A stretch of 64,000 nt of DNA from Mesostigma viride (Eukaryota; Streptophyta; Mesostigmatophyceae; Mesostigmatales; Mesostigmataceae): positions 1,266,104 to 1,330,103 of the forward strand of contig RPFO01000016.1 of the NCBI GenBank assembly GCA_009746045.1. The letters are read 5' to 3'. A model generated the notes under the pieces. That model was not told the DNA's origin. It ran no database searches and was given only the letters and a program-made list of their open reading frames with translations. This document shows, piece by piece, positions 1 through 64,000 of this stretch; the first letter of the stretch is position 1; every line of letters starts with the position of its first letter. The position numbers and the translations under genes were made by a program.

Positions 1-1001
1 TTTCGTGGTGTTAAATTTCCCTCCTTACTACTTTTATGTTATGGTTTGTCGTCGTGGCTGCGTACAACCATTTCGCCCAGTTTATCATCCGTTTTGTTCA
101 TGGTTAGCTGCGTCTTCATCCTATATACTAGAGTAACGATCGATGTAATGCTTAAATATGTTGTGCATAGTATTGTGATGGGTTTTCTTGCCTACATTCT
201 TTGGAAAGATGGTATCTTGGCCAGGTTTTGGTTAGCTTTTTGGTTTTGTTAGTAGAGGACACCCCATAGCCAGTTAGCAGCTACTATAATAAAGCCCAGC
301 ATACAGGGAGCACTACCTAGCACTGTCATTGATCTAGGCTTACTTGCACTTGTTTATTACAGCATCAGCACAAGAAAAAAGTGAGCATCGTGTTTAGCTT
401 GTGTGGTTTCAAGGGTGTGCCCTTACCATGCTATGATACGTACAAATGTGACTGTGCATAGGCGTGGTTACCTATCTTTATATGCTATGATGGATGTTCT
501 GCAGCCTGGACAGGATGTAATTAGCTTGTTTGATCATCCATGATGTTTTTTGTTGCTACGGGATGAGAATTTAGCTTTGTAATGCTAGCAGGCGTCACCA
601 ACCAAACTGTCCGCTATTTGTAGCGGGCATTTATTTTTAGAGCTTGCAGCTGGGTCCCTGCTCCACCCCATGATGTCAGTGTTCAGGAGCCCTTTCTAGC
701 TTCCTTTCTCACTGCCTTGTTGAATCCAGGACCAACAAATAAGATTTGACATCCAATATTGCATTATATGTGTCTCTTGTCTCGCACCCTGCGCACCCCC
801 TGCCAGGGGGTGATATATTTAGCACCCATAGGACATTGCAATATGACCAATGACATGACCCCCAAGGAGGTCCACATATGTGTGTGCTTTGGTCCTAGTA
901 TGGGCCATAAATAATTATTAGGTTGGTTTGTGGACATTAAAATGGAAAGTGCCAACTGCCCGCTATTTATAGAGGGCAGTTGGACACGGTTTAAGGGTTA
1001 A
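1..1001. other. Non-coding left edge, probable right end of a piggyBac-like element
   Basis: I see no convincing gene here. Just before the first viral gene the sequence reads GGGTTAA at 995-1001. On the other strand this is TTAA followed by CCCTTAAACCG, the same layout as the two better supported piggyBac-like ends in this window (TTAA target, terminal repeat starting CCC). The matching left end would lie outside the window. Two short palindromic stretches around 610-640 and 958-982 share a CCGCTATTT core. The element call is tentative. Confidence 0.3.
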
Positions 1002-1006
1002 GACAT

Positions 1007-1534
1007 TTATTCCTCCAATGAAGCGAGGAGGGATGCGCGGATGGCGGCCATGCGAATCTCGTACGGGGTCATCGCGACAGGGGGCGGGGGTGGCGGTGGA
1101 AGCTGGCGGGTCTTGATCGGGGGTGGCGGGGTGTCCGGCTCTGAATCCCTTGGTTTTCGCCCACGTCTCGGTTTCGGCGTGTCGGCGGGTGTCGAGGCGA
1201 CGCTGTCTTCCGCAAGAAGGCGTTCGATGCGCGATTTGTTTCGAGCTTCTTGCAGCTCGAGTTCGACGAGCCTTTGCCGCTGGATTTCAAGTTCCTTTGC
1301 GAGGACCTTTCGCTTCGTTATCTCTGCCTCCTTTTCCTCGTTTCGTCTCTTCTCCCTCTCTGCCTTTGAGCGCTGTTGATAGATTCGTATCTTGTCACGT
1401 AGGGCCTTTTTCTGTTCGTCGTTCAACGGCTGTCCTTTTCGAATCGTCCTGACCAGGTCCACCTGCTCTTCCCGCGTCTCGGCGAAGGTCTCGTCCTGGA
1501 AGCTCGTTGGGGTCTCTGAAGCCTCAGAGGCCAT
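1007..1534 (-). CDS. Basic coiled-coil protein of the endogenous PLV (unknown function)
   Basis: This 175-aa ORF is not a family I recognise. Residues about 30-105 form a long, highly charged helix (runs of R, K, E and Q with heptad-like spacing), which predicts a coiled coil. It is followed by a Pro-rich, Lys/Arg-rich linker with runs of prolines at about residues 135-150. The gene is the only clear minus-strand member of the viral block and is divergent from the fibre-like gene at 1559, with only 24 bp between the two start codons. Its position in the structural block suggests a virion or assembly role, which is inference. The shadow frames on the plus strand are Arg/Ser-rich and lack any domain. 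Confidence 0.6.
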   Translation of the reverse strand: MASEASETPTSFQDETFAETREEQVDLVRTIRKGQPLNDEQKKALRDKIRIYQQRSKAEREKRRNEEKEAEITKRKVLAKELEIQRQRLVELELQEARNKSRIERLLAEDSVASTPADTPKPRRGRKPRDSEPDTPPPPIKTRQLPPPPPPPVAMTPYEIRMAAIRASLLASLEE

Positions 1535-1558
1535 GTTTATATTCTACGTAGATAATAA
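1535..1558. promoter_or_regulatory. 24-bp AT-rich divergent promoter candidate
   Basis: Two viral genes start back to back across this 24-bp gap. It contains TTTATATTCTA and is strongly AT-rich. Similar short gaps with an A/T run followed by TCTA precede other genes in the block (11550, 19549, 20876). A shared viral promoter is inferred and untested. Confidence 0.4.
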
Positions 1559-2769
1559 ATGGTCGTGCTTACAACCCTGAGCAGACCGACAAACCTCGCC
1601 ACCGGGTTAACGCTCGACCCCGAAATGGAGGAGCGTGTTTCTACTGTCGAAACGGACATCGACGGGCTTGAGACTAGCGTGTCGTCGCTTCTGAGCAGGT
1701 CGCACCCATTTGATGAGTCGCTTGTCGTCGACGGATTCAAAATTTTTTATCCAAGCCAACCAACAAATTTGCGACTCGGAGACGATTACGATGACGAGAC
1801 CGCGAGTGACCCATCGGAACTCGCCTACAACCTCGTCGTGAACGGGTATTCGTATTTCAAAGAAGGCACTACGACAGTCGACGATCTCACTCTAAACGAA
1901 CCTCACCTTACGGCGAAAGTGGGAGCAAACCAGTACCACGTCTTCGACTTCAGCCCCGACACGCTGCTAGACCCTGGCGGCAGAGTCCTGACCCGCGCTC
2001 AACTGGACTACCTTTTCGACCAACACGGAGTAGGCACCACGTCGATAACTAATTTGAACGGGGATTTCGTCCTTCATCTCGAAGACGGGACGACCGTGTC
2101 GCACCAAAACGCGTTCAGCGTCATCAACGACCAGGATGTGCGAGTTCAACTTCCCTATAACGTTACTAAAGGCGACGCGAGTGGGATTTGTAAATATACG
2201 TATCGCGACTATCATGCCACCCAATCGGCCACGGGTGATAACGTCGTGGATGGAACAGTGGGGTATCCGTATTTTTCCGATGCGTTCTTTGGACTCGGCG
2301 GATCTCGATTCAACGGCCTCCCTCTCCGCGTGGAGTTGTTGTCTTTCTCCACGATCCGCGACGACAACCGCCGCCTTCCACTAACTGGGAGATCGTTCAC
2401 CATCACGCGTACCTACTCGCCGCTCACGGATTGGAGAATGGGACCGATTGAACCTTTGAACGCACTCCATTGGAGCACCACTCCCGCCAGCGCTACATGG
2501 GAGGTAGTGGAGGGTACGACCCTCAAACAGGGCATTAAGATGACGACCCCGTTCGCGTACCAACGCAAACTCCCCCTCAGATGGTACATGAATTCCACAC
2601 AGCTCACGCCGACCACCCCTACGATCGGCGGAGTCTCCCTCTCGCAAAACGGAGGACTACGCGGGGAAGACGCCGTAATCACCGCGCCAGTCGCGGCAGA
2701 TAGTAACAAGTATTTGAACTACGAGATAGATGTATACAACGACTCCACCCTTACACTAGGAAGTCGGGT

Positions 2770-3170
2770 TCTGAGATTTTTCTCAGGATCCTGAGATTTC
2801 CTGAGATTTTTCTCAGGATTCCTGAGATTTTCTCAGGATTTCCTGAGATTTCCTGATTTTTTCTTGGGATTTCAGGAGAAATCCTGAGAAACCCTGAGAC
2901 TTTTCTCAGGATTCCTGATTTATATCAGGACTTCCTCTTGAGAATCTTGAGAAGTGCCTGAGATGCGTCTCGCGAAACACTGAGAAACACTGAGATTCGT
3001 AAAAAAATCCTGAGAAATCCTGAGATCCTGAGAAAACCCGCTGAATCAGAAAAAATCAGGAAAATCAGGACACTTAACAGCACAAAAAATCAGGAAAATC
3101 AGGACACTTAGCATGGCACAAAAAATCAGGAAAATCAGGACACTGAGCATGACACTTGAGAACTCTCAAG
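2770..3170. repeat. Left subterminal CTGAGATT/CTCAGGA repeat array
   Basis: The sequence is a dense run of CCTGAGATTT and its complement TCTCAGGA, often paired as short palindromes, followed by three AAAATCAGGAAAATCAGGACACTT-like units near 3050-3150. It mirrors the array at the other end of the element and probably provides transposase binding sites, by analogy with CACTA elements. Confidence 0.7.
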
Positions 3171-3317
3171 TGCATGAAGACAGGACACTTATGCAATATA
3201 TGTGGATGCAGAAATGATGCAGTTGACACACATGTTCATTGGAAATAAATAAATATAAGTGTGACAAGCACACAACAAGTTACATCAATCCATCATTACA
3301 TTATATTAGGAATATAA

Positions 3318-4313
3318 TCAATCCCACTCCTCATCAGTGTATGCAGCACTGTCAGAGTCCGCATAATTTACTACCACACGTTGCCTCTCACTTCTCCTTT
3401 GTGTGGGAATGCATGCCTCACCGTCGCTGCTCAGCGACAAATCACTAGCAATGTCATCAGGGCTTGATGCGCTGCCACTAGCCGCTGCCATGGACTTGCC
3501 AGCAATGCTCTTGCCACGCGAGCGGTTTGGTGCAGCGGCTGTGTGTGTTTCTACCAATGTGTCCGCAGTGCGCTTGCCACGCGAGCGGCTTGGTGCAGTG
3601 GTTGCTTGTGGTTCTACCAATGTGCCAACAGTGCGCTTGCCACGTGAGCGATTAGGTGCAGTGGTTGCTTGTGGCTCCGCAGCCATGCGTGCAGTGGTTG
3701 CTTGTGGATCTATGGGTGCAGTGCGATTACCTTGTGAACGACCTCGTGTTGTCATGTCTCTTCGCTTAACACACAGTGTCACCTTGCGCTGCAGGTTCAT
3801 ATCAGCATACACGTCTGTGGTTCTCAGCTGAGCACCTGCAGCACGGGATAATACATGCTGGGCTGCACTACACGTTTCCTTTACCATTTGCCACGGCAAT
3901 TTACAGTGCACGATGGCTATCTCAGGTGCATACTCTGGATCAACTACAAAACCAACTGAACATACACTCCCGGGAAGGACTAAAGCATCCTGCTTGGGCG
4001 CTCGCTCCCCTAAAGGTATAAGCGTCAATCCCTCTAAAGGGAGCTCTTTCACAGAACCGACATCAAACAGAGCGACCTTTAAAAGAACTTGCCTACTCCA
4101 TCCTTCCGTCGGGGCACGGAGGAAACTATGCAGAATGTGTGTGATGCGGCCATACCTAACCCCCTCTTTACCATAAACCATTACTCCCGAGTTGCGATGG
4201 CGAACAGTTTGTCGAAGGTCGGCGACTGCAGTTCGGTAATTGCTGCCATTGATGTGGATTGAGTCATGCTCGTCACAAGCAGGCTCCATGCCACACACCG
4301 CCGCCGTAATCAT
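3318..4313 (-). CDS. Transposon-borne ORF, unknown, with Arg/Ser repeat tail
   Basis: This 331-aa ORF lies inside the CACTA-like element and its ATG is at 4313. The first 165 residues look like a small globular beta domain of the kind often found at the C-terminus of large transposon proteins in fungi and algae (a VMVYGKEGVRYGRI segment, then VALFDVG). The second half holds about four imperfect repeats of the form P(N/S)RSRGKR followed by Thr/Ala-rich linkers. It ends in an acidic tail DEEWD. There is no catalytic motif, so it may be the last exon of a larger spliced protein or an accessory protein. I do not assign a function. Confidence 0.45.
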   Translation of the reverse strand: MITAAVCGMEPACDEHDSIHINGSNYRTAVADLRQTVRHRNSGVMVYGKEGVRYGRITHILHSFLRAPTEGWSRQVLLKVALFDVGSVKELPLEGLTLIPLGERAPKQDALVLPGSVCSVGFVVDPEYAPEIAIVHCKLPWQMVKETCSAAQHVLSRAAGAQLRTTDVYADMNLQRKVTLCVKRRDMTTRGRSQGNRTAPIDPQATTARMAAEPQATTAPNRSRGKRTVGTLVEPQATTAPSRSRGKRTADTLVETHTAAAPNRSRGKSIAGKSMAAASGSASSPDDIASDLSLSSDGEACIPTQRRSERQRVVVNYADSDSAAYTDEEWD

Positions 4314-7300
4314 CGTGGGGAGGCGTGGCTCCTGGTTTTGCGTGATCCATTGCTTTCTATCTGAGCAAGTGACTTGACTAGTGCGAGACCCAAAGTGGAA
4401 ATGCCGTGTCTATTCCGGCCTAACATGGCTGATGAAGGCGTTTATGGAATGGTGCGGCTAGGTGCAGGGTTGTGTTGCCTACCATGGCTGCTGAAGGCGT
4501 TCATGGGTGCGGCTAGGTGCAAGGTCGCGTTGCCTAATCGCAACCTTTCTAAATTTTTCGCTCGTTGGACCAACGGTCTACCAGGTAACGGTTAAGAGAG
4601 GTAGGGCGCGAAGTTGAAAGTTTGGAACGGCACTGTCGTCATGCGGCTATTTCACGGCATCATAACGGCCTTTATTTCAGTTATGTTCAGTTCAGTTTAT
4701 TCCCACGCCGGTTCCCTAGCCTTGCCCGTACCGGCTTCGGAATAAACGGATGCCGGAACCGTATCCTTGTTCCAATTTTTAACAGGCAGGTACTACTTAT
4801 ATAAAGCCCGAACTAAGAGCTCTTTTGTAGAATGTTCTCACTGCCTAATTGCTTTAGTGACTTTGCGTTAATAATTGTCGGCTGTCAGTCTGTCAGCCAA
4901 CAATCAGAAATCGTTGTCGCACTTTATAACCTGCTCCAATGGTTGTCCGGCAAAGGCAGGACCAAGCGTTTTCTAGGGTCTGGCAGGACGGCGGTTTTTT
5001 AAATGCCTGTGGCTTTCATTGGTGAATACTAGTTACTGTACCTGTAAATTTATCGGCAGTTTGCGGCTCCGACCGTTCTAAAAGGCTTTGAGACAAGTAG
5101 TAACCAGTGGAAAGGTAAGATGTCATGACAATACGGAAGATCGCTTGGCTGGAATCACTCGAGACATTCCGCCTGCCGCTGGCTACGGATGTGACCTAGT
5201 CGCAATCTTTTTTTTTGCGCAAATTCAAAAAAACGCGTCTGACGTAGCCCTAGCCGTTGTTCGCAGTCAAGTCAGTGCTGGGGCTAGCGGGCAGTGAGGG
5301 CACATACACGCTAGCTCGAGCGATGGGGCAACCGATTTCCATACGTAACCAATGAATGCAACCACCGAATAACAAGCGCTGCAGGTGTGGCAGCAGGGGT
5401 GGCAGCGAGAACCGCACTAGAAGCGGTTCTAGTAGCGACGACATGTGAGTGACATAAGTAACGGAGAATAAACAGAGCGAGATTCTGGAGCTATCCAAAA
5501 CCTACAAGGCCGTCATGGACAGGCTGTGATCGAAGAGGAATGGAGCCGGGAAAATGAGCAACTGCGTAGCTGAGCAAGGATACTTATGAGAATTGCTTGG
5601 CAGGTTGCATTGGAAGGCCCATAGACCGCAAAAGCGGCATTCTGAGCAAAAGCTGGTTTCTTAGTATAGCATGAACTCTGAATACTTGATTTCTTGTCCT
5701 CTTACATGCGTGGTCAATTTCATGAAGATGACCATCATGAAGTACCGTCCTTGGGCATTTTTGTGCGTACATGCCCGTTTGTTGTCAAAGCACGTCCATG
5801 CAGACCTGAATCCCATGCAAACCCCAAGCGTCAATTGCGACTATCTTTGCAAAGGAAAAGCATCTAGACGTGTTCTGATGAAGCCAGTAAGGTCAAATGT
5901 TTCATGGTGCTTCCTCATAAGCCACATAGTAGATTAGATACTAACTTGGTTGGTCCATGCGTGAGTATGTGCATGTTGTCATCAGTTTGCTACCTACTTT
6001 TTAATTACCTTGCCTACTTACTAGCTTTGTTATTGAAGGTATTTTCCTAATTTTGCACTGGAATTCATTCCTTACATCACTACTATTCTTTCTCCCCTTT
6101 GCAATCGCAACAGGAGGGACGGAATGTTATCTTCTCCGCGGTCATGAGGTTGTCCCTTCTGCGTGGTAAGTGTCATAAAGTTGATTAGTCCCTTGGTCCC
6201 TCACTTGCTCCTTGCTTCCTTGCATGCTTGCTTGCTGAGTTCGATAAACCCCTTGCTTCCTTGCATGCTTGTTTCCGTCTTTGCGTGCTTGCTTGCTTCT
6301 TTGCGTGGTTGCTTTCTTCCTTGATTAGGCCCTTGCTTGGTTGTTTAGCCGCTTGCTGAATTTGATTAGTTCCTTGCTTTATTCCCTTGCTTCCTTGCAT
6401 GCGTGCTTCCTGAATGTAATTAGTCCCTTGCTTCCTTTCTTAGTCCCATGCTTCCTTTGTAAGCCACTCTTCCTCGCATGCTTGCTGAATTTAATTAATG
6501 CCTTGCTTCCTTTGATATGACCTTGCCTACTTGGTTAGGCCGTTCCTTCCCTGCATGCTTGACCACTTGCTGAATGGAATCAGTCCCCTGATTCCTTTGT
6601 TAGGCCCTTGCTTCCTTTGTTAGCCCCTCTTCCTTGCATGCTTGCAATTGCTTGCTTGCTGAATCTAATCAGTCCCTTGCTTCCTTTGTTACGCCCTTGC
6701 TTCCTTATTTAGCCACTCTCGTCCTTGCGCGCATGTACGCTTGCTTGCTGAATTCAATTAGTCCCTTGCCCTGAAGAAATTTAGTCTAGTTACCCTGGAG
6801 CTTCACAGTTAATAAACGTGTTTTCCCTTTTTCAATGCATCGGTCATATGCAATGTCGTGGTTTCTTGGTCTTGCACATCTCAATAATGGCGGTGCTAGG
6901 CTTTCACTTGGGTCACCCTTTCAATGTTTTGTACCAGTCAGAAGTATCTTTTTTTATGCCGAGCATGATGTTGTTTGCTATGCCTTTGGTCTGGTTAGGT
7001 GTACATGTGCACATGCTGCAGCCCAGCGTTTCTAATCATGGTCCTGTTTAATGCCTTTTTTCCCCCTTCCTGGTTTATGCGTGCAGGTAAATGTGCAACG
7101 AAGCACAGTTTGGCAGAGTATATGAAGAACCAAATGATCTACAAGATCTGCCAAACGATGAAGAAACAATCCTCTTTTTGTTGTGATTTATTTTTTGCCT
7201 ATGAATAAAAGATTTTTTAAATAATATTTATCAATGTAATAAATGCACTGATTGTGAGTCATGCCCCTGTTGTAATCATCTTGCATTGTCGTATTTCTGT

Positions 7301-7339
7301 TGGTCCCTGATAACACCATTTTTTTGTCCCAGAATGGCT
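4314..7339. other. Internal CACTA-like element sequence, no gene recognised
   Basis: I find no supportable coding region. The stretch 4390-4540 repeats a short motif (GTGCGGCTAGGTGCA and GTTGCCTA). From about 6170 to 6770 there is a degenerate tandem run of CCCTTGCTTCC and TTGCATGCTTGC units, including the word TTAGTCCCTTGC many times. Remaining ORFs are short and have no domain character. Confidence 0.5.
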
Positions 7340-7722
7340 GGAGAATTCGCCTGTGCATGTTCTTGATTTTCTTGAGATTCTACTCGTTTTTTTGTCCTGA
7401 GATTTTCTTGAGATTCTACTCGTTTTTTTGTCCTGAGATTGTCCTGAGATTGTCCTGAGATTTTGTCCTGAGATTTTCACTACAAAGTCAAAATCTCAAG
7501 ACCTGAGTTTTTCACCAGAAATCTCAGGACCCGAGGTGTGCACTTACCAGATTTTGTGAAGACGAAAAAAATCAGGAAAAATCAGGGCAATCTCAGGAAA
7601 AATCTCAGGAAATCTCAAGACGATCTCAAGACAATCTCAAGATATCTCAGGATTTCTCAGGATTTCTCAGGATTTCTCAAAAAAAACTCAGGACGATATC
7701 AAGAAATATCAGGACGAATTTT
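7340..7722. repeat. Right subterminal CTGAGATT/CTCAGGA repeat array
   Basis: Repeats of TCCTGAGATT and CTCAGGATTTCTCAGGAT in both orientations extend up to the right terminal inverted repeat at 7725-7738. This matches the array at 2770-3170. Confidence 0.7.
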
Positions 7723-8602
7723 TTCCGACTTCCTAGTGTACCGCATGTAGCACCCAAAAGGGGGGGATGTTGATATGCGTTTCGAAAATGAGCCAGCTTC
7801 ACCCCGGCATCCGGACTCCGAGTTCGTACATTTCGTACCTCAATCCTGTAAAAATCTCGATTAACGGAGTGTACGCAGACCATGGCGTTGGATGGGGGAA
7901 GTCGTTGAATCCTCTCACCGGTTTTCATCTGATGGCGAACGGGGTGTCTCAAGCGGTGTTGGACGGGACGTTGACGACAACGACGTTCCAAAACCCATCC
8001 GAAGGCGATGATGTAGAACTCAGATATAGGATTATAACCGCAAAGGACTCGCCAAACCTGTCAGGAGAGACCGTGGAGATATATGGGCCCGCTACGACGC
8101 TCCATTCTCTAGAATCATTCTCGCGCCACTCCGTGACCACGCTGCAAACAGAAGCTTCGAAATACTACTTTGAAGGGTCTCCCGAAAAATTCTTTTTGGT
8201 AAAAACAGCCACTCCGGCACCAAGCAAATGTGTTGTTTTTTCAGAGCAGCTCATAGACGGCCCATTTCTATTGTGTTTTCAGCTATATTTGGGCAGCAAC
8301 GATGCTTTCGTCTCGTTCGCGGAAAATACTATGTCTTTGACGAATAAATATCATCCCGCAACGACGGATGCCCATCAGAACTGGAGAAATGCGGCTACGA
8401 CGCATTGGGGTATGCTGGGTATTAATCTCCACCATAGTGACTATGCACTCGACCTGTTTGACAATCTGAAGTCGAAGGTTCGATACACGTTAAACTCATC
8501 ATGGAGACAACAAAACAGCTATACTGGGTGGCATTTCGAAGAAAGTCGGATGGGAAGGTGGAGCGTTATATATCCAAAACAACTCCTCAAGAACTTAGTG
8601 AC

Positions 8603-11552
8603 ATGACTAAAATCTCAAACTCGTCCGGTATATTTACAACCACTCCTACAGACATTCTTGACCCGTACATTCCGATGCCCCTCCGACCAGTCTTCCACTT
8701 AAGCGGAGAGTACCACGGCGCGCACGTCTGGCCCATTAAAGACGACCTCCAAGACATAGAGTTCGACTCTCTAAAAACCAACAACCCATCCGGAGCGTAC
8801 ACAGCCGTCGGTGACGTGTTGGAGCTGCGTCACAGGTCCACCTCGTCGAGGAATTGTAGCATTTTTGGGAAATACAGCGTAACAAAACCAGTGCCAGGTG
8901 TTGCAAATACTTGGTTCAAGGAGCTAACACTCACGAATGAGAGTGTCATACGCACGGTTGTTAACCCCTAAATGGTCTGAGATCCTGCCGATAAATCGGC
9001 TGGATCTTCACAATTTTGCAAACCAGATGCCATCCAACCTACCCATATCCAATGGCCGTCCTTGGGGGCCAAGCATGTCCATGAGTTGCCCTTCGGGTTG
9101 GTATATCACAACCTCACATATATGCAGGGTAGGCCATGTTTAACTGCCGTCAAAGTCAGGGGGGTCAAGACGCGCGTTTTCATTTTTGGTAGAATGTGCA
9201 TTTTGAATTATGTTATAAGAGCTAGGCACCTACCACTTCAGGGATGATAAACAATTAGTTGCTGAACAGTTTGAGCCATTGGGGTCATCATTTGGGTGGG
9301 TATACCAGCAGTTGCACCCAGTACAGCCCATAGGGGTACCGTTGGTAAAAAGCAACCAAGGGAGTAGGGGTGGGCATACTACCTCCTAATATGGCCACCA
9401 ACCATGCCAAACAATACATTTCCCTTCCACAATGATGGGGAAACATAACTGCATCATCACACTGCCCTTACATGGCACCTATGTGCAGGTGCCACCTTGT
9501 CCATGCACGTAGGTAACGTGGTACGGACACCCTACGCAAGGCATGCATTCTAGGAGGCAGCCACCAACAAACTAGTGGTGTTGAGCCTATTTCAGCCTGC
9601 CCTAGCAAGGATAAACTAGGCCTAAGCTGCTATAGCTTGCCAGGTGATGGCCAGCACACCTGGTGGCACATGCTGTCAATGGGAAGCTTTTACTCACCAG
9701 TTACGTGCTTGATGATGCCACAGAGACCAGCCAACTGCCTCACACTCATGCAATATGTGTATGGGAAATGTATAACAAACATATATGGAGGTATTCAAAC
9801 CCATACAGCCTCTAAAACTTATCACCATCACCCTGTGGCAGGTCAACTGACTGAGGGAAGCATCTAAGAAGGGTGTTTTAGAAAGGGGCCAGGCCAGGGT
9901 CAAGAAAGAGCATGAATAGTGCAAAAAGAATGTGCTACACAAGCTAGAACGTATATATAAACGTCAAACATCGATAGGAAAACGATGATTAAGCTTTACC
10001 AGGCATGGATGGCGTTACCTTGGCCCAGGCGGTGGCCGCAAAATGGCGCATTTCGGCACACCAAAGTTGTGCAGCATGGTCGCTGGATTCGGCGATTTCT
10101 GGCCACCCTTGCACGTTTACGACTACTATGTATCATAAAAAGTACAAAGAAACCGATATATCCTTTAAAATACGCCGGAAAGGTATTGCTGTCAACGTTT
10201 CTATCGTCCGGCCTGATCGCAGTTTTTTCCAGCAAGAACGCTGCCGACACCTATCAAATGGCATTCCCGCGAACCAAAAATTGGCCTGTATGATCTTTAG
10301 GACGTATAAAATCAATACCCTAAGTTTGGCCAGAAATATCGAACGCAAACGTAAATGCCATGCGTGGGCGCAAGCCGCCATGGCCAGGTCGTCGTTTTCC
10401 GGAATGCACGTTGTACGTGAAAAAGTACCCTGACCCCTTGTACTTTGACCGGCCAGAACACCTCTATAACTTTGTCAAAAGTATGCAAACCCTAGTACCA
10501 TGCTGTGAAGAATTTTATAAACTTTCGATCTTCTCAGCTAAACTTTTCCTAATTCTCAATAGATTTCGCGGCATCTGGTCCCCCGAGAAGGGGCCGATGC
10601 ATCGGCTGGAACTCGATTTTTGGCGGAAAATCGGCAGCAAGACCATTTAGGGGTTAAGTGCCCGGATGTTCAATACGGCGTGCAAATGAACGAATATACT
10701 GCCAAAATATATGGGATTCTACCAGCTCGTCAGTCGGTAAGGAAGTTTTATGTAAGACTTGGATTTTCAAACACCAAGTTGAGCAATGATCCGTTGCTTA
10801 TCAGCGTAGTCGTCGGAGAATCGTGGACTGGTGGTTTTTCTACAACGACAATATCAAAATCCTCGTCGTACGTTGACATAACCTGTGATCATATTTCACT
10901 GGTTGATCCTCCAGTTACTGGTATGATCCATTTGGCGACCGTGACGTTCCAAGTATTAGATCCAACAGTATCTGGCCCGAGCCCGCTTTTATTTGCTTCT
11001 AGCCTAAGCTACTATTATGGATCAAGCCTGTCGTCGATCGGCGGCAATCACGGGATGGACGTGGCCCTGTATGAAGATGTCCGAGAGACTCGACGTATAT
11101 CCCATACAATATTGGAAGCAGATTCTTTGGTCGGTCTGAGGCAGCCCATATACGACTACCCGGTTCCGCAATTTTGGCACGGCGCCCCCGTGGCCGTGAT
11201 GTCTTTCCACGACCCGGCAACGCAAACGGAACTAACTCTTCCGACCGCGTTGACCAATATCCTTGTCAGGTTAACATTTGATAACAACCCACCAACGATT
11301 CTCGACATATCAAACCCATATCGCTTAACGGCTAGCGGCCTGTCCGTCTGGCCGGAAAACGTTATAATTGGCAGCAATTGGAATGTTGTTTCGGGGTACG
11401 AAGAGGACGAAGGGGTGTTTGAAATCGCCTTGAGGATTCCTCGCATCACCACTGACACGTCAACAATCATAGCACTGTCTACGGCGTTTTGTAAGTCACG
11501 CGCTGGAAAAATGGCCGCGTCGACTAACAAGACCCTCACTTGGACGCTATAA
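8603..11552 (+). pseudogene. Second PLV structural-type gene, split by a piggyBac-like element
   Basis: I choose ATG 8603 because it overlaps the stop of the previous gene as ATGA. An upstream ATG at 8501 in the same frame would give a 106-nt overlap. The left part runs to 8964 and the right part from 10658 to 11552. With the element and one TTAA ignored, the parts total 1257 nt, exactly 419 codons, and the frame is open through the junction (right-hand residues begin CPDVQYG). The protein is beta-rich with many Ser, Thr and Asn residues and no transmembrane segment. No named family is recognised. Its position after the fibre-like gene and before the zinc-finger and penton genes suggests a virion component. 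The gene is broken as it stands. Confidence 0.6.
8965..10653. mobile_element. Non-autonomous piggyBac-like element (TTAA target)
   Basis: The 1689-bp insert is flanked by TTAA at 8961-8964 and 10654-10657. Its ends are CCCCTAAATGGTCT and the complement. Subterminal segments also mirror each other imperfectly (CTGCCGATAAATCGGCTGG on the left; CCGATGCATCGGCTGG and AAATCGGCAGC on the right). The TTAA target and CC-starting ends are the signature of the piggyBac superfamily. No transposase ORF is present, so it would need a partner in trans. Confidence 0.75.
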
Positions 11553-11574
11553 AAATCTATGATTATACTCAGAA
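11553..11574 (+). promoter_or_regulatory. Short AT-rich intergenic gap, candidate late promoter
   Basis: The 22-bp gap plus the preceding stop codon reads TATAAAAATCTATGATTATA around 11549-11568. It resembles the gaps before the major capsid gene and the gene at 20904. The role is inferred from position and similarity only. Confidence 0.35.
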
Positions 11575-12075
11575 ATGGCGAGGCGTCAGAAAACAGCAAG
11601 GCGCCGTCCTTTGGGCAAAAGGGGAAAAACCAAGCGAAAGGTCGCACCCCGGTCACAGGTGACCGCTTCATCGACCAACACCATTGTCATCCACAGCGCG
11701 CCGGTCCGAAGAGCGGTGAACAAAGGCAAGGTCGCAGAGGCGCGAGGGTTCAAGGACGCCCTTCTCATGGCGTCAGTCATGGCGAACTCTAGACCGGTCG
11801 CGTACCCCCCGTTATCCGCGTATGCCCAACCGGCACCTGTCGCGGCTCCCGAACCGGTTGTCGTCGATGCGGCACTGGCGGCACCCCCCGAGCCCGCGGG
11901 TGTATCTGTCGGAAAGCGAGTCCAGGTGGGGGGCACGAGGTGGAAATGTCCTATGCCTAAATGTAAAGCAACATTTTCCAGCGAACAAAATCTTTTGACG
12001 CATCTACGCAGAATCCACGACACGGTTGTGGGAGCCCCAAAAGAGGGCGCGGAAAAAAATCTCACAGAAGAGTAA
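11575..12075 (+). CDS. Basic protein with one C2H2 zinc finger (PLV)
   Basis: The 166-aa product starts with about 35 residues very rich in Arg and Lys, has an Ala/Pro-rich middle, and carries one classical C2H2 finger at about residues 124-146 (C-x4-C-x12-H-x4-H, with the usual Phe and Leu spacers). The basic tail plus the finger predicts DNA binding. In a viral particle this could condense or organise the genome, or it could act as a late transcription factor. Both are inference. The next gene starts 3 bp after its stop codon. Confidence 0.6.
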   Translation: MARRQKTARRRPLGKRGKTKRKVAPRSQVTASSTNTIVIHSAPVRRAVNKGKVAEARGFKDALLMASVMANSRPVAYPPLSAYAQPAPVAAPEPVVVDAALAAPPEPAGVSVGKRVQVGGTRWKCPMPKCKATFSSEQNLLTHLRRIHDTVVGAPKEGAEKNLTEE

Positions 12076-12078
12076 CAC

Positions 12079-12423
12079 ATGAGCAACCCGCTGTTCACCG
12101 ACGCCGAGATGCTCGAGATATCGCAGTGGATGACCCTTCACACAAACGTCCCCCGGGAATTCATCGAATCGGCCATGCTTTATTGTAGGAAGAAGCCGCT
12201 AACCGGGAAGAAAAAGCGCGCTATCAAAAGGGCGATGGCACAGAAAGAAGAGGGCGTGGTCAAGGTTTTTGGGACAAACGAAATTACTTCTGAGCTAATG
12301 TCAGACGAAGTGGGCGATGAAGGAGTTCATTCAGGAGACGCTGACACTCACTCTTCGCACGGAGAACCGGACTCGCGGGACGCTAGTGGATCCGGTTTGG
12401 GACATCCCGGCGGGACTCCTTGA
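12079..12423 (+). CDS. Small lysine-rich PLV protein, overlaps the penton gene
   Basis: The 114-aa ORF has a helical, Lys-rich N-terminal half (KKRAIKRAM) and a low-complexity acidic C-terminal half. The last 36 codons lie on top of the start of the penton gene in another frame, so this C-terminal part may be a shadow. A lost stop codon, or a genuine 107-nt overlap, would each explain it. I recognise no family. Tight spacing on both sides supports an operon-like viral block. Confidence 0.5.
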   Translation: MSNPLFTDAEMLEISQWMTLHTNVPREFIESAMLYCRKKPLTGKKKRAIKRAMAQKEEGVVKVFGTNEITSELMSDEVGDEGVHSGDADTHSSHGEPDSRDASGSGLGHPGGTP

Positions 12424-13183
12424 CGATTATCACGACGTCGGGCTTACCCTCATGACCATCCCGTTTGAACAGACGCACATCAGCGAAGGAAACCGATACT
12501 TTACTGTCCGTTTGTCTGGCGGCGAGTCGCCAGTAAAGGTGACTTTGCCGCTCGGCTCCTACACGACCATCGAAAACCGGAAAAACATTGAGGACGCTTT
12601 GAAGGCGGTGGATCCCGGGTTCTCGGTCACGTACAACAGCTGGGCGACTAGCCTTTTTACCGTGACCAATGCCGTCGAGTTCTCTATCTCGGTGGATGAG
12701 CCCACGGGCCGGGTGTTGGGGCTCATGGAAGGCTCTTATCCTATCACAGGCGCCCTCGCTAGCAACCGGCCAGCAACGAATGGGAGACTGAGAATGGTGT
12801 ATGTGTATAGTGACATCGTCCGGGGAAATGTGATATCGTCATCGACAGGCACTGGATATGGAGGTCTTTTGGCAGTTTGCCCTAATATGTCGCAGTTCTT
12901 AGAACCCATTGTTTGGCAGGCAGCGAACCCTTTGTGGCAGCATCTCAAGGACTCTCCCAGCAACATCACGATCCGACTGCTCGACGAAGACGACGCTCCT
13001 ATAACTGTCTACTCTGACTGGGCTCTTCAGCTCTCCTTCCGCATAAGCCCTCAGAAGGCGATGGGGATAGAGGCTAGGAAGATCGGGAGCGTTTTGAAGT
13101 ACATGGCCCTAGATAGGACCGTCCAGCCACAAACCAGATTAATTTCTCAGCCATCTAGTACTGTCGAGGACGATGAAACTTAA
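12317..13183 (+). CDS. Penton-like minor capsid protein (PLV)
   Basis: The 288-aa protein is intact. It has features I associate with polinton and PLV minor capsid (penton) proteins, which form the five-fold vertices as single jelly rolls. There is a central segment VYVYSDIVRGNVISSS followed by LLAVCP, and near the end a strand pair with ITIRLLDEDDAPITVYSDW and LQLSF. The known homologues also have a YxYsDiv segment and an I.I.l.D.dg.pi....w.L.l.f ending. The gene lies two genes upstream of the major capsid protein, as expected for a capsid cassette. Its stop overlaps the start of the next gene (ATG at 13173). Assignment is by pattern recall, without a search. Confidence 0.7.
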   Translation: MKEFIQETLTLTLRTENRTRGTLVDPVWDIPAGLLDDYHDVGLTLMTIPFEQTHISEGNRYFTVRLSGGESPVKVTLPLGSYTTIENRKNIEDALKAVDPGFSVTYNSWATSLFTVTNAVEFSISVDEPTGRVLGLMEGSYPITGALASNRPATNGRLRMVYVYSDIVRGNVISSSTGTGYGGLLAVCPNMSQFLEPIVWQAANPLWQHLKDSPSNITIRLLDEDDAPITVYSDWALQLSFRISPQKAMGIEARKIGSVLKYMALDRTVQPQTRLISQPSSTVEDDET

Positions 13184-13296
13184 TTTTGGCGCGATCGGAA
13201 ACGTGGCTAGACGCGTGGGCGAGTTTGCTGGAAACGCAATCAAGAGGCCGGGTCGGCGACGGGGCGGCGATCGTGTCGGCTGTCAAGAAGGCCGGG

Positions 13297-13986
13297 TGTT
13301 GAAAGAACTGACAGGGTTTGCCTTTTCAATGCTGTGATTGGAACCCTTTGTGCCTGACCTTGCAGGTGCAGGCTATGGAGGAGTGAAGAGTAACAGAGAC
13401 AGAGACTTGATTGAGGCAGAATGAAGAGTACCCTCAGTAGGGGGGCTACTCCTTTTATTGTTTCTTACAATAGAAAAGATGCCATTTAGATGCTGCAGCA
13501 TATTCTAGGAATATGCTGAGAAAGATGTTGTGGCAGATGCTTAGGAATATGCTCTAGCATATGCTGGGAATATTCTGTCCAGCTCACAGGTTTCTAGAAA
13601 GTTCTGAGCATGAAACAGCAAGCTGCCATCTGTCATGATAATATTGAAACACCTATCTATTCTAATGAAAAGACACTTGTCAAACAAAGAGCACCCACAT
13701 CTGTTCAGTGAGTGACACCGGTTGGCATGACCACTGGTGTCAGACTGTTGTCAGAACACTGTCATGTTAGATCCTACATGTCAGATCCTACTTGTCAGAT
13801 CAGTTGCCACTTGTGTTGCCAAGACACTAGGAAAGCTGTGACAGGCCATAACTCACTAAATACTTGTCCAAATTAAACCGGGACAAGTTCTGTAGAAACG
13901 TTAAAACAAACTCTATCTCAATGGCCAGTCAGCAGCACTGTCTAGTCAGGGCAGGTGGGTACAATACAAGGACCATGTCCTTGACA
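13297..13986 (-). repeat. Copia 3' LTR
   Basis: 690-bp long terminal repeat, TG...CA ends, preceded by the 5-bp target copy CCGGG at 13292-13296. It matches 18618-19307 at every position I compared. Confidence 0.95.
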
Positions 13987-14088
13987 CCCCCCTTACAACA
14001 CATGACCTTGCTCTAGTGCTATCCTGTCAAGTATAACCCTTAGAGCAAAAAAAGCTCTCAGCCCCTGTGGGCATATACAACTGCATAT

Positions 14089-17000
14089 CTAAGTAGACAC
14101 CAGCAGCTTGTCCCGCAGGGTGATGAACCGTGCCCTTCCCAGGGCCTTGGTGAAGATGTCAGCCAGGTTGTCCTTGCCAGGGCAGTGACGCATGCAGATG
14201 GAGCCCCCCTCCACCTGCTCACGGATGAAGTGGTAGCGCACGTCGATGTGCTTGGTGCGCTTGGGGTGCACAGGGTCCTTGGCCAGGGCCACCGCGCCAG
14301 TGTTGTCGCACAGCACGGTCGTGGGCCCCTCCACAGGTGTACCCAGGTCTCCCAGCAGGCGCCTGAGTGGCAGCACCAGCTGGGTGACGCTGCTCGCAGC
14401 AATGTACTCTGCCTCGCAGGAAGACAGAGCAACAATGGGTTGCTTGCGGCTGCACCACTCCACGGGCGCACCCCGGAACAGGACCAGGTTGCCCGTCACA
14501 GAGCGTCTGGACTCTGGGCAGTTAGCCCAGTCAGCGTCAGTCCAGGCCTCCAGCCCCCCTTCCTGACCATACCGCAGACCCTTGTCCCTCGTGGTGTAGA
14601 GGTACCGGATCAGGCGGTCGGCAGCCTCCATGTGGGCCGCCGTGGGTGCCTGCATGTGCTGGGCCAGTTGGTTGACAGCAAAAGCAATGTCTGGACGTGT
14701 CCACAGCGCGACATACAGCACGGCACCGGTTTTGGACTGATACAGCTGGGTGTCCGGGGCATTTAGCTGCATTCCCCCCTCGCGTTGGGGACTAACACGG
14801 GACACACTGACCGGGGTGCGTACAGGGAAGGAGGGAGAAAGCCCAAAGCGGGCAGCCAGGGCCTCAATATACACAGTTTGGTGCAAGGAAAGAGACCGGG
14901 AAACAGGGTCGACATGGAGAGAAACACCGAGGAAAAAAGAAGGGTCATCGGACTCGGTGATCTGAAACTTGCTGGCCAAACGATGAGACCACGAGGCCAG
15001 CCAGGAAGAGGAAGGACTGCCTGCAATAATGTCGTCGACATGGACAAACACAAACGTACGAGACGTGGGATACACGTACAGGCAGGAATCCGTTGGGCTT
15101 TGTACAGCACCATCGGAGAGAAGATAGGCACTAAATGTTTTGTGCCAGTTACGTGGTGCCTGCTTGATGCCATAGAGGCTGCGTTGCAGCTTCCACACCA
15201 GCACATCACCAGCGGCATCACGCTGCTCAAAGCCAGCAGGAGGACGCACATAGACGTCCTCAGAAAGTGGGGCGTACAAAAACGCAGTGCGAACATCAAG
15301 TTGCTTCAGCACATACCCAGACGAGACACCAAAAGCTAGTGCCAAACGAATGGTGGAGGAACGAACAGTAGGGCTAAAGACCTCAGTGAAATCTATGCCT
15401 TCCCGCTGAGCAAAGCCCTTCACAACAAAACGGGCCTTGAAACGGCCATCGCTTTTGACAGCAAACACCCACCGAGATGGAAGGACCTTGGCAGTGCGAG
15501 GAAGAGACTTGGAAGAAACGAGTGAATATACTGCATGCTCGCGAATGCTAGAAAGCTCACTATCCATCGCAGCACGCCACTCAGGGCTAGCATGGGCCTC
15601 AGCAAAAGAGGAGGGGATGGACGTGGAACCTGAGCTAGTGTGGAGTGAGAAAGTATCAAACAGATCACGCACACTCATGTAGTCAGGGTAAAAACGAGCC
15701 CATTTAGGGGAAACACGATCAAGAGGGGTTGTGGGTAACACCTGAGCGAGGGGATCATGTGCAACGCCGTCGGACACCAGTGCAGCAGTGGCCATAGCGG
15801 CAGCCGGTTGCTTGCCGCGGAGGGCCTGCACTAATTTGTGTAGCTGGGACGAAGAAGGAGATTCAGCAGCAGGTGTGTCTGCCGTCGACACGTGTCCAGG
15901 TGGTGTAGAGGTAGAAGCCGACGACGCCTCCAGCGCAGGACTTGGTGCGAAAACAGGTGCAGACTCAGACTCAGCGGGTTTGGGCTCAGGACTTGGCGCT
16001 GGCGCCTCCTCCAGTGGCGAGCCCCCCTCACCACTGGCATCCCCCGACAAAGCCTCCAGTGGCGAGCCCCCCTCACCACTGGCATCCCCCAAAGCAGTGC
16101 CCCCACTGCTGGCAGCGCCCACAGCAGCGTCCTCACTGCTGGCAGCGGCGCGCCGCGCCATGGCTCTAGTCACAGGACCAGAGGGCGGTAGGGCCAGAGT
16201 AGTATCAGGCCCAGGGACAGAATTCTCAGTGACCGGTGGCAGCAGAAGCTCGGAAGCCTCCTCCCCCTCCACCAGTGCCGGCAGCAGCTGAGGTGATGGC
16301 AGGGCGTCGTTGCGCCAGGCCTCATTGAAGGCCACGTGGCGACGTTGCACCAAAGTGCGAGTGGCGGAGTCCAGGATCAGATATGCCGGCGAGTCGGGAG
16401 CATAACCGACAAAAATGCCAGGCATGGCCTTGGCCTCCAGCTTGCCACGATGCCCTTCCACACGATGCCAGGCTGGGCAGCCGAAAATGCGCATGTGCGA
16501 CAGATCAGCGTGATGACCTGTCAGCAAAAAGTGTGGCGTGGCATCACCAGGATTCGAGGAGCACGGCAGGCGGTTCAGGATATAAATAGCACACTGGAGT
16601 GCCAATGCCCAGTATGCCTTCCCCAGGCCGGCGTGTGTCAACATCGCCAGAGTCATGCCCATTGCCAGGCCCCAGAGCCGCTCCGCTACGCCGTTCTGCT
16701 CAGGGCAGTAAGGCGCGGAGAACTCCTGGTGGACGCGGTGTTCAGCACACACCGCCCGCCAGGCTTGACCGGTGAAGACCGCGTCGTTGTCGGTGCGCAG
16801 CACGACAGAGCCGGCGTAGAAGGGGCGAATATCGCGGACGAGCAGCTCTGCAAACCGCCCCACCGCCTCGTCCTTGGTCTTGAGCGCAAACCCCCATCGC
16901 CACCGAGTGGCATCGTCAGTGATGCCCAAGAAGTAGCGGGCGCCCCCCAGCGACTCGACGCTCATCGGGCCCAGCAGGTCGCCATGAAGCTTGGCGCGCG

Positions 17001-17886
17001 GCACAGTGGATCGCCGCTGCCCTGGCGGAAATGGCTGGCGCTTGATGAAGCCAGCCGGGCAGGATGGGCAGCCAGGAGCAGTTGGACTCCTCGTCGTCAA
17101 GTTGGATGCAGGGATGGCGACCAGCTTCTTGATGCGGTCGGCACCAGCATGGCCCAAACGCCAGTGCAGCAGCAGGTTAACCGGCCGCTCCACCGTCACA
17201 GCAGCCATCGCTGGCGCTGTCTTCGCCGCAGGTAACACGTAGATGTTGTTCTGCATGGCGATCTTGTGATGCTTGTTATCCAGCACCACTGTCTCTTTGT
17301 GGAAATCCACCTTGTGACCTGCCTTTGCGAGTTGCGCGACTGAAAGGAGTCGTGCATTCAGGCCAGGTACAAGCAGCGCTCCTTGCAAGCGCACGCTGTG
17401 GCCAGGAAGCTCCACAGCGATGGTGCCCTGGCCGGTAGCGTGCAGCTGTCCGCCGGAGCCAGCGATTGCCCTGCTGTGGGGGGTCAGAGACACAAAGTCA
17501 GAACGGCACGGGGACATGTGGCTGCTCGCAGCCGAGTCCAGCACCCAGGTGAGGTTGTCGCACGTATACTGCGTGAGAGCAGCAGCCTCCAGCGGCGTCG
17601 ACGGCGACTCCTCGGCGATGGTGACCATGCAGAAGCCAGGCGGCAGTTCAGCCGCCTCCTGAGTTGCGTTGGCAGCGGATCCAGCAGGTGCGTTGCGTCC
17701 CTTGTTCTGGTTCCCTCGGTTGCCGCCCTTGCCCCCCTGTGCTGGTTGGGTACCAGCGTGGGGCCTTCTCAGGATGCTCCTTCCAGCAGTCTTTGTCCTT
17801 GTGATTTGACAGGCCACAGTGACTGCATTTCTTGGTCCCCCCGTTCCCCTTGCTGTTGGTGTGGTAGGCCTGGCCAGTGCCAGCAC
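14089..17886 (-). CDS. pol: Copia pol polyprotein (protease, integrase, RT, RNase H)
   Basis: The ORF is 1265 codons. Domain order is that of Ty1/Copia elements. The aspartic protease has DSAAS at about residue 117. Integrase follows, with an HxxxH-CxxC zinc module (HWRLGHAG to CPSC) and a DDE core (DLLGPMS, RTDNDAVF, PEQNGVAER). Then come the reverse transcriptase (ARFVVKGFAQREGIDF, LDVRTAFLYA and a VHVDD catalytic box where YVDD is usual) and RNase H (TDADWANCPESRRS, ALSSCEAEYIAAS). The first about 50 residues are read from the gag region in a second frame, so the true pol start is near the gag/pol junction. The enzyme set reverse-transcribes and integrates the element. No internal stop is present. 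Confidence 0.95.
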   Translation of the reverse strand: MLALARPTTPTARGTGGPRNAVTVACQITRTKTAGRSILRRPHAGTQPAQGGKGGNRGNQNKGRNAPAGSAANATQEAAELPPGFCMVTIAEESPSTPLEAAALTQYTCDNLTWVLDSAASSHMSPCRSDFVSLTPHSRAIAGSGGQLHATGQGTIAVELPGHSVRLQGALLVPGLNARLLSVAQLAKAGHKVDFHKETVVLDNKHHKIAMQNNIYVLPAAKTAPAMAAVTVERPVNLLLHWRLGHAGADRIKKLVAIPASNLTTRSPTAPGCPSCPAGFIKRQPFPPGQRRSTVPRAKLHGDLLGPMSVESLGGARYFLGITDDATRWRWGFALKTKDEAVGRFAELLVRDIRPFYAGSVVLRTDNDAVFTGQAWRAVCAEHRVHQEFSAPYCPEQNGVAERLWGLAMGMTLAMLTHAGLGKAYWALALQCAIYILNRLPCSSNPGDATPHFLLTGHHADLSHMRIFGCPAWHRVEGHRGKLEAKAMPGIFVGYAPDSPAYLILDSATRTLVQRRHVAFNEAWRNDALPSPQLLPALVEGEEASELLLPPVTENSVPGPDTTLALPPSGPVTRAMARRAAASSEDAAVGAASSGGTALGDASGEGGSPLEALSGDASGEGGSPLEEAPAPSPEPKPAESESAPVFAPSPALEASSASTSTPPGHVSTADTPAAESPSSSQLHKLVQALRGKQPAAAMATAALVSDGVAHDPLAQVLPTTPLDRVSPKWARFYPDYMSVRDLFDTFSLHTSSGSTSIPSSFAEAHASPEWRAAMDSELSSIREHAVYSLVSSKSLPRTAKVLPSRWVFAVKSDGRFKARFVVKGFAQREGIDFTEVFSPTVRSSTIRLALAFGVSSGYVLKQLDVRTAFLYAPLSEDVYVRPPAGFEQRDAAGDVLVWKLQRSLYGIKQAPRNWHKTFSAYLLSDGAVQSPTDSCLYVYPTSRTFVFVHVDDIIAGSPSSSWLASWSHRLASKFQITESDDPSFFLGVSLHVDPVSRSLSLHQTVYIEALAARFGLSPSFPVRTPVSVSRVSPQREGGMQLNAPDTQLYQSKTGAVLYVALWTRPDIAFAVNQLAQHMQAPTAAHMEAADRLIRYLYTTRDKGLRYGQEGGLEAWTDADWANCPESRRSVTGNLVLFRGAPVEWCSRKQPIVALSSCEAEYIAASSVTQLVLPLRRLLGDLGTPVEGPTTVLCDNTGAVALAKDPVHPKRTKHIDVRYHFIREQVEGGSICMRHCPGKDNLADIFTKALGRARFITLRDKLLVST

Positions 17887-18526
17887 TCTCCTTTTTCACC
17901 ACAGCACGTCCCCCCTTGAGCAGATCCTCCGCCTCCATGAGTGCCCTCTTCACCACAGGTAGTGGGTCCTCCTCGTTGAACCGTACAGACACCAGCGCAG
18001 GGCGGTACTCGTCTGTCAGTGCTCCCAGTAGAATGGCAGCAAAATCACGGTCCTGGATGACTCCCCCTGCAGCCTGGTAGTCAGCACGTAGAAGCTCCGC
18101 CCTCCTCACAAGCTGTTGCATGGTCTCGTTAGGAAGCTTCTGTAGGCGGTGCAGCTTGCTCCTCAGCTCAAACCTGTGACTCTTGGTTAGCCTGGTTTGC
18201 TCATAGTTCTCCATGAGACACTGCCATGCTTGGCTACCAGTTTTGTTGGCCACAGTGGCCATGAGGCGTGCAGCTTCACCTGTTAGACAGGTGAGCAAAG
18301 CTGCCCACAGGGCCTTATCAGCCCTGTCATTCTCCTCAGTGCCCAGCAGGACAGCATCCAAACTGAAAAGACTGACAACAGCCAAAAACAAATTCTTCCA
18401 CTCCTCCCACTTGCTGTAATCATCACCAGCTGCACCAACAAATTTCTTGCAGCTCTTGGCAACTGTTGAAACAAGAGAGGTGTAGTCAGGCTGTCTGGTA
18501 GCAGTTTGAGTGTCTTGATCCTCCAT
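17648..18526 (-). CDS. gag: Copia gag (nucleocapsid) in a different frame from pol
   Basis: The likely start is the ATG at 18526 (MEDQDTQ), and an in-frame ATG at 18604 lies next to the primer binding site. The protein has the helical UBN2/retrotransposon gag domain and one zinc knuckle C-x2-C-x4-H-x4-C (CSHC to DKDC). It forms the particle and binds the RNA. The frame must change to reach pol. The two frames meet at a run of six G on the minus strand (17732-17737). Dropping one G would join them, so the cause is either a homopolymer indel or a +1 ribosomal shift. Confidence 0.85.
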   Translation of the reverse strand: MEDQDTQTATRQPDYTSLVSTVAKSCKKFVGAAGDDYSKWEEWKNLFLAVVSLFSLDAVLLGTEENDRADKALWAALLTCLTGEAARLMATVANKTGSQAWQCLMENYEQTRLTKSHRFELRSKLHRLQKLPNETMQQLVRRAELLRADYQAAGGVIQDRDFAAILLGALTDEYRPALVSVRFNEEDPLPVVKRALMEAEDLLKGGRAVVKKESAGTGQAYHTNSKGNGGTKKCSHCGLSNHKDKDCWKEHPEKAPRWYPTSTGGQGRQPREPEQGTQRTCWIRCQRNSGGG

Positions 18527-18599
18527 GGTTGATCTGGGTCTGGGTGTTGTCTCTGGGGTAGTCAGATGAATGTCTCTGCTCCTCAAATGCAGGGTAGGC

Positions 18600-18617
18600 A
18601 TCAAACCTCCGATACCA
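18600..18617 (-). other. Copia primer binding site
   Basis: Directly inside the 5' LTR the minus strand begins ATGGTATCGGAGGTTTGA. The core TGGTATC is complementary to the 3' end of initiator-Met tRNA, the usual primer for Copia elements. Confidence 0.8.
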
Positions 18618-19307
18618 TGTTGAAAGAACTGACAGGGTTTGCCTTTTCAATGCTGTGATTGGAACCCTTTGTGCCTGACCTTGCAGGTGCAGGCTATGGA
18701 GGAGTGAAGAGTAACAGAGACAGAGACTTGATTGAGGCAGAATGAAGAGTACCCTCAGTAGGGGGGCTACTCCTTTTATTGTTTCTTACAATAGAAAAGA
18801 TGCCATTTAGATGCTGCAGCATATTCTAGGAATATGCTGAGAAAGATGTTGTGGCAGATGCTTAGGAATATGCTCTAGCATATGCTGGGAATATTCTGTC
18901 CAGCTCACAGGTTTCTAGAAAGTTCTGAGCATGAAACAGCAAGCTGCCATCTGTCATGATAATATTGAAACACCTATCTATTCTAATGAAAAGACACTTG
19001 TCAAACAAAGAGCACCCACATCTGTTCAGTGAGTGACACCGGTTGGCATGACCACTGGTGTCAGACTGTTGTCAGAACACTGTCATGTTAGATCCTACAT
19101 GTCAGATCCTACTTGTCAGATCAGTTGCCACTTGTGTTGCCAAGACACTAGGAAAGCTGTGACAGGCCATAACTCACTAAATACTTGTCCAAATTAAACC
19201 GGGACAAGTTCTGTAGAAACGTTAAAACAAACTCTATCTCAATGGCCAGTCAGCAGCACTGTCTAGTCAGGGCAGGTGGGTACAATACAAGGACCATGTC
19301 CTTGACA
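18618..19307 (-). repeat. Copia 5' LTR
   Basis: 690-bp long terminal repeat matching 13297-13986. It is followed by the second copy of the target site CCGGG at 19308-19312. Confidence 0.95.
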
Positions 19308-19579
19308 CCGGGCACGTCGCGGGAGAGGTTATCTCGAAAATCGGAGCCGGGGCGCGAGCCGCGAAACAGGTCGCGGGCATCGTCGATTCAGCGCTCGGGC
19401 ACGTCCCCTCTACCATGATCGCGAAGAGTACGCTCCTCGGGAAAGCGTACTCGGCCGCGAACACGGGGCTGAGTGCCCTATCGAATCTCGAGAGAAGAGT
19501 GGATGGGGCGAAAGTAAAAAATCCTATACTAGGCCAGCTCCTTCAGTAAAAATATCTAACTCGAGTGTATACACCATCG

Positions 19580-20875
19580 ATGGCTTCTGACAATTCATGG
19601 TACTCGCGCGCTATCCCAAAGTCCATGCAATACCTCGTGAAGGCGCTAGGCCAACACACGACTCAGCGAGTGCATCTCAGCACCCTCTCAGCCAGCGATG
19701 GCATCAAACAAGGGTCCGTGGTCGCGGTTCGCCTGCCCACGTCCGGGTTCGTGGACTTGCATTCCTTCGCCATGTTTTTCACGGGGACGCCGACGACCAC
19801 GGCGGGGTTCGCGAAGTTCCCCGCGTACACGTCCTCCATCGTCAGGCGCCTCGAGGTGATGGCAGGAGGACAGACTGTCGATAGCATCAACGACTACTCC
19901 CAGCTGTTCCATACTCTTCTCTCGGTGCACGGAGGGGTCGAGTACAACCTCGCACAGGCTCCTGCTGGTTGGTCGAAGAATAGCAACACCGTCACCGCTG
20001 ACGTGGCTGGCACTCTTACGAACAACGTGAAGGCGAACACCGCGGTGGACGGCGTCATCGACCACTTTCTGGGGTTCCTGAGCGGCGAACCTCGGATCGT
20101 GGATCTGAGTCTCTTCCCTCCCATCGAGATTCGAATCACACTCATGGACGGAGGGGTGATGCTCCCTAGCGTGGCGCAGGCAGTCTCAGCGGGCGATGGC
20201 ATCGTGGCCGTTGTAGCAGCGACAGGTGTTGGTTTCGAACTGAGCAACATCCACTTTAGCATCGATACGTACAGGTTCCAAGAGGATATCGTGGGCCAGA
20301 TTTTCTCGTCCAGGCTTGCCGAGGGTGGAACTCTCTCCTTCAAGTGGCGGACGTGGCAGTCCACCAAACAGTCGCTCGGGACTCGTTCTCCCTATGCCAT
20401 CAAGGCGTCGCTGTCTTCCGCGTCCGCCAGCAAACTCCTGGCGATCCAGGTTGCTGCCGGCGCGGACGTGACCAACGCATCCGGCAATACGATGTTCAAT
20501 CACATCGCGGATGGTATGACTTCCTACCAATACGACATCAATGGATCCAACCTAGCGCCTGGATACCGTACGAACGCAACCGAGGCGTGGATCAATCTGT
20601 TGTCCGCGTTCGGTGACCAGGGGAATGTCTTGTCCTGTGTCCGGGAGGGTATGACTCCTACCACGTGGCTAAACAACAACTTCACGATGGCGTGTCACCT
20701 GAATATGCCGTGTGCTGGTCCAGAGTACATGAGCGGCCTTGACCTTCGTGGCACGGCATCGGTGGTCACGCTGCGAGTCGAGAAGGGGGTAACGGACTGC
20801 ATTTCCTACATCTTCACGGAATGCGAATCAAAGATGGACATCGCTGCAGGCAGGCAGGCAGCCGTGTACCTCTAA
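19580..20875 (+). CDS. MCP: Major capsid protein of a polinton-like virus
   Basis: The 431-aa product starts at MASDNSWYSRAIPK (ATG 19580; an in-frame ATG at 19565 would add five residues). It is intact. The features match what I know of PLV double-jelly-roll capsid proteins. An early strand pair carries VRLPTSGFVDLHSF. A helix and strand read SSIVRRLEVMAGGQTV. The junction between the two jelly rolls has LFPPIEIRITLM. The second roll begins FSIDTYRFQEDIV, and the protein ends with repeated short strands. Such proteins form trimers that build the icosahedral shell. The upstream penton and small helical protein fit a capsid cassette. I judged the family by recall, without a search, but length and motif order agree. 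Confidence 0.85.
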   Translation: MASDNSWYSRAIPKSMQYLVKALGQHTTQRVHLSTLSASDGIKQGSVVAVRLPTSGFVDLHSFAMFFTGTPTTTAGFAKFPAYTSSIVRRLEVMAGGQTVDSINDYSQLFHTLLSVHGGVEYNLAQAPAGWSKNSNTVTADVAGTLTNNVKANTAVDGVIDHFLGFLSGEPRIVDLSLFPPIEIRITLMDGGVMLPSVAQAVSAGDGIVAVVAATGVGFELSNIHFSIDTYRFQEDIVGQIFSSRLAEGGTLSFKWRTWQSTKQSLGTRSPYAIKASLSSASASKLLAIQVAAGADVTNASGNTMFNHIADGMTSYQYDINGSNLAPGYRTNATEAWINLLSAFGDQGNVLSCVREGMTPTTWLNNNFTMACHLNMPCAGPEYMSGLDLRGTASVVTLRVEKGVTDCISYIFTECESKMDIAAGRQAAVYL

Positions 20876-20903
20876 AAAATATATATGTGTCTAGTGACAA
20901 ACG

Positions 20904-21074
20904 ATGGACTACTTTCGAGACCCTAGCATCACAGCTAATCCGTTTAACAGGTTGAAGTTGATTTTTGACATCCCAGAAATGGCAGATTCTGGTTTGTCCA
21001 TGACAGTTCCCGTAAGGCAAGCACTTCCCCTTCTCCCCACCTTCAAATACCCGCTACCAAACTCCAAAAAATAG
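20904..21074 (+). CDS. 56-aa PLV protein of unknown function
   Basis: This short ORF starts with MDYFRDPSITANPFNR and ends in a Lys-rich tail. It follows the capsid gene after a 28-bp AT-rich gap. There is no recognisable domain. It is retained as a gene because of its position, tight spacing and uninterrupted frame between two convincing viral genes. It could be a small capsid or assembly peptide. Confidence 0.45.
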   Translation: MDYFRDPSITANPFNRLKLIFDIPEMADSGLSMTVPVRQALPLLPTFKYPLPNSKK

Positions 21075-21100
21075 TGTGACGATGATATTATATTAGCCGC

Positions 21101-23578
21101 ATGTCGTTTGATTATGGTATTTGTCCTGCTTTGATTCGCAAGAAGCGTAAACCGGTAAGGACAGCGCCGTCAACCACGCTCACAACCACACACGGACTGT
21201 ATCCTAGCGCGGTACCAATTACAGTGACAGCAACATTCAGCAAACCAGTCACTGGGTTCACCTTGGGTGATATCGTTGTCATTAATGGTACTGCATCTGG
21301 TTTAACGGGTAGCGGCGCCTCTTACACATTTTCTGTGACTCCAGCTGTAGCTTATTCGCTGACAACAGTCAGTGTTGGAGGTAACACAGCAATCAGCGTG
21401 CTGGGAACCGGCAACACCGCAGCAACTCCGCTAGTCTTCACGTATTCGCCACCTCCAACGGTAACCCTCGCGACGACCGCTGGCTTTACGCCATCCTTAT
21501 CGCCCGTGGACGTGACAGCCACGTTCAACAGCATCAAGTTTCGTTTAAGTGGCCAGCCGGAGCGGCTGCTTAGGTTTTAGCGGGCAAGTGTTCGAAGCGC
21601 GTCATTGGTGAATTACTAGGGAACTTGGGTTTCCCCGCGAAACTCCAACCGCACGTTCAGATTTCCAAATCTCAAGTAAAGTTGGGCGCAACTTTCTGAA
21701 CGGGGGCAGTTGACGAGCAGCATTCCTCCGGACGAATGAATTGCGTTCCATACTTGCGCAAAATTTTGAAAGGTAGCTTGCGTGCAGCCCTACTAAAATT
21801 TGCGCGCACGTTCAGATTTCCAAATCTCAAGTAAATTTCGGCGGAACATTCTGAACGGGGGTAGTTGGCGGGCAGCGTTCCTCCAGACGAATGAAATGCG
21901 TTCCATACTAGCGCAAAATTTTGAAAGGTAGCTTGCGTGCAGCCCTACTAAAATTTGCGCGAAGTGTGGGACTGAAAATTTGTAACGGAAACTTTTTGGT
22001 AGTTGCCGTCACTTCCTCTTGTGCAAACGTGTGGGAGTGAAAATTCGTAACGGAAACGTTTTGGTAGTTGCCGTCACTTCATTTTGCGCGAGTGTTGGGC
22101 TGAAAATTCGTAACGGAAACTTTTTGGTAGTTGGCGTCACTTCCTTTGGTTCGACTGAAAATTCGCTGAAATTCGCTGAATTCGTACCGTAGCCTAATTT
22201 TTAGTACCTCGAAGTGACGGGGCACCTAAAAATTTGCCCACAAGTACACTTGGCAGCGCGCTCACTGGGAAAAATTGTACAGCCGCTCCGGCGGGCCACT
22301 TGAACGAATTGTAATGGGTCGGTGACGGGGTTCGCGTTGAGCGACATCACCGTGACCAACGGGACCGCCGCCAACCTTACCGGCAGCGGGGCGTCGTACG
22401 CCTTCCAAGTGACGCCAACCATCGCCAACGCCGCCACGAACGTTAGCGTCGGAGCCGGAACTGTCGTGGACGCATCGACAGGGAACGCCAACGCGGCCTC
22501 TAACACGCTGTCGTTCACTTATTCGGCAAATCCGACGGTGACTCTTGCGTCCGGAACCCCGACGGGTGCTATTTACCCAGTCACGGCCACTTTTAGCATG
22601 TCGGTCATCGGTTTCGCGTTGGGCGACATCGCCGTCACCAACGGAACCGTGTCCAACTTGCTGGGAAGCGGCGCCACGTACACATTCGATGTGACCCCTA
22701 CCATGTCGGACTTTGTGACGACGGTAAGCGTGGGCGCGGGCACCGTGACGAGCGCAACGTCAGGGCTTGGAAATGCATCATCCAACACGCTGTCATTCAC
22801 GTACTATTACAACCCGGCAACGGATCCCGCAATGTTCGCGTGGTACGATCCGTCCGACAGCGCCACGGTGTTCAGCGACACGTCCGGCACAACCCAGCAA
22901 AACACGACAGATGGAAACGTGATGCGAGTGAACGACAAGGGGCCGAACGGGTACCACGTTACCCAGGCAACTTCCACCAAGTGTCCTACACTGGACACGG
23001 CGGAGTTGAACTCGAAACGGTCCCTCCGTTTTATCAACTCGCGGTCTGGCTTGCTAGGGTCCGTGAACACTTTCTGGGGCGCGATCGGGAACAGTGCGAG
23101 CATCCTCCTAGTTGCCAAACAACTAACGACTGCGACATATCCATCAATGGGGCCGGGGACGGGCATCAGAGGGTACATGCTTGGATCGACGGATGGCAGC
23201 GGTTATTTAATGGCTTATCAATCAGAGGCACAGATTGTCCTCTTATTCGCTCCCAACGGTGTATACGAAACCGTCAGCAACAGGGCTCAGTTCTTTGACA
23301 CCAAGGCACACGTCATGGCGATTTCATGCAACAGCAGTACAAACGCATTTCTCACCCGCTTCGACGGAAGAGCTGGGTATAATAGAGTGGGATCGGATCC
23401 TACAACTGGTTCGGGACTTCTCTCTACTGGAGGAGACTCATCCAACGCGAGTCGTGCCTTTGACGGGTGGATTGGCGAGATCCTTATCTACAACACAGCC
23501 AAGACGTCAGCGGAACTTGAACGGATCCGCGGGTATCTTGTTGCCAAGTGGGGCACTCCCGCCGCCATCCCAGCGTAG
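21101..23578 (+). pseudogene. Ig-like repeat and LamG-like surface protein gene, split by a MITE
   Basis: The left part (21101 to about 21530) starts MSFDYGICPALIRKKRK and has a first bacterial-type Ig-like repeat (VTATFSKPVTGFTLGDI, then GTASGLTGSG) and the start of a second. After a roughly 0.8-kb MITE the frame resumes (VTGFALSDITVTNG), followed by a third repeat. From about 22806 comes a C-terminal domain resembling the LamG/concanavalin-like lectin fold (DPAMFAWYDPSDSATVF to ELERIRGYLVAKWG). Such proteins are common as phage and large-virus surface adhesins. A host-binding tail or fibre role is inferred. A basic N-terminus could anchor it to the capsid. It is broken as it stands. Confidence 0.7.
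21530..22316. mobile_element. MITE with 30-bp inverted ends, inside the Ig-like gene
   Basis: The ends are inverted copies: TTTAAGTGGCCAGCCGGAGC near 21544-21563 and its near-complement GCTCCGGCGGGCCACTTGAA near 22284-22303, flanked by TTCGTT/AACGAA. Inside, a segment of about 170 bp with GTTCAGATTTCCAAATCTCA is present twice and a segment of about 70 bp with GTAACGGAAAC and TTTTTGGTAGTTG is present three times. Exact borders and the target duplication could not be fixed from this window. Confidence 0.65.
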
Positions 23579-24291
23579 AACTATTATCTCTTCCAATTTG
23601 TAATAAAGCAATGGAATACCCCACCTATTACCAAATAGTGCTTGATTCCAATGCCTCTGAAAACGTGATTGACTCCACCACCGGGTTACGTCAATTTAGA
23701 ATCAAACCAGACCCGAGGGCGCCCATCATTGACAGTACATGGCGTGGTGGTGTGCATTATGCCTACCACATCAATCCGGCGCAGCGCCGGGCTGTTCCCC
23801 GGTAATTCCCGCGCGAAAGTTGACGAAATTCGGTGCGCGCGTGCAATGTTGACTGAAATTCGGTGTGCAAGGCTATGGTAGCTGAAAATTTATTGCTCAC
23901 GGAATACGAAGCCATTGTGTACCGGATTTCGCTTGTTCGAACGGCATTGTCATAGGGAAAAATAATATTCACAAAAAAACTCGCGAAACGCTGCTGTATT
24001 GGGTGTGAACGAGGACAAGCACGCAGTTGGCGCAGTGTTTGCTCGCCGTCCGACCAGACCCGTGCATCTTTAAGGTAAGGTCTCGTTGCCCAAACTACTT
24101 GACGGTGGAAACGAACACGTTCCACCAGTTCCTTACATCATTTCAAAGAAACCCAGCGTAGGATTTCCCTTAATTTTGCGTTTCCGATTTTTACGCCCCT
24201 TCCGCGAAAAAGTGAGAATTATAGGAGCGCTGACAGGGGCAACACTGCATGTCGTGCTTTTAATCGCTTTTACGTCTTTTCTTGCAGCTAT

Positions 24292-24459
24292 ATGACTTCG
24301 CTTGGGCGCAGCAACATCGCCCGGTGTTTATCCTGCGGGCGGGGCTTGCTGGCCCCGTCCGGAGTGTGCTCGGGGTGCGGGAAAAACCACAGCTACTGGT
24401 TTATAACGTCGACAACCCCCCATTTTCTGGTCATTAACCGGCGTATTCTTGTGGTTTAA
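24292..24459 (+). CDS. Possible 55-aa zinc-ribbon peptide
   Basis: The short ORF has two CxxC pairs (CLSC and CSGC) spaced 14 residues apart, a layout that can bind one zinc ion. A splice-acceptor-like TTTTCTTGCAG sits directly upstream (24280-24290), so it may be an exon. It lies inside the repeat block that splits the viral gene. Its origin is unknown, and it may be a chance ORF. Confidence 0.25.
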   Translation: MTSLGRSNIARCLSCGRGLLAPSGVCSGCGKNHSYWFITSTTPHFLVINRRILVV

Positions 24460-24775
24460 GCTTCCGGCGACGGGCGAAAAGAGCTCTTACCAATGATGAC
24501 GGCATGCTCTGGGGAGGCGTTCCGAGAAGGACTGGGGCGGGCAGGCAAATTTACACGCGACAGTGCCCGCACGTCGCCTGCGCACCCCGGCGTACAAGGC
24601 AAAGCGCAGTGTTTCCCTCCTGGACGGCCCATCGCTGCCTTTGCCGGGCGGCATGTTGGGGAGGCGGCTCCTTCTTCCTTTCTTACCGCCCGTTTCATAG
24701 TTCATACCCCGTGAGTTTCCCAACGGAGGCGTGTTAATGATGAGCGGCTGCATGCATGAATGAACGGGTGTATGA

Positions 24776-25437
24776 ATGAGGGAGGGGGGGGGAGGGAGGG
24801 AGGGAGGGAGGGAGGGAGGGAGGGAGGGAGGGAGGGACTCAGGGAGGGAGGGAGGGAGGGAGGGAGGGAGGGAGGGAGGGAGGGAGGGAGGGGGAGGGAG
24901 GGAGGGAGGGAGGGAGGGAGGGAGGGAGGGAGGGAGGGAGGGAGGGAGGGAGGGAGGGAGGGAGGGAGGGAGGGAGGGAGGAGGGAGGGAGGGAGGAGGG
25001 AGGGAGGGAGGGAGGAGGGAGGGAGGGAGGGAGGGAGGGAGGGAGGGAGGGAGGGAGGGAGGGAGGGAGGGAGGGAGGGAGGGAGGGAGGGAGGGAGGGA
25101 GGGAGGGAGGGAGGGAGGGAGGAGGGAGGGAGGGAGGGAGGGAGGGAGGGAGGAGGGAGGGAGGGAGGGAGGGAGGAGGGAGGGAGGGAGGGAGGAGGGA
25201 GGGAGGAGGGAGGGAGGGAGGGAGGGAGGAGGGAGGGAGGGAGGGAGGGAGGGAGGGAGGGAGGGAGGGAGGGAGGGAGGGAGGGAGGGAGGGAGGGAGG
25301 GAGGGAGGGAGGAGGGAGGGAGGGAGGGAGGGAGGGAGGGAGGGAGGGAGGAGGGAGGGAGGGAGGGAGGGAGGGAGGGAGGGAGGGAGGGAGGGAGGGA
25401 GGGAGGGAGGGAGGGAGGGAGGGAGGGAGGGAGGGTA
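24776..25437. repeat. (GGGA)n polypurine array, about 660 bp
   Basis: An almost pure run of GGGA on the plus strand, with occasional GGA or GGGGA interruptions and a single ACTC block at 24837-24840. It reads open in several frames but codes for nothing. Such tracts can form G-quadruplex or triplex structures. Confidence 0.95.
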
Positions 25438-25443
25438 TGTATG

Positions 25444-25622
<179 letters not shown>

Positions 25623-26188
25623 ACGTGTATGCATGGGTGGGTGGATACATGTGTATGTGTGTGTGGGTGGGTGGGTAAGGGATCGACGTGTGTGTGTGTA
25701 TGTGTGTGTGTGTGTGTGCTTCTCTGCTTAGGCGTTGGAGCACACGCATGCACTGGAGGAAGGGGGTGATGAAAACCCAGACCAACTGTCGCACCCACCC
25801 CTCCACCTTCACCAAGCGTAAGGCCAAGCGTGCCATGGGGGTAGGGTAGCGGACGCAAGTCACCAACGTCAGGGTGCTCACCAGGCTGGTGGATGAGAAG
25901 ATGGGGGGCAGGCCCCTGTCAGATGCAGAGAAGAAGAAAAGGAAAAGGATGCAGCAGGGCCGTGAGAACGTGCCCCCGGGTGTGGCATTAGCCACTATAT
26001 AGCTAGCTAGCTGGCTAGAGGTGTGTTATTAATGCATTGTACTATAGGCATGTGCCCCCAAGTATGCCTTCCTGCATTGTAAATATGATGCATAATGTAA
26101 TGATGTGTTGTTTGGAACCTTCTGTACACCAAGGTGGAATGATTGCCATGAAACCCTTGTAAGAACAATAGAAAGCTGCTTTTTCTGT

Positions 26189-26905
26189 GGTATTTATGCT
26201 AGCATCTGTCACCAATTTGTCACCCAACCAGCCTGAAGCTTTGTGGGCAGGCTGCATGGGATGTGTTTCGAACATGTGCCAAGTTCTAGCTCCAACTGAG
26301 TCCACTTGGGTCTTATATATGTGCAAACCTATGATGAAATACTTGGAAAACACTGAAAAACTGCATTTGGGGGGTATTTATGCTAGCATTTGTCACCAAT
26401 TTGTCATCCAACCAGCCTGAAACTTTGTGGGCATGCTGCATGGGATGTGTTTAAAACATGTGCAAAGTTCCAGGCCCAACTGAGTTCATTTGGTGTCATT
26501 ATGTATGCATATGTGTGATAAAACCCTTAAAAAACCATGAAAAACTGCATTTTTTGGGTATTTATGCTAGCATTTGTCACCAATTTGTCATCCAACCAGC
26601 CTGAAACTTTGTGGGCATGCTGCATGGGATGTGTTTAGAACATGTGCAAAGTTCCAGGCCCAACGGAGTTCATTTGGTGTCATTATGTATGCATATGTGT
26701 GATAAAACCCTTAAAAAACCATGAAAAACTGCATTTTTTGGGTATTTATGCTAGCATTTGTCACCAATTTGTCATCCAACCAGCCTGAAACTTTGTGGGC
26801 ATGCTGCATGGGATGTGTTTAGAACATGTGCAAAGTTCCAGGCCCAACTGAGTTCATTTGATGTCATTATATATGCATACATGCCAGAAAGTGCTGAAAA
26901 TACGG
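26189..26905. repeat. 184-bp satellite, four tandem copies
   Basis: The phrase TATTTATGCTAGCAT starts at 26191, 26375, 26559 and 26743, giving an exact 184-bp period. Each unit contains TTTGTCACCAATTTGTCA and TGCATGGGATGTGTTT. The fourth copy is cut at about 26900 by the DIRS-like element. Related sequence (TTGCTAGCAAATGTCACC) appears on the other side of that element at 30054. Confidence 0.9.
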
Positions 26906-26906
26906 T

Positions 26907-29900
26907 ATTCTATTCCCACTATTACCAATCCACCAACATTTGATTAAAACAATAAGTGGGCAATTACAGAACCCATGAGTGAGCCTGCCACGCTGCACCC
27001 ATTTCATGATTGATTGTAGTTCTCGTTACCCTAGAAACAAACACAAGAAGAGGGAGGGAGGGCGGGACAAGAAAAAGAGACCTAGAACATCGTGCAAATG
27101 GCACTTTAGGGCGGCGTAGCCCGGGCTCGCCTCATGAGCCGTCAGCAACAGTAACTTAATTGCTACTTAACTTAACGAACTAGAAATGGCCATACAAAAC
27201 TGGCCAACTAATTCTAACTCATGGAACCGGTCCAGCCCAAGGCCCACCGTCCCGTAGTACCACTCACATAGCGGCGTTTATTCTCATCTGTTATAAAGAA
27301 ACTACGTTCAGAGAACACCGATTCTATTCCCACTATTACCAATCCACCAACATTTGATTAAAACAATAAGTGGGCAATTACAGAACCCATGAGTGAGCCT
27401 GCCACGCTGCACCCATTTCATGATTGATTGTAGTTCTCGTTACCCAACCCCCCTTTCCTGGTGCTTTATCTCCAAAGCTCCGCCAACCACTTTCGCTCAG
27501 TGGCTCCCGAGGCTGCCCTGCCGCAACGGTCACGACCATTACAATCGCCGGCGGCTGTAGCGAGCCTCATGCACGATAACCCTTTGCAGGGCCCCCCCCA
27601 GCCTTCCACCCTCGGCCAGTAAAAGAGGGTGTTGAATGTGCACGCAAAGACAAGGAAGAAGACGCCTCGTTTAACGATCACGGACCTCCCTCAAAGGCCA
27701 GTGCCGCCCTAACGTGACGACAACTTGTAGGACGTCACCCGATGCCACCATATCTCGATTACTGTCAACGTTGTCACCTGGGGGAGTAACTTTCCATATT
27801 TCAGGTTTTAGTTGATGAGCAGGCTCTCATCACACACCCCAGCGGCCGATAAAGCGCAAGCGCAACTGGGCCGGCCAAAATATTTGGTCCTGCCCGGCCC
27901 AGGTCCGTCTGTTAAACTGGCCCCTTAAGTCTCGGTCTGAATCGAAATATTGCATAATTCCGGAATTCGTCCCCACCACATTCCCGAGACCTCACGCACC
28001 CATAAGAGCGGATGCTGGTAAATATTTTTCTACTTACGCGAGGGCCGACAGACTTGTCGTCCATCACAATGCCCACTAAAAGTAACCCGACCACCCTTCC
28101 TTCGGCAGTCAGCAGTCAGGAACTGCAAGCCTGCTGCGACATTCCGCAGCAAAGCGGTAGGCACTGCAGCGTGGCACGGAAATCTTACTCATGGCTTCAG
28201 AGTTCCGTACAGGTGCCACGCGCAGGCAAACGCGAAGTATTTTATAGTCTCTCGTCGGCCAAGAACCCAGCTGCGGGGAGAAAACCGACGAGGGTAATTT
28301 CAATTTCTTTTTCACAGTCACGTGACTGTTCAAGCTATGTCAGTCACGCGCCATCTCTAATCGGCCACCGCCAGCCAAAAGGCTGACGCGATTAGGGCAG
28401 CATTAACCCATAGTCCGCTGACCCATTTGTGGCACTTTTATACCCCTGAAAATGAAAAAAATCATAACTTACAGGCCACAACTCCAAATACCCCCAACCA
28501 AGATGCTAGGAGTATCTACACTTCAAGGGCTTTCAGAATATGCAATAATACCTTGGCTTTATCAAAGCATTTGGATGATAGCTCCAGTCAAAGCTGGCCA
28601 AAAGACGATCTTTTTTCCCCAAGGAAAAGTCTACCCCCCCCTAACTTCCCAGGGAGGGCAGGGAATCTCAATACCAACATTGGACAACTTAGTTGGATAG
28701 TCCAATGGGGGTTTCCTTGGGTCAGACCACCCGGATAACCCATTACCCCTATATAACGTGCTCATACATGTGTGTGGGTTACGCGCGTGAAAACAGCTAT
28801 CTATGACATGCAGCACAATAATGCATTATAACAAGCTATCAAAGGCTGCCAAAAGTGCTGGAATACAAACACGTTGCCTACCTGCACTGACGGAGTGGTA
28901 TACTCCAGAGAAATGCCCAAAACTGGGCACTTTCAGGGCTAATACCACTCTTTACAACAGGCATGGAACTTGCTGAAATATGCATGGATAGAATCGTCAT
29001 TCATAATGCATGGGATACGTATTCCGCTGCAAACAACACGCAAATACGTTGTCGTACCTGGCTCGTTCATGCCCTACCTGGATTCCGCTGGCCGGGACCC
29101 TCATATCTCACACATACTGATGCTCCACAGGCAAAGGCCGCCATAGCCACATACTTCATGATCCACCATGGCTACCAGGTCGATGTTCCGTGCAAAGATG
29201 GCCACTAAACTAGTCCGCATTCTCAGCAAACGCTGCAGCTGACGTCCCTTACCCAAACTGGATGCCCGGGCTGGCGCAGATTGCCCGGCCATAGGGAGAA
29301 AATCGACCTATGACAAGCTATGACTCATCTGGAACTGACGACCAGGAAAGTCATATTTTCCTACCTGTATTTTCCTAACCCTATAAATCTGGCGGTGCCT
29401 GACCTACGAAAATCATGCATCGTCATTCTGAGCAACATTCTGAACCGTTTCAAGCCGTGAGACGCAAAAATTTCGTGACAGCGGCACGTTGTCAGCCATA
29501 TCTCATTACGCGCGCGCGCGAGCGAAATTTTCCCGCCAAAGTCACGTGATACATTCTCAATGCACGTTGTAATTACCAGGCTATGGCGAATATTACCCCC
29601 AAACCTATGCATCACCTTCGTCCCTAAGTGTTCCCGGACCCACCGGACCACTGACATCCGTCACAGGTGGCGCGGCGCTCACGGCGCGGCGCGAAATTCG
29701 ACCGTTAGTCAAACTACCCGACAGGTCGGGTAGTTTACGGACTATGGGTTAAATTTCTTGTAATCCGCCATACCCATACCCCATACATCCGATTACAAGA
29801 AAAAGAGACCTAGAACATCGTGCAAATGGCACTTTAGGGCGGCGTAGCCCGGGCTCGCCTCATGAGCCGTCAGCAACAGTAACTTAATTGCTACTTAACT

Positions 29901-30051
29901 TAACGAACTAGAAATGGCCATACAAAACTGGCCAACTAATTCTAACTCATGGAACCGGTCCAGCCCAAGGCCCACCGTCCCGTAGTACCACTCACATAGC
30001 GGCGTTCATTCTCATCTGTTATAAAGAAACTACGTTCAGAGAACACCGATT
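26907..30051 (-). mobile_element. Non-autonomous DIRS/PAT-like element with split direct repeats (copy I)
   Basis: On the plus strand the layout is B1 (26907-27031), A2 (27067-27323), B2 (27321-27445), interior, A1 (29795-30051). The two B copies are 125 bp and the two A copies 257 bp, and they look identical apart from one or two bases. Read on the minus strand this is A1, interior, B1-A2-B2, the split-direct-repeat structure known for PAT, Ngaro and kangaroo type tyrosine-recombinase retroelements. No target duplication is visible. The interior lacks recognisable RT, RNase H or tyrosine recombinase genes and holds a later piggyBac-like insertion. The class call rests on architecture. Confidence 0.6.
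28407..29748. mobile_element. Second non-autonomous piggyBac-like element
   Basis: TTAA at 28403-28406 and 29749-29752 flanks a 1342-bp insert with 11-bp inverted ends CCCATAGTCCG. An 81-codon ORF inside (28963-29208) has no recognisable domain. The element is nested in DIRS-like copy I. Confidence 0.7.
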
Positions 30052-30614
30052 TTTTGCTAGCAAATGTCACCATGTTACCATGGTGCCGACTCCCAAAAAA
30101 TTTTTTGACCACATGGCATCATAAGATATCTGATTAGGTACCTTGGTGCCAAATTTGAGGCCAAACTGACTATTAGCCTATCTTGAAATAATTACCAGGG
30201 AACCAAAACGCGTTTTTGGATTGATGTGTACGTTGACGCAGTACCTTTTGATGAGGACCATGCTATTGTCGGGCTTGTTTCCCCGAGTTTCTCCGGTGGT
30301 GATGAGCATAACCAACAGGATTGCATTGTTTTATGCAACGAGACTATCATGGGTGGATCAGACGGGGACATCCTTTCTTACGCCATGATCAACGAACACG
30401 CGTTTTTTAACCTGAAGAACGCACACCTGTTCAGAAACGGAGGACATATTACGGTAGGAGCGTCGTACATTGACAGACTTGACGGAAACGAGACTCAATT
30501 CCCCCCGTTGCAGACGGACGGTTTTTTGTGCATCCTACGTTTTGAAAAGATTCGCGGGTTCAATAAGTGTAATTGTCACGGCAAGTAATTTCTGTGCATT
30601 ATACGACAATATGT

Positions 30615-30788
30615 ATGGGTGGGTGCCTTGGAAAATTCACACTGGTGGATACCCTGGAGAATTCGTTCAGGCGTATGAGAAACGACCCCGAGTACGCGCG
30701 AGCTTACGAGTCCGTTTACCTGAATTCACGTCCCAGAACTCGCCACGTGGTAGAGGCCACTCTGGACTTGCATCACTGCAAATTTTAG
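30615..30788 (+). CDS. 57-aa PLV protein with an N-terminal Met-Gly
   Basis: I prefer the ATG at 30615 (MGGCLGKFTLVDTLENSF). Gly at position 2 and Cys at position 4 resemble an N-myristoylation/palmitoylation signal, suggesting membrane association. The C-terminal half is charged. The overlapping frame from 30611 is less protein-like. Function is unknown. It lies 26 bp after the preceding viral fragment. Confidence 0.4.
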   Translation: MGGCLGKFTLVDTLENSFRRMRNDPEYARAYESVYLNSRPRTRHVVEATLDLHHCKF

Positions 30789-30937
30789 CCAAGTTCGACA
30801 CTTGTGCAAGTCTCGCCACCTTCGCGCCCTGTCCGGGCCGTGCCAGCAGACGTAACGGACCTTTGCACACGGTGCACAAATAGGCAAAAACACGTGCAGG
30901 TCACGCATCTCACGTTGCAAGCCCTCTGCCGGTAGCC

Positions 30938-31513
30938 ATGGCTTCCCGAAACGCAGGGCCCTGCGAGAAGGCGTTGGCCACGCTTGGAAAATACCTCGAT
31001 AGTCTCGAGGACGGCCAGACAAAGATATCGGACCAGCTCGCATACCTGACGCATCAGGTCTCCCTTTTGTCCGGGGCACCCGGTGCTGTTGGAGGCACCG
31101 GACCTACCTGCGAGGTTCTCAAGATTCACGACGCTGGATATGACGATGTCGACCGCAAGACGCCCAAAATTTGCGTCGAGTGGGTCTACGAGAGGAACGC
31201 GACAAAGCCGAGGAAGGTCGAGGACCGATGTGAGTGGATTCGCCTCGACCAAGCCGACGGATGCGTTAAGATGGTTGACGAATTCGTCAATGGCTTCTCC
31301 AAGTCCAAGCGCCAGCCGGGCATTTCCCCCGTTGCGCTCTACAAGGCATGGGAGGAGACAAAGAAGGGTTTCGAGGACGCAAAGACCGCCACTTCCCATG
31401 GCAGGAAGAGGAACCGCGAGGAAGTGTCAAGCTCCCGTGGCCTTAACGACAAGAGGAAGTCCGCCTCGAACGTTGTGAAGAGCCCGACTGGAAACTCCAA
31501 GGACGGGGAGTAG
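30938..31513 (+). CDS. 191-aa PLV-type protein of unknown function
   Basis: The ORF is intact. Residues 1-45 form a predicted coiled coil (ALATLGKYLDSLEDGQTK). The middle part (about 58-140) is a mixed globular region with CVEWVYERNATKPRK and WIRLDQADG. The end is a Lys/Arg/Ser-rich tail with a nuclear-localisation-like GRKRNREE. It closes the run of co-oriented viral genes. The codon use and compact spacing match them. No family is recognised. Confidence 0.5.
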   Translation: MASRNAGPCEKALATLGKYLDSLEDGQTKISDQLAYLTHQVSLLSGAPGAVGGTGPTCEVLKIHDAGYDDVDRKTPKICVEWVYERNATKPRKVEDRCEWIRLDQADGCVKMVDEFVNGFSKSKRQPGISPVALYKAWEETKKGFEDAKTATSHGRKRNREEVSSSRGLNDKRKSASNVVKSPTGNSKDGE

Positions 31514-31831
31514 AGTGTCGTCTTGTTGACGACGGCAACGAGTTTGCCATTTCGCTCTTGTTGAGCTGATAACGAATGTGAACGTGATATAAATTTTAAT
31601 GAATTCGTTTATGCAGTATACAACGCGTCAATGCATGCTGAAAACAATTTTCATTCGTCTCGAAATGCAGTTCTAATTGCAAGTTTAAAATCCAGAGTAA
31701 ACCTCTCATGCATCGACACAGGTCGTATGGGATTCTTCATAGGTCGTCTGAGTTTCCAGAGGTTACACAGAGTAATCTCTTTGCACACCCCGCCGCGCGG
31801 CCCTCGCCGCCTCCCTCACCATGCGAGGCCA
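31514..31831. other. Non-coding spacer
   Basis: After the last viral gene there is an AT-rich stretch (GATATAAATTTTAATG at 31587-31602) and no supportable gene up to the hairpin array. Confidence 0.4.
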
Positions 31832-32214
31832 TGGCGAAAAATTGGGCGTTCTTTATATATAGAGTAAGTACGTGCAATTTTTCGCCACATCCAACAACCC
31901 ACGCCAACCCCAGCGCCGGCCAGTGGGGGGAGGTGGCGAAAAATTGGGCGTTCTATATCTTAAGAGTAAGTACGTGCAATTTTTCGCCATCACTCTCACC
32001 CCTTGACAAACACCTTCTATGACCCGCGCCAAGGGGTGGCAAGGTGGCGAAAAATTGGGCGTTCTATATCTTAAGAGTAAGTACGTGCAATTTTTCGCCA
32101 TCACTCTCACCCCTTGACAAACACCTTTCTATGACCCGCGCCAAGGGGTCCAGCAAGGTGGCGAAAAATTGGGCGTTCTATATCTTAAGAGTAAGTACGT
32201 GCAATTTTTCGCCA
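31832..32214. repeat. Four-unit hairpin array with TGGCGAAAAATTG arms
   Basis: Four 56-bp units lie at 31832-31887, 31934-31989, 32045-32100 and 32159-32214. Each has perfect 13-bp arms (TGGCGAAAAATTG and CAATTTTTCGCCA) around a 30-bp loop. The loop contains GGGCGTTC, a TATATCT or TTTATATATAG stretch and AGAGTAAGTACG. Between units 2-3 and 3-4 lies a second inverted pair, CACCCCTTG and CAAGGGGT. Loop sequence is conserved as well as the arms. Confidence 0.9.
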
Positions 32215-33029
32215 TCCTTGTCACACCCCCAACACATCATCACAACTGCCGGGGTGGTGACAGATGCCAGCATAAAGGTGGTGCACTTCTCCTAGTCGTG
32301 ATGACGGAATGATGACGGAATGATGATGGAGTCTAATTAGTTAATTATCACGTGACTGCGTCACGTGGGTCCCAATACAAAGTAGAGGAACCTTCAACCC
32401 CTGTACACAATGAGAGGGAGGGAGGGCGCCCTAGCTTCTCTCACTGCCACCGCCCACCAGTCGGTGGGCAGGCCACATCGAGCGCTCTATCCACATCACG
32501 GGGCCGGGGCGCATCACTGTGGGACAACCATTATTAACGATACCAGAGGTAGGCTGAAGCATAGCTGATGCTGTACAAGAAAGGTGAAGTGGGCTCAACG
32601 GGCGTCTGCTAAGGCATAAGCAAATGGCCACGCTGAGCCATGGCTGGGCTAATGTGATTGCGTTCATGCCACTCTAAACCGTTGGGGCTACTCTAAGCCG
32701 TTGGGGCTAGATCAGTATACTATGCTCGAGAAATACATGGCAAGTCATGCTATAATGTAAAAGCTATGTCGATTGCCCTCTTCTAGACAGCTGGCTAGAA
32801 TCTATTCTGGGGGAGCCCTAGGGGGTGTCGACAGTTTGTTGTTTACATAAAGGTCATGAAGTGTGATACTCATCCACTGCATGGTATATAGATTGCTAAT
32901 TGAACTAATTCCTTATTACAACCATGAACTTATTGATAGGTATACGATTCGACCCAAAACCTTGATACAGTATGCAATAAAACGTGAACAGGATAGCACA
33001 TACCAGATCAAAACCGCAGATTAATTACC
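32215..33029. other. Non-coding interval
   Basis: I see no gene. The stretch includes ATCACGTGACTGCGTCACGTGGG (two CACGTG-type boxes, 32347-32369) and a repeated GCCGTTGGGGCTA near 32677-32710. Confidence 0.4.
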
Positions 33030-33109
33030 TTCCTTGCTGGAGCTAGCCGGATGCCCACCTCATCGATGTAGCTGCGAGCCGCTTTCCTGGCCGTCGTCGC
33101 CAATAAAAC

Positions 33110-33733
33110 ATGTCAGCAATATATTTTACACATCTATCCGCGTACAAACGTATCGACTTATTTCCCGCCTAGTAACAGTTAGCACATGCACGGCGACCGA
33201 CCTGGTCGCTGATCAAACGAGGTCGCTGCACCGAGCATAGGGTCGAGACATATCTGCGCACACCCAGGCGTTGCCTGCCAATGATATACGCTGTTTAGGA
33301 CCTATGGATCATGCCTGCAAAATTGCAGTTCAAAATGTCAAGCCATGCTCCCATACCAGTCAGATTTCTGCACCTCCATGGCCGCGGAGGTCAACTATCA
33401 TATTTATGCAAGTCGGTCTCGTTTTGCCATCGTTTACCCACGCCGTCACTGGCAGAGATGACAAGCGGGACCAACCGTAGGCCCGTACTCCCCAAGTACG
33501 GTTCAGGCTGCGTACCTGCCTAGGTCAGCAACGCCAAAACTAGCTCTGGCGCCAAATTCCGGAGCCGGGCGCCGTATAATACGCGAAAAATACGTATTAT
33601 GCGCCGTATTTGCGTTGAGAACGCAATACGGCGTATTTCTAGTACGTTAGTACGCCAAACCTCGCCGTATTGTATAATACGGCGTATTTACCGTATTATA
33701 CGGCGTATTGGCGTACGCTGTCGCCAATAAAAC
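33110..33733. repeat. 624-bp repeat unit A, copy 1, with CGCCGTAT palindromes
   Basis: The unit begins ATGTCAGCAATATATTTTAC and ends GTCGCCAATAAAAC. Its last 160 bp hold many inverted copies of CGCCGTAT/ATACGGCG, for instance around GTATTGTATAATACGGCG. It is followed directly by DIRS-like copy II. Similar units lie at 35693 and 36317, and a diverged one near 54150-54650. Confidence 0.9.
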
Positions 33734-35692
33734 TTCATGTCCCACGTAGCTCCCACAAAAACCAGCATCTTCATTAAAACAATAAGTGGAAGCATACATG
33801 TGACACTAATTGACATGCCCGGAGGCACGCCGTTCAAGGCCCTTCATGAAGTACGTTGCCCTAGAGGCAACCAAGACACGGGTGGGTGGGGAGCAAAGAA
33901 AGAGGCCGACAAAACCAGCCAGAGCGGCTTTTAGTCGCAAAACCTCCCTTATCCCTAGCTAACTGACGTCATTAAACCCTTATGTTTAGTGGATGCTAGT
34001 AAGACGCTAACCGTACAGACCGGGGGTAGAATATCCCGAATCTGCACGGCTAGTATTAAATAATGCGTAGGTTGTTCTTTTCAGGGGCACTGCACCTCAC
34101 GCCCCGTTCCGCCCGGGTATAATCAACCCAAGCGCGGAACGCACATTTTATTTAATTCATTTTTCAACCATGCACTATATTGCATCTACTAATCACAAAA
34201 GCTCTAGCCAAACAGCTACGAGTAAACACTACGACCTATAAGCCGCTCATCCAGCGGCCTCTTGTTCCCGCATTCACGTATAGAAGAAACTCCGTTCAAA
34301 GAACCCCGATTCATGTCCCACGTAGCTCCCACAAAAACCAGCATCTTCATTAAAACAATAAGTGGAAGCATACATGTGACACTAATTGACATGCCCGGAG
34401 GCACGCCGTTCAAGGCCCTTCATGAAGTACGTTGCCCAATCACCCCCGCCCTGGCTTTCCCTTGAAGCCGCACTCCACCTTGCTCGTTGTCACAAGTGAC
34501 CGCCCTGCCGCAAAACGGGAGCCCCCCCACATCGGGAGGCGTGTGCCCGGCGGCTGTGGATGCATGGCCAGGCCCAAAAAGGCCCAGCGCATTTGCACTG
34601 CGATTGCGCACGGCCAGCCTATCATGACCCCTCTCGGGGCCCCGAGTCGGTACCGCTATGGCCGTCTCCCCATAGACCCGGGGTGCTTCGAGAAAAAACG
34701 TGGACCTAGCCCAGGCCCCGCCAGCCCGGATGCCCGAGGCCACAGCCCCAGGCACCTGGCTGAACGAGAATCCGTTCAGCCAAGACCGCATTCCCCCCCG
34801 AGGTTTCTATGCGTGGGGAAAAAATTTCTAGCTTAGGCGCTTTTCCCATCGCCGTCCCCAGCCCCAACCACCCCCCCTCGGCGGAAGGCAATTGCAAAGT
34901 TTGCTGGCCAGCAGCAATTTCCGAAGAAAAAGCCGCAGGCCGCGGACCGAAACACGGGTCGCCAGTGCCAGCCATCCGGCTCCAACCCGGGGTGCAAGCA
35001 TCCCCAGGTACGGAGCACCAGCTCGCGCACTGGGCCGACCAAGCGACAGTTGAGCACCTGTCACGGCATCCGGCCCACCAAAGACCCCAAGCTGGGGAAA
35101 AGGTGCGGACCGGAGGTAATCATTTTCTTTTCTTTTAGTTAACCGAGCGAGGAACTACGCCTGGCCGGTTAACAACTGGAAGTCTCACCACTGGCCAAGT
35201 GGCCAGTGCAACCAGTGCTTTTGGGGTTTTGCTCCGCAGCACCCATAGCTGCGGCTGCCGCCGCAACGACAACGAGCAAAGAAAGAGGCCGACAAAACCA
35301 GCCAGAGCGGCTTTTAGTCGCAAAACCTCCCTTATCCCTAGCTAACTGACGTCATTAAACCCTTATGTTTAGTGGATGCTAGTAAGACGCTAACCGTACA
35401 GACCGGGGGTAGAATATCCCGAATCTGCACGGCTAGTATTAAATAATGCGTAGGTTGTTCTTTTCAGGGGCACTGCACCTCACGCCCCGTTCCGCCCGGG
35501 TATAATCAACCCAAGCGCGGAACGCACATTTTATTTAATTCATTTTTCAACCATGCACTATATTGCATCTACTAATCACAAAAGCTCTAGCCAAACAGCT
35601 ACGAGTAAACACTACGACCTATAAGCCGCTCATCCAGCGGCCTCTTGTTCCCGCATTCACGTATAGAAGAAACTCCGTTCAAAGAACCCCGA
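33734..35692 (-). mobile_element. Non-autonomous DIRS/PAT-like element with split direct repeats (copy II)
   Basis: Layout on the plus strand: B1 33734-33861, A2 33891-34309, B2 34310-34437, interior 34438-35273, A1 35274-35692. B copies are 128 bp and A copies 419 bp. The termini share words with copy I: TTCTTTGAACG/TTCTCTGAACG plus AGTTTCTT in A, and CCACTTATTGTTTTAAT in B. It sits between AATAAAAC and ATGTCAGC, and that undisturbed junction occurs at 33102-33117 and 36309-36324. The insertion therefore made no target duplication. The interior (about 0.8 kb) has no recognisable gene. Confidence 0.7.
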
Positions 35693-36316
35693 ATGTCAGC
35701 AATATATTTTACACATCTATCCGCGTACAAACGTATCGACTTATTTCCCGCCTAGTAACAGTTAGCACATGCACGGCGACCGACCTGGTCGCTGATCAAA
35801 CGAGGTCGCTGCACCGAGCATAGGGTCGAGACATATCTGCGCACACCCAGGCGTTGCCTGCCAATGATATACGCTGTTTAGGACCTATGGATCATGCCTG
35901 CAAAATTGCAGTTCAAAATGTCAAGCCATGCTCCCATACCAGTCAGATTTCTGCACCTCCATGGCCGCGGAGGTCAACTATCATATTTATGCAAGTCGGT
36001 CTCGTTTTGCCATCGTTTACCCACGCCGTCACTGGCAGAGATGACAAGCGGGACCAACCGTAGGCCCGTACTCCCCAAGTACGGTTCAGGCTGCGTACCT
36101 GCCTAGGTCAGCAACGCCAAAACTAGCTCTGGCGCCAAATTCCGGAGCCGGGCGCCGTATAATACGCGAAAAATACGTATTATGCGCCGTATTTGCGTTG
36201 AGAACGCAATACGGCGTATTTCTAGTACGTTAGTACGCCAAACCTCGCCGTATTGTATAATACGGCGTATTTACCGTATTATACGGCGTATTGGCGTACG
36301 CTGTCGCCAATAAAAC
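35693..36316. repeat. 624-bp repeat unit A, copy 2
   Basis: Nearly identical to 33110-33733, of the same length and ending in GTCGCCAATAAAAC. It runs directly into copy 3 at 36317, which shows that the units were in tandem before the DIRS-like insertion. Confidence 0.9.
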
Positions 36317-36549
36317 ATGTCAGCAATATATTTTACACATCTATCCGCGTACAAACGTATCGACTTATTTCCCGCCTAGTAACAGTTAGCACATGCACGG
36401 CGACCGACCTGGTCGCTGATCAAACGAGGTTGCTGCACCGAGCATAGGGTCGAGACATATCTGCGCACACCCCGGCTGCTTGTTATATCAAGGAGACAAC
36501 CAGCGCAGGCCAGAAATCCAGGCGTACGTTGCCTGGCAATGATATATAT

Positions 36550-38210
36550 TCATTGAGAATGATAGATTACGGAGGTGAGATAGGCATGCAACATAAGGAA
36601 AAACCCGAGAACTGGGAGAATAACCCTGAAGAAATTAATAGTAATCTGACACAGACATCCAAGGATCACGCCAGCGGCACAAGGTACAACTAACTATACA
36701 TCACAAAACTACACGCAGCAACAGCGCTGCCGGCCCACCATGCAGGCCTGGAAGGAATCTAGACCGCATGGGTCGCGACAAAGTCGGCCCGGGTGCGGCG
36801 GAATAACACATCAGCCACGGTGCGAGTGAGGGCGAGTGACAGACGCTGCCGCCAATACGAGGACCACGTGCGGGCCGACCACGGGGCGGTCTGACCCTCG
36901 AGGTCGAGGCGGTCTTCACGGCGCTGGCAGCACTCGTGGAAAAACTCCGCTGTCTTGGGGCCCATGGCCCCGAACTCCTCAAGGACAAAGGGGATGACCC
37001 GGTGGGGCCCCACATTGCCGTAGGAGGCAAACTTGTCGCGCTCAGCCACAGCGGCAGCAGCGCCGGCATCCACAGCCGCCCGGAGGATGTGGCGACCGGA
37101 AAGCGGCCGAGCCACGGAGACATCGATGAGCAGGTGGCAACCCTGCCCGTCGTAGTCAAGCACGGTAATGTCGGGGCGGTGGTTGGGTGAGTAGAGGGCG
37201 GCCCCATCCGCGTCCTCGCACTTAATGGTGGAGTGGGGAAAGACCGACCGAACCATGGCACACACCACCCGGAGGAGAGCGGTATGGAGATAGAGGAACC
37301 AGTTCTGGTTCTGCTGGCCACCCATGCACGCGATGTAGTGCGTCCCAGTAGTATCCAGAGCAAGCCCGCAGCTGCCGCAGGACGCACCCGCCGTGATGAG
37401 AGGTTGCAGGGCAAAGAGCTGGTGGCGGAGAGCGATGGCGTAAAGGGCCGGAACCAGTGTGAACAAAGGGCTCATGGGGAGGGCGCGCAGGAATGCGGAC
37501 CCCACGCTCCCCTCAAGGGAAACGGAGTGAAGCCAAGCCTTCCCCTGATCGTTCAAGCTCGCATGCAGACCCATCCAGTCGGCACAGTGTAGTATACCCG
37601 CGTAGGTCTTTTGTTGTTTTTCATGAACGCAGGCAGGGAAGACACTAGGACTGACGACAGTGGACACGCCGGGCGTGCCCCGGGGCAGGCGACGGTGGAC
37701 GGCCTGAGCGGGGCGGACGAGGTCGCAAGCCTGCTGGATCCCGAGGTAAGAATCCTGCACAGCCTGCACAAAGGGAAAGGGGGATGGGGTGACCAAGTCG
37801 GGAATGGCGCTGACGGCGCTGGGGACCAACCGGCGGATCTCCGCCCAGGCCTGAGCAACAGAGCCAAGGAAGGCGGCGGGGGCGAGGCGGGCGGCGCGGG
37901 TGAGCCCACACCCGCCCATGCGGCAGGGGAGGGTGGCCAAGCGCATGGAGTGAGCTGGCAGGCTAGGGCCGGGGAGGAGCACCTGCAAGGCGGCCTGAAT
38001 GCGCTCGTCATGGCCTTCCGCGGCAAGCCGCACCAAGTGGGGGGGAGCGCCACGGAGCCAGTGAACCACCCGCGGGTGGGCGCAAAACCACAGGAGGAGC
38101 CCTTTGGTCTGGGGGTCCTTGAGGCGCGCCCAAGTCTCAAGGACATGGGTGCGCTGTTCCACGGTGGCCCGGAGCTCCTCTTCGACGTAGGCAGGGTCAC
38201 CCACAGGGAC
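36550..38210 (-). mobile_element. 5'-truncated LINE (non-LTR retrotransposon)
   Basis: The insert is flanked by a 14-bp target duplication GCAATGATATATAT at 36536-36549 and 38211-38224, as expected for target-primed reverse transcription. Only the last about 1.66 kb of the element is present, with the 3' end at the left. There is no long poly(A). Confidence 0.85.
36759..38204 (-). pseudogene. LINE ORF2 C-terminal fragment with endonuclease-like domain
   Basis: The 481-codon fragment lacks the reverse transcriptase core, which was lost by 5' truncation. It keeps the thumb/connector region (LPCRMGGCGL, a phrase typical of LINE ORF2) and a C-x2-C/H-C cluster (CGSCGLALDTTGTHYIAC). Its C-terminal domain contains RPDITVLDYDG, LLIDVSVARP and AERDKFASYG, which resembles the PD-(D/E)xK-like nuclease fold of restriction-like endonuclease LINEs. 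The frame is open, consistent with a fairly recent insertion. Confidence 0.75.
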
Positions 38211-38662
38211 GCAATGATATATATACGCTGTTTAGGACCTATGGATCATGCCTGCAAAATTGCAGTTCAAAATGTCAAGCCATGCTCCCATACCAGTCAG
38301 ATTTCTGCACCTCCATGGCCGCGGAGGTCAACTATCATATTTATGCAAGTCGGTCTCGTTTTGCCATCGTTTACCCACGCCGTCAACTGGCAGAGATGAC
38401 AAGCGGGACCAACCGTAGGCCCGTACTCCCCAAGTACGGTTCAGGCTGCGTACCTGCCTAGGTCAGCAACGCCAAAACTAGCTCTGGCGCCAAATTCCGG
38501 AGCCGGGCGCCGTATAATACGCGAAAAATACGTATTATGCGCCGTATTTGCGTTGAGAACGCAATACGGCGTATTTCTAGTACGTTAACTAGTACGCCAA
38601 ACCTCGCCGTATTGTATAATACGGCGTATTTACCGTATTATACGGCGTATTGGCGTACGCTG

Positions 38663-39224
38663 CATGATGTCTCCTGAGAGCTGTAGTCCCTTGCCCCTAT
38701 TATCATTATTATTATCAACATCACTCCGTTGGGAGTCAATGTAGCACATATCCCTGAGAAGGGGCCGGCATATGGCTTTAAATACATCCTAGGCTACTTC
38801 ATGCAAGGGTGGGAATGTAAGCTACCCGTGCTCTAGGTGCACCAGGGCACCTGCACCCTCATGGTCCGTATCACGCTATGCCCGGGTAAGGGGGGAGCAT
38901 GCCTGTGAGGGAGGAAGATCATCATGGCTATACAAGAGCTAGGACATGGCTTCTCGACAGAGAGCATCTCTCTGTGCATGGCATAGCATGGCTAAATTCT
39001 TAATACAACATCCATGGGGGGGTCCCATTATAGGCATGGCTTGGCTAAACATAGCCAGGGCGTAGCATGGCTGTACTAGGACTAGGCTAAGGCTATGGCT
39101 GGTTGTGGACCGTGCGTTGGCGGCACGTGACTAGGTGTGTTGGCACAGCTAGGCAAACATTCTAGGCATGGCTGCCTTAGCGACAGTGACGCCAATGGTT
39201 ACAATCTAGGGCTATTGCTATTCT
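38663..39224. other. Non-coding interval
   Basis: No gene is visible. Short words such as TAGCATGGCTA and GGCATGGCT recur between 38930 and 39180. Confidence 0.4.
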
Positions 39225-39890
39225 AGCCCGCTGGGGGCGTCCACATCTTGTGGTTGATCATCAGGTCCCCGCCCCTCCAGTACACCTTGGGCTTCTGGGG
39301 GTCCTGCTTATGGCGGAGGTATTCCGGCCACAGGTCGCGTCGCTGCTGTTGCTGAGCGGGGGTGAGGTCGTCATCCAGCGTCCAGGTGAGGTCGTGCAAC
39401 CGCTTGCGACGAGAGAGGAACCGCTGCTTATCCTCATGCAGGGGAGGGGAAGGTGAGTAGGACTGGTGGGGGAGCCGCCTTGTCCCGTGAGTGGGGAAGG
39501 CGGTGGCACCCGCTCAGTGCTACCTCACCTATACCAGGCCCATGAGGGTAAGAAGCTGGTTCTTGAGCTCGTCAGCAAGAGAGGTTGACGTCTCACCTGG
39601 CTTCTGGGGGAAGCGACGTAGCACCACTCGGCACTCGCGGCGAGCGCGGTCGGTGACCTCCCATTGCTGGGCCTGGCGGTGGTTCTCCAGCTCCTGGAGC
39701 TTTGTGGCGATGGCGTCGGTGGTGAAGGCGGTCGCTGACCGCAGCAGGTCCGCGTAGGAGAGCGGCGGGAGGTCGCCAACATCCTGCCGGGGTGGCTGCA
39801 TGGGATGCAATGGTGGCCGTCTGCTCCGCGATCTTGGGGACCTGTGTGGGACCTTGCCCCACTGTTGGGGACCTTGCCCCTATCCCAATG
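39225..39890 (-). pseudogene. LINE ORF1-like fragment (RRM-type)
   Basis: The frame 39529-39810 has a coiled-coil-like part (ATKLQELENHRQAQQW) then RRECRVVLRRFPQKPGE and LLTLMGL, like the RRM core of L1-type ORF1 proteins. A second frame from about 39435 to 39225 continues with RFLSRRKRLHDLTW, DLTPAQQQQRRDLW and KVYWRGGDLMINHKMW, like the C-terminal RNA-binding end. The break between them is a frameshift or small intron. Decayed. Confidence 0.5.
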
Positions 39891-40480
39891 TTTAACACCT
39901 TGTTGAGGGCGCCTTGCACGGTTGGGGTACGGTCCGCCGCAGTGGCGCGTTGCGCCACATCGCGGAAGATGTCTTGGAACATTGATTGGAACGCGGAGGA
40001 TTTTTTCTCCGCCTTGGTTTGATACTTTAGAACATAGCTCACCAGCGCGCGGAAACTGCATATATACTGCATGTCACAATTCGATCGACACCCACACAAA
40101 TGCCAAGGAGTCGCCATAACCACATCTTGGGGTGGTTGCGCGGGGGGACAACGACCCACTGCCCCCTCATGTCCTTCTCCACCCTCCAATAACAGGCAGG
40201 CATGTCCCGATCGTTGTCACCGGATGTCATAGCCTCTTCAGCTTCATCCTTACATGCAGTAGTACATTCCGTGCCGTGAGGCGCATGCGGCGGGCGTGTG
40301 GCACCACCACAATGTCTAGGTGCACAAGAAGCGCACGAGCACGCACGCCGGAAAGCGGCACTACCATCGTACCCCATCCTACATTTGCGGGTGACGCAGT
40401 CGGGCTGCAACTTTAAACAATATGAGTTGCATTTATGGATCATATATAACCCAAGCAGTAAAGCGCGCACGTGCCATGCA
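39890..40480 (-). pseudogene. Helitron Rep/helicase-like fragment, frameshifted
   Basis: One frame gives MIHKCNSYCLKLQ, CRMGYDG and WVVVPPRNHPKMWLW, and a second frame continues with ALVSYVLKYQTKAEKKSSAFQ and ALNKVLN. These follow the N-terminal zinc and KYxxKAE(K)xS signature seen in Helitron Rep/helicase proteins. The frame changes near 40120. Similarity stops after KVLN and merges with the LINE ORF1-like fragment, so this is a short, dead, chimeric piece. Confidence 0.6.
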
Positions 40481-40559
40481 CATGACGTGATCCATGCATG
40501 ACAATAATGAACAGGTATGGGGACAGGACACAACCTTGCCACACCCCGTGATGAAGGGG

Positions 40560-41200
40560 GAATGGTGGGGTGGTGCCTTCCGCAGTCCGCACTACTGCCT
40601 CATGTGAGCCCTCATACAGTCGACAAATGGCAGCAATGAACGCTGGTGGCACCCGATCCAGAGCTAGGATGGCCCAAAGAGCCTCCGAGAGGACCGTGTC
40701 AAAGGCCTCAATGAAGACCAGCGGCAAACTGTCAGGGCAAAGGCGACGCACAGTCCTCCATCAACCGGCGCGCGACAGCCATGACAGTGTTACGACCACG
40801 ACGGAAAACCATCTGAGACTCACCCAGGTGTGGATCCAGCGCGGCGCGGAGCCTGTGCAGCATCATGCGCATGAAGACCTTCAGCGCGGCGCTCTGGAGG
40901 CAGACACCCCGATAGTTACCGGGGTCAGCAGCAGAGCCCTTCTAATTGTACAGCATGACGCGGATGGCCGTCTGCCACTCAGCAAGCGGAGGCTCGTCAG
41001 AGAGCAGGACACGGTTGCAGAACGCCAGCAGAAGATCGATCCCTCACCGCTGGGTCAGGGGTCTTCAGCAGCTCAGCAGAAAGGTGTTCGGCACCGACCG
41101 CCGCGTCGTACCGCAGGCGAGCAAGGGCGCCGTCCAATTCCTTCATCCATCCAACCTATACATGTACGTAGGATATATGTCAAGCTTCCGGTATACATCC
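40560..41200 (-). pseudogene. LINE reverse transcriptase fragment
   Basis: Minus-strand frames show LAEWQTAIRVMLYN, a stop, then DPGNYRGVCLQSAALKVF, HLGESQMVFRRGRNT and, in another frame, FIEAFDTVLSEALWAIL and GVWQGCVLSPYLF. These are the RT finger and palm landmarks up to the region before the FADD-like box. The in-frame TAG at about 40942 and frame changes show decay. The ORF at 40440-40751 is part of this fragment. Confidence 0.65.
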
Positions 41201-41265
41201 TAGCTGCGCTTCGTGCCAGCCGCTTCTCGTGCATGCACACAAGAGGCATAACTTTGAACATCTAG

Positions 41266-41917
41266 CCTTAATATGAAGTGAGACAACTATGCCTGGACGC
41301 ATGGCGATCTAGATACGTTGCAATGCATGCATGGCCCATGCACAGTGCGTTGCATGCCCGCCTGCGCCACCATGATGTAGCTCGAGCTCTAGAGTACATC
41401 GATCATCTGTGGCCTGCCCGCTTGAGGCACTAGGCTGTGATCGAGAGCAGCTAGGGCGCGCCTCCGTCTTTCTCGTTGTGTATCAAGGAGACAACCAGCG
41501 CATGTATGTACATAGCGGTTTCAAAGAGTTCTTTACAGTATATAAACATAGTTCTTTACATTATTAATGTTATATATTGGACACTCCCTGCCAGTTAGGC
41601 TCCAAACACACGCCGTGATCAAGCAAGCTGTTTCCGGCCCCACCGTCCATAGGTCATCGATCTAGTCGCTGTACACTAAGCTCCATATAATTTCAATGCA
41701 CAAGGCTACACATTTCCATCTCCATTCATATTCATCATCCTGAACGACTCGAAAACGCGGAAAAGATAATGGCAGGCTCGAGCTACCATGGTCCGGATTC
41801 TCCCAATTTCTGGCCTGCGCTGGTTGTCTCCTTGATGTAAAGGTACCCACGTGATGCAGCCCGAAATATAATTTATGTTTGCACAATATACAAAATAAAT
41901 GTTCTTGCCTCTAGTGC
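41266..41917. other. Gap with inverted pair ATCAAGGAGACAACCAGCGC
   Basis: The word ATCAAGGAGACAACCAGCGC lies at about 41481-41500 and inverted at about 41817-41836. A third copy is at 36488. The pair brackets about 350 bp and may be a small MITE. No gene is visible. This is also the 3' flank of the HspBP1/Fes1 gene. Confidence 0.45.
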
Positions 41918-44900
41918 CTACTTGTCCCCGCCCCCTTTCTCCCCGGCGCTATACAGCTTTGTCCACACATCCAATGCCAACCTATTCTCGTCCACACGCT
42001 CCTCCTTCTCCTCCTCCCCCAGCGCCGCATACGATGCAATCTGATACTCGAGCGCCTGCTTCACCTCCACGTCCTGTCGGCATGCGTTCACGTATCGGCC
42101 ATCCACCGACGCCAATGCTTGCAGTGCCAGCAGTGCTGCGACGGGGAGGTCGGGGTCCCCTTGTTCCTTCACGGCCGCGGCCACGTCGGTCAGGAAGCCC
42201 AGCCGCAGCATCGCCTGAGCCAGCTCCGTCGCGCTCTCCTGCAGCAGAGATGCCAGCATCTGCATGCCCTTCCTGGGGGGACCAAGGGACCCAGAAAAAA
42301 CGGAGGGCACAGAAAAAGGAGGGGGTTGAGAATGAGGGTGGAGAAAAAAGAAACGAAGCACAGGAAAGGTGCATGAGCACAATAATATACTTCACAGGAA
42401 TGACTGGAATGTAGTTAGAAAAGAGCTCATCAACAAAAGGCTCATCTGCATGCTTTTCCTTGGGGGACGCAGAAAAAACAACAACATGATAAGTGCTGTC
42501 CTCAATTCACCTGTGGACTGCCAGGCTGCCGCCCTTGTAAAACCAGCAACCTAATTGAACCCACTTCATCTCTCCCAAAGGCGTTGCCCTCGGCCTCATC
42601 CTCATCGTGTTACTCACCTCCTCACGGCCAGGCTGGGGTCTCTCAAGCTGTCCCGCAGCAACTCCGCGCCGTTGTTCTCGAGGAAGAGCTGCCCGGCAGG
42701 CTTGTTGCCGCGCACGAGGCCTGTAGGAGACCCCAGGTAATGATAAGCCGTTTTGATACAGCAATAATACGATGAGGAAAACATATTAACAGACTTTTCG
42801 CGACCGTCCCGGAGATATCGCCCCGAACCCGGGGGGGTCCCATTGCCCCGGGGGGGGGGGGAGGGGGTTCCGACCCCCCCACCCCCGACCATTTGTGAGT
42901 GGTGGTGGGTGGGGGTCTGACCCCCCCACCCACCCCGTCCCCCCTCCCCACCCCCACACCCCTGGGCCCTATTAACTTTGCCGCCCATTTTTTCCCACCC
43001 AGGTTTTCCCACCCAGGCTTTGCCGCCGAGTGTTTTCCCAAGATATAATATATTCAAGGTCATTACCATGTGCGACCCTTGGTCGACGTCGTGTGTGTGT
43101 GTGGAGGGTGTGTGGGGTGTGTGTGGGGTGTGTGGGAGGGTGGGTGGGGCAAGCCTTCATTGTCCCCCCCCCCCCCCCCCCCCTTGGACCCCCCGGGGGT
43201 GGCATCGCATGAGGGGGGAAGGGGGGGGGGGGTCTGACCCCCTAACCCCGGGGGCTTCCCGTGGCTGGGGAGGGGGGGGAGGGGGTGCTTGACACCCCCC
43301 CCCCCCCCCCCCGCTCTCGGGCGATATTTGCGGGAGTGTCGAGAACATGCTGTTAGATTGGGAGGATTACATGCCGCACACAAGGCCTGATGGAGCCCCC
43401 GGGTGATGATAAGCTGTTCCGATAGAGCATGGACGAGAAGGAACCAGTGTTAGATTGGGAGGATTCGATACCGTCAGATCAAAAGCATGTAGACAGCGTC
43501 ACGTTAGATAAGGGATGCAAAAACCGTGCAAAGGGGACCGGGGGGGGGGGGGCGGGAGGAGGGGGGGGGATGGTACGTACGAGCGGGAACAAACGTAGAA
43601 CAGGGAGGCTCAGAGATGCGTCACGTTAGATAAGGGACGGGGGGGGGGGGGGCATACATCACATAAGAGAAGAACCATGAGATTTCAAGGGCAAGACAGG
43701 GCAAGACAGCGCAAGACAGGGCAAGACAGGGCAAGACAGGGCAAGACAGGGCAAGACAGGGCAAAACAGGGCAAGACAGGGCAAGACAGGGCAAGACAGG
43801 GCAAGACAGGGCAAGACAGGGCAGGACAGGGCAAGACAGGGCAAGACAGGGCAAGACAGGGCAAGACAGGGCAAGACAGGGCAAGACAGGGCAAGACAGG
43901 GCAAGACAGGGCAAGACAGGGCAAGACAGGGCAAGACAGGGCAAGACAGGGCAAGACAGGGCAAGACAGGGCAAGACAGGGCAAGACAGGGCAAGACAGG
44001 GCAAGACAGGGCAAGACAGGGCAAGACAGGGCAAGACAGGGCAAGACAGGGCAAGACAGGGCAAGACAGGGCAAGACAGGGCAAGACAGGGCAAGACAGG
44101 GCAAGACAGGGCAAGACAGGGCAAGACAGGGCAAGACAGGGCAAGACAGGGCAAGACAGGGCAAGACAGGGCAAGACAGGGCAAGACAGGGCAAGACAGG
44201 GCAAGACAGGGCAAGACAGGGCAAGACAGGGCAAGACAGGGCAAGACAGGGCAAGACAGGGCGAGACAGGGCGAGACAGGGCAAGACAGGGCAAGACAGG
44301 GCAAGACAGGGCAAGACAGGGCAAGACAGGGCAAGACAGGGCAAGACAGGGCAAGACAGGGCAAGACAGGGCAAGACAGGGCAAGACAGGGCAAGACAGG
44401 GCAAGACAGGGCAAGACAGGGCAAGACAGGGCAAGACAGCGCAAGACAGCGCAAGACAGGGCAAGACAGGGCAAGACAGGGCAAGACAGGGGAAGACAGG
44501 GCAAGACAGGGCAAGACAGGGCAAGACAGGGCAAGACAGGGCAAGACAGGGCAAGAGAGGGCAAGACAGGGCAAGACAGGGCAAGACAGCGCAAGACAGG
44601 GCAACATAGGGCAAGACAGGGCGAAACGGCAAGTCTTGAACTTGTTGGGACTTGTTGGGACGTACACGACACCATGCCTGCCTGAGAAAACATAAAACGT
44701 GACATACAACTTGAGGTAAAACATGACATAAAACATTAGATAAAGCATGACATGAAACATGACATGAAACATGACATAAAACATGACATAAACATGACAT
44801 GAGAAACCAAGCCTTCAGCACGTTGGAACGTACATGATATGGCGCCGAGCGAGCGCAGCCTCACGGTGCTGTCCTCGCTTCGGGCGGCGGCGAGCAGTGC

Positions 44901-47900
44901 GGGCAAGCTGCCTGCCTCCATGGCCCGCGCCTGCAGGTCCTGCACGTTCTGCACCATGAGAGCGATGGTCTCCGCCGCGCGCCACTGGAGAGGGGGTGAT
45001 GGCCGCTGGAGCAGCGCCAGCAGGTGGGGGAAGGCGCCGATCTTGAAGAAATCTGATCGTGTGTGTGAGGGGAGGGGGGGCCGTGGGCGGCGGTCAGTAG
45101 GGAGGGAAGCGGGTGGGTGCGTGGGTGGGTGCTGGGTGAGAGTCTAAGGAATAAACAAGTGAAGGTGGGTAGGTCAAGTAGGTCAGGCACAAGTGAGAGC
45201 GTGAGGAACGAACAAGTGAAGGTGGGTAGGTCAAGTAGGTCAGGCACAAGTGAGAGCGTGAGGAATGGACAAGTGAAGGTGGGTAGGTCGAGTAGGTCAG
45301 GCACAAGTGAGAGCGTGAGGAATGGACAAGTGAAGGTGGGTAGGTCAAGTAGGTCAGGCACAAGTGAGAGCGTGAGGAATGGACAAGTGAAGGTGGGTAG
45401 GTCAAGTAGGTCAGGCACAAGTGAGAGCGTGAGGAATGGACAAGGGAAGGTGGGTAGGTCAAGTAGGTCAGGCACAAGTGAGAGCGTGAGGAATGGACAA
45501 GTGAAGGTGGGTAGGTCAAGTAGGTCAGGCACAAGTGAGAGCGTGAGGAATGGACAAGTGAAGGTGGGTAGGTCAAGTAGGTCAGGCACAAGTGAGAGCG
45601 TGAGGAATGGACAAGTGAAGGTGGGTAGGTCAAGTAGGTCAGGCACAAGTGAGAGCGTGAGGAATGGACAAGGGAAGGTGGGTAGGTCGAGTAGGTCAGG
45701 CACAAGTGAGAGCGTGAGGAATGGACAAGTGAAGGTGGGTAGGTCAAGTAGGTCAGGCACAAGTGAGAGCGTGAGGAATGAACAAGTGAAGGTGGGTAGG
45801 TCAAGTAGGTCAGGCACAAGTGAGAGCGTGAGGAATGGACAAGGGAAGGTGGGTAGGTCGAGTAGGTCAGGCACAAGTGAGAGCGTGAGGAATGGACAAG
45901 TGAAGGTGGGTAGGTCGAGTAGGTCAGGCACAAGTGAGAGCGTGAGGAATGGACAAGGGAAGGTGGGTAGGTCAAGTAGGTCAGGCACAAGTGAGAGCGT
46001 GAGGAATGAACAAGGGAAGGTGGGTAGGTCAAGTAGGTCAGGCACAAGTGAGAGCGTGAGGAATGGACAAGTGAAGGTGGGTAGGTCGAGTAGGTCAGGC
46101 ACAAGTGAGAGCGTGAGGAATGGACAAGTGAAGGTGGGTAGGTCAAGTAGGTCAGGCACAAGTGAGAGCGTGAGGAATGAACAAGGGAAGGTGGGTAGGT
46201 CGAGTAGGTCAGGCACAAGTGAGAGCGTGAGGAATGGACAAGTGAAGGTGGGTAGGTCAAGTAGGTCAGGCACAAGTGAGAGCGTGAGGAATGGACAAGT
46301 GAAGGTGGGTAGGTCAAGTAGGTCAGGCACAAGTGAGAGCGTGAGGAATGGACAAGGGAAGGTGGGTAGGTCGAGTAGGTCAGGCACAAGTGAGAGCGTG
46401 AGGAATGGACAAGTGAAGGTGGGTAGGTCGAGTAGGTCAGGCACAAGTGAGAGCGTGAGGAATGGACAAGGGAAGGTGGGTAGGTCGAGTAGGTCAGGCA
46501 CAAGTGAGAGCGTGAGGAATGGACAAGGGAAGGTGGGTAGGTCGAGTAGGTCAGGCACAAGTGAGAGCGTGAGGAATGAACAAGTGAAGGTGGGTAGGTC
46601 GAGTAGGTCAGGCACAAGTGAGAGCGTGAGGAATGGACAAGGGAAGGTGGGTAGGTCGAGTAGGTCAGGCACAAGTGAGAGCGTGAGGAATGGACAAGTG
46701 AAGGTGGGTAGGTCGAGTAGGTCAGGCACAAGTGAGAGCGTGAGGAATGGACAAGTGAAGGTGGGTAGGTCGAGTAGGTCAGGCACAAGTGAGAGCGTGA
46801 GGAATGGACAAGGGAAGGTGGGTAGGTCGAGTAGGTCAGGCACAAGTGAGAGCGTGAGGAATGGACAAGTGAAGGTGGGTAGGTCGAGTAGGTCAGGCAC
46901 AAGTGAGAGTGTGAGGAATGGACAAGGGAAGGTGGGTAGGTCAAGTAGGTCAGGCACAAGTGAGAGCGTGAGGAATGGACAAGGGAAGGTGGGTAGGTCA
47001 AGTAGGTCAGGCACAAGTGAGAGCGTGAGGAATGAACAAGGGAAGGTGGGTAGGTCAAGTAGGTCAGGCACAAGTGAGAGCGTGAGGAATGGACAAGGGA
47101 AGGTGGGTAGGTCGAGTAGGTCAGGCACAAGTGAGAGCGTGAGGAATGGACAAGGGAAGGTGGGTAGGTCGAGTAGGTCAGGCACAAGTGAGAGCGTGAG
47201 GAATGGACAAGTGAAGGTGGGTAGGTCGAGTAGGTCAGGCACAAGTGAGAGCGTGAGGAATGGACAAGTGAAGGTGGGTAGGTCGAGTAGGTCAGCCACA
47301 AGTGAGAGCGTGAGGAATGGACAAGGGAAGGTGGGTAGGTCGAGTAGGTCAGGCACAAGTGAGAGCGTGAGGAATGGACAAGGGAAGGTGGGTAGGTCGA
47401 GTAGGTCAGGCACAAGTGAGAGCGTGAGGAATGGACAAGTGAAGGTGGGTAGGTCGAGTAGGTCAGGCACAAGTGAGAGCGTGAGGAACGAACAAGTGAA
47501 GGTGGGTAGGTCGAGTAGGTCAGGCACAAGTGAGAGCGTGAGGAATGGACAAGTGAAGGTGGGTAGGTCAAGTAGGTCAGGCACAAGTGAGAGCGTGAGG
47601 AATGGACAAGTGAAGGTGGGTAGGTCAAGTAGGTCAGGCACAAGTGAGAGCGTGAGGAATGGACAAGTGAAGGTGGGTAGGTCGAGTAGGTCAGGCACAA
47701 GTGAGAGCGTGAGGAATGGACAAGTGAAGGTGGGTAGGTCGAGTAGGTCAGGCACAAGTGAGAGCGTGAGGAATGAACAAGGGAAGGTGGGAAGGTCGAG
47801 TAGGTCAGGCACAAGTGAGAGCGTGAGGAACGAACAAGTGAAGGTGGGTAGGTCGAGTAGGTCAGGCACAAGTGAGAGCGTGAGGAATGGACAAGTGAAG

Positions 47901-48505
47901 GTGGGTAGGTCGAGTAGGTCAGGCACAAGTGAGAGCGTGAGGAATGAACAAGTGAAGGTGGGTAGGTCAAGTAGGTCAGGCACAAGTGAGAGCGTGAGGA
48001 ATGGACAAGTGAAGGTGGGTAGGTCGAGTAGGTCAGGCACAAGTGAGAGCGTGAGGAATGGACAAGGGAAGGTGGGTAGGTCGAGTAGGTCAGGCACAAG
48101 TGAGAGCGTGAGGAATGGACAAGGGAAGGTGGGTAGGTCGAGTAGGTCAGGCACAAGTGAGAGCGTGAGGAATGAACAAGTGAAGGTGGGTAGGTCGAGT
48201 AGGTCAGGCACAAGTGAGAGCGTGAGGAATGGACAAGGGAAGGTGGGTAGGTCGAGTAGGTCAGGCACAAGTGAGAGCGTGAGGAATAAACAAGTGAAGG
48301 TGGGTAGGTCAAGTAGGTCAGGCACAAGTGAGAGCGTGAGGAATGGACAAGTTAAGAAGTCAAGTAGGTTAACGTGAGCCTCAGAAATAGATGTGCTGGT
48401 CCTTATTCCGTCGTGTTGGCCTGGTCCCCTTGGCTCCCACCTCCTCGTGTGTGTGTGTGTGTGTGGTCACTATAGTATCTTGAGCGTGCATGTGTGTGCA
48501 TGTGC

Positions 48506-48592
<87 letters not shown>

Positions 48593-49768
48593 GACGGCGG
48601 TCGTGTGTGGTGGTGTGAGGGGGGTATGCGTGCGTGCGCGTGCGCCTGAGTGTGTGCTATAGGATGCGTGGGACGGGGGCCATGGGAATGACGAGTGGTG
48701 ACAGGGTACCATACAAAGGTACTACACAATCGTACTATGCAACAGTGCTTTACAACGGTACTACACAACGGTACTATTATACAATTATGTGACAGGGCAT
48801 TATACAATCGTACTGTACAACCGTACTATACAAAGGTACTATGGAACGGTGGTGATGAGGTTCTACACAACAGATCATGGGAGATACCAGGAATAACAAC
48901 AGGGGGATTACAGGAACAGAAAACGATAGTGACGGGCGACGGCAGACCCTGCAGGTCGCCACACATCACGCCCTGGCATTAGCAAGCAAACCGTGGGAGT
49001 TACAGCAGCTGTTAAAAGTACTGAACATAATATACATGCATAATCTACAACGTAACTATAGAGACCGCTCCCTCTACTCGCCACGGATGGCATATCCATT
49101 TGTGGCAGAGGACGCGCTGCCTCTGCTCCCACTCCACTTGCAAAATATGGCCAACTTTCCATTTGGGGTCAAGGTTGGAAACACCGCGGCCGCCCTGGCC
49201 ACAGGGAGGCACCGCCGGGGCAGGGACGTTTCCCGTGAGTCCCTGGACGGTTGCCAGTAGCAGCATGATTCTCTGCATGCATGGGACGCTGTTGCTGCTG
49301 CTGAAATCGCCAACAACCTGAGCGAAGGAAGGGGACTAACCTTTAGCGTTGTCCAAATCGCACAAGATGTCTTGTAGCTCTTCCATGACTCCTGCAAACA
49401 GGAAGCGTGGGACCGATTCACGTGTTCGAACGGAGGTGAAAGATCCACGTAGGCCAAGTGCAAAGCACGAATAAATGCTGGGCATACAGTACCATGGCAG
49501 AATGCTTCCGCTTCGCATTAACAAACGTTGTCCGCTTACCCTCCATGTCCTGGTCCGTCACGCCCTGTCGTTCCAATTCCTCTGAGGGCATTTGCAAGAG
49601 CACATCGATTTCCTTCATGCGCTGCACGATATTTATGCATCGTTCCGCCATCGCCGCCCTAAAAAACTCTGCATCCTCAGGAGTGATGCGAGAAGGGCCC
49701 GTGGCCCCATCGCAATGCTCTATGGCAAACTTAACAAGCGCTGGGTCGAACCCCGTGCCTTGAAACAT
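41918..49768 (-). CDS. HspBP1/Fes1-like Hsp70 nucleotide exchange factor
   Basis: Five exons join in frame to 957 nt (318 aa plus stop): 49768-49540, 49391-49341, 45052-44834, 42720-42618, 42272-41918. Every junction has GT and AG and the phases fit (1, 1, 1, 2). The N-terminal part (MFQGTGFDPALVKFAIEHC, VQRMKEIDVLL, LQDILCDLDNAKDFFKIGA) follows the Fes1/HspBP1 N-domain. The centre has armadillo repeats (LLALLQRPSPPLQWRAAETI, LPALLAAARSEDSTVRLRSL, AISCLVRGNKPA). These proteins release ADP from cytosolic or ER Hsp70 by wrapping its nucleotide domain. No signal peptide is seen, so the cytosol is likely. Introns 2 (4288 bp) and 3 (2113 bp) are filled with tandem repeats. Confidence 0.9.
42830..43320. 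repeat. Poly-G/poly-C-rich intron segment
   Basis: Long runs of C and G alternate with GTGTGG and GGTGGGTGGGG inside intron 3 of the HspBP1/Fes1 gene. The homopolymer runs may hide assembly length errors. Potential G-quadruplex sequence is abundant. Confidence 0.8.
43376..43430 (-). pseudogene. Decayed duplicate of the exon 4 start of HspBP1/Fes1
   Basis: The plus strand GCACACAAGGCCTGATGGAG followed by GATGATAAGCTGTT resembles the true exon 4 acceptor region at 42711-42755 (GCGCACGAGGCCTGTAGGAG and AATGATAAGCCGTTTTG). The consensus acceptor is disrupted, so it should not be used. Confidence 0.45.
43688..44620. repeat. Decamer array (GGGCAAGACA)n, about 93 copies
   Basis: Inside intron 3, the 10-bp unit GGGCAAGACA repeats with rare substitutions (GCAGGACA, GCGAGACA, GCAACATA). 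Because 10 is not a multiple of 3 and the unit lacks stops, all frames stay open. The resulting long ORFs on both strands are not genes. Confidence 0.95.
45146..48356. repeat. 57-bp minisatellite, about 56 copies
   Basis: Intron 2 carries a tandem array whose unit includes GGTGGGTAGGTC and CACAAGTGAGAGCGTGAGG. Copies are the same length and differ mainly at three sites: CAAGTGAAGG or CAAGGGAAGG, AATGGACAAG or AATGAACAAG, and GGTCAAGTAGG or GGTCGAGTAGG. The unit is 19 codons long and stop-free in several frames, so it gives spurious ORFs of more than 1000 codons on both strands. Confidence 0.97.
48509..48591. repeat. (GT)n microsatellite
   Basis: An almost pure GT run of about 80 bp in intron 2 of the HspBP1/Fes1 gene, followed by a degenerate GGTACTAC/CGTACTA repeat up to about 48845. 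Confidence 0.9.
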
Positions 49769-50169
49769 GGATGGAATTTCCTCGAACACAGACTATTAAC
49801 GAGCCGAATTTAATGTAAACTATTTACACGGGCGTATTGACTCGATGAAGCTGGTAAAATAGCTTTAAGTCAATCAGATGAAAACCACCAGCTTCTTATG
49901 ATATTGTAAATAATAAGTAATGTATGGCATACGGCCTTCAACGGTCACAACCGTGATGAAATTAATTCCTTAGGCTGTGTCGCCCATGTCGGCAAAGTAC
50001 TGCCCGCTAGTTGCACGTGGAACTCTGCAAGCTGAAACGTGTCAAGCGAATGGCAGCAGTCTTTGACATGGAACCCTCTCGCACACTCTGGAGTCTGGGA
50101 ATGGAGTCTGGAGCCTGGAGCCCAGAAATCTCGCGGATATGTACAGAGTCTGTAGCCGGCGTTGGGAAT
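49769..50169. promoter_or_regulatory. Upstream region of the HspBP1/Fes1 gene
   Basis: This AT-rich stretch precedes the start codon at 49768. It contains an inverted pair GAAGCTGGT / ACCAGCTTC (about 49847-49895). No TATA box can be fixed. Beyond about 50170 repeat sequence begins. Confidence 0.35.
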
Positions 50170-50340
50170 AAACTGCCTCCGGACAGGAGGGGTGACATTG
50201 AGCCAAGCTAAATAGGGGCCGGATCCTGCAGCCGCCGGTCCAGAATATCTGGCCCCTATTTCCATAATAGGGGCCAGTGCAGCAACCGGCACCAACTGGA
50301 GCTGGCCCCCATGTTTTCGGCCCCTATAGGGGAGCGGGGG
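50170..50340. repeat. Left arm of an outer inverted repeat
   Basis: The segment with CAGGAGGGGTGACATTGAGC and ATAGGGGCCGG is found inverted and diverged at about 56130-56300 (GTCACCCCTCCTC, ATAGGGGCCGGCG). The pair brackets the long-TIR element below, which suggests nesting of one inverted-repeat element inside another. Confidence 0.55.
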
Positions 50341-50545
50341 GCCGACTTTCATGCAGCCGTCAGCCCATAGAGTCTGGCCCCCAAATGCTACAGCATGGCG
50401 GAATTTGCAAGCAAGGCGGCCGAGTCTGCCCGCACCGCATATTTAGTGTTTTGTTGCGAACAATTCCTTGGGATTTTAGTTTCAGGCTGCCTATATATTA
50501 GCGTATTGTCAGATCGTTACCGAGGAGGGAGCCGCTCATAGTAGC

Positions 50546-50722
50546 ATGTCTGAACCGCCGGACATTGGACCGGAGGAAGGGCCTGGTCTGCAACGCGGCT
50601 GGCCAGACTTGTATTATGACCAAGACAACCGCCGAGCCACTGCAGAATATTCTTATTTAATTCTGGGTGAGGATGGTCTATCGGTGAAATGCATAGCATG
50701 CGGTCATGACAAGCGCTTTTGA
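50546..50722 (+). pseudogene. ORF with CxxC motif, cut by the long-TIR element
   Basis: The ORF begins MSEPPDIGPEEGPG and reads WPDLYYDQDNRR, then VKCIACGHDKR before hitting a stop within the terminal repeat of the next element. On the far side of that element (from 55924) the frame stays open and offers CHHFKHH, so a zinc-binding CxxC/CHH protein may have been cut in two. This is an inference from two short fragments. Confidence 0.35.
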
Positions 50723-51852
50723 CAGATCTGTAAAGTTAGGGCCCGAAAAATACAGATGGCTAGGCGTATATGCAGATCTGTTTTTTTAATACAGATCTGT
50801 ACGTAAACTCCGACGTAATGCCTTTACGTCTTCGGGGGTCGAAGTGCAGGCCGTGCTCAGTACCTGGAAGCAAAATTCAGCCATGGCTACGAAAGCTAAT
50901 AGAGGAATGTCAGCCGTATGACCTGCACACGAGGGTAATTAAGAAATCAAGCCGAAGTTAATCCTGCATCTGAGCGAGCAGAATAATTGCAAACACAACA
51001 GCAATTGTGCGACAGACCAAACAATATCGCCGCGTGCACTAGGCTCTGTATTCTGGTCACACCCAGATGCATTGGCTACATTGGATTAGGCGCCTTAACG
51101 AACTCAGTCGAGGGAAAACGCGAGGAGCGCCATCTAAGCAGTTGCTTGTCATGTCTATACGCCCGGGCATCTCATGATCTGTCTACCATGCACGCATTTT
51201 CCTTGGATGAATCAAACAGCTTTTGACATTTTAATGGCGACAATGAAGTCCGGCCACGACAGTATAGCGCTGCTCAGAGCTTCGTTGTCGAGAAAGGTTT
51301 AAGAGGTGCTTTTTCCGGGCAGATAATTTAACTCTGCCTAGATCCCGGTAGCTTTCAGCACGCGCATATTGCTTGAGGTAAGCGAGCCACGACGCCTGCA
51401 GGTGCTCCTGCCGAGGTGGAGACCTCCGAGAGCACGTGGATTAGGCTCATGCGTCAAAGCAGCATCGACCTTCATTCTCCTGGTGTGGAAGGTCACTTTT
51501 CAGGATTAACATATCTGAATGTTGATTGCCTGTTCATTTTCCGTCAATTGAGCAGCGATTGAAACCATGAGCCATGCAAGTGTAAGGTGCAGAATTCAGT
51601 TGATGAACCCAAGCAGGTAATGTGCAAAATAGATGAACCCAAGTAATATGTGCAGATGTTTCGTCCCACTGGCTGTGTGCTATTGCATGAACCGTGTAGG
51701 CCCTTGGCGTGTACTCACTTGCTGCAACCGTGCCCACAGCTGCTTGTCAATACACGCGGCAGGCACAACGACTTTTGCCGCGAGGTGAAACATTTAACTC
51801 CCCCACACCTTGCATTTTTCACTCTTTCTTTTCCCTATCCATCCTACCCCCC

Positions 51853-52545
51853 AGCACACACACACGCCCACATACATACACATGCACATAAATGTTCACA
51901 CACACATGCACACACGCACGCATACACACATGCACACATACACACATGCACACACGCACACATGCACACATGCACACACGCACACACGCACACATACACA
52001 CATGCACACATACACACATGCACACACGCACACATGCACACACGCACACATGCACACATACACACATGCACACACGCACACATGCACACATGCACACATG
52101 CACACACGCACGCATACACACATGCACACATACACACATGCACACACGCACGCATACACACATGCACACATACACACATGCACACACGCACACATGCACA
52201 CACGCACACACGCACACACGCACACACGCACACACGCACACACGCACACACGCACACACGCACACACGCACACACGCACACACGCACACACGCACACACG
52301 CACACACGCACACACGCACACACGCACACACGCACACACGCACACACGCACACACGCACACACGCACACACGCACACACGCACACACGCACACACGCACA
52401 CACGCACACACGCACACACGCACACACGCACACACGCACACACGCACACACGCACACACGCACACACGCACACTCGCACACACGCACACACGCACACACA
52501 CACACATGCACACACGCATACACGCACACACGCACACACATGCAC
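51853..52545. repeat. Octamer array (CACACACG)n with CACACATG and CACACATA variants
   Basis: The first half (to about 52200) mixes CACACATG, CACACATA and CACACACG units. The second half is almost pure CACACACG. It gives spurious His/Thr-rich ORFs on the plus strand and Cys/Val-rich ones on the minus strand. Confidence 0.95.
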
Positions 52546-54149
52546 ACTGTGACATACACATGTATGCACACAATATCACACACATGCACACACCCACGTG
52601 CGCACATGCACGCTAACACATGCATGCACACAAACATGTGCACACACCCACGAGCACACGTGCACATGCATACAAACGCACACAAACACAGGCCGACTTG
52701 CACACATGCGCCACACACATCAATCCATCACCAATAAACGGGTACTGCTTGGACCCAACGACCTTCTTACTCGCCTGTCCACCCAATGCTCTGCCCATCC
52801 TCCCGCCTGCCCGCCTACAAGTCTGCCACCCGCCTATCTGCCCACCCATCTGTCAACCTGCCTGCCTGCCTGCTTGTGTGCATGCCTGCGGGCCTGCATG
52901 TGCACCTGCGCCCATGCACCTATTATGCCCCCATGGCACATACATGCAGCCTAGCTAGTTGAGTGTCTCTAGGCACGCGCACATGGGTGGCTACATGGGC
53001 ATTTGCCTGTGTCTTAGGCTGGGGCGTTGGGCTGATTAGCTCTTCAACCGTCTGGACTGGAACCACCGAAACGGACTGAGTTTGGGTATCTTTGTGCGCC
53101 TGAGAGTAACTAGCCAAATAAGATTTTCTGGCCCACCCTTGGAACCAAGCATGCTTTTATATCAAATAATGTTTGGGAAATTTGGTTGGTCACATATCTA
53201 TGCCCCATGCATGCTATAAATAGCACCCCCCCCAGGGGGGTACGGTGCACATGGGGTTGGTGACATATATAATGCATTATAGACCATTTACACAAATCAG
53301 GTGGCCCTGGCCTTTTAAAGGCAGTTTATTAGAATCACAGGCATGCCATCAATGCATTCACAGCATGAAATGTCACAGAACTGCACATGCTAGCTAGCAA
53401 ACAGCCCAAAATAGCTCAGACCGTTATAACGGTGCAAGCTATTTTGGGACGGTTGCTAGAACTGCCGTATAGGTTTCCTATCCCAAAGTGGCACAAAACA
53501 ACAACTAGATGGCCACAAAAGCAATGCCAACACCATGTCCAGCATATAAGACACAAGCTCATGCTATACAATAGGTGTAAGGCTCATATCAAGGCCTAAA
53601 GCGCGCGTACAAAGGGTGGCAAGGAGCTACATCACTAACACACCCAATGAACGACAAAACACCTCTATGTTCTTGGAAACAATGAATAAAACAATAGGAA
53701 TAAGTTGGTATAATGCTCCCATGCAAACAGGTTATGGGTATCTCCACGATTTTCACATGCAATGGATGCAAACAAGAAGGTGGGCGTTGGCCAGCAAAAC
53801 AAGAAGCCACGCCTAACACTGGTCAGAAAAGAACTTGTCTCGGGGTGCTTGACCAAGGAAAAGCATTGGGTAATCAACGTTACCATATTAGTGACCGATA
53901 ACAATCGTTACCTCGCTATTTCCGTTGCAGCATCAGCTAACGGTGACCAAACATGGTCCAAAATCTGCTTGACCTGATGGTATTCCCCAACCATGACAAG
54001 CCGATGCGTAGAGGCAGCAAAACAACAAAAAGACAATCACAACCCCTCGGTAATAACTCTGATATTAGCTTTAAACGATAATACAACTATATACGGCTAA
54101 TAGAACACGCTTGGAGGCTAGAACGTACCAGGTCGGTACAGCAGATTAC
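52546..54149. other. Interior of the long-TIR element, no gene seen
   Basis: The sequence holds degenerate CA-rich and CTGCC-rich stretches up to 52960, a palindromic CACCCCCCCCAGGGGGG near 53224-53240, and single-copy sequence without a credible ORF. Confidence 0.4.
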
Positions 54150-54650
54150 CTTTCTTGCGCGAGCCAGCACGCCAGAGTAATGGACGTAGCCTCGAGCCTT
54201 TACTGGCTGCCAATGCTAATAAATCTTGTTGGGAACAACGTACTAAATTGATCGATGCGCAGATGTCTGGGAAAATTCGGCCTAGCAACATGCAGCACTC
54301 GCACCATCACTGCCTGGCCGCTAACGTCATTTGCTGCGCCGACCAGCACCCCGAGACCCATCTACGTACCTCCAAACCTTCCATGGCTAGGGATATTCAA
54401 TTTTTAGGATCTAAGAATCATGCCTACGAAATTTGAGTCCAATACGTCAAGCCATTCTCTCGTACCAGTCAGTTCTTTGCACCGCCATAGCCATGCGCGT
54501 CAATATTTTTCCTGCACGTCGGTCCCGTTGGACCATGGTACCCCCCTAACTTTGCTCAAGCATATCTCCCTGGCCAGGTGTCCAAAGTACGGTCTGAAGT
54601 GCTCTACGGAAAGCTGACGTCTAGATCTTTCGATCCCCCCAGGTTTGACC
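54150..54650. repeat. Diverged copy of repeat family A
   Basis: Segments such as AATCATGCCTACGAAATT and GTCAAGCCATTCTCTCGTAC correspond to ATCATGCCTGCAAAATT and GTCAAGCCATGCTCCCATAC in unit A at 33308-33357. Divergence is far greater than among the three units at 33-38 kb. Confidence 0.7.
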
Positions 54651-56129
54651 GTTAAATTATTATTGGCGCGGCGCCTGGTAGGCGCACAAACTCAGTCCGT
54701 TAGAGTGGTAGGACTTCAACTGGTACCACGAAAACGGCGCGAGAACGGTTTAAGAGTTAGTTCAAGAGTGGGCGGGAAGACGGTGGTATAATTGGGTGGG
54801 TAGGGACGGAGTGGATGGATGATTGGGGGGGTTGGATGCAGGTGGGACTCAAGTTAGTGTTAAGTCCAATGTTGCCTATAGCATCAACAAAAATAAGCGA
54901 GAAAGCAGCCTAAATTCAAGGAGCCTACTTCTTGTAACATGTGCCAAACTGCAATTAATGGTTGCAGGCTCACAAGCTGCCAGATTCATAACGCACATGG
55001 AATGAATTGCATGGTTACAGGACAAGCGTGTGGTTGGAAATCTTACAATGCCTGGCGACGTCTCTTTCATGTGCCCACTGAGAACCGCTGTTCTTCGACA
55101 CAAGAAGGCTTTGGCAAGCAACGAGCTTCGGCCAGGGCCTTCATTTCAAGGAACCGTGTGTGAAGCAATAACTCAGGATTTACAAACAGAAACTATACCT
55201 AACTTTGCGACCTTCATGCAGTATGTCATGTGCATGGCTATGTAGTATGTGTCAACAATCACAACGAAAACGTGCGAAATTGCAAACATTGCCATGGAAG
55301 GGCAGGAGCCACGCACGCAGCAAATTAAAAAGGTTCGTGAACCAGATTGTCGGGCATAAAGACAGCAAAGTCTGGCCAGCAATAATGCAGTGCGATGCGA
55401 GACAAACTCGGTAAATATGGGCAGGCAGGCGCAGCTCGTCCTCAGCAGTGCTATCTAACGTGACGGCGCCTTATTTCCGCGTGCACGGTGCCGAACATGG
55501 CACTGGCCTGATTCCAGTTGCAGCAACGCCAGATGCCTTCCCGTCATAGAGCAGAGGCTTCACGTACGTCGCCATCGTTGGCTACCAATCGCTATGCTTC
55601 CCGTGATAATGCACTCCGCGTCCGAACAAAATGTCGAGAAAGCAAACAATCTACACGCGAGAGAACTGGGCTGATAGCTTTTCAGTACTGGTTTTACCGT
55701 GCCTTCAAATTCCATTAGCTTACTTAACCATGGCTGACTAATTTTAGCTAATTTACAGGTATTTGTACCACTGGCCGCACCGCCCGCATGCATGGACGAG
55801 TCTCGAAGACGTAAGGGCATTACGTCGGAGTTTACGTACAGATCTGTAATAAAAAAACAGATCTGCATATACGCCTAGCCATCTGTATTTTTCGGGCCCT
55901 AACTTTACAGATCTGTCAAAAGCTCAGCAGGTGCGCAGCCAACAAGATGCCACCATTTTAAGCACCATTTATTTAGGCAGCCTGCACACATAACAAAAAA
56001 AAACGTGCCGGCATCCTCACGCCGCGCTATTGTACACAGTGTACAGCAGCAGACTTGCCCAGTTGCCTGGCCCTTGTCACCGGGGAGGCATGCGCATCAT
56101 GCCACGTGGCGCCGCATCTTGCCACGTAG

Positions 56130-56300
56130 CGCCGCGCTATTGGGGGCCAGTAATCAGGGGCCACCGCCGCCGACCTTCGTTTTGCTCGCCAGCCCCTATA
56201 TCCAAATAGGGGCCGGCGCGTTCCGCAGCAGTCAGGCCCTGGGACGGGCCCCTATTACCCAGGAAATTTTGCCTGGAGATGTCACCCCTCCTCTCCGGAC
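56130..56300. repeat. Right arm of an outer inverted repeat
   Basis: This is the inverted, diverged partner of 50170-50340. It includes CCTATATCCAAATAGGGGCC and GATGTCACCCCTCC. Confidence 0.55.
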
Positions 56301-56466
56301 TCCGGCGCTCTCGGTCATCATGCGCGGAGGACGGATCTCGGCACGGATGGCGGGCAAATCCCCGAAACTGCGGAATTAAGGGGCGGCCGCGGGGCGTTAC
56401 GTGTACGAAACACGGTTGAGTTGGTTCCGTGGATGTAATCAGTTGTCCACTTATGTTGTTGTTGAC

Positions 56467-56955
56467 TTGTTGTTGTTGTTGCCCACGCCGCACTTGTCCA
56501 TGCGGCCCTCGTGACTACAAGTCGGCCCTCGTGACCACTAAAGCGCTGGTCCCACTCGGGTCCAGTGATACAAGCTACACATGGGCAACAGAGATTTGGA
56601 AACAGTTACACCTTGTTAAGTACCTACATACAGTGTACAACCGGTGAGGTGGTGACCACTGCACCGGTGGGGCGTGGATAGCTGTCCCCGAGACCCCGAC
56701 GGCCAGGATTCGCCCATGAGTAGTTCAGTGTACCTAGTTGGCATTGCTGGAGGCCGCAGTATAATGGCTACAGTAATAAGCTTCTTTGTTTCTTGTACGT
56801 TTGTGATGGCATGCTGTACGGTATGCTGTACTGCACAAAACACAGCATGCTGTAGCATGCTGTATGGCATGCTGTGTTTTGGCCCTCGCCCCTCGGCCGT
56901 TTCCAAATCTCTGCTGCCCATGTGCGGCGTGGGCAACAACAACAAGAACAACAGC
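56467..56955. repeat. Inverted pair TTGTTGTTGCCCACGCCGCA
   Basis: TTGTTGTTGCCCACGCCGCA at 56478-56497 faces TGCGGCGTGGGCAACAACAA near 56922-56943. Near the right arm a palindrome-rich stretch (56805-56880) repeats GCATGCTGTA. Probably a small inverted-repeat element upstream of the ATP synthase gene. Confidence 0.5.
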
Positions 56956-57229
56956 ACACAGTACACTAGTGTGTAATTAAGCGCTGAACCAAGGCTGAAC
57001 AGTGAACAGATGCATCAGCTGGTGGCAGGCACTGCCAGCCCGCCAGCGTAAGGGTGAAAGTTACGACTGTCGCCACATGAAACGCCAGCATGTTCAAGAA
57101 GTGCTAGCAGGTCCGACGTTGCTAGAAGGTCCGACGTTGTAACTACAGCAGCAAGATTAGTTAGTTAGTTAGTTGAATCCCAAGCCAGTAGCAAGATTAG
57201 TACACAGTTAACGAAGCATGGGCACTGGA

Positions 57230-57558
57230 CTGTGGAAAGTACAAGGCGGGGACTGGGTGATACGAAGATCTAAGCAAAGGATACTACTGGCGATTTTCGC
57301 CATTAGTACAACTGGCGATTTTCGCTGAGCGCGGCGCGGCGCGACATGTTCTTGCTGACATCCCCCCGGAATCCGCGGCGCCGTACCACGCGCTCGTTAT
57401 TTCGTATTCCCGAACAAGTGACAGCCGGGGGCTATCCCGCCCGGTCCCCACCCCCGGGAAGAGAATTGTGCACCCCTTCGGCGTTGAAGGACGCTCTGTC
57501 CCTCTGGCTTTTCCCTCGCCTGGTTGTCCCCCATAGCCAGGTTGCTCTCGGGTCTAGA
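57230..57558 (+). promoter_or_regulatory. Promoter/5' leader region of the ATP synthase beta gene
   Basis: Two copies of CTGGCGATTTTCGC lie at 57288-57301 and 57312-57325, the first forming a perfect palindrome TGGCGATTTTCGCCA. An open frame extends upstream of the chosen ATG to 57346, but it lacks targeting-peptide character and is read as leader. Confidence 0.4.
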
Positions 57559-63374
<5,816 letters not shown>

Positions 63375-64000
63375 AGATGTGACGGGCCGTGATGGTGGGG
63401 TCGTGGCGGTGGGGGCCACAATGGTGGCCATGATGTGCCAAGGTGATCCAAGATGGGCGGAGATGGGCCATGGTTTTTGGACCATGATGGTGGGTCATGG
63501 TGGTGGGACTGTGGTGGTTGCCATTGCGCTCACTCTGTCCAGGAGGCTCGCCGAGGGGTTGTTGGTCTCTTTGCCCTAGAGGCATGCCGAGGGGGTGGTG
63601 GTGGCGGTGGTGGAGCTCCCACTCATGGGAGTGTGAGGTTACAGTTCCCTGGTGGGGCAGTTAGCATGCCCGAGTGGGGGTTGTAGATTTCACTCTTCGC
63701 ATAGTGTGAGTCGGTGCTAGAAGTACGTGTTGCTCTCACGGGGCTGTGAGTGGTGGACGCATCAGTGGGCCTGATTGGGCTGTGATGGGTGGTCGGTTTG
63801 GGCTGCCAGTCAGATTCCTGTACCCATTGTCGCTTCCGAGGTGCCTCGTGGGGAGGGGCAGTGCTTGGGGTCCCAGCAGGGGGGTGAGCCATGTCATCGT
63901 TTAGCTACTGCGAATGCAGCTCGATACCTTCGTTCTCTTTAGTCTCTGTTTCGTGTTCTTGATAGCTGCAGCGGCTCGCGGGCCTTGATGAAAAGGCTGC
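63375..64000. other. 3' flank of ATP synthase beta, no gene seen
   Basis: GATGGTGGG and GGGCCA-type repeats occupy 63390-63500. No coding region is supported to the window edge. Confidence 0.4.

Follow-up and report, generated by a model that had tools for sequence, protein, structure and literature searches.

Is the densely packed run of genes at positions 1007 to 31513 of a 64,000-nucleotide stretch of the Mesostigma viride genome (contig RPFO01000016.1; the whole stretch is called the window here) part of an endogenous polinton-like virus (PLV), and where are its other genes and its ends? A preliminary description had proposed a PLV structural block, with a major capsid protein (MCP), a penton-like protein, a zinc-finger protein, fibre-like proteins and an Ig/LamG adhesin. 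We consider it probable that these genes form the structural arm in one copy of a virus integrated many times, a PLV by its predicted capsid fold. Its left arm, in which a packaging ATPase and a replicative helicase are predicted, is located immediately beyond the window edge, and the Ig/LamG gene, which likely encodes the attachment fibre, has probably passed between copies by exchange.

Organization of the structural arm

The window was aligned with a second copy of the element, C1535. Compared with this copy, the block is cut at about 2754-7739, 8964-10653, 13293-19313, 21580-22313 and 23763-30259. A gene for a protein of 1103 aa, which is a single uninterrupted ORF in C1535, is distributed in the window over three plus-strand pieces at 1559..2754 (ORF 1559-2794; no family), 7739..8964 and 10653..11552. 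Four ORFs previously listed as separate fibre-like proteins (1559-2794, 7767-8606, 8501-8971 and 10686-11552) are fragments of this one gene, and because both the second and the third belong to it, their overlap represents a frame break, near 8521. NCBIfam gave nothing for this protein, nor for the 254-aa and 426-aa proteins described below.

The series continues on the plus strand with a 166-aa protein containing one C2H2-like finger (11575..12075; zf-C2H2 19.8 bits, below the Pfam cut-off of 25.2), a 114-aa protein (12079..12423) with no family above cut-off and a position conserved in the copy L033, the predicted penton (minor capsid) protein of 288 aa (12317..13183), a 118-aa gene in two parts (13173..13293 and 19313..19546), and the predicted MCP of 431 aa, whose frame is open (19580..20875). 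A backbone spacer (20876..21077) lies 3' of the MCP. It is followed by the adhesin gene, a 254-aa gene (first 51 codons at 23611..23763, decayed remainder at 30259..30757), and a 191-aa ORF without family before the right repeat (30938..31513), which was unmatched in 36 element loci, most of them ending short of this end. All these ORFs were present where they had first been placed. Their common orientation was confirmed for the structural series, but the gene for a 175-aa protein of unassigned function (1007..1534) runs on the minus strand, as part of the left arm. The tight packing holds for part of the block (22 bp between 11552 and 11575, 3 bp between 12075 and 12079, and an overlap of 107 bp between 12079-12423 and 12317-13183), but it is broken wherever the inserts cut in.

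Two inserts with inverted ends and TTAA on both sides were found, one of 1.7 kb (8965..10652; 18-bp ends) and one of about 1.7 kb with 19-bp arms, which starts 0.73 kb left of the window, reaches into it with its right part (1..998), and lies between the genes for the ATPase and the 175-aa protein. An insert of 5.0 kb (2755..7738) has 16-bp inverted ends and TA on both sides. The 118-aa gene is split by a Copia-type LTR retrotransposon on the minus strand (13297..19309), with CCGGG on both sides as read at the junctions, gag at 17648-18601 and pol at 14089-17628 (RVT_2 173 bits). Its terminal direct repeats of 692 bp are 100% identical, and this Copia, located between penton and MCP, is young. 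An insert of about 0.73 kb with tandem repeats (21581..22313) lies inside the adhesin gene, and the 254-aa gene is interrupted by about 6.5 kb of DNA made up of insertions and repeats (23764..30258). Across the element, three inserts end in TTAA and one in TA, and one is the Copia. This copy is therefore broken: the replicase is in several frames, and interruptions affect the adhesin gene and the genes for the 1103-aa, 118-aa and 254-aa proteins. Some of the frame breaks may stem from assembly errors, as argued for such elements in the available text of Bellas et al. 2023 (PMC10120064).

Predicted fold of the capsid proteins

As marks of a PLV we took a double-jelly-roll MCP, a single-jelly-roll penton, an A32-like packaging ATPase, pPolB or a primase-helicase, an integrase (tyrosine recombinase or rve), a cysteine protease, and terminal inverted repeats with a size of 15-30 kb. 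For the MCP, all 50 of the 50 PDB rows listed for the predicted fold were double-jelly-roll capsid proteins, and matches in BFVD reached E values of 3e-20. The model has low confidence (pLDDT 50); its first jelly roll is well matched, the second only at an rmsd of at least 11 Å. The penton model, likewise of low confidence (pLDDT 41) and lacking the jelly roll itself, matches minor capsid and penton proteins of PLVs and giant viruses. These models predict a double-jelly-roll capsid with penton vertices, in agreement with the initial assignment of both proteins. Sequence searches with the two proteins against Pfam, PHROGs and PDB gave no useful match. Among the PDB sequence rows, 15 of 16 were designed repeat proteins, which we took as chance matches.

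Capsid_NCLDV (PF04451), taken as the mark of a Nucleocytoviricota MCP, had no Pfam match on the window MCP, and the window was absent from the 150 PF04451 matches listed. No relative could be confirmed in IMG/VR, which was scanned with the MCP, two MCP alignments and the ATPase, and none was found in phage records. No cysteine protease was recognised among the proteins scanned by Pfam, several of which are without family. The same scan of the window proteins detected no replication or packaging genes of the element, as had been described.

The left arm and the ends of the element

Extension to the left (10 kb; L029) revealed further genes on the minus strand, encoding a 292-aa ATPase, the replicase and two further proteins of 164 and 426 aa. 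The ATPase (L029:8383-9261) has a Walker A-like stretch, and weak profile scores (Pox_A32, E 4.1e-4 and 20.3 bits at a cut-off of 22.8; a phage terminase profile, E 2.3e-4) point to an A32-like packaging ATPase. In the C1535 copy, the replicase matches Herpes_ori_bp with 72 bits and CyRepA1 with 86.5 bits, below the cut-off of 200 for the latter. From these profiles it is predicted to be an origin-binding helicase. A primase part is suggested by eye; of the primase-helicase expected of a PLV, the helicase part is thus represented. The 426-aa protein matched none of the profiles searched; by eye it contains what we take to be a recombinase-like motif. The leftward extension, which had been proposed as a check, accordingly yielded the ATPase and the helicase, and no pPolB was recognised among the ORFs scanned.

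The block does not end at 1007 and 31513, the limits first given to it, but in terminal inverted repeats that are 99% identical to each other. The right one (31784..32347) carries 111-bp tandem units; the left one (L029:557-2840) is itself interrupted and extends up to 9.4 kb beyond the window edge. From end to end the copy measures 41,791 bp (41.8 kb), and about 18.4 kb after subtraction of seven inserts (arithmetic on the alignment and the insert borders), which is within the size range of PLVs. Both ends sit in AT-rich TAATTA repeats, which obscure any target-site duplication of the whole element. The host gene beside the element, at 57.3-62.9 kb, consists of exon-like ORFs of F1 ATP synthase beta, as identified by a search with the middle ORF; an earlier reading as V-ATPase was dropped.

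Capsid, penton, ATPase and the inverted-repeat plan are common to PLVs, Maverick/Polinton transposons and virophages, and the fold matches of MCP and penton include mavirus as well as Tetraselmis viridis virus S1 and MELD virus. The two last-named matches speak against a Maverick/Polinton or a virophage. Furthermore, neither pPolB nor an rve integrase of the element's own, the pair that would mark a Maverick/Polinton, was recognised among the ORFs scanned; rve occurs only in the nested Copia. We therefore regard this classification as improbable and retain the assignment as a PLV, in line with the preliminary description.

Copy number and selection

The window holds one copy, disrupted by transposons, of what is predicted to be a small DNA virus integrated at many sites of the genome. 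In the 440-Mb assembly (2243 contigs), at least 102 MCP matches were found at at least 97 places, a lower bound because only 97 of the 542 first-look candidates were scored. They form two clades, at 85-100% and 66-73% identity, and 88 of the 102 have no stop codon. The only MCP relatives from a named organism were Mesostigma viride proteins in EukProt (59% identity over 97% of the query and 66% over 56%). Pairwise comparison of the 20 best-scoring copies (190 pairs) gave a mean dN of 0.0094, biased downward since these copies were chosen by protein score, a mean dS of 0.157 and a mean dN/dS of 0.06. Judging from these substitution rates, the MCP is under purifying selection, and the number of matches, the stop-free frames and the low dN/dS together indicate that the matches are not due to chance.

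Relative to C1535, a reference copy itself selected by its MCP, dN/dS was 0.05 for the penton, 0.09 for the 175-aa gene and likewise for the 1103-aa gene (first piece), 0.24 for the 114-aa gene, 0.33 for the zinc-finger gene, and 0.35 for the first part of the 426-aa gene. For the C-terminal part of the ATPase, simple proportions were calculated (pN 0.020, pS 0.107).

Adhesin types are distributed across capsid lineages

The adhesin gene on the plus strand encodes an N-terminal part with a type A leader and the first Ig repeat (21101..21580; Big_12 38.8 bits), followed by an Ig-like stalk (Big_12 52 bits) and a C-terminal head (22322..23578). The leader has a conserved GxCPAL motif. Laminin_G_3 matched the head below threshold and in the C1535 allele only, and the adhesin of C1546 has four Big_12 stretches compared with three in other copies.

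Capsids that are 97-99% identical occur with adhesins as low as 49-50% alike. Conversely, in C1048 and C954 the capsids are only 79% alike, but the adhesins are 98% identical. Nine of the 19 other best copies resemble the window up to 202 bp past the MCP, at the end of the spacer, where the nucleotide match stops before the adhesin is reached; their MCPs are 96-98% identical to that of the window in seven cases and 94% in two. The other ten copies, with MCPs about 94% identical to the window's, remain alike on into the adhesin. The end of the spacer is thus the left border of the exchanged cassette. On the right, the exchanged block extends into the 254-aa gene, and from 30554 the DNA is again 95% identical to C1535. 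Leader type A is present in 11 of the 20 copies and type B in nine; on the MCP tree this requires three changes, at least two of them across well-supported branches. A tree keeping type A together was rejected (p-AU 3.9e-29; the bootstrap had not settled). Whole-genome lists provided 28 MCP-adhesin pairs (48 of 76 adhesin rows had no MCP row within 3 kb), 16 of them with MCPs 97-99% identical to the window's, and their adhesins were 49-100% identical to that of C1535.

Synonymous divergence was compared among eight copies (28 pairs). Between the window and C1535, dS was 0.08 for the MCP, 1.73 for the stalk and saturated for the head. Between the window and C1480, dS was 3.0 for the MCP and 0.25 and 0.41 for the adhesin, and between C1048 and C954 it was 2.14 for the MCP and 0.02 and 0.11 for the adhesin. 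A different pattern was seen between C1107 and C1535: MCP and stalk agree (96% DNA identity), the head has 45% protein identity, and the last 51 bp are again 96% identical. Breakpoints are accordingly located just 5' of the adhesin gene and at the stalk/head border, and the steps are visible in nucleotide profiles. The 1.1-kb segment upstream of the MCP served as a control: it tracks the MCP (Spearman 0.79; 17 copies, 136 pairs), and the adhesin start does so to a lesser degree (Spearman 0.33); these counts include L011, L014 and L021, whose adhesins are interrupted. Taken together, the alignments suggest that the adhesin gene has likely been exchanged between copies by recombination. It behaves as a two-part cassette and likely encodes an attachment fibre.

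Could the adhesins simply have evolved rapidly in place, under positive selection? The high dN between heads of unlike types (up to 0.83) would fit, but such evolution cannot yield near-identical adhesins beside diverged capsids, as in C1048-C954 and window-C1480, nor abrupt nucleotide breakpoints. Low adhesin dS with high MCP dS, the pattern that contradicts it, is already observed, and we consider this explanation extremely unlikely. Misjoining of near-identical repeats by the assembler deserves attention in a repetitive genome in so many contigs. It is nevertheless very improbable: with MCPs at 79%, C1048 and C954 offer no near-identical capsid stretch for a switch, the adhesin types recur on several contigs, and on either side of the C1107 head the identity to C1535 is 96% rather than 100%.

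Alternatively, integrated copies might undergo gene conversion in the host nucleus without a viral stage, a process that the many copies within one genome would favour. It would be expected to spread over the adjacent MCP and spacer, yet these stay more lineage-specific, and purifying selection on the MCP suggests that the capsid is in use at some stage; we rate this process as rather unlikely. More tentatively, we propose that integrated copies form a shared library of attachment heads: a lineage that keeps one capsid backbone would draw whole adhesins or heads from divergent sister viruses with which it shares the chromosomes, much as phages switch tail fibres, but in a eukaryote. The GxCPAL leader would anchor the adhesin to the capsid, by analogy on the penton, the Ig repeats would form the shaft of the fibre, and the variable C-terminal domain would be the head that binds carbohydrates. 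When viruses that reside in or infect one cell together, or integrated copies, recombine, the whole adhesin or the head alone would be swapped, so that one capsid type gains new binding heads and the capsid itself stays under purifying selection.

Discussion

Earlier work has already described endogenous PLVs, including their abundance, the retrotransposons nested in them and the exchange of modules, and PLVs are known from streptophytes as well. According to the available text of Bellas et al. 2023 (PMC10120064), endogenous PLVs of protists and algae measure 15-30 kb, have inverted repeats and many related copies per genome, and encode an MCP with other PLV genes and, in some, a primase-helicase in place of pPolB; PLV MCPs are reported from streptophytes. 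The window element resembles them in size, repeats, gene content and copy number. The main text of that paper, as available, has no treatment of attachment-gene exchange, and 'fiber', 'receptor', 'adhesi' and Mesostigma are absent from it. For cryptophyte PLVs, the accessible text of PMC12220804 describes expansions, YREC or rve integrases, Prim-S2H replicases, replicase replacement by recombination, nested retrotransposons, and fibres with Laminin_G_3 domains that are thought to bind host cells. Expansion, a likely fibre gene and nested retrotransposons are shared with the element described here, which differs in its Big_12-type Ig repeats and in unlike heads on near-identical backbones; that text covers domain combinations rather than exchange between sister copies.

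In the EMALE virophages of Cafeteria, exchange probably involved an entire morphogenesis module (EMALE02; available text of PMC8547959), in contrast to the single attachment gene or head here. Bacteriophages likewise share host-recognition genes among unlike backbones through tail-fibre modules (PMC10579305, accessible text), but in our case the virus is eukaryotic and resident in host chromosomes. What looks new is the behaviour of the Ig/LamG gene. Among the 10-12 best-ranked titles of the literature searches, drawn mainly from open literature, there was no report of attachment-head exchange in PLVs, and a search for Mesostigma with polinton-like or endogenous viruses returned nothing on the topic, the matches concerning Drosophila viruses or other subjects.

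If true, exchange would let near-identical viruses bind different surfaces, and attachment could not necessarily be read from an MCP tree. With its many copies, its two clades of capsids and its recombined heads, this genome offers a test system for how PLVs choose their cells. It could show if binding depends on the head, and if active viruses draw variation from the integrated copies.

Results

The viral copy, an integrated polinton-like virus (PLV) by its predicted capsid fold, carries several nested inserts. A Copia element occupies window positions 13297-19309, and its end repeats of 692 bp are 100% identical, indicating that it inserted recently into a viral copy older than itself. Three further inserts, each with TTAA at either end, lie inside this single copy: one at 714-2443 of L029 (the 10 kb left of the window), one running from L029:9268 to window position 1003, and one at window positions 8961-10657. 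Their inverted arms measure 18-21 bp. The viral copy looks like a landing pad for putative piggyBac-like elements.

Long tandem arrays with 10-bp, 57-bp, and CACGCACA-type units were observed at 43688-44622, 45136-48356, and 51897-52539, all in the window's right half. The same contig carries a second, split match to the family of the predicted major capsid protein (MCP), about 316 kb further right (C1768:1601886-1603172).

NCLDV-type major capsid proteins gave at least 150 matches in the genome outside the window, at loci L001-L008 and other places (150 of the 507 candidates scored). Often, two or three such matches share a contig within approximately 20 kb, and they occur in near-identical sets. 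Both matches tested (2/2) contained the Capsid_NCLDV and Capsid_N domains.

Discussion

A relative of the MCP (P0001) and one of the predicted penton (P0010) each come from one contig of length 7708 from a common source, perhaps the very same contig; therefore, a related virus may also be present beyond this genome. Within it, the NCLDV-type capsid sets are, besides the PLVs, a second endogenous virus family, one that might act as helper or rival to the first.
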